Below, piece by piece: positions 1-41,385 of a stretch of 41,385 nucleotides of DNA. Position numbers and translations under genes: made by a program. Source of the stretch: Bacteroidales bacterium (GTDB lineage: Bacteria > Bacteroidota > Bacteroidia > Bacteroidales > UBA932); NCBI GenBank assembly GCA_017631435.1, contig JAGBTG010000052.1, positions 1-41,385 of the forward strand. The letters run 5' to 3'. How positions within the stretch are numbered: position 1 is the first letter of the stretch; every line of letters begins with the position of its first letter. Below the pieces are notes generated by a model that ran no database searches, was not told where the DNA came from, and saw only the letters and a program-made list of their open reading frames with translations.

Positions 1-5
1 GAAAG

Positions 6-845
6 ATGAAAATTTTGAAATATTTGACATGTTCATTGGCTTTGTTGGCAATGGTTACATCTTGTGACAAACACGAGATCCTATATGATACAGAGCCAGC
101 AAAAGCAGCTGAGTACCAGCTTCACTACTTTGAGCCTATCACCAATACCGCTACTAACTACATTGACTCAGTATACGTTAATGGAAAGCTTCTTTCAGGT
201 ATTGACGGTGGTGGTAACTTGGCTACATACAACGGTATCCCTGGCGGTTCTACAGGTAGATTCTTCACAGTTGAGCCAGGTGACGTTAACTTCAAGTTCT
301 ACAGAAAAGGTGAGGTTGTTTACGATCAGAACATTACCCTTACTGCAGGCAAACAGAACGTTATTGTTCATGACCTTAACAAACCAGGTATTGTACTTGA
401 CAACGGTTATCCTTACCAGCATGTTAGCGGTACAGCTACTGCTGCTACTTGGGGTACTGACTCGCTTGCTACAATCAAGTTTGTAAACGTAATGTATGAG
501 GCAGAGGGACAGCCATATGAGGGTAAACTTCAGTACCAGTGGCAGAACCCAAGAACCAAAGAGTGGGAGAACCTAGGTAACCCTGTTGGTTTTGGTGAGG
601 CTACTGACAGATGCCCTATCCTTATCGTTAAATCTGTATTCAACTCTGCAGGATACTGCCGTATTGACTACAGAATTCTTGACGAGAACGGTGAGTTGTT
701 CCAGCACTACAATTCAGGTGGAAAACCTGTTAACTATTCAGACTACTGGAATGGCTACATTGGACGTTCATACATGCACTTCCTAAGCGGTATCAGAACA
801 AACAAATCTACCAGAGTAGCTGTTAAACAGTGGACATCTCTATAG
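6..845 (+). CDS. Secreted lipoprotein of unknown function, possibly DUF4397-like
   Basis: A 279-residue protein with a lipoprotein signal peptide: basic start, hydrophobic stretch, then a lipobox (VTSC) that makes Cys20 the probable lipidated residue. The part after it (about 30-130) is rich in beta-type sequence, with a VYVNGK motif and a later TAGKQNVIVHDL stretch, which loosely resembles DUF4397 surface proteins. I am not sure of that family. The second half (about 150-279) has no motif I recognise. Codons are strongly biased (CTT for Leu, GGT/GCT, AAC), as in the EF-G-like gene at 32237, which suggests high expression. It is followed at once by a strong terminator. The start lies 6 bases into the window, so its promoter is not visible. 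Function is not assigned. Confidence 0.75.
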   Translation: MKILKYLTCSLALLAMVTSCDKHEILYDTEPAKAAEYQLHYFEPITNTATNYIDSVYVNGKLLSGIDGGGNLATYNGIPGGSTGRFFTVEPGDVNFKFYRKGEVVYDQNITLTAGKQNVIVHDLNKPGIVLDNGYPYQHVSGTATAATWGTDSLATIKFVNVMYEAEGQPYEGKLQYQWQNPRTKEWENLGNPVGFGEATDRCPILIVKSVFNSAGYCRIDYRILDENGELFQHYNSGGKPVNYSDYWNGYIGRSYMHFLSGIRTNKSTRVAVKQWTSL

Positions 846-863
846 TAGATCGCTTATTGAATT

Positions 864-897
864 GAGAGGCCGCGCCTTAGTGGCCTCTCTTTTTTTA
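864..897 (+). terminator. Rho-independent terminator after the lipoprotein gene
   Basis: A perfect 8-bp stem (GAGAGGCC at 864-871 with GGCCTCTC at 882-889) closes a 10-nt loop and is followed by seven Ts. It lies about 20 bases after the stop codon. Confidence 0.9.
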
Positions 898-923
898 ACG
901 GATAACCTTAATACATTATAGAA

Positions 924-1433
924 ATGAAAAAGATTATTCTAGTTATGTTGGCAATGGTACTTGCGTTGCCTTCATTTGCTCAGAAGCTTTCAAAAGAGGA
1001 GAAAGCTGCTTTGGCAAAAGCTCAGAATGAGAGTGCAGTTACTGCCATCAATGCTAAAGCATGGGTTATTGTACCTTCACAGTACCAGAAATCTGACGGA
1101 ACTCTTGAGAGCAATGTGGATCCTGCTATCTTCGTTTGCTGCGAGGGCGACAAGATGACTGTTCAGGGTTACATTTGCGGTGGAAGCAACTCTCAGGGCT
1201 ATCTTGTTGAGTTCAAGGAGTATAATCCAACCATTGACAAGAAAGGCAACCTTAAGATGCGACTTGTTGTAAACGGACGTATGATGAGAGGTATCTACCA
1301 GATTACCCTAAGAAACAACACAAACGTTGCTGACGTGATTTTCACACCTAACGGAAAGAGCCCTCTTAAGTTCCAGGGTCCTATTGTTCCTCTTGCAGGT
1401 GCAAACTACTACAAGAGATCAAATCCTATGTAA
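924..1433 (+). CDS. Small exported protein, DUF4251-like
   Basis: A 169-residue protein with a classical signal peptide ending near ALPSFAQ (cleavage about residue 20). The mature part starts with an Ala/Lys-rich helix (KEEKAALAKAQNES), then a beta-rich domain finishing with a FQGPIVPLAG stretch. This layout resembles the DUF4251 family of Bacteroidetes periplasmic proteins; I hold that only moderately. Codon usage is as biased as in the upstream lipoprotein gene. The terminator at 864-897 separates the two, so this gene probably has its own promoter in 898-923 or relies on readthrough; no perfect -7 box is visible. No catalytic residues can be named. Confidence 0.75.
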   Translation: MKKIILVMLAMVLALPSFAQKLSKEEKAALAKAQNESAVTAINAKAWVIVPSQYQKSDGTLESNVDPAIFVCCEGDKMTVQGYICGGSNSQGYLVEFKEYNPTIDKKGNLKMRLVVNGRMMRGIYQITLRNNTNVADVIFTPNGKSPLKFQGPIVPLAGANYYKRSNPM

Positions 1434-1462
1434 TAAGGAATCTCAAGTTTTTAGGTTAAATC

Positions 1463-1495
1463 AAAAAGGGAAAGCAGAAATGCTCTCCCTTTTTT
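1463..1495 (+). terminator. Rho-independent terminator
   Basis: The stem AAAAAGGGA (1463-1471) pairs with TCCCTTTTT (1486-1494). It continues inward by three pairs after one mismatch, and a T run is built into the descending arm. It ends the gene at 924-1433. Confidence 0.8.
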
Positions 1496-1539
1496 ACATA
1501 TATATAGGGGTATAAATCTATGCAGCAACATGTGCTTTT

Positions 1540-1566
1540 GACCATTTTGACGTCGTCAAAATGGTC
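1540..1566. repeat. Perfect 12-bp inverted repeat at the thyA stop codon
   Basis: Arms GACCATTTTGAC (1540-1551) and GTCAAAATGGTC (1555-1566) flank the 3-nt centre GTC. The right arm runs into the thyA stop codon (1565-1567, minus strand). No T run follows on either strand, so this is not a standard intrinsic terminator. It could be an mRNA 3' hairpin or a protein-binding palindrome. Confidence 0.8.
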
Positions 1567-2359
1567 ACACTGCAATAGGCGCTTTTATTACCGGATGCGG
1601 ATTGTAGTCTACAAGTTCAAAATCCTCATATTTGAAGCTGAAGATATCTTTCTGGTCTCCGTGGATAATCATTTTAGGTAACTCCCTCGGTTCACGTGAA
1701 AGCTGCAAAGCTACCTGCTCAAAGTGGTTCAGGTAGATGTGGGTGTCTCCGAATGTATGTACGAAATCCCCCAATTCATAGCCGCAAACCTTTGCAATCA
1801 TCATTGTGAACAATGCGTATGAAGCAATGTTGAACGGAACGCCAAGGAACACGTCTGCACTTCTCTGGTACAGCTGGCAAGAGAGCTTGTTGTCTGCCAC
1901 ATAGAACTGGAACATGGAGTGGCAAGGGGGAAGGGCCATATTGTCTACCTGAGCCACGTTCCACGCAGAGATGATGTGCCTGCGGGAATTTGGGTTCTCC
2001 TTAAGCTGTTTCATAAGGTTGGCAAGCTGGTCAATCTCTCCTCCGTCTGCAGTTTTCCAGTGTCTCCACTGTGCGCCGTAAACAGGCCCAAGCTCGCCGT
2101 TCTCATCTGCCCACTCGTCCCATATGGTAACGCCATGGTCGTTGAGATATTTTATGTTGGTGTCACCGTTTATGAACCACAAAAGTTCATAAATGATTGA
2201 TTTTAAGTGCACTTTCTTGGTTGTAAGCAACGGGAATCCATCATTGAGGTTAAACCTCATCTGGTATCCGAAAATGCTTTTTGTGCCGGTTCCGGTACGG
2301 TCTCCCTTAACCGTTCCTTCATCCATTATCTTTTTGAGAAGATCCAAATATTGTTTCAT
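1565..2359 (-). CDS. thyA: Thymidylate synthase
   Basis: Methylates dUMP to dTMP using 5,10-methylene-tetrahydrofolate, producing dihydrofolate, in the cytoplasm. The 264-residue length equals that of the common short bacterial ThyA. Visible signatures are the catalytic cysteine in [12 protein letters not shown] (about residue 146), the dUMP-binding [17 protein letters not shown] segment just after it, and the C-terminal [10 protein letters not shown] tail. A perfect -7 box lies only a few bases before the ATG, so the gene may have its own very short leader. It also sits only 30 bp after the secreted-protein gene on the same strand and could be read together with it. Dihydrofolate reductase, which recycles its product, is encoded divergently about 2.7 kb away. 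Confidence 0.97.
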
Positions 2360-2363
2360 TCTG

Positions 2364-2371
2364 CAAATTTA
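2364..2371 (-). promoter_or_regulatory. Bacteroidetes -7 box for thyA
   Basis: TAAATTTG on the minus strand matches TAnnTTTG perfectly. It ends 4 bases before the thyA ATG, implying a leaderless or nearly leaderless transcript. Confidence 0.55.
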
Positions 2372-2389
2372 TAAATTATCGGGAATAAA

Positions 2390-4978
2390 TTATTCTTCTT
2401 CTGCCGGAGGGTTTATGATATGCTCTCCCCAGATATACTCCCGGTGTCCTGTTTTGCCTTCAATTTCAACTCTATAGCTCCCTTTTTTGTGCTTGGTCCA
2501 GAATGTGAAAACTGCCTCTCCATTATCTGAGAGCTGCAGGTTGGGATTCCAGTACAAGGTGATGCGGTAGTCTGTATCCTTTGCCGTTTTCTCATAGTTT
2601 GGAGAGTAGAATCTCTTTGGCCTCTGCCATCCTATAGGGGAGCCCGTTGTTACGTTGGTAGGTATCAGTTGCTTTACATGAGGCTTTGTCCTTACCATAA
2701 GGACTGGTGTTGGAGATATTTCTCCAGACCCCGTATGGGCAGATGCCTCCAGCCCCTCAAGGTATACAAGGTTTTCCACCTGGTCGAGGCTGAGGTTCTG
2801 GATCTCTTCAAAATTGGATTGTGTACCATTCAGATAATACAATATAGGGAACCATCTTGGACCGCTCTGCATACTGCCTGATGCCCCAACGCGCCTGCCT
2901 AAAAGTCCAGCCCCTTCAGGGTTCCATCTTAAAGAAGGATACTGGCTTATGACATACGAAGGGATATCGTATGAGCTGGCGTATGGCTTTATGGCATCTT
3001 CATCCCTAATCCTGTCCCTGCGGATTGCAATATTGCGGTTTGGGGAAGGGGAGTTTTTCATTGTAATGTATGTGGATGTAACCACCACCGGATCAAGTTC
3101 AAGCGACATTGCGTATCCGTCTCCATAAAGGTTTTCCACCACAAGGTCCTTGTACTGCTTGCTGTATCTGACATTTTCGGGAGAGAGCGGGTACTGGTGG
3201 ATTTGTGCAAAATTGTCGGGAAACAGATGTGGAGTAAGGACACCTGCCCGGCCTTTTTTACCCACCGCAGATACAATGAAGTCTGTGTTCTCAGGGAAAC
3301 TGATGTCCTTAAGGACAAAATATCCCGAATCCACCTGGCCCATAGCAGTAAAGTTGATGGAAGGGGCAACAAACGAAACCACAGTGGTCTTGGCGTGTGT
3401 GAGCAATCCCTTTACTTCTCCCGACAGCGTCTGGGTATATTCCCTGCCAAAGCTTGGCTGCATAACAGTACCTTTAAGGATATTTGGAGTTTCATAATAC
3501 CTCCACCCCTGGGTCTGCATAAGCATATCTGCCTTGGCCATCCTCTGTTTAAGAGGTATGTCCCTGTTGAAGTATTGTGAAGGATTTGCAATATATCCCT
3601 CAACCTCACTCTTTAGAAGGAAGTATGATTCTATGTTCACGTTGTCAAGTTCCTGTACAAGACTGTTGTCTGTAACGGCAACGGACACATGCGGATTTTC
3701 TGCAGCAAGGGAGTCTTTTGCATATCCCGGCACCTTAATCCTGCACAGCACCTTTTCCCATGCCCCGTAATTGTCTTTGTCTGTGGTAATCCCAATCCTG
3801 TTTCTTTCTCCCGACGGCAATACAATGAAAGGACGCTCTGCATAAACATTGTTTGCCTTGTCCACTATGCTTACGCTGTGGGTACCTGGCTGCAACTGTG
3901 CAAGCCTTACGAAGAATGAAGACTCTGCAGAGGTAATCTCCTTAGACATAAGTATCTGTGATCCGTCATGCAGAACAGCATACAGTCCCTGCTGAAGTGC
4001 AGCCGGAGTTGCATTCACCCTGAACATCATGCGGCAATTTGGGGTGTATTCTGTTGTTCCCTGTACAATCATATTGCCTGTAATGGAAGCACCTTGGGCT
4101 TCTGCCTGTGGGAGCAGGAATGTCCTGCTGAACTCCATGGAGTCTGTAATGTATGCATACAGTTCTTCAGCAGCGGCATTAAATACTGTAAGTTTTGCTG
4201 TTCCGCTGGAATCGGTCTGGAACTTGCCTATCTGCCTGCCGTCCCCATCCCTTAATTCACCCCATAGAAGTGCCTCGTTTCCAAGGTTGTCCAGAGCCTT
4301 GATCCAGATTGTGTTTCTGAATCCTTGCAGGGAGTGTCCGCTTTCCGGCAAAAACTGTATATCATAATCTACTATAGAGGAGTCCTTCTGGTCCTGCCTG
4401 TCAATTGGAGCAATGGCATTCAGCTGGGTATATTTGTTTTTATCGGTGATACCCTTGTCTTTCATTTTGGCAAGAAGATCGTCGTTGAACGGATTGGTTA
4501 TGGCAATTTCCTTGTAGAACATATATTCTACAGGGCGGTTGAGCATCCAGTAAGTGTATGCCCTTACTATGCACTTTCCGGTACTTTGTTTGTCGGGAAT
4601 GACAATATGCCCCTGAAATCCTCCGTTGTGCCTCTTGAGTTTTATCCTTTTTACCAGAGAGGGTTCATAGAACGGGCGGTATCTCCATGAGGAAACATTG
4701 ATATTGAGTTGTGAGCTGATGAGCTCAACATATATGTAGTTTGATTCCGGGAATTCTGAGTTGTATGTTGCATTCTCCACATATCCGCTCACCCAGATGG
4801 TATCGCTGGCGTTATAGATGTCGCGGTCTGTGTGCAGGTATACCTTTTCCGGTGATATCAGGGTTGCAATGGCGTTGAATCTGCCGGCAGCAGTGGTGTC
4901 ATCAGGTTGTTGGGCCTTTAGGGAACCGCTGAATGTGCATAATAATGTGCATATTATGGTGAATATGATTCTTCTCAT
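2390..4978 (-). CDS. Large secreted protein with MG2-like N-terminus and TonB-plug-like C-terminal domain
   Basis: An 862-residue exported protein. I chose the ATG at 4978 over the upstream GTG at 5002: it begins directly with a signal peptide (MRRIIFTIICTLLC, cleavage near SLKAQ), and a perfect -7 box overlaps the GTG. After the signal comes an MG2/alpha-2-macroglobulin-like beta domain with the typical KVYLHTDRDIYNASDTIWVSGY sequence at roughly 30-55. The middle is a long beta-rich region. Around 690-790 there is a plug-like segment (YLNGT, then LDQVENLVYLEGLEASAH and a PVLMVRTK ending) resembling the plug domain of TonB receptors, but no barrel follows. Such proteins are common and poorly understood in Bacteroidetes; a cell-surface or periplasmic role is an inference. 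Confidence 0.8.
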   Translation of the reverse strand: MRRIIFTIICTLLCTFSGSLKAQQPDDTTAAGRFNAIATLISPEKVYLHTDRDIYNASDTIWVSGYVENATYNSEFPESNYIYVELISSQLNINVSSWRYRPFYEPSLVKRIKLKRHNGGFQGHIVIPDKQSTGKCIVRAYTYWMLNRPVEYMFYKEIAITNPFNDDLLAKMKDKGITDKNKYTQLNAIAPIDRQDQKDSSIVDYDIQFLPESGHSLQGFRNTIWIKALDNLGNEALLWGELRDGDGRQIGKFQTDSSGTAKLTVFNAAAEELYAYITDSMEFSRTFLLPQAEAQGASITGNMIVQGTTEYTPNCRMMFRVNATPAALQQGLYAVLHDGSQILMSKEITSAESSFFVRLAQLQPGTHSVSIVDKANNVYAERPFIVLPSGERNRIGITTDKDNYGAWEKVLCRIKVPGYAKDSLAAENPHVSVAVTDNSLVQELDNVNIESYFLLKSEVEGYIANPSQYFNRDIPLKQRMAKADMLMQTQGWRYYETPNILKGTVMQPSFGREYTQTLSGEVKGLLTHAKTTVVSFVAPSINFTAMGQVDSGYFVLKDISFPENTDFIVSAVGKKGRAGVLTPHLFPDNFAQIHQYPLSPENVRYSKQYKDLVVENLYGDGYAMSLELDPVVVTSTYITMKNSPSPNRNIAIRRDRIRDEDAIKPYASSYDIPSYVISQYPSLRWNPEGAGLLGRRVGASGSMQSGPRWFPILYYLNGTQSNFEEIQNLSLDQVENLVYLEGLEASAHTGSGEISPTPVLMVRTKPHVKQLIPTNVTTGSPIGWQRPKRFYSPNYEKTAKDTDYRITLYWNPNLQLSDNGEAVFTFWTKHKKGSYRVEIEGKTGHREYIWGEHIINPPAEEE

Positions 4979-5001
4979 GGCTGCGTAATTGGCTATATAC
5001 A

Positions 5002-5009
5002 CAAAAATA
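5002..5009 (-). promoter_or_regulatory. Bacteroidetes -7 box for the MG2-like secreted protein
   Basis: TATTTTTG on the minus strand, a perfect TAnnTTTG, lies 23 bases before the chosen ATG at 4978 and overlaps the alternative GTG start, which it therefore argues against. Confidence 0.6.
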
Positions 5010-5050
5010 ACGAAAATCTTTCTAAATTAGCACCTTTAATTTGGATTATT

Positions 5051-5560
5051 ATGCTTTCACTAATAGTAGCCGTAGCCCAGAACGGGGCAATAGGGAGGAA
5101 CAATGAACTCCTGTGGCACATATCAGAGGATTTGAAGTATTTCAGGAGCACCACAACCGGCCATCCGGTAATTATGGGGCGCAATACATATGAGTCTATA
5201 GGGCGTCCTCTTCCGGGAAGGAGAAACATTGTCCTTACCAGAGGGGAGATAGATTTCCCTCCAATAAAGAATCCGCAGACCACGTCAATTGAGATTGTCC
5301 GTTCTCTGGATGAAGTGTTCTCCATTGCACAGGGAGAGGAGGAGTTCTTCATTATGGGCGGCGGAATGCTCTATAATGCAACTGTCGGGAAGGCAGATGC
5401 ATTGTACATCACAAGAATATTTGCAGAGGTGGATGATGCAGATACATTCTTCCCCGAGATTGATGAAAATATCTGGGAGGTTGCCCGGGAGGGGGAGGTT
5501 CTGCACGATGAGGAGAATGATATTGACTTTCAGTTTGTAGTATATAAAAGGAAGAAATAA
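5051..5560 (+). CDS. folA: Dihydrofolate reductase
   Basis: Reduces dihydrofolate to tetrahydrofolate with NADPH in the cytoplasm, the step that recycles the product of thymidylate synthase. At 169 residues it has the usual size. Seen: the N-terminal strand and IGRNNELLWHISEDLKYFR loop/helix with the acidic active-site residue in SEDLK, the NADPH-binding GRNTYESIGRPLPGR segment, and the MGGGMLYNATVGKAD glycine motif. The stop codon overlaps the ATG of the first NSS transporter by one base (TAATG), so the two are co-translated. No perfect -7 box is seen upstream; a one-mismatch copy sits at 5036-5043. Confidence 0.97.
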   Translation: MLSLIVAVAQNGAIGRNNELLWHISEDLKYFRSTTTGHPVIMGRNTYESIGRPLPGRRNIVLTRGEIDFPPIKNPQTTSIEIVRSLDEVFSIAQGEEEFFIMGGGMLYNATVGKADALYITRIFAEVDDADTFFPEIDENIWEVAREGEVLHDEENDIDFQFVVYKRKK

Positions 5561-6900
5561 TGGCTAAGAGAGACAGTTTTGCCAGCAGCTTTGGAGTGTT
5601 GGTGGCCATGGCAGGTTCTGCTGTGGGATTGGGCAACTTGTGGAGATTTCCATATTTGGTAGGAACAAACGGCGGTGCGGCCTTCATTATAATTTACCTT
5701 GCAATTGTATTTGTACTGGCTATGCCAATCATGTACTCTGAGTTCATTCTTGGACGCAGGGGGCAGAGCAATGTGTACAGTGCATTCAAGAAAATGGCTC
5801 CGGGAACAGGGTGGAAAGTTACCGGTATCCTGGCTATAGTGTGCTGTATTCTTATTGTGTCGTTCTATTCCGTAGTGGGTGGATGGACAATAGACTATAT
5901 GGTTAAGGGTATGATGTTCAAGTTTACATCAGATTCTGCTGCCTTGGGAGGCATGTTTGAGCAGACTGTTACCTCAAGCTGGCAGCCGCTGCTTTATATG
6001 GCTTTGTTTGCAGGACTGTCGGGAGCAATATTGCTGGCAGGTGTGAAGGATGGCATTGAGAGGTACTCCAAGGTGCTTATGCCGCTGCTGTTCCTTATGG
6101 TGGTGGTGATTGCAGTCCGTTCTGTAACCCTTCCGGGGGCCGGTGCGGGACTTGACTTCCTTTTCAAGCCCGATTTCTCAAAAGTAACAGCAAATACCTT
6201 CCTCGATGCCCTTGGACAGGCATTCTTCTCGTTGAGCGTTGGTTTTGGTATCATATTCACTTATGCTTCTTATGTGAACAGGGGAGAAAACGTGGTTAAG
6301 ATGTCGGTGCAGACTGCAATGGCTGATACCCTGTTTGCAATCCTTGCGGGAGTGGCAATCATGCCTGCGGTGTTCTCGTTCGGTATTTCGCCAAGTCAGG
6401 GTCCCGGACTTGTGTTTGTAACCTTGCCGTATGTTTTTGCGCAGATTCCTTTTGGAGGCATCCTTGCAATATTGTTCTTCTTTGTGCTGTTCATTGCGGC
6501 AATCACCTCTTCAATATCATTGTTGGAAGTTATTGTGGCATACGTGATAGAGGAGTTCAAATGGAAGAGAAGTGTTGCCGTGGCATCGGTACTTGCACTT
6601 GTAATCTTTCTGGGTGCATTCTGCTCCCTTTCACAGGGTGTGCTTGCAGATGTAAAGATTCTTGGCAACAATATCTTTGATACTTTTGACAAGTTTACCG
6701 CCAATATCCTTATCCCTCTTGGAGCACTGCTGATTGTGCTGTTTGCGGGATGGAAGATGAAGAAAGCGGATTTTATGGATGAGATTACCAGTGGCGGTAA
6801 GCATAAGATAAACCCGTTGTACCTGAAGATTGTCATTGTCTCTGTGAGATATGTTGCGCCGGTGGTTATAGCGGTAATTATGATTAGAAGTCTTATTTAA
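5560..6900 (+). CDS. Sodium-dependent neurotransmitter:sodium symporter (NSS/SNF) family transporter, copy 1
   Basis: A 446-residue inner-membrane symporter predicted to bring in an amino acid or related compound with Na+. The family hallmark in TM1, GSAVGLGNLWRFPYLVGTNGGAAFIIIYL (about 18-46), carries the unwound Na+/substrate site. About 11-12 hydrophobic segments follow, including the TM6 region with SFGISPSQGPGLVF. Bacterial members of this length are LeuT/MhsT-like; the substrate cannot be read off. The start overlaps the folA stop. The next gene is a close paralogue, so this is a tandem duplication. Confidence 0.92.
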   Translation: MAKRDSFASSFGVLVAMAGSAVGLGNLWRFPYLVGTNGGAAFIIIYLAIVFVLAMPIMYSEFILGRRGQSNVYSAFKKMAPGTGWKVTGILAIVCCILIVSFYSVVGGWTIDYMVKGMMFKFTSDSAALGGMFEQTVTSSWQPLLYMALFAGLSGAILLAGVKDGIERYSKVLMPLLFLMVVVIAVRSVTLPGAGAGLDFLFKPDFSKVTANTFLDALGQAFFSLSVGFGIIFTYASYVNRGENVVKMSVQTAMADTLFAILAGVAIMPAVFSFGISPSQGPGLVFVTLPYVFAQIPFGGILAILFFFVLFIAAITSSISLLEVIVAYVIEEFKWKRSVAVASVLALVIFLGAFCSLSQGVLADVKILGNNIFDTFDKFTANILIPLGALLIVLFAGWKMKKADFMDEITSGGKHKINPLYLKIVIVSVRYVAPVVIAVIMIRSLI

Positions 6901-6911
6901 TTTATGGAGTG

Positions 6912-8255
6912 ATGGCTAATAGAGAGAGTTTTGGCAGCGGATTCGGTATCCTTGTGGCTATGGCCGGTTCCGCAGTAGGATTGGGCAACTTGTGGAGATT
7001 CCCGTATTTGGTGGGAACCAACGGAGGTGCTGCATTCATCATAATTTACCTTGCATTTGTACTGTTGCTGGCTTTGCCTATAATGTATTCAGAGTTTATA
7101 GTGGGCAGACGCAGCCAGGCCAATGTGTTTGGTGCGTTCAAAGTGCTTGCTCCCGGAACAAAATGGTGCAACATAGGCTTCATTTATGTGCTGGGCTCAT
7201 TGGCAATCATCTCTTTCTACTGTGTGGTGGGAGGATGGACAATCAACTACTTCTGGAAGGCGATAACATTCAAGTTTGCAGTGGCAGATACTGCCGCTCT
7301 TGGCAATATGTTCAGCCAGACAGTAACAGCCAACTATGAGCCGCTGGGCTTTATGCTTATATTCCTTGTGGCTACCGCCCTCATTGTAATGGCGGGAGTA
7401 AAGGACGGCATTGAGAGATATACCAAACTGATGATGCCTGTACTCTTCCTTATAGTAGTGCTTGTGGCAGTGCGTGCCGTAACCCTTCCCGGTGCAGGAG
7501 CAGGATTGGAGTTCCTTTTCAAGCCTGATTTTTCAAAAGTTACCGCCAATACCTTCCTTGATGCCCTTGGTCAGGCATTCTTCTCGTTGAGTATAGGTTG
7601 CGGAACAGTTATGACATACTCTTCATATGTAAGCAAAAAGGAGAATGTTGTAGGTTTGTCTGTTGAAACGGCAATGGCAGATACCATTTTTGCCATCATT
7701 GCAGGTCTGGCAATCATGCCGGCGGTATTCTCGTTTGGAATTTCGCCGTCTGAAGGACCGGGTCTTGTATTTGTAACATTGCCATACATCTTTGCGCAGA
7801 TACCTATGGGATCGTTCCTTGCAATCCTGTTCTTCTTCATGCTGTTCATAGCGGCAATCACCTCATCAATCTCAATGTTGGAGGTAATTGTTGCCTATTT
7901 GAATGAGGAGTTTAAGATGGGCCGCAAGCTTGCAATCATCCTCAGTTTTGCTGTTGTAGTGGTGCTTGGAACCATGTGCTCATTGAGCCAGGGTGTAATG
8001 GCAGACTTCAAGATCTTTGGAAACAACATATTCGATTTCTTTGACAAGCTCTCTGCAAATATCCTCCTCCCTGTAGGCGGTTTCCTTGCGGTAATCTTTG
8101 TGGGCTGGAAGATGAAGAGGGCAGATGTGGAGGATGAACTCACCAGCGGCGGAGTCCATCCGTTCACCAGGGCCTTCAGGAATTACGTGTACTTCTCAAT
8201 AAAATACTTGGCCCCAATAGTTGTGGCGATAATACTCATCAGGGGATTGATATAA
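6912..8255 (+). CDS. Sodium-dependent NSS/SNF family transporter, copy 2
   Basis: A 447-residue paralogue of the preceding gene. The ATG at 6912 (MANRESFGSGFG) is preferred to the GTG at 6909 because it aligns with the start of copy 1 (MAKRDSFASSFG). The same TM1 signature and the same long segment LPGAGAGL...FLFKPDFSKVTANTFLDALGQAFFSLS are present, nearly unchanged. Differences cluster in the extracellular and mid-helix regions (for example TVMTYSSYVSKKENV in place of IIFTYASYVNRGENV). This suggests two carriers with different substrates or affinities. The gap to copy 1 is 11 bp, so both are probably in the folA transcription unit, which ends at the strong terminator at 8261-8290. Confidence 0.92.
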   Translation: MANRESFGSGFGILVAMAGSAVGLGNLWRFPYLVGTNGGAAFIIIYLAFVLLLALPIMYSEFIVGRRSQANVFGAFKVLAPGTKWCNIGFIYVLGSLAIISFYCVVGGWTINYFWKAITFKFAVADTAALGNMFSQTVTANYEPLGFMLIFLVATALIVMAGVKDGIERYTKLMMPVLFLIVVLVAVRAVTLPGAGAGLEFLFKPDFSKVTANTFLDALGQAFFSLSIGCGTVMTYSSYVSKKENVVGLSVETAMADTIFAIIAGLAIMPAVFSFGISPSEGPGLVFVTLPYIFAQIPMGSFLAILFFFMLFIAAITSSISMLEVIVAYLNEEFKMGRKLAIILSFAVVVVLGTMCSLSQGVMADFKIFGNNIFDFFDKLSANILLPVGGFLAVIFVGWKMKRADVEDELTSGGVHPFTRAFRNYVYFSIKYLAPIVVAIILIRGLI

Positions 8256-8260
8256 TATGA

Positions 8261-8290
8261 AAGCCGGCAGTCGCCGGCTTTTTTGTTTTT
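8261..8290 (+). terminator. Rho-independent terminator after the NSS transporter pair
   Basis: An 8-bp stem AAGCCGGC (8261-8268) / GCCGGCTT (8273-8280) with a 4-nt loop is followed by a long T-rich tail. The convergent gene ends at 8291, so the hairpin sits exactly between the two units. Confidence 0.9.
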
Positions 8291-9226
8291 TTACACCAGA
8301 TCCCTGAAGATCTCCTCCACAGACTCAATCCGGGTAACCATTGAGCAGATCTGTCCAATCTCTATTTCACCCTCATTTATGTCACCCTCAAAGATACCTT
8401 TGCGGGCGCGTCCTTTGCCAAGGTAGGCTGCAAGCTCCTCTTTTGAGGCGCCGCTCTCCTCCATTGCGGCAACATTGGTGGTGAACTCACTTCCCTGCGC
8501 AAGACGGGCAGGGGCAAGCTTTTTAAGGTATAGCTTGGTTGCTCCCTCAGGCATTCCAAGACAGTGCTTCTTGAAGTTCTCGTGGGCCGAGCTCTCGGCG
8601 GAGAGGGCAAAGCGGGTGCCAATCTGAACACCGTCTGCGCCCAGTGCCTGGCATGCTGCAATCTGGCATTTTAGGGCAATGCCGCCTGCAGCAATCAGCG
8701 GAAGTGAAGTGGCCTGGCGCACTGCAGGGATAAGGCATAGGGTAGTGGTCTCCTCGCGGCCGTTGTGTCCGCCGGCCTCAAACCCTTCGGCAACTATGGC
8801 ATCCACTCCGGCCTCCTCGCATTTCTTTGCAAAAACGCTGCTGGAAACCACATGCACCACGGTCATGCCGTGCTCTTTCAGGTATGGAGTCCATTTCTTT
8901 GGACTGCCTGCAGAGGTGAATACAATCTTCACCCCCTCCTCAACAAGGATACCCATAAGCTCATCTATCTGCGGATACATCAGCGGCACATTTACGCCAA
9001 ACGGCAGATCCTTGCCGGTATTGTTGCCAGGGGCTCCGGCTTTAAGGGCAGCTTTGCACTGCTGGATGTGGTATCTCAAGGTGTCGGGATGCATGCTTCC
9101 TGCACCCAAAAGGCCAAGGCCTCCGTTAAGGCTCACTGCAGATGCAAGTCTCCATCCGCTGCACCACACCATTCCTCCTGATATTATAGGGTGCTCAATT
9201 CCAAACAGTTTGCAAATCCTATTCAT
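8291..9226 (-). CDS. Nitronate monooxygenase / FabK-like FMN-dependent TIM-barrel protein
   Basis: A 311-residue FMN enzyme of the 2-nitropropane dioxygenase/NMO superfamily, which includes nitronate monooxygenases and the enoyl-ACP reductase FabK. Seen: an N-terminal IEHPIISGGMVWCSGWRLASAVS barrel start, a GVNVPLMYP strand, the EGFEAGGHNG motif with the conserved His (about 150-160), and the FMN phosphate-binding LIAAGGIA and GADGVQIGTRFALSAES segments. The sequence does not decide between nitronate oxidation and enoyl reduction. The start overlaps the 3' end of the YfhO-like gene by 8 bases, making it the last gene of a four-gene minus-strand operon. Confidence 0.85.
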   Translation of the reverse strand: MNRICKLFGIEHPIISGGMVWCSGWRLASAVSLNGGLGLLGAGSMHPDTLRYHIQQCKAALKAGAPGNNTGKDLPFGVNVPLMYPQIDELMGILVEEGVKIVFTSAGSPKKWTPYLKEHGMTVVHVVSSSVFAKKCEEAGVDAIVAEGFEAGGHNGREETTTLCLIPAVRQATSLPLIAAGGIALKCQIAACQALGADGVQIGTRFALSAESSAHENFKKHCLGMPEGATKLYLKKLAPARLAQGSEFTTNVAAMEESGASKEELAAYLGKGRARKGIFEGDINEGEIEIGQICSMVTRIESVEEIFRDLV

Positions 9227-11798
9227 TTTCTTTCCTTCTTCTCAAATAATAAAATACACCTCCTCCAACAAGCATCAACAACAGTATTCCCGACGAAATC
9301 CTTGAATACATCTCTCCCTTGCTGAAGCTTGGAGGATTGAAACTCATCTCAATTGTAAAATCTCCCTCAGGAAGGGTAACTCCGCGGAGGATCCAGTTAG
9401 CCCTGAAGATATCCAGAGCCATCTTCTCCCCTGTAGCATTATTGGTTGCAACAGCCTCCCAGCCAGGATTGTAGTACACTTCGCTGAACAGGACAGTCTG
9501 AGGCTTGTTGCTGCTGTAGTTGTAAACAAGCCTGTTAGGAGCGTAACTTGCAAGTTCAATGAAGTTGTTCAAAGACATGTCTGCAACGGCGTTATCCGGC
9601 GCTGAGGCTGTGTCGCCTCCCTGTGCAGCTCCTGCCTTGGCTGCTGCCAAAAGTGCAGGGTTTGCGGCAAGGAACTCTTTGGAAACAACTGCGGTTGTGG
9701 CAGGGTTCACTGCTGCAAGGGTTTCAATCTCCTCATTGGGGTTCTCTACCGGAACTATCTGGTTTACAAACCAGGCATTGCCCAGTCTGAACTCATTTTC
9801 TATAGGTGGAATATTGGCTCCAAGGACAATATATTTTGTATTGAGCATGCTCAGTACCGGGCAGAATACCATTGCCTCCTGGGCTTCCTCAATTGTCTGC
9901 TTGCCGTTCACCTGTGCAGCAATCACACCCATCTCGCGGGTAATGTTGCGCTCAATAAGATCCTGGTAGCGCTGCAGTTTGGCAGGGCTGTAACCTCCGA
10001 TTGTCTTGTGGTGGTAGCTTATATAGGCATCATTGAAAGTGTTCACACTCAAATCCAGTACCCTGTAGTGAGGATCTGTATCCTGCAGGATCATCTCGTC
10101 TACCGGACGTTTTGCAAAATTGTTCTTGAACTCGCGGCGGGTTACAAAGTGTGAATCGTTAAGGTAACGTTTGTCAATTGTCCAAAGGTCAACCAGTGCA
10201 AGGGCTGCAAGGATGATGGCAGCTGTAACCGGTTTGATCTTGCCCCATTTGTAGCTTGCCCACATGATTGCGGCAGAAGCAAGGATGAAGAAGATGCTCC
10301 TGAAGGCATCGCTGCGGAGCAATCCTGCCCTGTCATCTGCCAAGGCTGCGGCAATCTCCCCCGGAAGCTGGCCGTCTGAAGAGCTTATGAAACTTCCTGC
10401 AAGGTGAGGAATCAGTGCAAACAATGCAGAAACGCCTGCTGTAAGTCCAAGGGCCCAGCAGAATCCTTTCTTTATCCTCTCCTTCCTGCCCGGATAATCC
10501 TCTCCAAAGAGAATCTCATTGGCTGCAAGCACACCCATCATCGGGAGTAAAATCTGCAGGATTACAAGGATCATTGATACAGACCTGAACTTGTTGTACA
10601 TTGGTACGTAGTTGAAGAAGAACTCGGATGCCGGCATGAAGTGGTATCCCCATCCGAGCATAAGGGCAAGGAGTGAAACTCCTGCTACCCACCATCTTAG
10701 GCCGCTTCTGAGCACAAAGAAACCAAGTACGCAAAGGAATATTGTAATGGCTCCCATATACATAGGACCTGCGGTAAACGGCTGCGGACCCCAGTAAAGA
10801 GGAAGCTGTTTTATAATCTGTTCAGCCCCCTGGTAGCCACCCTGTTTCAACGCCTTGTAGGTTTCGCTGCTGCGGTCAAGGGCACCGGCAGAGGCTCCTC
10901 CGTTGAAGTTGGGAATCATCAGGTTCATTGTCTCCTCAATGCCGTAAGACCACTGTGTAGCGTACTCTATATCCAGTCCGCTGCGGCTCTTCTTGCCGCT
11001 CTCAGACTGCTCTGCAGCATCTTCAGCCACAAGCTCTGTACCGCCCCTCATTGTATGTTTTGCATACTCGTAGGTTGGCCACAGGTGGTTTATGTTGGTT
11101 GCAATTCCAAGCAATCCGGCCACAAGCACAATGGCGCTGGTGCGCAGGAATGCAGGTACAGCTTTCTCTTTAATTGCCTTGCAAAGCTGCCAGATGCCAA
11201 AGCCTACAATAATCATTGCAAGGTAATAGGTAATTTGCGGGTGGTTTGCCTTAATCTGGAAACTGAGTGCCAGCGCAAACATCAGTGCCCCCCAGAAGGC
11301 ATTCTTGCGGTATGCGTACACAACGGCCCCAAGTACCCACGGCATAAAGGCAATGGCCACCATCTTGGCATTGTGTCCCACCTGAATGATCTGCATGTTG
11401 TACGAGCAGAAAGTGATTGCAATTGCCCCCAGCACCGCCAACGGAATCCCCATTCCAAAAGCCAGCATAAGGAGATATCCTCCAATGAGGCTTATAAGGA
11501 GATAACTGGCCGGACGCTCTCCTGTAAAGAGGATGTCGTACAAGTATTTGGTAAAGTCTCCGCTGTAGGTTACGTGGATGCTGTTAGCAGGCATTCCGGC
11601 AAACATTGAGTTGGTCCACAGGGTCTGGTCATTGGGATTGGCCTCGTTGTGGGTAACAATCTCGTGTGCCATACCCTCCCAGCTGGAGATATCGCTCTGG
11701 TCTACAATCTTCCCCTTCAGCACTTGCGGAGAATATCCGTAGGCAATAAAGACAAATGCCACCACTGGAAGGAGGTACTTCAAAAATTTCTTCATCAT
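9219..11798 (-). CDS. YfhO-family multi-spanning membrane protein
   Basis: An 859-residue integral membrane protein. It starts with one membrane helix, then an acidic, Trp-rich extracytoplasmic loop (DQSDISSWEGMAHEIVTHNEANP..TLWTNSMFAGMPA), then about a dozen helices. A hydrophilic domain (about 540-820) follows, and a last helix near the C-terminus ends in a basic RRRKENE tail. This is the YfhO layout (GT-C-like glycosyltransferases thought to modify cell-surface polymers with lipid-linked sugars). The conserved Asp/Glu in the first loop fits that role, but no substrate can be named. It overlaps the upstream glycosyltransferase gene by 4 bases (ATGA), which supports a joint function in surface glycan assembly. 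Confidence 0.88.
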   Translation of the reverse strand: MMKKFLKYLLPVVAFVFIAYGYSPQVLKGKIVDQSDISSWEGMAHEIVTHNEANPNDQTLWTNSMFAGMPANSIHVTYSGDFTKYLYDILFTGERPASYLLISLIGGYLLMLAFGMGIPLAVLGAIAITFCSYNMQIIQVGHNAKMVAIAFMPWVLGAVVYAYRKNAFWGALMFALALSFQIKANHPQITYYLAMIIVGFGIWQLCKAIKEKAVPAFLRTSAIVLVAGLLGIATNINHLWPTYEYAKHTMRGGTELVAEDAAEQSESGKKSRSGLDIEYATQWSYGIEETMNLMIPNFNGGASAGALDRSSETYKALKQGGYQGAEQIIKQLPLYWGPQPFTAGPMYMGAITIFLCVLGFFVLRSGLRWWVAGVSLLALMLGWGYHFMPASEFFFNYVPMYNKFRSVSMILVILQILLPMMGVLAANEILFGEDYPGRKERIKKGFCWALGLTAGVSALFALIPHLAGSFISSSDGQLPGEIAAALADDRAGLLRSDAFRSIFFILASAAIMWASYKWGKIKPVTAAIILAALALVDLWTIDKRYLNDSHFVTRREFKNNFAKRPVDEMILQDTDPHYRVLDLSVNTFNDAYISYHHKTIGGYSPAKLQRYQDLIERNITREMGVIAAQVNGKQTIEEAQEAMVFCPVLSMLNTKYIVLGANIPPIENEFRLGNAWFVNQIVPVENPNEEIETLAAVNPATTAVVSKEFLAANPALLAAAKAGAAQGGDTASAPDNAVADMSLNNFIELASYAPNRLVYNYSSNKPQTVLFSEVYYNPGWEAVATNNATGEKMALDIFRANWILRGVTLPEGDFTIEMSFNPPSFSKGEMYSRISSGILLLMLVGGGVFYYLRRRKENE

Positions 11799-13171
11799 AT
11801 CTGTTCAAACAATTTAACCATTTCACCGGTAAGGTTCTGTCGGGAATATTTCATTACTGCAGGGGAAAATTCAATTTTTCCTCCCGACACTCTTTTTCCG
11901 CCTTCGGATACCTCTCCCTCCTGCGCAGTTGCAGCAGCTTTCTCCTGAAGATACTCTGCATAGAGGCGGTCAATCTCCCTTTTTGTAGATTCCCTGTCTG
12001 AGAAATCCACAATCACACCGCCGCCGGTCTCCTGGAGGGCGTCAGCAACAACCCCCTGCGTTGGACCGAATGCCAGCATAGGGCGGCCGCTGGCAATGTA
12101 TTCAAAGAATTTGCCTGCCAGGATGGCTCCCGCTTCAGGCTCTTTACGTAGCGGCATGAGCAAAACCTGTGCCCTGCGCTGCCACTGCACCACCTCTTTG
12201 TGGGGGCGGTATCCCATGTTTATCAGTTTCTCTGTAAGGCCTGCCTTGTCAATTCCGGCAAGGATGGTACTGTCCACCTGTCCCATAAGGCGTATCTGCA
12301 GATCTTCCAAAAACTGGGGCTCTGCTGCTGCCTTCTGGCCAAGAACCTCCCAAAGGTGCTCCGGATTTCCGTTGTCTACAAAGATTCCGGTGTGCAGGAG
12401 GGAGAATTTGGACATGTCGCGAGGCTCCGTTGCAGGCTCAATGTCCTGATGGTCAAATCCGTTGGTAATCATGGCCACAGGAGTGGAGGTACGGGCTGCA
12501 AAATCTTTCTGCACCTGGTTGTTTACAGTCACCACTACATCTGCGCTGTCAAGCACACTCTGCTCAAGGTTGCGGTGGCGCCTGTAGGCCCACTTGGTGA
12601 GATTCAGGTGCTTGAAGTAGAAGATCTCTGTCCACGGATCCCTGAAGTCTGCAATCCAGCGTACCCCGGTAGCCTCTTTCACCCCCTTGGCAATAAGGTG
12701 CATGGAGTGTGGCGGGCCGGTGCTTACGATTACATCTATGTGGTTCTCTTTCACGTACTTGGAAAGGAACTTTACACTCGGACGGATCCAGAACCTGCGG
12801 GGATCCGGTATAAAGAAGTTACCCCTCACAAAAAGCGAGAGCCTATGTGAGAGGGATTTGTTTTCAGAGCCAATCAGATTGGCCTTTATATGCTTGCCGC
12901 CGTCTGAGGAGATATCCTTCTTCCTTGAGAGCATCTTAAAAATGCTGTAAGGTTCCCAGATTTTCCTCTTTATCACCACTGTTCCCGGTGCTATATCCTT
13001 GGCAAGTGAGGGGTCCTCGGTATTTGCCTCTGGGTTCTCCGGGGTGTAGATTACCGGTTCCCAGCCGTACAGAGGAAGATATTTGGCAAACTTGAGCCAT
13101 CTCTGTACGCCGGAACCGCCGCTTGGCGGCCAATAATAGGTTATTATCAGTGCCTTTTTCTTAGTTTCCAA
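11795..13171 (-). CDS. Glycosyltransferase, GT4-type
   Basis: A 458-residue cytoplasmic GT-B glycosyltransferase. The N-terminal motif TYYWPPSGGSGVQRWLKFAKYL (about 11-32) is the donor/acceptor loop typical of Bacteroidetes GT4 enzymes. The second Rossmann half carries a LLHTGIFVDNGNPEHLWEVL strand and an EAGAILAGKFFEYIASGRPMLAFGP motif, where E and the KxFEY stretch bind the nucleotide sugar. Its stop overlaps the start of the YfhO gene, and only 1 bp separates its ATG from the stop of the upstream serine hydrolase. The acceptor is unknown; lipid-linked or exopolysaccharide sugar transfer is an inference from YfhO next to it. Confidence 0.9.
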   Translation of the reverse strand: METKKKALIITYYWPPSGGSGVQRWLKFAKYLPLYGWEPVIYTPENPEANTEDPSLAKDIAPGTVVIKRKIWEPYSIFKMLSRKKDISSDGGKHIKANLIGSENKSLSHRLSLFVRGNFFIPDPRRFWIRPSVKFLSKYVKENHIDVIVSTGPPHSMHLIAKGVKEATGVRWIADFRDPWTEIFYFKHLNLTKWAYRRHRNLEQSVLDSADVVVTVNNQVQKDFAARTSTPVAMITNGFDHQDIEPATEPRDMSKFSLLHTGIFVDNGNPEHLWEVLGQKAAAEPQFLEDLQIRLMGQVDSTILAGIDKAGLTEKLINMGYRPHKEVVQWQRRAQVLLMPLRKEPEAGAILAGKFFEYIASGRPMLAFGPTQGVVADALQETGGGVIVDFSDRESTKREIDRLYAEYLQEKAAATAQEGEVSEGGKRVSGGKIEFSPAVMKYSRQNLTGEMVKLFEQI

Positions 13172-13172
13172 T

Positions 13173-14321
13173 TTACTCAGCTACAAAATATTTGTGCATT
13201 GCAGCAACACACTCTCTGTGGATTGCCATAAAGTTGTTGTCGTATCTGCCGTTGCAGCCGTTTGTCATAACTACAAAGCCAAAGTTTCTATCCTTGTTCC
13301 AGAACATTGAGGTATAAACACCGTATGCGCTGCCGGTATGGCCAATCATGGTGTGGCCGTCCAAAAGCTGGTTTGAAGTTCTGATAGCAAAACCGTATGC
13401 ATCGCCCTCATCAGTTTTAGGGGCAACAATAGATTGCATTGCCTCAGCGCTCTCTTTGGAGATGATCTGTGTGCCGTTTTCTGCTGTACCCAAGTTCATG
13501 TGCATCTTCATAACCTGTGCAAGGTCCTGTGCAGAGATCTTGAGTCCGCCGGTAGGTGAGAATACAGGTGTGCTCACGCCAAATGCGTAGTTGGCAATCT
13601 CCTCAGCCCTTTTTGCGTATGCTGCAGGTTTGTGGATGTACTCGCCTTTCTCCCCGTCCCAAGTGTAGATGTTTACAAATTTGGTTGAATCAAGGCTCAA
13701 TACCTCGTATCCGCCGTAAACGCCAATAGGGTTAAGGATGTGGTTTACAATATACTGGTCGTATCTCTCGCCGCTCACGCGCTCAACAATGGTGCCAAGG
13801 GTATTGAAACCAAGGTTGCAGTACTCGTATCCGGTCTCAGGAGCGTAGTTGTTCCATGCCTGTTTCCATGTGGCCGAAGAATCCGGGTTCATTGCGTTGA
13901 GTGAGAAATAGCCGTTTGCATCGCTCATGCTGGCAGTGTGTGAAAGGAGCATCTTAACGGTAATCACCTTGTCTGGGAAATTGGGGTTTCTAACCTCAAA
14001 GCCTACAAGCTCCGAAACATCCTGATCAAGGCTCAATTTGCCCTGCTCAACAAGCTGCATCACTGCAGTTGCGCAGAAAGATTTTGAAATTGAAGCAATA
14101 CGGAAGATGTCATCCTTTGCAATAGGCTCTTTGGTATCAAGGTTCTTGTATCCGTAGGTCTCGTTAAGTACCACCTGGCCGTTGTTTACGGCAACAAGAG
14201 CAAGACCAACATTGTTGTTGCGCTCCATAATGGCTTTAACCTCCTCATTGAACTGGTCCTGCTTTGATGTGCAGGCAAACATTGCAGCAAGTGCAACGGC
14301 AAAAATGAATAGCTTTCTCAT
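13173..14321 (-). CDS. Serine hydrolase lipoprotein, beta-lactamase class C / PBP4* family
   Basis: A 382-residue exported lipoprotein (signal peptide with lipobox MFAC, lipidated Cys17). The three catalytic elements of the class C/esterase superfamily are visible: S77-x-x-K80 in RIASISKSF, a Tyr-x-Asn motif in YEYCNLGFNTLG, and HTGSAYG in place of KTG. Family members act as D-alanyl peptidases, esterases or transpeptidases; true beta-lactamase activity is not implied. It is the first gene of the operon leading into the glycosyltransferase, YfhO and NMO genes, and its promoter is divergent from and interleaved with the mutS promoter. Confidence 0.88.
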   Translation of the reverse strand: MRKLFIFAVALAAMFACTSKQDQFNEEVKAIMERNNNVGLALVAVNNGQVVLNETYGYKNLDTKEPIAKDDIFRIASISKSFCATAVMQLVEQGKLSLDQDVSELVGFEVRNPNFPDKVITVKMLLSHTASMSDANGYFSLNAMNPDSSATWKQAWNNYAPETGYEYCNLGFNTLGTIVERVSGERYDQYIVNHILNPIGVYGGYEVLSLDSTKFVNIYTWDGEKGEYIHKPAAYAKRAEEIANYAFGVSTPVFSPTGGLKISAQDLAQVMKMHMNLGTAENGTQIISKESAEAMQSIVAPKTDEGDAYGFAIRTSNQLLDGHTMIGHTGSAYGVYTSMFWNKDRNFGFVVMTNGCNGRYDNNFMAIHRECVAAMHKYFVAE

Positions 14322-14336
14322 GGTAATATGTTTTTA

Positions 14337-14344
14337 CAAAAGTA
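14337..14344 (-). promoter_or_regulatory. Bacteroidetes -7 box for the serine hydrolase operon
   Basis: TACTTTTG on the minus strand, a perfect TAnnTTTG, lies 15 bases before the ATG at 14321. It is only 13 bp from the oppositely oriented mutS -7 box. Confidence 0.6.
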
Positions 14345-14357
14345 ACCAAAAAAATGT

Positions 14358-14365
14358 TAATTTTG
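14358..14365 (+). promoter_or_regulatory. Bacteroidetes -7 box for mutS
   Basis: TAATTTTG, a perfect TAnnTTTG. It lies downstream of the first in-frame ATG (14354) and upstream of the second (14387), so transcription probably starts near 14372 and the second ATG is the true start. Confidence 0.6.
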
Positions 14366-14386
14366 CTAATTGCCAACGCTAAAGAT

Positions 14387-17059
14387 ATGACTGAGAAGAA
14401 GAAGATAGTTGAAACCCCGCTCATGAAGCAGTACTTTGAGGTAAAGAGCCAGCATCCCGATGCTTTGCTGCTCTTTAGGGTGGGAGATTTCTATGAGACA
14501 TTTGGAGATGATGCAATAACTGCAAGCAAGGTTCTGGGAATTGTCCTTACCAAAAGGGCCAACGGATCTGCACAGCATGTGGAGCTGGCCGGATTCCCGC
14601 ACCATTCGCTTGAGACCTACCTTCCAAAACTGGTAAGGGCCGGCTACAAGGTGGCTGTGTGCGACCAGCTGGAGGATCCCAAGCTTACCAAGAAGATTGT
14701 AAAGAGGGGTGTTACAGAACTGGTCACTCCCGGCATAGCCTACAGCGAGCAGCTGCTCACCCAGAAGGAGAACAACTTCCTTGGTGCAGTGTACTTTAAG
14801 GGAGACAAAGGTGGCGTGGCATTTCTGGATATCTCCACCGGTGAGTTCAAGGTGGCAGAGGGAACACTCGATTACATAGAGGTGCTCCTTTCAAACTTTG
14901 CCCCTAAGGAGATTGTGCTGCAGAAAGGTTACCAGTGCGGTTTTAGGGAGCGTTTTGGCAGCAATTACTACATTTCAACCATGGATGAGTGGGCATTTGT
15001 TCCAAGTGCCTGCGAAGACAAGCTCAAGAAACAGTTCTCGCTAACTTCATTGAAAGGTTTTGGTGTTGAGGGGCTCCAGCTGGGTACAACCGCAGCGGGT
15101 GCAATCCTCTTCTACCTTGAGCAGAACCAGAACACCGGTGTAGCCCATCTGTGCTCAATCTCACGTATAGACAGGGGCAGCTTTGTGTGGATGGACCGTT
15201 TCACTTTCCGCAACCTTGAGATATTCGGTTCAACTGCCGGCAAGGATGGTGTGAGCCTTTTGGATGTAATGGACAAGACTTCTTCCCCTCTTGGAGGAAG
15301 AATGCTCCGCAACTGGCTCTCAATGCCGTTGAAGGATTTGGATGAAATTAACAGGAGACACTCTGTAGTGGAGAGTTTCGTTGACTATACAGTGGCCAGG
15401 GAGGAACTTCAGGAGAGGCTTTCGCAGATAGGTGACCTGGAGCGAATCATCTCCCGTGCTGCAGCAGGAAAGATTGCCCCAAGGGAGATCATACAGCTCA
15501 AGCGTGGCCTTGAGCAGATGGAGCCTATAAAGGACATCTGTACCCAATTGGGTGGGGATACTGCAAACCTGTCGGGAGGAATAAGAATTTTCAATGAGCT
15601 GTATGAGTTTATAGGGAAGCATATGTTGCCTGAACCTGCCAATGCATTTGGGAAGGGTGACATCATTGCAGACGGGGTTTGTGCGGAACTGGATGAGTTG
15701 AGGCAGATTGCCCGCCATGGTAAGGATTACCTTCTGCAGGTGCAGCAGCGCGAGAGTGACCGCACCGGAATCCCTTCATTGAAGATAAGTTACAACAACG
15801 TGTTCGGATACTATCTGGAGGTGAGGAACACCCATAAGGATAAGGTTCCCGACGATTGGATCCGCAAGCAGACCCTTGTGAATGCGGAGAGGTACATTAC
15901 CCAGGAGCTGAAGGAGTACGAGGAGAAGATTTTGGGTGCCGAGGAGAAGATAAGTTCCCTTGAGCAGCAGATCTACCACCAGGTGGTTATGGCCATCCAG
16001 AAGGAGATTGCCGGAATACAGCTCAGCTGCAACACATTGGCCCAGATAGACTGTCTTGTGGGATTTGCAGTGCTGGCATGTGAGAGAAAATATTGCCGTC
16101 CACAGATGAACGACGGCTACAAACTTGAGATAGAGCAGGGCAGGCACCCTGTAATTGAGACCCTTATGGAGGTGGGCGAGGAGTATGTGGCCAACGATAT
16201 ATGGCTGGATAACGATACCCAGCAGGTGATTATCCTTACAGGCCCGAATATGGCCGGTAAGAGTGCCCTGTTGCGCCAGACCGCCCTTATAGTGCTTATG
16301 GCGCAGGTGGGAAGCTTTGTTCCAGCATTGGCGGCCAGAATAGGTTATGTAGACAAGATCTTTACCCGTGTGGGAGCGTCGGACAACATCTCCCGTGGTG
16401 AGTCTACCTTCATGGTGGAGATGACCGAGACTTCCACAATCCTGCACAACCTTTCGGAGAGGTCTCTTATTCTTCTAGACGAGATAGGCCGTGGCACCAG
16501 TACGTTTGACGGTATGTCAATCGCTTGGGCCATAGTGGAATACATCCACCAGCACAGGGAGAGGGCAAAGACCCTGTTTGCCACCCACTACCATGAGCTT
16601 AACGAGCTGGAGGAGATTTACCCAAGGGTGAAGAACTACCACATCTCCGTTAAGGAGGTTGACAACAAGGTAATCTTCCTGAGGAAACTTTGCGAGGGTG
16701 GCGTTGCCCACAGTTTCGGTATCCATGTTGCCCGTATGGCCGGTATGCCGCAGCAGGTGGTGGATTCTGCCCAGAGGACACTCAATATGCTTGAGCAGAA
16801 AGGGGATTCCCAGTGGGAGGCCCGCGAGGGTGCCGGTGTGGTGGAAGATGAGGGGGCGAAGAAGGGAAGACAAGCTGTCGGGAAGAAGAAAAAGGAGAGT
16901 GCGGCAGACAATTTGCAGCTCTCGTTCTTCCAGTTGGAGGATCCGTTGCTTTGCGATCTTAGAGACAGCATTAAGGCAATGGATATCAATACAATGTCTC
17001 CGCTGGATGCTTTTGATGCCATAAGGAGGCTGAAGGAGAAGTTGGGTCTGAAACATTAA
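14387..17059 (+). CDS. mutS: DNA mismatch repair protein MutS
   Basis: Recognises mispaired bases and starts mismatch repair with MutL. It is 890 residues from the ATG at 14387, chosen because the promoter -7 box lies between it and the in-frame ATG at 14354. Seen: the N-terminal mismatch-contact loop with Phe-x-Glu in VGDFYETFGDDA, a connector and lever region rich in long helices, then the C-terminal ABC-type ATPase. The ATPase has the Walker A TGPNMAGKSALLRQT (about 618-632), the signature GASDNISRGESTFMVEM, and the Walker B LLDEIGRGTSTFDG. A Lys/Glu-rich linker around 825-850 precedes a short conserved tail. The downstream permease starts 24 bp later. Confidence 0.97.
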   Translation: MTEKKKIVETPLMKQYFEVKSQHPDALLLFRVGDFYETFGDDAITASKVLGIVLTKRANGSAQHVELAGFPHHSLETYLPKLVRAGYKVAVCDQLEDPKLTKKIVKRGVTELVTPGIAYSEQLLTQKENNFLGAVYFKGDKGGVAFLDISTGEFKVAEGTLDYIEVLLSNFAPKEIVLQKGYQCGFRERFGSNYYISTMDEWAFVPSACEDKLKKQFSLTSLKGFGVEGLQLGTTAAGAILFYLEQNQNTGVAHLCSISRIDRGSFVWMDRFTFRNLEIFGSTAGKDGVSLLDVMDKTSSPLGGRMLRNWLSMPLKDLDEINRRHSVVESFVDYTVAREELQERLSQIGDLERIISRAAAGKIAPREIIQLKRGLEQMEPIKDICTQLGGDTANLSGGIRIFNELYEFIGKHMLPEPANAFGKGDIIADGVCAELDELRQIARHGKDYLLQVQQRESDRTGIPSLKISYNNVFGYYLEVRNTHKDKVPDDWIRKQTLVNAERYITQELKEYEEKILGAEEKISSLEQQIYHQVVMAIQKEIAGIQLSCNTLAQIDCLVGFAVLACERKYCRPQMNDGYKLEIEQGRHPVIETLMEVGEEYVANDIWLDNDTQQVIILTGPNMAGKSALLRQTALIVLMAQVGSFVPALAARIGYVDKIFTRVGASDNISRGESTFMVEMTETSTILHNLSERSLILLDEIGRGTSTFDGMSIAWAIVEYIHQHRERAKTLFATHYHELNELEEIYPRVKNYHISVKEVDNKVIFLRKLCEGGVAHSFGIHVARMAGMPQQVVDSAQRTLNMLEQKGDSQWEAREGAGVVEDEGAKKGRQAVGKKKKESAADNLQLSFFQLEDPLLCDLRDSIKAMDINTMSPLDAFDAIRRLKEKLGLKH

Positions 17060-17083
17060 GAATCTTTAAAATATTTTGTGGGG

Positions 17084-18349
17084 ATGGAGAAGTTGTACAG
17101 AGAGAGCGTGGCATTTGCCTTTTCACAGTTGCAGGGAGACAGGTTCAGGACCTTCCTCTCGCTGCTGGGTGTGAGTATTGGCATTTTTTCCATTGTGGCC
17201 ATATTCACGGCCATTGATGCCCTTAAGGAAAATGTGAAGAAGGGCTTTGAATCCATGAGCCCTGATGTGGTTATGGTGAGCCAGTGGCCCATGATGGGTG
17301 AGGATGAGGAAGGGAATGCCAATATGGCCGGTGAGTTCAGATGGTGGGAGTATATGCGCCGCCCAAAGACATCCTATGAGGATTTCCGTTACCTGCAGGA
17401 GAATTCGCAGTTGGGAGAGGATATCTCCTTTTCCATATATACAACATCCACAGTCCGTTACGGCAGAAAATCGGTAAACCGCACCACTGTTGAGTGCATC
17501 ACCCACAACTACAACAAGATTGTAGCCATGGAGATGGCTCAAGGGCGTTATTTTACTCCCGACGAAGATTCCCGTGGCACCTCGGTTGCCATCCTCGGCC
17601 ACTCCCTGGCCCAGGAACTTTTTGGCGATGAGGTTACCCCTATAGGGGAGAAGATTAAGGTTGGGCCAACGGTGGCCACAGTAATTGGTGTGATTGAGAA
17701 GCAGGGTGAGAGTATGGTGAGCCTTGGGAATGTGGACAATACGTTGTACGTACCGCTGAACTTCGGACGCTATATGGTAAACCCCCGCTGGGCCGACAAC
17801 TCCATTTATGCAACCCCTGCTCCAGGTGTGGCCCAGGATGATCTCATAGGGGAACTCCGCCTGCTGATGCGTTCCCACAGGCGCCTTTCTCCCGGCGAAA
17901 AAAACAATTTCTCAATAAACGGAATGACCCTGCTCCAGGACAGCGTGCAGCAGATATTCTCCCTCATTTCCGTTGTAGGGTGGATTATTGCCGGGTTCTC
18001 GCTTCTTATAGGTGGCTTTGGCATTGCCAACATCATGTTTGTATCCGTTAAGGAACGCACCAATATAATAGGAATCCAGAAAGCCCTTGGTGCCAAGAAA
18101 CATGTGATTCTGGTGCAGTTCCTCGTTGAGGCGGTAGTGCTAGCCGTTGCCGGCGGCGTAGTGGGCATCCTCCTGGTGCTGCTGGTTGTGCTGCTGCTCC
18201 CCGCTACAGATGGCTTCACCTTCTCCCTCTCCCTTGCAAATGTCCTCTGGGGAGTTGCAATTGCTTCAGTAATTGGTGTGCTGTCGGGAATATTGCCTGC
18301 CTGGAAAGGGGCTTCGCTCAATCCGGTGGATGCTATTAACAGCAAGTGA
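17084..18349 (+). CDS. ABC transporter permease, MacB/FtsX type
   Basis: A 421-residue inner-membrane protein; the ATG at 17084 is preferred to the GTG at 17078. The order is: N-terminal membrane helix (LLGVSIGIFSIVAIFTAI, about 23-40), a large periplasmic MacB-like core (about 50-280), then three C-terminal helices with the FtsX consensus KERTNIIGIQKALGAKKHVILVQFLVEAVVLAVAGG. This matches permeases that couple cytoplasmic ATP hydrolysis to periplasmic export or lipoprotein handling. No ATPase gene is adjacent; a LolD-type ATPase is encoded 20 kb away at 37862, and pairing the two would be speculation. It is likely co-transcribed with mutS. Confidence 0.87.
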   Translation: MEKLYRESVAFAFSQLQGDRFRTFLSLLGVSIGIFSIVAIFTAIDALKENVKKGFESMSPDVVMVSQWPMMGEDEEGNANMAGEFRWWEYMRRPKTSYEDFRYLQENSQLGEDISFSIYTTSTVRYGRKSVNRTTVECITHNYNKIVAMEMAQGRYFTPDEDSRGTSVAILGHSLAQELFGDEVTPIGEKIKVGPTVATVIGVIEKQGESMVSLGNVDNTLYVPLNFGRYMVNPRWADNSIYATPAPGVAQDDLIGELRLLMRSHRRLSPGEKNNFSINGMTLLQDSVQQIFSLISVVGWIIAGFSLLIGGFGIANIMFVSVKERTNIIGIQKALGAKKHVILVQFLVEAVVLAVAGGVVGILLVLLVVLLLPATDGFTFSLSLANVLWGVAIASVIGVLSGILPAWKGASLNPVDAINSK

Positions 18350-18453
18350 GTTTATTAAGCTGCAAGACTTGTATCAAAAAGGGGAAGGCGACAAAGGTAA
18401 TTTGTGTGCATTGTAAAATCTGCCATTAGAATTCAAAGTTATTGATTGCGTTT

Positions 18454-19134
18454 TCAACTTTTATGTTCCAATGTGTATTCTCTGTATGATGTTGAGGCTA
18501 GGTTTATAACCATTTGTTTGTTACATTTTATATTGAATTTTTTAAGGGAAGTCTCTGCCGCTTTAAACCAATTGATAGGGATGTTGTCAATCTCTTTGGA
18601 TGGCGTATACTCCAGATTGTCTAAAAAGTTTTCTTGTCTAAAAATTTCTTTTGTTACTTTTGACCTAATTTGTAAATCAGATATTGTTTTGCTGTTTAAA
18701 ATTTCTTGTAATAATGCTGTGTCTGTTGTTATTCTGCTTTCAGTCAATTGGATAATTTGAATAAAGTTTGATATTTCATTTTCTACAAATCCACTCCACC
18801 AAACATCCTTTGGTTTGTATCCTAACGAGTATTCTTTAGGGAAATAGAGCTTCAATTCATCATCGGTAAGTAAGAATCCTATGCGTTTATAACACCCCTT
18901 TGGTATATCTCCATATATGCATGCGATGGTATTTGTCGTAGAAATATAATAGTCTGCAGTAAATAAACTACTACTATATCTGCTAATATTTAAGCATAGA
19001 GACAAGTATAAATTCGAATCTACTAACTTGCAAAAACAGCCATCTGTTATATAGCTGTCTTTAAACCATATATACCCCATTTTATGTAGGTGTGGTTTAA
19101 GAATATTACATAATTTATTTTTGGTTAATTTCAT
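18454..19134 (-). CDS. Hypothetical protein in AT-rich accessory patch
   Basis: A 226-residue soluble protein without signal peptide or membrane helix. I do not recognise the family. The sequence is mixed alpha/beta with a Trp-rich middle (KPKDVWWSGFVENEISNFIQ) and a Lys-rich C-terminal part. Base composition is much more AT-rich than the flanking mutS/permease and Smr genes, as expected of acquired DNA. Its ATG lies one base after the stop of an open tail that continues the upstream lipoprotein gene in another frame (see that entry), which implies the two genes form a translationally coupled pair. Size and pairing would fit a toxin-immunity or accessory cassette, but nothing in the sequence proves it. 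Confidence 0.6.
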   Translation of the reverse strand: MKLTKNKLCNILKPHLHKMGYIWFKDSYITDGCFCKLVDSNLYLSLCLNISRYSSSLFTADYYISTTNTIACIYGDIPKGCYKRIGFLLTDDELKLYFPKEYSLGYKPKDVWWSGFVENEISNFIQIIQLTESRITTDTALLQEILNSKTISDLQIRSKVTKEIFRQENFLDNLEYTPSKEIDNIPINWFKAAETSLKKFNIKCNKQMVINLASTSYREYTLEHKS

Positions 19135-19206
19135 TCTATTTTTTTATAAGATTCTCCCTAGTTTTTGCCTTTTTGTATCCTGAAGGAGAGTCAGGTCTGA
19201 TTCCCT

Positions 19207-19926
19207 TTATTTTAGGATATTCTTTATCATGTCGTTATCGGATCTTAGACGGGAGATATAGTATCCTTCAGGTTCATCAGGTAGATGAAAAACATATTTA
19301 AAATATATATTGTGTTTTGCAGCTAGGCTTATAATGTATTTGTAATTAAACTTTTTTCCGTGCCATGTATAGTTCACAGAATCGCTTCCAAACCTTAGGT
19401 TTGGGATCCATGAGGCAATTTCACCGTTCTCTTTGAGATACATATTCAAAATAGGAAGTATTCCTTCTTTATCATAGATTTGTTTAATATTTGAATCAAC
19501 TGAAAAGCGACAACTTCTAAGATAACTATCATAAAACAGAGTAGAATCAACGTTAAGAATATTGTTATTTTTTACTAGAGAATCATATAATCCTATCATA
19601 TACTCTTTATAATCTTGTGGAGATATAAGGAGTGCCTTCTTATATAAGTACTTTGGATCAATTATAGCCTCATATGCGTGATCTTTGCAACCTTGAGGAT
19701 CTTCTGAAGACCTTGTATTACTTAGTTTGAATACTACAGGAATTACAGGATAGCTATATGGAATGTCCTTAATGTATAAATCTACATTATACTCCATAGA
19801 GGGAACTATATTCCTATAAAGGTATACATTGCTTCTCTTGTCTTGGTTTTTACAGGAAGTGGAATAAAATACTGACAATATTAACCAGAGAATTATTAGT
19901 TTATATTCAATTTTTTTTATTATCAT
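19207..19926 (-). CDS. Hypothetical lipoprotein, probably frameshifted near its 3' end
   Basis: A 239-residue exported lipoprotein. The ATG at 19926 is chosen because it directly precedes the signal peptide (MIIKKIEYKLIILW, lipobox YSTSC, Cys25); an earlier in-frame start at 19971 would add 15 hydrophilic residues. The family is not recognised. The reading frame ends at 19207 with MIKNILK, but the next frame, entered by a -1 shift near 19220, stays open to a TAG at 19136-19138. It would read KEYPKIKGIRPDSPSGY then KKAKTRENLIKK. That ends one base before the downstream ATG. The full-length gene may therefore be about 19136-19926, with one base lost. AT-rich, like its neighbour. Confidence 0.55.
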   Translation of the reverse strand: MIIKKIEYKLIILWLILSVFYSTSCKNQDKRSNVYLYRNIVPSMEYNVDLYIKDIPYSYPVIPVVFKLSNTRSSEDPQGCKDHAYEAIIDPKYLYKKALLISPQDYKEYMIGLYDSLVKNNNILNVDSTLFYDSYLRSCRFSVDSNIKQIYDKEGILPILNMYLKENGEIASWIPNLRFGSDSVNYTWHGKKFNYKYIISLAAKHNIYFKYVFHLPDEPEGYYISRLRSDNDMIKNILK

Positions 19927-20428
19927 CTTTTGTGTCGTAATTATGTTGAGATTTTCTTTGTTCCAAATCATATATTACTCTAATAAGATTCTCTAGATGG
20001 TATGAAAATTTCTCATTCAATTCTAGAATTTTCATATAGTTGCTGGAGTTGGTATACGCGCTAAAGTTTAATTGTTAAAAAATCTAGTGATATGCTACAT
20101 CTCAAGTTTTTGGCTTGAGGGATAGAACAGGATGACTTGATTAGTCTGCTATAAAGATAGGGAAAATTATCGGGAAGAAAAAGAGGGGGAATGAACTGAT
20201 TTTTAAAAAATTGGAGCGATGAGGGCTGTTATGGTGTGTAATGGGGATTTATAGATGTGAAATTTTTTTCAAGATAATAGGTGCACTTGTCTCGTTTGTA
20301 CGCTGTATATAAACGATTGGCGTCCTTAACCCCAGATGCGCTGTGAGGGTTAAGGACGCCAATATGCTTTGTGGGTGCCTGGAGAAGAGGTTGTTGTGCT
20401 TAACCTCTTGGCAAAATCCACTTGTCTG
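19927..20428. other. AT-rich intergenic stretch with several inverted repeats, no gene
   Basis: I see no convincing coding region. It holds a 10-bp inverted repeat (TATGAAAATT 20001-20010 / AATTTTCATA 20027-20036), a small hairpin CTCAAG (20101-20106) / CTTGAG (20114-20119), the 17-bp inverted repeat at 20316-20363 listed separately, and a 7-bp hairpin AGAGGTT / AACCTCT around 20384-20406. None has a T run on the side that would terminate a flanking gene. Confidence 0.6.
20316..20363. repeat. Perfect 17-bp inverted repeat
   Basis: ATTGGCGTCCTTAACCC (20316-20332) and GGGTTAAGGACGCCAAT (20347-20363) flank a 14-nt loop. There is no T run on either side, so it does not look like an intrinsic terminator. 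It lies at the boundary between the AT-rich patch and the housekeeping block. Confidence 0.85.
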
Positions 20429-21544
20429 TTATACCGTTACCATTGTAGCTCCATATCCGTACTCCTTGAATGAGGCGTCCTGCCAGCGGCAGGTTGGGTA
20501 TTTGGTCTTGAGCTCTGTGAGGATGGCTTTTCTGAGCACTCCATCTCCCTTGCCGTGGATGAAGACGATGCGCTGCCCTTTTTTGCGTAGGACGGTTTTC
20601 ATTGCTTCGTTGAACTTCTCCATCTGGTATTTGAGGATGGCGGTGTTGTCCATGCCAACAATGGTTTCAAGAAGTGCTGAGGCGTGAAGGTCTACCTCCA
20701 GGATGCCTGAAGACGAAGTCTTTATAAGGGCCTTCTCCTCAATAGCCTCTTTGTTTCCCTTGGAGATTTCTACCCATTTGCCGTTGATGAATGCCCTGTT
20801 GCCGGAAGTGTTGCCTGTGCTGTTTCCGGCTCCCTGTCTGTTGCCGCCTTGTGCACATTCTTTCTCCCCCTGGAATTTTTCCTTAAGGGCCTGTCTTAGC
20901 TTGTCGTCATCAGCGGTCTGAATCAGTGGGAGCTCCTTCACATTCTCATTAACCATCGGGATTATATAAGACTTGCCGGTGGTGTAGTCATTCTCCTTGT
21001 ACATTCCGTCTTTGAGGAGGTTGATGGGATCCAGTATGAAGTCCTTCTCAATCACCGGTTTAAGTGCGTGGGAGTTTGTGTTTCTCAAGCCCTGGCCCCT
21101 CTTGAACGGAACAATTCTTACAAGGACTCTCTTGGAGAAATCGTTCAGCTCCTCCTTGCCGAATCTGAACAGCTCCTTTACCTCGTACGGGATTACCTCG
21201 CCTGCAAACATTGTGAGGTGGGCGGTGGTGCCGTCTTTTTTTACGGTCTGCACGGAGTAGGTTACCAGCAGGTTGTAGTTGCACTCGTTGGCCATTGAGC
21301 ACGCAAATCCGGCTCCGGCTTTGTCGTATGCCAGTGCAATGTTCAGTTTCTCGCCATCTTTTGTCTGGATGTTCTTGCCCTCTGCAGCCACAGCGTTCTC
21401 CTCCACTACAACGCACTCCCTCTCCGGAACAGGAATCTCAAACCCGTCCTCATCTTCAACTGTAACCCAGCCTTTCTTTCCAAAACCTACAACCATTCCC
21501 CCTCCGGTCTGGTTGAGGAACCTTACTTTGTCTCCAATCTTCAT
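20429..21544 (-). CDS. DUF2027 domain protein with C-terminal Smr domain
   Basis: A 371-residue cytoplasmic protein. The N-terminal region (MKIGDKVRFLNQTGGGMVVGF and VEDEDGFEIPVPERECVVV) is a small beta domain typical of DUF2027. A central beta-sandwich-like region follows, then a low-complexity Gly/Asn linker (about 235-250). The last 90 residues form an Smr domain with the hallmark VDLHASALLE and IVFIHGKGDGVLRKAI motifs. Smr domains are nicking endonucleases or RNA-binding modules in MutS2-like proteins. This combined form is widespread in Bacteroidetes, and its exact role is unsettled. Its ATG overlaps the stop of yqeY by one base. Confidence 0.88.
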   Translation of the reverse strand: MKIGDKVRFLNQTGGGMVVGFGKKGWVTVEDEDGFEIPVPERECVVVEENAVAAEGKNIQTKDGEKLNIALAYDKAGAGFACSMANECNYNLLVTYSVQTVKKDGTTAHLTMFAGEVIPYEVKELFRFGKEELNDFSKRVLVRIVPFKRGQGLRNTNSHALKPVIEKDFILDPINLLKDGMYKENDYTTGKSYIIPMVNENVKELPLIQTADDDKLRQALKEKFQGEKECAQGGNRQGAGNSTGNTSGNRAFINGKWVEISKGNKEAIEEKALIKTSSSGILEVDLHASALLETIVGMDNTAILKYQMEKFNEAMKTVLRKKGQRIVFIHGKGDGVLRKAILTELKTKYPTCRWQDASFKEYGYGATMVTV

Positions 21545-21987
21545 TATAGCAGTTTCTTTACAAGTGCAGAGATTGCTTTGCCCTCAGCTTTGCCTGCAAG
21601 AGCCTTGGTTGCTGTGCCCATCACCTTGCCCATGTCCTGAGGACCGGTTGCACCTACCTGTGCGATGATTTTCTTAAGCTCAGCCTCAAGCTCCTCCTCG
21701 CTCAGCTGTTTGGGAAGGTAAACCTCCATTGCTGCTGCCTCGGCAAGCTCCTGTGCTGCAAGCTCCTCCCTGTTTTGCTGCTTGTAGATCTCAGCGGTCT
21801 CTTTGCGCTGTTTTACAAGTTTCTGGATAATCTTTACAACTGCCTCGTCTGCGATGCTCTCAGAGCCGTCTGCAGTCTTTGCAAGAGTAATAGCTGCCTT
21901 AATTGCCCTGAGTGACTCCAAACGGGTCTTCTCCTTTGCAAGCATTGCTGCCTTAATGTCCTGCTGTATCTGTTGTTCCATGCTCAT
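21544..21987 (-). CDS. yqeY: GatB/YqeY domain protein
   Basis: A 147-residue protein made almost entirely of the YqeY helical domain related to the tail of the GatB amidotransferase subunit. Seen: the opening helix QQDIKAAMLAKEKTRLESLRAIKAAI, the coiled Lys/Glu-rich middle (VKQRKETAEIYKQQNREELAAQE), the YLPKQLSEEELEAELKKII segment, and GPQDMGKVMGTATKALAGKAEG near the end. A tRNA-related role is presumed from homology only. An AGGAG-like sequence precedes the ATG, unusual here, where most genes lack one. Its stop overlaps the start of the Smr gene, so the pair is one transcription unit. Confidence 0.92.
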   Translation of the reverse strand: MSMEQQIQQDIKAAMLAKEKTRLESLRAIKAAITLAKTADGSESIADEAVVKIIQKLVKQRKETAEIYKQQNREELAAQELAEAAAMEVYLPKQLSEEELEAELKKIIAQVGATGPQDMGKVMGTATKALAGKAEGKAISALVKKLL

Positions 21988-22015
21988 TTTTGTAGTCTCC
22001 TGTATTTAAACATAA

Positions 22016-22044
22016 GACCTCCCTCAGTTTGTTCGGGGGAGGTC
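22016..22044 (-). terminator. Possible terminator of aspS / leader hairpin of yqeY
   Basis: An 8-bp stem, GACCTCCC (22016-22023) with GGGAGGTC (22037-22044), lies between aspS and yqeY, followed on the minus strand by only a weak TTATGTTT. It could be a weak terminator or an mRNA leader structure. Confidence 0.4.
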
Positions 22045-22089
22045 CTGTATTGTTGTCAATTAATTGTCGGGAAGAAATTGTCGGGAAGA

Positions 22090-23859
22090 TTATTTCTCCT
22101 CTCTTTTTGCTGTGCTTACAAGGAAAAGCTCCTCCATCTGTGCGTTGTCGATAAGGCTTGGAGCATCAAGCATCACATCACGGCCCATGTTGTTTTTAGG
22201 GAATGCGATGTAGTCTCTGATAGTCTCCTGTCCGCCGAACAACGAGCAGAAACGGTCAAATCCGAATGCGATACCGCCGTGAGGAGGTGCACCGTATTTG
22301 AATGCGTTGATAATGAAGCCAAAGCGGTACTCAGCATCCTCCTTGCTGAAGCCAAGAACCTCAAACATGCGCTCCTGGATCTTTGAGTCGTGGATTCTGA
22401 TAGAACCGCCACCAACCTCGGTACCGTTAAGGACAAAGTCGTATGCGTTGGCGTTAACCTGCTCCAAATCCTCTTTCCTGTTGCTGAAGAACTTCTCCAT
22501 ATCCTCAGGCTTAGGAGCGGTGAACGGATGGTGCATTGCATAGAATCTCTGGGTCTCATCATCCCACTCCAATAGAGGGAAATCACAAACCCATAGAGGT
22601 GCATAAACTGAGTTGTCCCTCAAACCAAGACGGTTACCCATCTCAAGACGAAGAGTTCCCAGTGCACCCTGCATTTTCTTTTTGTCTCCCGACAGGATAA
22701 GGATCAAGTCACCCTCTTTAGCGCCAATCTTCTCAGCAACAGCCTGCAACTGCTCTGCAGTGTAGAACTTGTCAATTGAAGATTTGATGCCGTCTGCGCC
22801 AAGTTTGATGTAAACCAAACCTTTGGCACCAACCTGAGGACGTTTAACCCACTCGGTAAGCTCATCAAGCTGTTTTCTTGTGTATGATGCGCAACCCTCA
22901 GCCACAATTGCACCAATGTACTCTGCCTGGTCAAAAACAGAGAAACCGTTGCCCTGAAGCATAGAGGTTACAGTGTTCATCTTCATTCCAAAACGGATAT
23001 CAGGTTTGTCTGATCCGTAGTACTCCATAGCGTCTGCATAAGAGATTCTTGGGAACTGGCCCTCAATCTCCTTGCCCAAAACATTCTTGAACAAAGATTT
23101 TGCAAGCCCCTCAAATGTGTTGAGGATATCCTCTCTCTCAACGAAAGACATCTCGCAGTCAATCTGGGTAAACTCAGGCTGACGGTCTGCGCGAAGGTCC
23201 TCGTCCCTGAAGCAGCGTACAATCTGGAAATATTTGTCATAACCTGCAACCATCAAAAGCTGCTTGAAGGTCTGCGGGCTCTGTGGAAGTGCATAGAACT
23301 CACCTGGGTTCATACGGCTTGGAACCACAAAGTCGCGTGCTCCCTCTGGAGTGGACTTGATAAGGTAAGGGGTCTCAATCTCCATGAAACCTATGTTGCT
23401 CAAGTAGTTTCTAACCTCATGAGCCATCTTGTGCCTAAGCTCCAAAGCTCTCTTAAGCGGCGCACGACGCAAATCAAGGTATCTGTACTGTGCCCTCAAC
23501 TCCTCGCCACCGTCTGTATTCTCCTCAATTGTGAAAGGAGGGGTAACAGCCGCATTAAGAACCTTTACATCAGTAAGGGCAATCTCAATCTCGCCGGTCT
23601 CAATCTTGGTATTTTTGCTCTGTCTCTCAACAACGGTACCTTTAGCCTGGATAACCCACTCTCTACCCATCTTCTCAACAAGCTCATTAACCTCCTTGTT
23701 GTGCTCATCAGCCACAAGCTGTGTAATGCCGTAACGGTCTCTTAGGTCAATGAAGTTAAGAGAACCCATCTTACGTACTCTCTGTACCCATCCGGCCAAG
23801 GTAACTTCCTGACCTACATTAGAAATGCGGAGCTCTCCGCAGGTGTGTGTTCTGTACAT
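22090..23859 (-). CDS. aspS: Aspartyl-tRNA synthetase
   Basis: Charges tRNA-Asp (class II synthetase) in the cytoplasm. 589 residues, the usual bacterial length. Seen: the N-terminal OB-fold anticodon-binding domain ([27 protein letters not shown]), class II motif 1/2 regions ([23 protein letters not shown], then [18 protein letters not shown]), the bacterial GAD insertion domain in the middle (about 285-420), and motif 3 [16 protein letters not shown] near the C-terminus. Codons are biased towards highly expressed usage. Its own -7 box lies in the gap after rsmA; the leader of roughly 50 nt contains an unusual GC-rich direct repeat. Confidence 0.97.
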
Positions 23860-23912
23860 ATATGTTTGTATTTTAATATTTGTCTCTCTTGTGCGCGTAC
23901 GTGCGCGACCCG

Positions 23913-23920
23913 CAAAAATA
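23913..23920 (-). promoter_or_regulatory. Bacteroidetes -7 box for aspS
   Basis: TATTTTTG on the minus strand, a perfect TAnnTTTG, lies 53 bases before the aspS ATG. The leader between them carries two GTGCGCG copies (plus-strand 23891-23897 and 23901-23907). Confidence 0.5.
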
Positions 23921-23927
23921 ATAAAAT

Positions 23928-24743
23928 TTAGCTTATAAGCAATGTCAACTCAATGAACTGCTCCACTGAAAGCTGCTCCGGACGGAGTTCAAACAGGGTT
24001 GCAAGTGCCTCTGGAGTACTGTCGGGAGTAAAGTTCTTGCCCAACTCTGCCAAAATTGGTTTGATTGAGTTGCGGATGGTCTTGCGGCGCTGGTTGAAGC
24101 AGGCTTTTACTACCTTTTTGAACAGCACCTCGTCGCAACCGAGTTCCGTGCGGCCGTTGCGTACCAGGCGGATAACTCCGCTCTTCACTTTTGGAGGAGG
24201 TACAAAAACGTGCTCAGGAACAGTGAACAGGTACTCAATGTTGTACCATGCCTGAAGCAGTACGGAAAGGATTCCGTACGATTTGTTGCCCGGGCCGCTG
24301 GCAAGGCGCTCTGCCACCTCTTTCTGGAGCATGCACACAACCTGCGGAATTGTCTCCTTGTAATCCAAGACTTTGAAGAAGATCTGTGATGATATGTTGT
24401 ACGGGAAGTTGCCTATTACAGCAAACTCGCCGCTGAAAATCTTCTCAAGCGGAACCTGAAGGAAGTCCCTCTGCTGGAGCGAGTAGAGCATCTGCGGATA
24501 GGTCTTCTGAAGGTACTCAATTGATTCTGTATCAATCTCACACACTTCAAGTTTAATCTGCTCATCTGCAAGCATATATTTTGTAAGGACTCCCGTTCCC
24601 GGACCAATCTCCAGCACCTGAAGCTGCTGCGATTTTTCTTCCGGAAGGATAAGCCCCTCAACTATTCTCCTTGCTATTGACTCGTCTGCCAGAAAGTGCT
24701 GCCCAAGCCCCTTTTTGGCCTTTACTCCGTATTGTGTTGCCAT
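23928..24743 (-). CDS. rsmA: 16S rRNA dimethyladenosine transferase RsmA/KsgA
   Basis: Dimethylates the two adjacent adenines near the 3' end of 16S rRNA late in small-subunit assembly. The true start is the ATG at 24743 ([18 protein letters not shown]), giving 271 residues; the frame is open 90 codons further upstream, but that part has no family similarity and crosses the promoter. Seen: [19 protein letters not shown] at the N-terminus, SAM-binding [13 protein letters not shown], and the catalytic IGNFPYNIS motif (NFPY variant of NLPY). A small C-terminal helical domain includes [16 protein letters not shown] perfect -7 box ends 6 bases before the ATG, so the transcript is nearly leaderless. 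Confidence 0.95.
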
Positions 24744-24749
24744 AATTGA

Positions 24750-24757
24750 CAAAGGTA
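24750..24757 (-). promoter_or_regulatory. Bacteroidetes -7 box for rsmA
   Basis: TACCTTTG on the minus strand, a perfect TAnnTTTG, 6 bases before the ATG at 24743. It lies in the spacer of the divergent promoter at 24770. Confidence 0.55.
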
Positions 24758-24769
24758 GGAAAATTTTAG

Positions 24770-24777
24770 TATATTTG
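24770..24777 (+). promoter_or_regulatory. Bacteroidetes promoter for the DUF5723 protein
   Basis: A perfect -7 box TATATTTG (24770-24777), with a TTG at 24746-24748 as a fair -33 element at 21-bp spacing. Transcription is expected to start near 24783. Confidence 0.6.
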
Positions 24778-24813
24778 GGAGTCAATATAATGAGAGAACA
24801 AGTACCGTATACT

Positions 24814-26151
24814 ATGAAAAAGTTATTGTCAGTTTTGGGATTTGCGATGGTTTTAGCGTGTATCCCTGTATCAGGTTTTTCACAATATTTGCGCAACTCA
24901 TACTTTATGGAGGGCTCCAGTGCCAGGATGAATCTGAATCCTGCACTTGCTCCAGCAAGGGGATATATCAATTTGCCTATAGTAGGAGCATTAGGTTTGG
25001 AAGTAGGCTCCAATTCTTTGGGGGCTCAGGATGTTATGGATATTATGGATGATGGTGGATCATTCTGTTCAAATGATAAGTTTATGGGGATGCTCAAGGA
25101 TGAAAATACTTTGGGACTGAAACTCAATACAGATCTCATAGCTTTTGGTTATCATACATCCAAGGCATTTTTGTCTTTTGGCGTGGCAGAGAGGGCGCAG
25201 GTAGATGCGATTGTTCCCAAATCCATGTTCCAGTATGTGTATGATCTGGAAAATGATTTGTTTACAGGTTTTAAAGAGTACAATGTCCGCAATGAGAGGC
25301 TGAATGTGAATGCCTATACAGAGCTGTCATTCGGGTATGCAAGACAGGTGGGCGAGAGGCTTACAATTGGTGGAAAGGCCAAAATGCTGTTGGGTTATGC
25401 CAATATAGACTTGAATGTAAAGAAGCTTGACATTGAGGCTTATGTACTTGAAAACAAGGTAGACAATGTCTATCCTTATTCCATCGTTGAAACTGATGCC
25501 CAGATGGCTCTGTCGGGAAAAGGAATTGAATTGGAATATGATGCCAACGGTTGTGTTGATGATGTGAAGATGGGGGAATTTGGGATAGGCGGTTATGGTG
25601 CGGCGGTAGATTTTGGCCTTGAGTTCAAGGTTACAGACCATATGTCACTTTATGCTTCGGTTGTGGATTTGGGATTCATTTCATGGAGCAAATCTGCATC
25701 GGAAGTTTTCACTTCAACCAATGCTGTGCACAAATATGAGAATCCTGAAGCTGATATTCTTGATTTTGAGACATTTGCCCTTAAGGGTGGCGTAAAGAAA
25801 GCTAGAAAGACTACTCTTGCAACAACCGTAACAGCTGGAGGAGAGTACGGTTTCTTTAATGACAAATTGAGTTTGGGACTCCTTTCGGTTACCAGTTTTG
25901 GGGAGTATGAGAAGTATTCTGAACTTATGGCAATTGCAACATTCCGTCCAAAATCGTTGTTTAATGTCTCTGCAAGCTATTCGTTGCTTCAGGGTACAGA
26001 TACATTTGGACTTGCGCTTAAACTTGGCCCGCTCATGGTTGGAACAGACTATATGTTTCTGAGCGACAATACCAAGCAGGTGAATGCCTACTTTGGATTC
26101 TCAATTCCACTTGGCAAAAAAGGAGTAGCAGGGCAGGGTGCAGAGCATTAA
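24814..26151 (+). CDS. DUF5723-like outer-membrane protein
   Basis: A 445-residue exported protein. The ATG at 24814 is chosen because it begins directly with a signal peptide (MKKLLSVLGFAMVLACIPVSGFSQ); earlier in-frame starts at 24715 and 24790 exist, and the first lies upstream of the promoter. The mature N-terminus has the NSYFMEGSSARMNLNPALAPARGYINLPIVG pattern typical of this PorV/DUF5723 barrel family. The rest alternates short hydrophobic and charged strands with many aromatic ends, as in a beta-barrel, ending in NAYFGFSIPLG. It is a predicted outer-membrane protein of unknown substrate. It is divergent from rsmA with interleaved promoters. Confidence 0.82.
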   Translation: MKKLLSVLGFAMVLACIPVSGFSQYLRNSYFMEGSSARMNLNPALAPARGYINLPIVGALGLEVGSNSLGAQDVMDIMDDGGSFCSNDKFMGMLKDENTLGLKLNTDLIAFGYHTSKAFLSFGVAERAQVDAIVPKSMFQYVYDLENDLFTGFKEYNVRNERLNVNAYTELSFGYARQVGERLTIGGKAKMLLGYANIDLNVKKLDIEAYVLENKVDNVYPYSIVETDAQMALSGKGIELEYDANGCVDDVKMGEFGIGGYGAAVDFGLEFKVTDHMSLYASVVDLGFISWSKSASEVFTSTNAVHKYENPEADILDFETFALKGGVKKARKTTLATTVTAGGEYGFFNDKLSLGLLSVTSFGEYEKYSELMAIATFRPKSLFNVSASYSLLQGTDTFGLALKLGPLMVGTDYMFLSDNTKQVNAYFGFSIPLGKKGVAGQGAEH

Positions 26152-26435
26152 GGTTGCAGGGTGGCAAGCCGGTAGAGCGGCAAGGTTGAAGAGTGGTGTC
26201 AAGGCTGCGGAGTGTCAGGGTGGCAAGCCGATGCGAACAAGAAGTGGCTGTTGAGGGCTCTCACGTGAGATTGGTGTTCGGATTGTAAAAAAGTTATGGC
26301 ACCCCGATAAGAACAAAGATGCGCCAAGAAGATACTTTATGCGATGTTGCATGTTCGTATCGTCTTGGCGCGTTTTATAGTTCCGGCGCGCTCCCGGGCC
26401 ATGCCATTCCAAGCAGCCCAGACAGCCCCACAGCC
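26152..26435. other. Intergenic stretch with short direct repeats and an inverted repeat
   Basis: No gene seen. CAGGGTGGCAAGCCG occurs twice (about 26157 and 26215). A 15-bp inverted repeat with one mismatch (GCGCCAAGAAGATAC at 26321-26335, GTATCGTCTTGGCGC at 26357-26371) is followed by GTTTTAT and could act as a weak terminator for the plus-strand gene. Confidence 0.5.
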
Positions 26436-27602
26436 CTACAGCACCTTTGCTATCTCAACAAAGGCATCAAATACCGGACCGGCGCTCACTGCGGCAGGGA
26501 TGCCCTCGTCGCCGCACTCGCGGATGCCCTGTACAAGCGGAATCTGGCCAAGCAACGGAACGTTGTATTTTTCAGCCATTCTCTTGCCGCCGTCCTTACC
26601 AAAGATGTAGTATTTGTTTTCTGGAAGCTCGGCAGGGGTGAACCACGCCATATTCTCAACAAGGCCAAAGATTGGCTTGTTGATGTCCTTGTTGCGGAAC
26701 ATGTTTATTCCCTTCTCCACATCTGCAAGGGCAACTGCCTGAGGGGTAGTTACAATGATTGCTCCGTTAAGCGGAATGTCGTGAACCATGCTTATGTGGA
26801 TGTCGCCTGTTCCCGGAGGAAGATCCAGCAAAAGGAAGTCGAGCTCTCCCCATTTAACCTGCAAGGTCATCTGTTTAAGGGCGTTGCAAGCCATTGCGCC
26901 TCTCCAGATAAGAGCCTGCTCAGGTTTTGCAAAGTAACCTATTGACATCCATTTCACTCCAAATTTCTCAATAGGAATGATCAGCTCCCCAACGGTTTTG
27001 CCGTGAGGGTTCTTGCCCATAGGCTTGCCTGAAGGGTCCTGGTCTTCAATTGCAGCCTCGCCGTGGTCTGTATAGCCGTCCTCGTAAACGAACTCTACGT
27101 CTGGAATCTCCCCTTCAGTGGCAGTCATTTTAGGAATCGAAGGGCCATAAACGTCGGCATCAGCAAGTCCCACTTTGTAGCCCATCTTGGCAAGGGTGAT
27201 GGCAAGGTTTACAGAAACGGTAGATTTGCCCACACCGCCTTTGCCTGAGGCAATTGCAATAATCTTCCCGACGGTCTCAAGCTGCTCCTGGCCCAACTCA
27301 AGTTTCTTTGCCTTCTTTGGAGCGGCCCCCTCGCGCACCATCTCAATGATGCTCACCTTTACACCCGGCCAAACTGAGGCAATTGCCTCCTCGCAGGCTT
27401 TCTTAAGGGTGCCGGCAAGGGCATCGGGAGATTTGAATACAAGTTTGAACTTCACCTTATAGCTGTCGGGAATATCATTTCCAACAGCATCCTTGAGGGG
27501 TTCAACTTTTACATCCTCCACAAGGCCAAGTTCTGTTATGCTTTTGTCAAATGCCGGATGGATTACCCCACCCAGCACATCAAGAATCTCTGAAGTTGTC
27601 AT
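26436..27602 (-). CDS. mrp: Mrp/NBP35-family iron-sulfur cluster carrier ATPase
   Basis: A cytoplasmic P-loop ATPase thought to carry and transfer Fe-S clusters (ApbC/Mrp). The ATG at 27602 is used; the frame continues upstream to a TTG at 27644, which is unlikely. It has 388 residues. Order: an N-terminal DUF59/MIP18 domain (about 1-90), a Lys-rich linker, then the deviant Walker [10 protein letters not shown] (about 120-128), a [12 protein letters not shown] switch, and [12 protein letters not shown]. The C-terminal CxxC of the E. coli-type protein is absent: the region reads [20 protein letters not shown], which I recall as usual for Bacteroidetes Mrp. It lies 66 bp after the S46 peptidase gene, probably in the same transcript. 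Confidence 0.92.
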
Positions 27603-27619
27603 TTTCCCAAATTTTTTCC

Positions 27620-27660
27620 TCCCGACAGGTCCTCCGTACTGCAAAAAGAAACTGTCGGGA
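27620..27660. repeat. Inverted pair of the TCCCGACA octamer
   Basis: TCCCGACAG (27620-27628) and CTGTCGGGA (27652-27660) form a perfect 9-bp inverted repeat with a 23-nt loop, in the gap between the S46 peptidase and mrp. No T run follows on the minus strand. Uptake-sequence systems also use inverted pairs at gene ends. Confidence 0.7.
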
Positions 27661-27668
27661 AGAAGAAT

Positions 27669-29750
27669 TTATTTCACAATGTTCATCTCATCCAGAAGGT
27701 ATCCTGCCTTGCCGTATTTGTCAATGATGAACAGCACGTAGCGGATATCCACGTTGATACAGCGCTGAAGGCTTGGCTCAAAGATTACGTCGCCGCTCAT
27801 TGCCTCCCAGTTGCCGTCGAATGCAAGACCTATAAGCTCGCCTTTGTCATTCAATACAGGAGAACCTGAGTTACCGCCGGTGATGTCGCCGTTGCAAAGG
27901 AATGCAACAGGCATCTTGCCGTTCTCAAGTGCGTAAGGACCAAAATCTTTGGCTTTCCACAACTCTTTAAGGCGGGCAGGAACTACAAACTCCCAGTTGT
28001 TAGGGTCCTCTTTCTCCATAACGCCGTCCAAAGTGGTGATGTAATCATAGATAACGGCATCTTTAGGTGAGTAAGGGAGAACCTTGCTGTAAGTAAGACG
28101 CATGGTTGAGTTTGCATCAGGGTAAGAAGCGTTGTCGCCCATCATCTCAAGGGTACCTGCAACGTAAGCCTTCTTGGCCTTGTCAATCTTTGCAGAGCTT
28201 GCAAGAAGTTTAGGCATGATTCTGTTTGATACAATATGAAGCTGGGCTCTAAGATCCTCAACAGGGTCGTTGCCAAGGTCTGCGCCTGCTGCAACTGCTG
28301 CATCATATTTCTCCTTGCTTACATAAACTGAGTTGTCATAAAGGTTGTCTACAAAAGCATCAATGCTTCCGCCAAACTCAGAATCAATGGTTGCAAAGAA
28401 TGCAGGGTGGTATTTTGCATCAACTTTCTCCTTGTAGATTGCAATCATGCGTTTTGCAAGCTTGCGGTCTGTAGATGCCGAATAATCCTTGAAGAAACCG
28501 TCCATGCCGCCTCTCTTTGCCCTTGCAGGAGCTTTGATAAGCTCAATTGCAGAAAGGGTCTCGGTAATGTATCTGTATACATATGCATACTCGGCTCTCT
28601 CCTTAATTGCATTGTTGATGGTTTCAACAGCAGTGCCGTATTTCTCAACACGTTTAGGATCGGCAGCAACCCACTCATTGAAAGCTCTCTCCTCTGCAGC
28701 TCTGCGCTCAACAATGTTAAGCTTGTCAAAGGTCTCGTTCATACCCATCCATTTCTTCCAGCCGTTTGAAGAGCCTGCATATTTGCTTGAGTACTGGATT
28801 CTTACCTTAGGATCTGCAAGCATGTCGTTCATCCAGATATCCTGTTTCTCACCACGCACGTAGATGCTGATTGCGTTGTTGATCTTCTGGGTCTCCTTAG
28901 CCTCCTCGCTGCTCATGAAACGGGTAGTGCGGCCAGGGAAGCCAATGATCATTGCATAATCATTCTCCTTAACACCTTTCAAAGAGATTTTCAAGGACTG
29001 TTTTGGAGTGTAAGGGACATTCTCCTCAGAGTACTCTGCAGGGTTGTTGTTCTTGTCTGCATAGATTCTGAAAACAGAGAAATCACCGGTGTGTCTTGGC
29101 CACATCCAGTTATCTGTATCTGCACCAAATTTGCCGATTGATGAAGGCGGAGCACCTACAAAACGGATATCCTTGAAAGTGCGGGTAGTGATAAGAAGAT
29201 ACATGTTGTTGTTATAGAAGCTGGTAACCCTTGCATCCAAAGTAGGGTCTGCCTTAACAGCCTCTGCTTTAATCTTCTCAATCTCCTTGTCCCAACGTTT
29301 CTTGTAGTCTTTAGGGTCTTTAGCCTTTGCAACAGCCTTGTTCAAACGCTCGGTAACATCAACGAACCTGTCTACAAAAGTAACTGTAAGACCTTTGGCA
29401 GGAAGCTCCTCCTTAAGGTTCATTGCCCAGTAGCCGTCTTTAAGATAATCGTGCTCTACTGTACTTAGAGCCTGGATATTGCCATAACCGCAGTGGTGGT
29501 TGGTGAACAGAAGACCCTTGTCTGAAACGATCTCTGCAGTACATCCGCCGCCAAAATGCACAATGGCATCCTTAAGGCTTGAATTGTTTATGCTGTAGAT
29601 GTCCTCAGCAGAAAGCTTGCAGCCCATCTCCTGCATTTTCTTTATGTTAAGCTTCTCCAAAAGCGGGAGCAGCCACATACCCTCGTCTGCCTTTGCCGGC
29701 ATAGCGCCCAACAAGATGGCAACCAACAATAAAAATCCTGTTTTTCTCAT
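27669..29750 (-). CDS. S46-family dipeptidyl-peptidase, DPP7-like
   Basis: A periplasmic serine exopeptidase that removes dipeptides from oligopeptide N-termini. The ATG at 29750 begins the signal peptide (MRKTGFLLLVAILLGAMPAKA), giving 693 residues; the frame runs further upstream but past the -7 box. Seen: the chymotrypsin-like halves with catalytic His in LLFTNHHCGYG, and the Ser in GDITGGNSGSPV (about residue 628). Eighteen residues after that Ser is Gly (FDGNWEAMSGD). In characterised enzymes, Gly there marks DPP7 (hydrophobic P1) and Arg marks DPP11 (acidic P1), so DPP7-type specificity is inferred. It probably serves amino-acid or peptide nutrition. Confidence 0.92.
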   Translation of the reverse strand: MRKTGFLLLVAILLGAMPAKADEGMWLLPLLEKLNIKKMQEMGCKLSAEDIYSINNSSLKDAIVHFGGGCTAEIVSDKGLLFTNHHCGYGNIQALSTVEHDYLKDGYWAMNLKEELPAKGLTVTFVDRFVDVTERLNKAVAKAKDPKDYKKRWDKEIEKIKAEAVKADPTLDARVTSFYNNNMYLLITTRTFKDIRFVGAPPSSIGKFGADTDNWMWPRHTGDFSVFRIYADKNNNPAEYSEENVPYTPKQSLKISLKGVKENDYAMIIGFPGRTTRFMSSEEAKETQKINNAISIYVRGEKQDIWMNDMLADPKVRIQYSSKYAGSSNGWKKWMGMNETFDKLNIVERRAAEERAFNEWVAADPKRVEKYGTAVETINNAIKERAEYAYVYRYITETLSAIELIKAPARAKRGGMDGFFKDYSASTDRKLAKRMIAIYKEKVDAKYHPAFFATIDSEFGGSIDAFVDNLYDNSVYVSKEKYDAAVAAGADLGNDPVEDLRAQLHIVSNRIMPKLLASSAKIDKAKKAYVAGTLEMMGDNASYPDANSTMRLTYSKVLPYSPKDAVIYDYITTLDGVMEKEDPNNWEFVVPARLKELWKAKDFGPYALENGKMPVAFLCNGDITGGNSGSPVLNDKGELIGLAFDGNWEAMSGDVIFEPSLQRCINVDIRYVLFIIDKYGKAGYLLDEMNIVK

Positions 29751-29788
29751 AAAAATATCTATATTTAAAAGTTTATTCCTTAACCCCA

Positions 29789-29796
29789 CAAAAGTA
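29789..29796 (-). promoter_or_regulatory. Bacteroidetes -7 box for the S46 peptidase
   Basis: TACTTTTG on the minus strand, a perfect TAnnTTTG, 38 bases before the ATG at 29750; it supports that start over the longer frame. Confidence 0.6.
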
Positions 29797-29801
29797 CTAA
29801 A

Positions 29802-31580
29802 ATGGAAACTCAAAACCAAAATATGAAGCACATCCTCATTGTTCCCGACAAATTCAAAGGTTCCCTAACCTCCCTCCAGGCCGCCCAGGCCATCCGGAAG
29901 GGACTTGAGAAGCGGTATGCGGCAGGTGATTGCGGCAATGGCCTGCAGTTTCAGCTGGTGGAGATTGCCGATGGTGGTGACGGCAGCCTGGATGTGGTTG
30001 CCGGCAGGGTGACATCGCCCCAAAAGGTATCTGTAAAGGTGCATGACCCTCTGTTCAGGGGGGTAACTTCCCAGATATTGCTGTATGGGGGAGAGGATTC
30101 TCCTCTGTGCGCCTTCATAGAGATGGCAAAGATTTCCGGACTGGCCATGCTGGAGCAGCATGAGCGCAATCCTCTCAATACTTCTACTTACGGTTTTGGC
30201 GAGGCTATCCGTAAGGCACAGGAAATGGGGGCCAAAAAAATTACCCTCTCAATAGGCGGCAGCGCTACCGATGATTGTGGAGCGGGAATGCTTCAGGCTA
30301 TTGGTTTTGAATTCTTTAACCGCGCTGGAGAGCTTATCCCGGCACCAATCTGCGGCAGGGACTTGCAGGATATTGGACGCATTGCCTCTCCGGAGGAATC
30401 TGTCGGGAAAATACTCTTTGGGGGTGAGGCGGGTTGCAAAATTGAAGTTATCTGCGACGTTGACAATCCTCTTCTTGGGGAGAACGGTGCCACAGCGGTA
30501 TATGCTCCACAGAAAGGGGCAACTCCCCAGGCAATGGAGATACTTGAGAGGGGAAAAGCAAACATGGCGGCTGTGGCGGAGAGGTGTCTGCACATCCTCC
30601 CACAGATGAAACTCCTCCCCGGAGCAGGTGCTGCCGGAGGTGTGGGGTATGCAGGAACGGCATTCTTGGGGGGTAAGTTATTGTCGGGATGGAGATTTTT
30701 TACAGAAATTACCTCGCTGGAGGAGAAAGTGCAGTGGGCAGATGTGGTTATAACTGGAGAGGGAAGTGTGGATTCCCAGAGCCTGAGCGGCAAAATTGTG
30801 GGCGGCATAATGGAACTTGCCCAAAAATACGGCAAGCCGGTAGAGATTTTCTGCGGGGTGTCCTCCCTGCAGGAGTTGCCTCAGGGGGTACGGTGCCACT
30901 CGCTGGTATCCATAGAACCCGATAAGCAGATGTGCATGACCCACGCTGCCGAATTGCTTGAGAGGCTGGCAAAAGGGATGACAACATCACTATCACCATA
31001 TTATAATCCCGACGAAATAGAGGCCGGGTGCGACGAGGCTGGCCGCGGCTGCCTTGCGGGACCGGTATTTGCCGCAGCGGTAATCCTTCCAAAAGATTTC
31101 TACCACCCGCTGCTGAACGATTCAAAGCAGCTCACCGCTAAACAGAGGGAAAAACTCAGGCCAATCATAGAAGAAAATGCCATTGCATGGGGTGTATGCG
31201 CAATATCGGCGCAGGAGATTGACAAGATAAACATCCTAAAGGCATCAATTAAAGGGATGCACGGAGCGCTGGATATGCTTGAGGTGCGCCCCACCTCAAT
31301 TCTGGTAGACGGCAACCGTTTCTACAAATATCAGGAGATTCCCCACATATGTATGGTTAAAGGCGACGCCCGTTTTGCCAGCATTGCTGCGGCATCTGTC
31401 CTTGCCAAAACTTACAGGGATGAGTACATGCTGAAAATTGCCGCTGAGTACCCGCAGTACGGCTGGGACCGCAACATGGGCTATCCCACCAAGGAACACC
31501 GCGCTGCAATTGCCGCCCACGGCCCAACTCCTCACCACAGAATGAGCTTCAAGCTGCTGGAGGATCCTACACTGTTCTAG
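29802..31580 (+). CDS. Glycerate kinase - ribonuclease HII fusion protein
   Basis: One open frame of 592 codons holding two complete enzymes. Residues about 8-385 are a GlxK-type glycerate kinase: [47 protein letters not shown] and [14 protein letters not shown] are all present. Residues about 405-592 are RNase [18 protein letters not shown] with the first catalytic Asp-Glu, [19 protein letters not shown] and [10 protein letters not shown]. RNase HII removes ribonucleotides and RNA-DNA hybrids; glycerate kinase phosphorylates glycerate for glycolysis. The join is [18 protein letters not shown], with an internal ATG at 30978 where a normal-length RNase HII (200 residues) could start. ATG 29823 (MKHILIV) is an alternative N-terminus. 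Confidence 0.88.
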
Positions 31581-31683
31581 GTGTTGCAATACTTCCGCAG
31601 TCTCCCGTAGCATCCGGCAGCGCACACAGCACCCGTAGCACCAGTAACTCTCCGTAGCACCCACAGCATCCCTGCTCCGCATC
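31581..31683. other. Short gap with imperfect CCGTAGCA repeats
   Basis: CCGTAGCAYC-like segments recur three times between about 31606 and 31660, with CACAGCATCC relatives. No gene is present and no clear terminator is seen. Confidence 0.4.
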
Positions 31684-32052
31684 CTACGGATAGGCCGAGC
31701 CGCGGTGCTTTACGTAACTTTCATTTTTCTCGTTGAGAATGTTGATGCATTGCTTGAGGGTGTCAATTTCCTCCTCAAGGCTGTGGATGCGTTTGAGATA
31801 TTCGGCCCGTTCAAGGTCTGCAAGGGAAGATCTGGTGTGTGGATCTTCTTCAAGGACCAGCTCTTTTACTGAAACGTTCAATGCGGCTGCAATGTCCCAC
31901 AGCTTCTCGTTTATGAGCACGGTTTTACCCCTCTCAAGTTTCCTGTAGTTGTTGAGTGCAATACCTATGGCCGTTGCAACTTTCTCCTGGGAGATTCCCT
32001 TGCTGCGGCGCACTTCGTAGATTTTCTGTTTAATTGAGCCGTTCTTTTTCAT
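31684..32052 (-). CDS. Small XRE-family regulator with C-terminal coiled coil
   Basis: A 122-residue DNA-binding protein. The ATG at 32052 (MKKNGSIKQKIYEVRRSKGISQEK) is chosen over the longer frame because a perfect -7 box ends 6 bases before it. Residues about 7-62 are an HTH_3 domain (SQEKVATAIGIALNNYRKLERGKT as the helix-turn-helix). The remainder (about 75-112) is a leucine/glutamate-rich heptad region (LERAEYLKRIHSLEEEIDTLKQCINIL) likely to dimerise. It is transcribed divergently from the EF-G-like gene, with 184 bp between the starts, which makes that gene a possible target. This is an inference from position only. Confidence 0.85.
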   Translation of the reverse strand: MKKNGSIKQKIYEVRRSKGISQEKVATAIGIALNNYRKLERGKTVLINEKLWDIAAALNVSVKELVLEEDPHTRSSLADLERAEYLKRIHSLEEEIDTLKQCINILNEKNESYVKHRGSAYP

Positions 32053-32057
32053 TGCAA

Positions 32058-32065
32058 CAAAAATA
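32058..32065 (-). promoter_or_regulatory. Bacteroidetes -7 box for the XRE regulator
   Basis: TATTTTTG on the minus strand, a perfect TAnnTTTG, 6 bases before the ATG at 32052; the transcript would be nearly leaderless. Confidence 0.55.
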
Positions 32066-32140
32066 TGGCCTGGATGGATGTGATATAGGTATTTTAAGGA
32101 TTGTAAAATAGTATCCAAAGGGTGTTATTGAAAGAAGGGC

Positions 32141-32172
32141 TTTGTATTTTGAAAATAATTTTATTAAATTTG
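32141..32172 (+). promoter_or_regulatory. Bacteroidetes promoter for the EF-G-like gene
   Basis: Both elements are perfect: -33 TTTG (32141-32144) and -7 TAAATTTG (32165-32172), with 20 bp between them. Transcription is expected near 32178, leaving a leader of about 60 nt. Confidence 0.75.
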
Positions 32173-32176
32173 AAAC

Positions 32177-32193
32177 CACTTTTTCCAAAAGTG
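32177..32193. promoter_or_regulatory. Palindrome at the EF-G-like transcription start / leader hairpin
   Basis: CACTTTT (32177-32183) and AAAAGTG (32187-32193) form a perfect 7-bp inverted repeat around TCC. It begins where transcription is predicted to start. It could be an operator or a 5' mRNA hairpin. ACACTT recurs downstream in the leader at about 32198 and 32211. Confidence 0.45.
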
Positions 32194-32236
32194 ATACACA
32201 CTTAAATAAAAACACTTTAAAATACTATTAAATACA

Positions 32237-34390
32237 ATGAAAACTTACAATACCAGTAATGTGCGTAATGTGGTACTGTTGGGAAGTTCCAAATCGGGAA
32301 AGACCACATTCGCTGAGACAATGATGTTCGAGGGTAAAGTTATTGAGAGAAGAGGTACAATTGAGGCTAAGAACACTATGAGTGACAATACCGAGATTGA
32401 GCAGATTTACCAGAGATCAATTTATTCTACACTTCTATACACAGAGTTTCTTGACACAAAATTCAATATCATTGATACCCCGGGTTCAGACGACTTCGTA
32501 GGTGGTGTGTATTCAGCATTCTCAGTTGCTGAGAACGGTATCCTTCTTGTAAATGCCACTCAGGGCGTTGAGGTTGGTACCGAGATCTTTGCACGTCACG
32601 CTGTGAAACATCAGAAACCTCTTATCATTGCCGTTAACCAGCTGGATCATGAGAAACAGGACTGGCAGGCAACCATCGATTCATTGAAAGCTACTTTCGG
32701 AAACAAGGTTGTATTGGTTCAGTACCCTGTTAACCCAGGTGTTGAGTTTGACACTTTCATTGATGTCTTGAAGATGAAGATGTACAAATTCAAGGATGAG
32801 AACGGTACCCGTGAGTCATTTGAGATTCCTGAGGAGTACAAGGAGGAGGCTTTGGCATTGCACCAGCAGCTTGTTGAGATGGCGGCAGAGAATGACGAGA
32901 ATTTGATGGAGACATTCTTTGATAAAGGCCAGCTTACTGAGGACGAGATCAGAGCAGGTATGAAAGTAGGTATGCAGTTGGGTGACATCCTTCCAGTATT
33001 CTGCTTGTCTGCTAAGAAAGATATTGGTGTTAAACGTATCATGGAGTTCACCATCAACGCAGGTATTACTCCCGACAAAGTTGACAATCTTACTAAAGAG
33101 GGTGAGGCAGTTAAAGTTGATTCAAACGGCCCTACTTCAATCTTCGTATACAAAACTGCACAGGAGCAGCACTTGGGCGACGTTTCATACTTCAAGGTAA
33201 TGAGCGGTAAGCTTACTGAGGGTATGGATGTTGTAAACCCTGAGACCGGCGCTAAAGAGCGTATTGCACAGATTTACGCTGTAGCAGGTAAAAAACGTGA
33301 GAAAGTTACCGAGGTTATGGCAGGTGACATTGCTTGTACAGTAAAACTTAAATCAGTTAAGACTGGCCAGACACTTTGTGCTCCTGGTTGCGAGACTGTA
33401 TTTGAGCCAACCCATTTCCCTGCACCTAAATTCCGTACAGCTATCAAAGCTAAAGTTGAGAAAGACGAGGAGAAATTGGGCGAGATCCTTAACAAGGCCA
33501 ATGCAGAGGACCCAACAATCTTGGTTGAGTACTCAAAAGAGTTGAAACAGACTATCATCAGCGGTCAGGGTGAGCACCATATCAACATCCTTAAATGGCA
33601 GCTTACAAATACCCATAAGATTGAGGTTGACCTGTTTGCTCCAAGAATCCCTTACCGTGAGACAATTACCAAAATTGCAACTGCAGACTACCGTCATAAG
33701 AAACAGTCTGGTGGAGCAGGCCAGTTTGGTGAGGTACACATCCTTATTGAGCCTTACTACGAGGGCGCTCCTGAGAACAACAAGTTCAAAGTTGACGGCC
33801 AGGAGATGGTTCTTAACGTAAAAGGCAAAGAGGAGTATCCACTTGAGTGGGGTGGTAAACTTGAGTACTACAACTGTATCGTAGGTGGTGCAATTGACGC
33901 ACGCTTCATGCCGGCTATCCTTAAAGGTATCATGGAGAAAATGAACGAGGGCCCTCTAACAGGTTCTTACGCACGTGATATCAGAGTTTACGTTTACGAC
34001 GGTAAGATGCACCCGGTTGATTCAAACGAGATGGCGTTCAAACTTGCTTCACGTAACGCATTCAAAGAGGCGTTCAAGAAAGCCGGTCCTAAGATCATGG
34101 AGCCTATCTACAACGTGGAGATCCTTGTTCCAAGCGACTGCATGGGTGATGTAATGAGCGACCTTCAGAACCGCCGCGCAATGATTGAGGGTATGAACAG
34201 CGTTAAAGGCTTTGAGGTACTTAAAGCAAGAGTTCCACTAGCAGAGCTTTACAAATACTCAACCTCATTGAGCTCACTAACCAGCGGTAGAGCAACCTTC
34301 ACAATGGAGTTTGCAGACTACCAGCAGGTTCCTTCAGACGTTCAGGAGAAACTTTTGAAAGCATACGAAGCAGAGGAGAAAGACGAGTAG
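32237..34390 (+). CDS. fusA2: EF-G paralogue of the Bacteroides EF-G2 (FusA2) type
   Basis: A 717-residue translation elongation factor G homologue with all domains present: G domain, domain II (about 305-390), domains III-V (about 400-700, with RIPYRETI and AGQFGEV). The G domain is atypical: P-loop GSSKSGKTT (16-24), G3 motif DTPGSD where canonical EF-G has DTPGH, so the catalytic His is replaced by Ser84, and NQLD (134-137) for NKMD. Bacteroides thetaiotaomicron EF-G2 is reported to support translocation without GTP hydrolysis under carbon limitation; this protein has the features expected of that group. Codons are strongly biased to high expression. A perfect promoter and terminator make it a single-gene unit. 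Confidence 0.88.
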   Translation: MKTYNTSNVRNVVLLGSSKSGKTTFAETMMFEGKVIERRGTIEAKNTMSDNTEIEQIYQRSIYSTLLYTEFLDTKFNIIDTPGSDDFVGGVYSAFSVAENGILLVNATQGVEVGTEIFARHAVKHQKPLIIAVNQLDHEKQDWQATIDSLKATFGNKVVLVQYPVNPGVEFDTFIDVLKMKMYKFKDENGTRESFEIPEEYKEEALALHQQLVEMAAENDENLMETFFDKGQLTEDEIRAGMKVGMQLGDILPVFCLSAKKDIGVKRIMEFTINAGITPDKVDNLTKEGEAVKVDSNGPTSIFVYKTAQEQHLGDVSYFKVMSGKLTEGMDVVNPETGAKERIAQIYAVAGKKREKVTEVMAGDIACTVKLKSVKTGQTLCAPGCETVFEPTHFPAPKFRTAIKAKVEKDEEKLGEILNKANAEDPTILVEYSKELKQTIISGQGEHHINILKWQLTNTHKIEVDLFAPRIPYRETITKIATADYRHKKQSGGAGQFGEVHILIEPYYEGAPENNKFKVDGQEMVLNVKGKEEYPLEWGGKLEYYNCIVGGAIDARFMPAILKGIMEKMNEGPLTGSYARDIRVYVYDGKMHPVDSNEMAFKLASRNAFKEAFKKAGPKIMEPIYNVEILVPSDCMGDVMSDLQNRRAMIEGMNSVKGFEVLKARVPLAELYKYSTSLSSLTSGRATFTMEFADYQQVPSDVQEKLLKAYEAEEKDE

Positions 34391-34411
34391 TCTTCTTCCC
34401 GATAGATACCC

Positions 34412-34448
34412 AAATAGGCACAGAACTTCGGTTTTGTGCCTATTTTTT
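34412..34448 (+). terminator. Strong Rho-independent terminator after the EF-G-like gene
   Basis: A 15-bp stem (34412-34426 with 34431-34445) closed by a TTCG tetraloop, one G-T wobble, then a T run. Confidence 0.93.
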
Positions 34449-34508
34449 TGTTGCTGAAAGAGCCTGTTGCCGAAACAGCCTGTTGCGGCAGGGTAGGTGG
34501 GGCTTGCC

Positions 34509-34915
34509 GGCACGTTTTGATGCCTCAGTGTGCCCAATGGTGGTCAGGCGGGCACATTTTTGTTTGATTTTGTTCCCCACAGAGGGTGTCAGTTGCCCTT
34601 GTGGCACATTTTGGTGCTACAACGTGCCCACTTGGCGGCAGGCGGGCACATTTTAATGCGTTTCCGTGCCCGTTCGCTGTTTTTCTGCTGCTCCGGGCAC
34701 ATTTTGGCGGCTCAGCGTGCCCATTCGGCGGTAGGCGGGCACATTTTTGTTTGATTTTGTTCCCCACAGAGAGATGTGGGTTCCTCCGGGGCACGCCAGG
34801 ACCCTCCAGTGTGCCCGTTGTGCGGCAGGCTGGCACGTTTGAATATCGTTCCGTGCCCCATAGGGTGCTGCCGTAGCCGTCGGGATACAAAAATTACTTT
34901 CAACGTGCCCAATGA
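34509..34915. repeat. Left REP-like array, four units
   Basis: Units start with GGCAC at 34509, 34603, 34696 and 34790 (spacing 94, 93, 94). Each unit holds GGCACrTTTTGG-like sequence, a facing CGTGCCCA, an AGGCGGGCACATTTT and a variable tail, so GGGCAC/GTGCCC inverted repeats recur about every 30-50 bp. Unit 2 has a distinct tail (AATGCGTTTC, GTGCCCGTTC), while units 1 and 3 share TTTGATTTTGTTCCC. A degenerate fifth end (CAACGTGCCCAATGAGCAGC) lies at 34901. No convincing gene lies inside. Confidence 0.9.
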
Positions 34916-35060
34916 GCAGCTGTCGGGAATACTTGTCTTACCTTCTGTCCCCGTAGAAATAGATGCCATAATCGGAGTAAATTTTTTTAGGAAAAAGAAA
35001 AATCTCTGCAACTGCAAAGAAAAATTTCTTTTTCAGGCATAGTTCTGCCTGTGCAACCGG

Positions 35061-35068
35061 TAGCTTTG
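35061..35068 (+). promoter_or_regulatory. Bacteroidetes -7 box for the RAYT gene
   Basis: TAGCTTTG, a perfect TAnnTTTG, 21 bases before the ATG at 35090; it excludes the in-frame GTG at 35051 as a start. Confidence 0.55.
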
Positions 35069-35089
35069 GGAAACGTAAAAAACAATATC

Positions 35090-36013
35090 ATGAACACAGA
35101 AAACTTGCACATAAAGGAATTTGATGAGAGTGCACCTCTATGGCACTTGTGTACACCTGGTGATGATACAGCCGGTGTAATTTTCAGGAAGCGTGAAGAC
35201 TTTGTGTTTGGGATGAACATGATGGCCTTGTGCGCCCACTTGCACTATGAAGAAGTGGAACTGTACACATTTCAGCTGATGAACAATCATGTCCATATTT
35301 TATTGCAGGGCGAGCCGCATCGGGTAACAGTTTTTTTCAATGACTTTAAAGCGCGTATTGGCAGATGCCTTCGTAAGCAAGGGCGCCAATCGGACATGAA
35401 AGGATTTGAGGCCACATTACACCCCATCCTTAACATTACATACTTGAGAAATCTGCTCGCCTACATAAACAGGAATAGGTTCCTGGTAGATTTGTGGGAA
35501 ACGCCGTTCACATATCCGTGGGGCGCCAACAGTTTCTACTTCAACAAATACACCGGCATATTCAACAGAACATGGCTTAAGGATATCTCTGTCCGCGCCA
35601 AAAGAAAAATCTTTCACACTCACGAATGCTCATTCCCTGAAAACTACTACATGATATGGGGTTACGTCTCGCCGGAATGCTATTGCTCAATCAAAAAAGG
35701 GGAAAGCCTTTTCCAGAACGCACATGATTATTTCCAACTTATTTCCCGACAGGTAGAGTCGTTTGCCGACATTGCCCGCACCCTTGGAGACAAGATATTC
35801 TATACTGATGAACAAATGAACACTGCCGCAATAGATATTGCAAAAAAACTCTTTAACACTGCGAAACTTCTTACCCTGGACAAAAGTCAGAAACTGGAGA
35901 TGGCCAAGCAGCTCCGCTTCCGCTACAATGCCTCGGTTAGCCAAATCAGGAGAATCCTACATATAGAAGAGAAGATCCTTCAGAACATGTTTCCGGAGAA
36001 TGTCCGCAAATGA
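35090..36013 (+). CDS. REP-associated tyrosine transposase (RAYT, Y1/HUH family)
   Basis: A 307-residue relative of the IS200/IS605 Y1 transposase. Seen: the HUH metal motif HVH at 67-69 in MNNHVHILLQG, the candidate nucleophile Tyr125 in NLLAYINRNR, and an amphipathic helix with FKARIGRCLRKQ between them. The C-terminal third (about 220-307) is an additional helical region with an ISRQVESFADIARTL stretch and a QLRFRYNASVSQIRRIL helix-turn-helix-like part, plausibly DNA-binding. RAYTs cut and join REP palindromes at GTAG-like tetranucleotides and are single-copy domesticated transposases. Here the gene lies exactly between two four-unit repeat arrays. No terminal inverted repeats or partner TnpB are present. 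Confidence 0.87.
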   Translation: MNTENLHIKEFDESAPLWHLCTPGDDTAGVIFRKREDFVFGMNMMALCAHLHYEEVELYTFQLMNNHVHILLQGEPHRVTVFFNDFKARIGRCLRKQGRQSDMKGFEATLHPILNITYLRNLLAYINRNRFLVDLWETPFTYPWGANSFYFNKYTGIFNRTWLKDISVRAKRKIFHTHECSFPENYYMIWGYVSPECYCSIKKGESLFQNAHDYFQLISRQVESFADIARTLGDKIFYTDEQMNTAAIDIAKKLFNTAKLLTLDKSQKLEMAKQLRFRYNASVSQIRRILHIEEKILQNMFPENVRK

Positions 36014-36050
36014 TACTTTGCTCCCGACAGATGGGGGCAGTAACCTCTTT

Positions 36051-36420
36051 GGCACGTTTTGGCGGTTCAACGTGCCCACTTGGCGCCAGTCTGGCACATT
36101 TTTGTTTGATTTTGTTCCCGAAAGGGTACTTCCGGTGCCCGTTGGGCATGTTTTGGCGCCTCAGCGTGCCCATTGGTGGTTAGGCGGTCACATTTTAATG
36201 CGTTTCTGTGCCCGTTCACTGCTTTTCGGCTGCTCCGGGCACGTTTTGGTGGCTCAGCGTGCCCATTGGTGGTCAGTTGGGCACACTTTGATTAGTTTTT
36301 GTTCCATACGGAGGGTGTCAGTTGCCCCTGGGGCACGTTTGGGTACTCCAGTGTGCCCATTCAGCGCCAGGCGGGCACAAAGCTGTGGGTTTTTGTTCCT
36401 GCGGAGAATTAAATACAGAT
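36051..36420. repeat. Right REP-like array, four units collinear with the left array
   Basis: Units begin at 36051, 36145, 36238 and 36332, with the same 94, 93, 94 spacing as the left array and a constant offset of 1542 bp. Unit 2 again carries the AATGCGTTTC / GTGCCCGTTC tail. The array is in the same orientation as the left one, i.e. a direct repeat. Copies differ by many point changes, so the duplication is not recent. Confidence 0.9.
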
Positions 36421-36436
36421 TAAAATTATTGATATA

Positions 36437-37009
36437 ATGGAGCTTGAAGTTATAAAGAGTAAGATTTATGAAATCCGAGGGCAGAGGGTGATGCTTGACA
36501 GGGATTTGGCACAAATGTATGGAGTTGAAACAAAAAATCTCAATAAGGCTGTAAAAAGAAATTTGGAAAGGTTTGAAGGCGAAGATTTTATGTTTAAGTT
36601 AACAAAAGATGAATGTTTAAGGTTCCAAATTGGAACCTTAAACGGAGGAAGAGGCCAACATTTGAAATATTTGCCTTATGCTTTCACTGAGATGGGAGTA
36701 GCAATGTTATCATCAGTATTACATTCAGATACGGCCATTATAATTAACAGAAGTATCATGCGCGCCTTTGTAACAATGCGTAGTTATATGTCATCAGTTT
36801 CTGCTGTAACTTCAGAACTTTCCGAATTAAAGGAACGTATTCTAACTATTGAGCAATCAGGTAAAGATAATGCAGAAGCTATAAGCGATTTGTCTGATGA
36901 TATTCAGAAGGAGCTGGATGACATTTATCTTGCACTATCACAATTGGCGGCAAAGCAGAAAGAGAATGACAGTCTGAAAGAAAGGCAGAAGATAGGGTTC
37001 AAGAAATAA
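36437..37009 (+). CDS. ORF6N domain protein
   Basis: A 190-residue protein of the ORF6N family of phage-related DNA-binding or regulatory proteins. The N-terminal core is canonical: VIKSKIYEIRGQRVMLDRDLAQMYGVETKNLNKAVKRNLERF (about 4-45), then FMFKLTKDEC and KYLPYAFTEMGVAMLSSVL. The last 70 residues are a predicted coiled coil (LSELKERILTIEQSGKDNAEAI and onward). It is AT-rich compared with its neighbours, consistent with acquisition. The stop codon directly abuts the stop of the convergent trmN6 gene. A perfect 14-bp palindrome lies inside the coding sequence at 36615-36643. Confidence 0.9.
   Translation: MELEVIKSKIYEIRGQRVMLDRDLAQMYGVETKNLNKAVKRNLERFEGEDFMFKLTKDECLRFQIGTLNGGRGQHLKYLPYAFTEMGVAMLSSVLHSDTAIIINRSIMRAFVTMRSYMSSVSAVTSELSELKERILTIEQSGKDNAEAISDLSDDIQKELDDIYLALSQLAAKQKENDSLKERQKIGFKK
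36615..36643. repeat. Perfect 14-bp inverted repeat inside the ORF6N gene
   Basis: GTTTAAGGTTCCAA (36615-36628) and TTGGAACCTTAAAC (36630-36643) flank one central base. It encodes CLRFQIGTLNG, a part of the protein that varies in the family. Confidence 0.85.
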
Positions 37010-37849
37010 TTACCTCAAATAAAACCCGCCAACAAGCTCCGCGTATTCCGGAGTATTGGCACCACCGCTCATCATTACCAGCTGCTCTCGGCGCATGGTG
37101 GGGCGGTTGGATGGGGCGCATTTTACAAACTCCAGCATAAGGCGCTTGGCAGGTTTGCGTTCAACGGTGTGCACATAGCAGATGCGGGAAGGGAACAGTG
37201 CTGCAGTATCTCCGTCAGCCGCCACCGCAACATCAGCCATAAATTCCACTTTACGCAGCAGCTCCTCACCTTCAACTACGGGGAGGATAATTGCCAGTGT
37301 GCCTCCTTCCTTAAGCAGCGGGGTAGAATAGAAAAGCAGTTCCCTTTGGGAAAGGGTATCGGTATGACGGGCCGTTGTCTTGGCCTGTGAATCGTTCTTT
37401 AGTGATGCAATGAAGTAGGGGGGATTGGAGAAGATGAGGTCGTAACCGGCAGCCCCAGCAGCCCCGGAACCCGAAAACTCCTGCAGCGGAACATTATGCA
37501 ACCCGAAAGAAATCCCATTCCACGGCGCAGCATCAAAGTTTGCAGCAGCATCCTGGCAGGCATCCGCATCAATCTCCACAGCATCAATATGGGCGCAAAC
37601 TCCAGTTTCAGATAGTCTCTGGCCGGCCATAAGGGCAATTACCCCTGTTCCGGTACCAATGTCAAGGGCGCGGACGGTTCTTGAGCCAGCCACTCCGGCA
37701 GAAGCGGCATCATCAGCCGTATCAACCTCACCAGCAGTCTCCCCTCCGGGCGCACTCATCCAGGCCCCAAGGAGTACGGCATCGGTGTTTACCTTCATGG
37801 CAGAATGGTTCTGCTCTACCTCAAACTGTTTGAAACGGAATGAACCCAT
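37010..37849 (-). CDS. trmN6: tRNA1(Val) adenine(37)-N6-methyltransferase
   Basis: A 279-residue SAM-dependent methyltransferase of the YfiC/TrmN6 group that modifies A37 of tRNA-Val. Seen: an N-terminal FRFKQFEVEQNHSAMKVNTDAVLLGAW motif typical of this group, the SAM loop ALDIGTGTGVIALMAG, an acidic VEIDADA strand end, and the catalytic SNPPYF motif for N6-adenine methylation. An Ala/Gly/Thr-rich insert of about 25 residues before the SAM loop and a similar short one before SNPPY are not in the standard protein. It lies 12 bp downstream of lolD and is probably in the same transcript. Confidence 0.9.
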   Translation of the reverse strand: MGSFRFKQFEVEQNHSAMKVNTDAVLLGAWMSAPGGETAGEVDTADDAASAGVAGSRTVRALDIGTGTGVIALMAGQRLSETGVCAHIDAVEIDADACQDAAANFDAAPWNGISFGLHNVPLQEFSGSGAAGAAGYDLIFSNPPYFIASLKNDSQAKTTARHTDTLSQRELLFYSTPLLKEGGTLAIILPVVEGEELLRKVEFMADVAVAADGDTAALFPSRICYVHTVERKPAKRLMLEFVKCAPSNRPTMRREQLVMMSGGANTPEYAELVGGFYLR

Positions 37850-37861
37850 CGGGAAGAAAAA

Positions 37862-38527
37862 TTAGAGTTGCTGCAGTATCTGGCCGTCTTTCATCTCAAT
37901 GCAGCGGTCGCACATGCGGGCCAGTTCCATCTCGTGGGTTACTATTACAATTGTCTGGTTGTATTTCTCGCGGAGCATGAAGAAAAGTTTGTGCAGCTCC
38001 TCCTTGTTGCGGCTGTCGAGGTTTCCCGACGGCTCGTCTGCAAGCAGCACTGCCGGGTTGTTCATCAGCGCCCTGGCAATGGCTACCCTCTGCTGCTCTC
38101 CGCCGCTCAATTGGCCGGGTTTATGGGAAAGTCTTCCCCCCACACCAAGTTCCTCCAACAGCATTCTGGCCCTGGCCTCAACCTCTTTGCTCCCCCACTT
38201 TGCTCCCCCTATCAGGGCCGGCATCACAACATTCTCCAGAGCCGAAAACTCCGGCAGCAGATGATGGAACTGGAATACAAATCCTATCTCCCTGTTGCGG
38301 AAGGCTGCAAGGGATTTGTCGGGAAGAGAAAAAATGTCTGTGCCTGCAATCTTCACTTTTCCTCCTTGCGGTTTCATCAGTGAACCCATGATGTTGAGCA
38401 AAGTGCTCTTGCCCGCGCCGCTGGCTCCCACAATGCTCACCACTTCCCCCTTGGCTACCTGCAGAGATACCCCTTTGAGCACCTCCAGTTCTCCGAATGA
38501 TTTGTGTATGTTTTCCAGTTGGATCAT
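37862..38527 (-). CDS. lolD: ABC transporter ATP-binding protein, LolD/MacB type
   Basis: A 221-residue nucleotide-binding subunit. The start is the ATG at 38527 ([11 protein letters not shown]); the open frame extends 46 codons further but through the promoter and a duplicated non-coding block. Seen: Walker [10 protein letters not shown] (34-42), Q-loop in [20 protein letters not shown], signature LSGGEQQR, Walker [13 protein letters not shown] and the H-loop IVTHEME. This is the LolD/FtsE/MacB subfamily, which drives lipoprotein release (LolCDE) or related MacB-type permeases. The cognate permease is not adjacent. trmN6 follows in the same operon. Confidence 0.88.
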
Positions 38528-38546
38528 ATTCTGCTGCTTTGATTTA

Positions 38547-38554
38547 CAAAGGTA
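38547..38554 (-). promoter_or_regulatory. Bacteroidetes -7 box for lolD-trmN6
   Basis: TACCTTTG on the minus strand, a perfect TAnnTTTG, 19 bases before the ATG at 38527. The duplicated block starts just beside it at 38556. Confidence 0.6.
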
Positions 38555-38555
38555 T

Positions 38556-38996
38556 TTAAATAAATTGATGCCATCAATCGGAAAACGCAGTATTTTAAGG
38601 CTCAAATTTATAGGAAAACGCACCTGGATTTTCAGACATAATGCAGCTTGTAAGAAAAATTTCATTCAGGCCTGCTTCTTGTTTTTATAAACCGCTGAGA
38701 TTGTGCTTTTTATCTAAAGTATTCAAGAACTGCCGTGTAAGACTGTTTTACGGCCCGGCGCCCATTTTTACAATTTTAAAAGGTAAATTTGTAAAAACTT
38801 GTTGAAGCAAAACCCATGAGGCAGCTTGTCATCACACTACTTATAGTTATTTCATTAGTTTCTTGCAGCAACACTTACAGCCAGCTGCAGGAAATAGAAT
38901 CATACATAGAAGAGGACCCCAAAAGGGCACTGGAAGAGATTCGTAATATTACTCCCGACAATCTCCTTTCCCCAAGGACCAAAGCAAAGCATGCCC
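38556..38996 (+). repeat. Direct duplication, copy 1 (promoter region plus start of TPR gene)
   Basis: Matches 40973-41385 with scattered differences, covering about 260 bp of non-coding DNA and at least the first 60 codons of the TPR gene. Copy 1 holds an extra 33 bp, bounded by two GGAAAACGCA repeats (38580-38589 and 38613-38622); copy 2 retains only one, as expected from a slippage deletion. The right edge of the match is cut by the window end. Confidence 0.9.
38784..38791 (+). promoter_or_regulatory. Bacteroidetes -7 box for TPR regulator 1
   Basis: TAAATTTG, a perfect TAnnTTTG, 24 bases before the ATG at 38816; conserved in the second copy at 41170. Confidence 0.65.
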
Positions 38997-40465
38997 TGCT
39001 CCACTCCATGGCCCTTGATAAAAACTACATAGACCTCACCACCGACTCCATCATCGCCCTAGCTGTGAAGTACTATTCAAGGCATGGTTCAGCGGATGAC
39101 AGGTTGCTGATGCATTACTATATGGGGAGGATATATGCAAATGATGGGAATCTTGATAAGGCAGCTATTGAATATACAAGGGGAGAAGAATTGGTAGATG
39201 ATGCGGAAAATAAGGTGGCGGCAGGCAGGTTGTATACAGTCTTTGCTACTGTATACAACAAGACTAACAATGCTAAAAAAGAGATAGAGTATGCACAGAA
39301 AGGATATGCCTTTTTTAAAGAGATGAATTATATTGAACGTTCGGAAGTAGCAAAAGGTAAATTAGCTATGGCATATGCAAATAACCGAGTTTTCAATGAG
39401 GCAGATTCTTTATTTGAAGAGTGTTTGGAAGCTTTAACCGAAGATACAGTATCAATGGCAAAGTATTTAGGACATTATGCCCGGTTAAATGTTTTAAAGC
39501 CTGATCCGGAGCCGGAGAAAGCAATATTGTTATTGGAAAGGCGGCGCAAAGAATATAATAAAGCTTTGACCCCCGGCTTATATTGTGTGTATGCATATGC
39601 CCTGCAGCAATTAGGCAGGTTAGATGAGTGTGATAATATATTGGAGCAACTTAAGGAAACTGGTTATAAAGAGTTGGACTTCTGGCAGTATCGTATCTAT
39701 AAACATAGAAATCAATATGAGCAAGCTATGGCTCATTTGGAAAACAGTGCGAAAAAATATGAGTATCAAATGATAAGTTTGCTGTCTGACAATACTGATA
39801 ATGCTTTAAAGGATTATTACTCTTCAGAGGCTGAGAAAACCAAAATGGAGATGAAAATAAAAGTTATGTCACTTGTAACGGCAATACTCGCTGTGGTAAT
39901 GATATTGTCTGTTGTTATCTTAAAGTTGATGTTTATCAACAGGAAGAAGCAGCGGGCAATGGAGACGTATCTTGATATGTATGAAAACGCTAGTAAAAAG
40001 CTGGCCGATTATGATGCGCAAATTGATGAGCATAACAGTAAACTGAATATCTTGAGAGCATCGTTTTCGCAGGTGTACAAAAAACAATTCACAACAATAG
40101 GAGATTTGTGTCTAACCTATCTGACAAAGCAAGGCAAAAAAGATGTAAAGGATCATATTTATCGGAAAGTTGAAAAACTGATTGCAAACATCAGTTCAGA
40201 TGAGAAACTGCATAGCCAGTTAGAGAATAAGATTAATGCGGAACTTGATAATATAATCCTGCATCTGAGGAATGATTTGCCAAAATTGTCAAACGATGAT
40301 ATGAGATTCATTTGCTATTGCATTATAGGCTTTGATGCCACTCTGATATCAGTTATTCTCAATTTTTCAATGGAAAACGTGTATACCAAGAAATCCAGAT
40401 TAAAGGCAAAAATCAATGCCCTTAATTCTCCATATAAAGAAAACTATTTGATGTATATCCAGTAA
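38816..40465 (+). CDS. TPR-containing membrane regulator with C-terminal LuxR-like helix-turn-helix region
   Basis: A 549-residue protein. The N-terminal signal with a lipobox-like LVSC (Cys17) is followed by about 300 residues of helical repeats of TPR type (for example DRLLMHYYMGRIYANDGNLDKAAIEYTRGEEL). A membrane helix lies near 352-373 (VTAILAVVMILSVVILKLMF), then basic RKK, a coiled coil, and a cytoplasmic tail. The end, SNDDMRFICYCIIGFDATLISVILNFSMENVYTKKSRLKAKI, has the spacing of a LuxR-type HTH. The layout suggests an outside sensor coupled to DNA binding; the signal is unknown. Base composition changes around 39050 from GC-balanced to AT-rich, and only the first part is clearly shared with copy 2. 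Confidence 0.8.
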   Translation: MRQLVITLLIVISLVSCSNTYSQLQEIESYIEEDPKRALEEIRNITPDNLLSPRTKAKHALLHSMALDKNYIDLTTDSIIALAVKYYSRHGSADDRLLMHYYMGRIYANDGNLDKAAIEYTRGEELVDDAENKVAAGRLYTVFATVYNKTNNAKKEIEYAQKGYAFFKEMNYIERSEVAKGKLAMAYANNRVFNEADSLFEECLEALTEDTVSMAKYLGHYARLNVLKPDPEPEKAILLLERRRKEYNKALTPGLYCVYAYALQQLGRLDECDNILEQLKETGYKELDFWQYRIYKHRNQYEQAMAHLENSAKKYEYQMISLLSDNTDNALKDYYSSEAEKTKMEMKIKVMSLVTAILAVVMILSVVILKLMFINRKKQRAMETYLDMYENASKKLADYDAQIDEHNSKLNILRASFSQVYKKQFTTIGDLCLTYLTKQGKKDVKDHIYRKVEKLIANISSDEKLHSQLENKINAELDNIILHLRNDLPKLSNDDMRFICYCIIGFDATLISVILNFSMENVYTKKSRLKAKINALNSPYKENYLMYIQ

Positions 40466-40496
40466 GTGGCGCTAAATTTTGTGATGATGTTTTGCC

Positions 40497-40527
40497 GGTG
40501 TAAGATTTTTTTTCTTACACCTTTTTT
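40497..40527 (+). terminator. Rho-independent terminator after TPR regulator 1
   Basis: A perfect 8-bp stem GGTGTAAG (40497-40504) / CTTACACC (40514-40521) followed by six Ts. Confidence 0.85.
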
Positions 40528-40609
40528 AGTGCGGTTGTAATATTCACAAAATGAGTAGGTTATAAAATGCGCATTTTGTAGAAATTCTATTTTTTATCTT
40601 TCAGCCCTG

Positions 40610-40617
40610 TAATTTTG
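40610..40617 (+). promoter_or_regulatory. Bacteroidetes -7 box for the small secreted ORF
   Basis: TAATTTTG, a perfect TAnnTTTG, 28 bases before the ATG at 40646. Confidence 0.6.
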
Positions 40618-40645
40618 TGAAACCAATATTTCAAAAAATTACATT

Positions 40646-40894
40646 ATGAAAAGATTTTATTTTTTGCTGGTGGCATTTTTTGTATGTCACCTTCACGCAG
40701 GGGCTTCTTCTGTAATGGAAATAGAAAATCTAGGTAGGATAAAGGAGCTAATAAACAATGGTGTTGTGGCAAAGATTGATGGGAAGACGCAATTTGATGC
40801 AGAATTAACAGAACGATATAATGAGATGTTAGGTATTTCTTTTAGCTCTTTAGAGGAAGCTTTCTGCACTGTTTTTGCTGCAGACTGGTTGTGA
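40646..40894 (+). CDS. Small secreted protein, possibly frameshifted
   Basis: An 82-residue product with a clear signal peptide (MKRFYFLLVAFFVCHLHAGASS); I recognise no family. The mature part is acidic and helical (MEIENLGRIKELINNG, DAELTERYNEMLG). It has its own perfect -7 box and follows the terminator of TPR regulator 1, so it is a separate unit placed between the two TPR genes. The frame stops at AADWL, but the +1 frame remains open to 40976 and reads TGCDMSLHAPADNGF then TLEQAKYFHMEHATD. A one-base insertion near 40885 would join the two into a product of about 109 residues. Otherwise the tail is chance or a separate 26-codon ORF (40896-40976). Confidence 0.55.
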   Translation: MKRFYFLLVAFFVCHLHAGASSVMEIENLGRIKELINNGVVAKIDGKTQFDAELTERYNEMLGISFSSLEEAFCTVFAADWL

Positions 40895-41169
40895 CATGAG
40901 TTTACATGCGCCAGCAGATAACGGATTTACCTTGGAGCAGGCCAAATATTTTCATATGGAGCATGCAACAGATTAAATAAATTGATGCCATCAATCGGAA
41001 AACGCACCTGGATTTTCAGGCATAAAGCAGGCTTGTAAGAAAAATTTCTTTCAGACCTGCTTTCTGCTTTTATAAACCGCTGAGATTGTGCTTTTTATCT
41101 AAAGAATTCAAGAGCTGCCGTGTAAGACTGTTTTACGGCCCAGTGCCCTATTTATACAATTTAAAAAGG

Positions 41170-41177
41170 TAAATTTG
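41170..41177 (+). promoter_or_regulatory. Bacteroidetes -7 box for TPR regulator 2
   Basis: TAAATTTG, identical to the copy-1 box, 24 bases before the ATG at 41202. Confidence 0.65.
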
Positions 41178-41201
41178 TAAAAACTTGATGAAGCGAACCC
41201 C

Positions 41202-41385
41202 ATGAGGCAACTTGTCTTAACACTACTTATAGCAACCCTGACTATTTCTTGCAGCAACACTTACAAGCAGCTGCAGGAAATAGAATCATACATAGAAGAG
41301 GAACCCAAAAGGGCACTGGAGGAGATCCGTAATATTAATCCCGACAAATTCCTGCATTCCCCAAGGACCAAAGCAAAGCACGCCC
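41202..41385 (+). CDS. TPR membrane regulator, copy 2 (5' end only)
   Basis: The start of a paralogue of the gene at 38816; the rest lies beyond the window. The visible 61 codons give a lipoprotein-type signal (MRQLVLTLLIATLTISC, Cys17) followed by SNTYKQLQEIESYIEEEPKRALEEIRNI, nearly the same as copy 1. One codon has been inserted near position 50 (KFLHSPRT against NLLSPRT). Promoter, leader and start context are conserved with copy 1. It is expected to be a membrane-anchored TPR regulator like copy 1, but this cannot be confirmed from the fragment. Confidence 0.75.
   Translation, partial: MRQLVLTLLIATLTISCSNTYKQLQEIESYIEEEPKRALEEIRNINPDKFLHSPRTKAKHA

Follow-up and report, generated by a model that had tools for sequence, protein, structure and literature searches.

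A highly iterated octamer with dialects among related genomes, the core of a putative DNA uptake sequence in the Bacteroidales

Of the proteins that recognise uptake sequences, type IV pilins are the best known. The USS of Haemophilus influenzae and the Pasteurellaceae joins an 8-9-base core to an AT-rich tract and recurs about once per 1-2.5 kb in both orientations, and the DUS copies of the Neisseriaceae lie inside as well as outside genes. Uptake sequences are established in these two families, whose readers are known or predicted minor pilins, and related species of the Neisseriaceae differ in DUS dialect, following phylogeny (PMC3630211). A study on cyanobacteria describes HIP1 as a highly iterated, palindromic octamer, replaced in some relatives by alternate words that are accompanied by matching methyltransferases (PMC4390886). 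Closer to the present organism, in the same phylum, transformation of Riemerella and Porphyromonas gingivalis requires ComEC and helix-hairpin-helix proteins, with an outer-membrane route that is unknown or novel according to these reports (PMC8459023, PMC11532111, PMC7965970); how DNA crosses the outer membrane of P. gingivalis is stated there to be unknown (PMC11532111), and Riemerella columbina prefers its own DNA, its authors leaving their k-mer table open (PMC7965970). We know of no established uptake word for Riemerella or P. gingivalis, and no uptake sequence for the Bacteroidales appeared among the titles and abstract openings listed in literature searches.

We suggest that the octamer TCCCGACA/TGTCGGGA (one word, read on two strands) is probably the core of a putative DNA uptake sequence for natural transformation. 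It resembles the DUS in being a short word with very many copies, both genic and intergenic, and with dialects among related species. It differs in phylum and in the word itself, no pilus-type ATPase for a ComP-like minor pilin was found above cut-off, and uptake is here predicted from sequence. With the USS it shares a core with an AT-rich tract, a similar density and the use of both orientations, but it has its A-rich positions at +10, +11 and +13, counted from the start of the core, and no type IV pilus ATPase was found (PF00437, 39 genomes). Like HIP1 it is highly iterated and has alternate words in relatives; in contrast to the HIP1 palindromes tied to methyltransferases, however, TGTCGGGA is non-palindromic and no C5-methyltransferase domain was found in its genome.

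The window, meaning the whole analysed stretch of 41,385 nt, contains 29 copies of the octamer. Its heptamer TCCCGAC occurs 37 times, where an earlier note had estimated about 36, with 17 copies on the plus and 20 on the minus strand; the balance of orientations reported there holds, and the exact split of 19 and 17 does not. The following base is A in 29 cases, as had been counted, G in 8 instead of 7, and, over all 37 heptamers, indeed never C or T. Dinucleotide shuffling yields an expectation of 2.62 heptamers and 0.76 octamers, the observed counts of both being reached in 0 of 100 shuffles, and under an order-2 Markov model 0.41 octamers are expected. The octamer count places TGTCGGGA on the plus strand at 3214-3221, 4591-4598, 5383-5390, 6017-6024, 15570-15577, 18282-18289, 22065-22072, 25511-25518, 27464-27471, 30401-30408, 30682-30689 and 38317-38324, and on the minus strand at 3419-3426, 29843-29850, 33070-33077, 35744-35751, 38953-38960 and 41339-41346, besides the copies located below. 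The heptamer and Markov counts add the variant CGTCGGGA on the minus strand at 3809-3816, 9288-9295, 27266-27273, 31007-31014 and 38024-38031. Positions given previously for minus-strand TCCCGAC copies are those of the heptamer, the octamer starting one base earlier. An Rfam scan of the window returned nothing at gathering scores; a search of a plasmid collection returned one short match, to a Parabacteroides record, which was not used.

The excess extends to the genome as a whole (G000; 2,166,856 bases, about 2.17 Mb), in which TCCCGACA/TGTCGGGA occurs 915 times (447 forward, 468 reverse), some ten times the 89 occurrences (41 and 48) of the octamer read backwards. The word belongs to a longer motif, Y-YGTCGGGA-RNAANA, and copies within genes, too, are followed by its A-rich tail: in long ORFs, A stands at +10 in 75% of flanks against 37% of one-off controls, and at +13 in 59% against 23%. 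The variant CGTCGGGA is nearly confined to genes, with 88 genic and 2 intergenic occurrences; the ratio of T to C is 42:2 between genes and 159:88 within them (p 1e-5), so that T prevails where bases are free, and the C of genic CGTCGGGA may be forced by protein constraint. In the single-contig relative G034 the tolerated bases include G to A at position 2 and G to C at position 6, which are the two differences between TGTCGGGA and ATCGCGAT.

Graded dialects occur among the congeners, from TGTCGGGA through TGTCGCGA and ATCGGGA to ATCGCGAT, the last of which is palindromic. At least 465 copies of TCCCGACA are found in 11 of 37 genomes and 11-77 in 20 of the 37, whereas ATCGCGAT reaches at least 127 copies in 13 of 39; none of these 13 carries TCCCGACA above 77, and they do not overlap the TGTCGGGA-rich set. 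Intermediate dialects are seen in G034, G001, G009, G012 and G013. TCGCTGA-type words were considered as a further dialect of the ATCGCGAT genomes; the heptamer lies about twofold and ATCGCTGA about fivefold above synonymous shuffling, in codon-like contexts, so that we do not claim them as such. A ComEC tree covered 30 of the 39 genomes, among them 12 of the 13 rich in ATCGCGAT, and serves for broad grouping only, some upstream non-coding residues being included in several rows.

Sites in the window can be compared with aligned DNA of two relatives. Against L060, 2 of 9 are conserved, at 9082-9089 (plus) and 24020-24027 (plus), which is little and not taken to lie beyond background (17.6% for all 8-mers). 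Against the congener G006, over a background of 25.5%, conserved sites number 6 of 9 when the C variant is counted (p 0.011) and 4 of 7 when it is left out (p 0.075): TGTCGGGA is identical at 16876-16883 (plus), 22079-22086 (plus), 22687-22694 (minus) and again at 24020-24027, and CGTCGGGA at 15847-15854 and 17557-17564 (both minus). Conservation of sites is suggestive in G006 and absent beyond background in L060. Missing sites are due to substitution alone in 6 of 7 cases in L060, the other having a 1-base gap, and to substitution in 2 of 3 in G006, the third lying in a gap, which argues that copies arise mainly by point mutation. The AT-rich patch at 18350-20428 holds no copy, as had been observed, although this means little alone because a patch of that length should hold only about one or two; positions 18350-20427 are missing from the aligned G006 DNA, in which about 4 bases connect window positions 18347 and 20428.

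A core Competence domain of ComEC, the only part matched, is present in 38 of the 39 genomes and the ComEA-type domain HHH_3 in all 39; the example read, from G034, is a ComEA-like protein of 394 amino acids. Both also occur in genomes poor in both words (G008, G035) and hence do not track motif richness. Of the competence and pilus genes that the earlier note had named, ComEC and the ComEA-type domain were thus found; a pilus, sought through the single family PF00437, was not, with no PilB/PilT/GspE-type ATPase above the Pfam cut-off in any of 39 genomes (weaker matches occur in 31; 13 of 14 control genomes pass). A reader of the word would accordingly have to be something other than a pilin receptor of the Neisseria type. 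DUF5689, the candidate receptor domain of Riemerella, is rejected as reader: it is patchy (21 of 39 genomes), with no match in G000 and 8 of the other 10 TGTCGGGA-rich genomes. We know of no competence assay for this lineage.

The dialects, the AT-rich extension, the near absence of polarity and the presence of ComEC and ComEA lead us to favour uptake. What we infer is competence of the organism, recognition of the motif as DNA is taken up, and the way in which its copies have accumulated. A surface or periplasmic DNA-binding protein would prefer DNA with Y-YGTCGGGA-RNAANA, and the preferred fragments would cross the outer membrane by a route without type IV pili; a ComEA-like helix-hairpin-helix protein would then receive them, ComEC would let them in, and recombination would follow. 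Since uptake would be more frequent for fragments with a tag, chance point mutations that create one would spread in the population, so that tags would accumulate genome-wide in both orientations, and drift of the reader protein would entail drift of the tag and hence dialects within the genus. We lean, with somewhat less assurance, towards the specific proposal of pilus-free self-DNA recognition in the Bacteroidales, with a non-pilin reader that selects YGTCGGGA with its A-rich tail and that has coevolved stepwise with this word within one genus (TGTCGGGA, TGTCGSGA, RTCGSGA, ATCGCGAT). If this is true, gut bacteria of this lineage restrict recombination to their own kind, and dialect would predict which species exchange DNA. 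A word with dialects also offers a handle on the reader, which should bind the word and vary with dialect across the genus (39 species genomes).

The contexts LSG and xPDx dominate the in-gene copies in the 411 kb of G000 used for a codon test, and milder excesses occur in other genomes of the order (G177, for example, has 334 copies where the reversed control has 85), as might be expected if the octamer were a product of codon or composition bias. Yet when synonymous codons were shuffled within genes (50 shuffles), 7.4 in-gene copies were expected (sd 2.8, maximum 16 in the 50) and 159 observed, an excess of about 20-fold. Under the same null the octamer ranks first in the long ORFs of G000 and second in those of G034, where a word overlapping it ranks higher (gene callers for the null, the ranking and the flanks were simple and of our own making). 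All six orientation/frame classes are occupied, bearing out the report of several frames within genes, and copies are about twofold denser outside genes: 42 of 201 are intergenic in the G000 stretches, where DNA between genes makes up 11.7% (p 1.4e-4), as are 82 of 369 in G034 (p 6e-9). Given the excess and the top rank, codon bias is excluded and this origin, refuted for G000, keeps practically no probability, while the earlier interpretation as an uptake-type or other genome-wide signal is supported. Neither outcome that the earlier note had named as refuting it, a genome-wide frequency near expectation or an enrichment explained by codon pairs, was observed.

C5-methylation of the HIP kind, Chi/KOPS and REP elements are poor fits. 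High copy number, dialects, one of them palindromic (ATCGCGAT), and the matching methyltransferases of cyanobacterial alternate HIPs would suit a HIP1-like word that an orphan DNA methyltransferase, together with linked repair, creates or maintains, with dialects that follow methyltransferase specificity, and a C5-methyltransferase domain is found in 7 of 13 ATCGCGAT-rich and 2 of 11 TGTCGGGA-rich genomes. We nevertheless consider this unlikely: TGTCGGGA is no palindrome, PF00145 has no match in 6 of the 13 and 9 of the 11, including the window's own genome and G034, and a methylation site is not expected to carry a specific A-rich tail at a distance of 10-13 bases from the octamer start. Chi and KOPS are clearly polar. 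The motif is nearly non-polar and uses both orientations: in G034, half sampled, 198 copies are leading and 172 lagging (p 0.19), a leading share of 0.535 that is below the 0.587 of 300 anagrams of the same composition. Genome-wide spread and an orientation that in G034 correlates weakly with local GC skew (Spearman 0.33, p 0.013) would agree with a binding site of a nucleoid or chromosome-organising protein, or with a guide for recombination or segregation in the manner of Chi/KOPS, but the motif's G-rich composition can explain the correlation, and the replichore and skew tests of G034 revealed no replication-linked polarity beyond composition. Nor does such a role, which we hold to be quite unlikely, predict the scarcity in most low-GC DNA of G034 (0.29 copies in low-GC 4-kb windows against 1.45), and if conserved recombination or segregation proteins were the readers, a change of dialect inside one genus would be unexpected. 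RAYTs read tetramers such as GTCG, which lies inside the motif, and a weak Y1_Tnp match (E 1.6e-4, under the cut-off) in the window is flanked by CGTCGGGA at 34878-34885 (plus) and TGTCGGGA at 34921-34928 (plus) and 36022-36029 (minus). REP or MITE-type repeats spread by a RAYT-like Y1 transposase encoded at 35051-36013 are all the same very improbable, as most copies are genic (159 of 201 in the G000 stretches), the common stretch is only about 15 bases, and sites absent in relatives are mostly substitutions rather than inserted units.

The 411 kb of G000 show no low-GC depletion, and in G034 the low-GC stretch L230 is an exception, with six copies in one orientation. Spacing is near random, without regularity (gap CV 1.03 and 0.88). 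Of 14 pairs of neighbours at most 60 bp apart, 13 are inverted; the window has such inverted TGTCGGGA pairs at 11838-11845 (plus) and 11882-11889 (minus), and at 27620-27627 (minus) and 27653-27660 (plus).

The octamer TCCCGACA (read as TGTCGGGA on the opposite strand) is a genome-wide signal, as the earlier note had proposed from the window alone. The assembly of the window's genome, which comprises 2,166,856 bases in 59 contigs and is 88% complete, holds 447 forward and 468 reverse copies, a mean of one in about 2.4 kb; the reversed pattern gives 41 and 48. In the window itself we find 29 copies of TCCCGACA and 8 of its one-base C-variant TCCCGACG, in both orientations, and the octamer and heptamer counts are reached by none of 100 dinucleotide shuffles. 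The window is assigned to Bacteroidales by its Pfam matches, which include S46 peptidase, DUF2027, Smr and MutS, and by an 87% match of MutS to L060, a record assigned to Bacteroidales that comes from the rectum of a roe deer. Two other words also recur in the window, CCTTAAGG (at six sites and thus 12 when both strands are counted, where 1.5 were expected) and TCCTTAA/TTAAGGA (26, where 6.3 were expected), and perhaps constitute a second, weaker iterated word.

Codon use can be ruled out as the source of the octamer, in agreement with the earlier note. In 411,683 bases of the window's genome (the window and 20 further stretches), genes contain 159 copies, whereas shuffling synonymous codons gene by gene gives 7.4 (sd 2.8, largest of 50 shuffles 16), and although LSG and xPDx are the commonest contexts, all six orientation and frame classes hold in-gene copies. 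When 226 long ORFs from these bases are taken alone, the octamer ranks first under the synonymous-shuffle null (149 against 5.3), and the words that rank below it overlap it. Between genes, which make up 11.7% of the DNA, lie 42 of the 201 copies, an approximately twofold higher density. The C-variant, CGTCGGGA on the other strand, occurs 88 times in genes versus twice outside, which suggests that T is favoured and C put up with where the protein requires it. Separately, several words with TCGA or GATC are strongly depleted relative to synonymous shuffling in the genes of both the window's genome and G034, a single-contig relative (for example, ATCGAGAA, 2 against 25.4 in the former, and AAAAGATC, 14 against 69.6 in the latter), perhaps through restriction avoidance.

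The copies might instead belong to a mobile repeat, a reading made less likely by how relatives differ at these sites: where motif sites are absent from relatives, substitutions are responsible in most cases. Relative to L060 (79% identity), two of nine sites are identical, no excess over the 17.6% for all 8-mers. Relative to the congener G006 (83%), four of seven TGTCGGGA sites and both C-variants are identical, against a background of 25.5% (p 0.011 for all nine, p 0.075 for the seven TGTCGGGA sites alone). The AT-rich patch at window positions 18350-20427 (some 2.1 kb), with two ORFs (226 and 254 aa) that gave no Pfam or NCBIfam match, has no counterpart in the aligned G006 DNA, where its two sides meet at a junction of about 4 bases. 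An ORF at 35051-36013, with motif copies inside and on either side, has a weak IS200-like Y1 transposase match and is possibly a RAYT-type protein. The copies at 38953 and 41339 share much similarity in the 25 bases before each, and these alike flanks suggest that the 549-aa TPR-like gene at 38816-40465 has a duplicate.

The motif extends beyond eight bases. Around TGTCGGGA, position -1 is C (61%) or T (32%), +8 is A (55%) or G (22%), and A recurs at +10 (77%), +11 (52%) and +13 (56%), with further A-richness at -3 to -7. Copies in long ORFs carry the same tail (A at +10 in 75%, where one-off control words have it in 37%), and it is hence no by-product of AT-rich gaps. In G034, C occupies -1 in 95% and A occupies +13 in 76%.

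Across 37 genomes of the genus, the TCCCGACA count spans 11 to 985, with 11 genomes at 465 or more, two at 229-245, four at 112-154 and 20 at 77 or fewer. A second dialect, ATCGCGAT, has at least 127 sites in 13 of 39 genomes, none of them TCCCGACA-rich. The intermediate word TGTCGCGA is elevated in G034 (215) and G001 (104), and ATCGGGA reaches 1109 in G009, 731 in G013, 714 in G012, 573 in G007 and 555 in G015, against 76-139 for reversed controls. Counts of one-off words in G034 indicate tolerance at positions 1 (C), 2 (A) and 6 (C, T, A), and it is at positions 2 and 6 that TGTCGGGA and ATCGCGAT differ. In a rough, midpoint-rooted ComEC tree of 30 of the 39 genomes, all 12 of the ATCGCGAT-rich genomes that it contains fall within one 15-row group (support 96/88), which G034 and G001 adjoin. 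The simplest reading of these words would be a path that starts at TGTCGGGA and reaches ATCGCGAT by way of TGTCGSGA and RTCGSGA, though it may have run the other way. Both TCCCGACA and ATCGCGAT are scarce in G008 and G035, and so decay or loss happens too. A milder octamer excess is common across the order: among 392 sampled genomes, in a table judged by eye, the top density elsewhere is about 115 per Mb (G177, 334 copies, control 85), against 422 per Mb in the window's genome.

The pattern, dialects included, appears to work as a DNA uptake sequence does. The earlier note had pointed to comEA, comEC and pilus genes as a check, and of these ComEC and a ComEA-type domain were recovered and a pilus-type ATPase above cut-off was not. 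A ComEC (PF03772) match turned up in 38 of 39 genomes, missing only in G005, a 350-contig assembly; that of the window's genome matches the Competence domain only. HHH_3 is present in all 39, in longer proteins as well, and by our own reading of the table every genome has a shorter HHH_3 frame (191-450 aa). The one example read, from G034, is a ComEA-like protein of 394 aa, probably anchored in the membrane at its N terminus. Neither ComEC nor HHH_3 tells motif-rich from motif-poor genomes among the 39. PF00437, the PilB/PilT/GspE ATPase family, is above cut-off in none of the 39, which are mostly incomplete but include single-contig G034, while 13 of 14 control genomes exceed it; the weaker matches in 31 genomes would, in our reading, be short P-loop pieces. 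Because of this pilus result, and because uptake itself is putative, we do not claim formal membership among the uptake sequences of Neisseriaceae (DUS) or Pasteurellaceae (USS). Porphyromonas gingivalis requires ComEA and ComEC, its outer-membrane route being unknown (PMC11532111), and Riemerella columbina shows a preference for its own DNA (PMC7965970); together, these findings make word-guided uptake without a pilus plausible in this phylum. The C5-methyltransferase family PF00145 is missing from 9 of 11 TGTCGGGA-rich and 6 of 13 ATCGCGAT-rich genomes. As for candidate readers, neither the window's genome nor 8 of the 10 other TGTCGGGA-rich genomes has DUF5689, which forms part of a Riemerella candidate DNA-binding protein (PMC8459023).

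Strand bias about the origin, also raised earlier, is slight at most. In 56 stretches of G034 (1.12 of 2.23 Mb), with replichores assigned by cumulative GC skew, 198 copies are leading and 172 lagging (p 0.19), a leading share of 0.535 that lies below the 0.587 of 300 anagrams of the word; by local skew sign the split is 201 to 169 (p 0.11), with orientation and local skew weakly correlated (Spearman 0.33, p 0.013). Regular spacing was not found, the copies being placed near randomly; neighbours at most 60 bp apart are inverted in 13 of 14 pairs (7 of 8 and 6 of 6). In 4-kb windows of G034, the lowest-GC 5% hold 0.29 copies, versus 1.45 in the 20-40% GC band; in the stretches of the window's genome, low GC is not depleted (2.0 in the lowest 5% versus 1.95 in the 60-80% band). 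In two motif-poor stretches of G034, L204 (one copy) and L208 (none), proteins were scanned for 3 of 9 and 3 of 13 of the ORFs with at least 200 aa; those in L204 include a helicase and a weakly Cas12-like protein, and those in L208 are encoded by genes of O-antigen type. At L204 4751-12210, the Cas12-like protein has a RuvC domain and 1295 aa, and the nearby helicase has a TOTE-type TBP domain. Against this low-GC scarcity, the low-GC stretch L230 of G034 holds six copies in a single orientation (L230 2166-19150); similar TTTTTA or TTTA runs precede four of the six. Elsewhere in G034 (C1:636162-637930), an aspartyl-tRNA synthetase match falls into two overlapping frames, reflecting either a frameshift or an assembly error.
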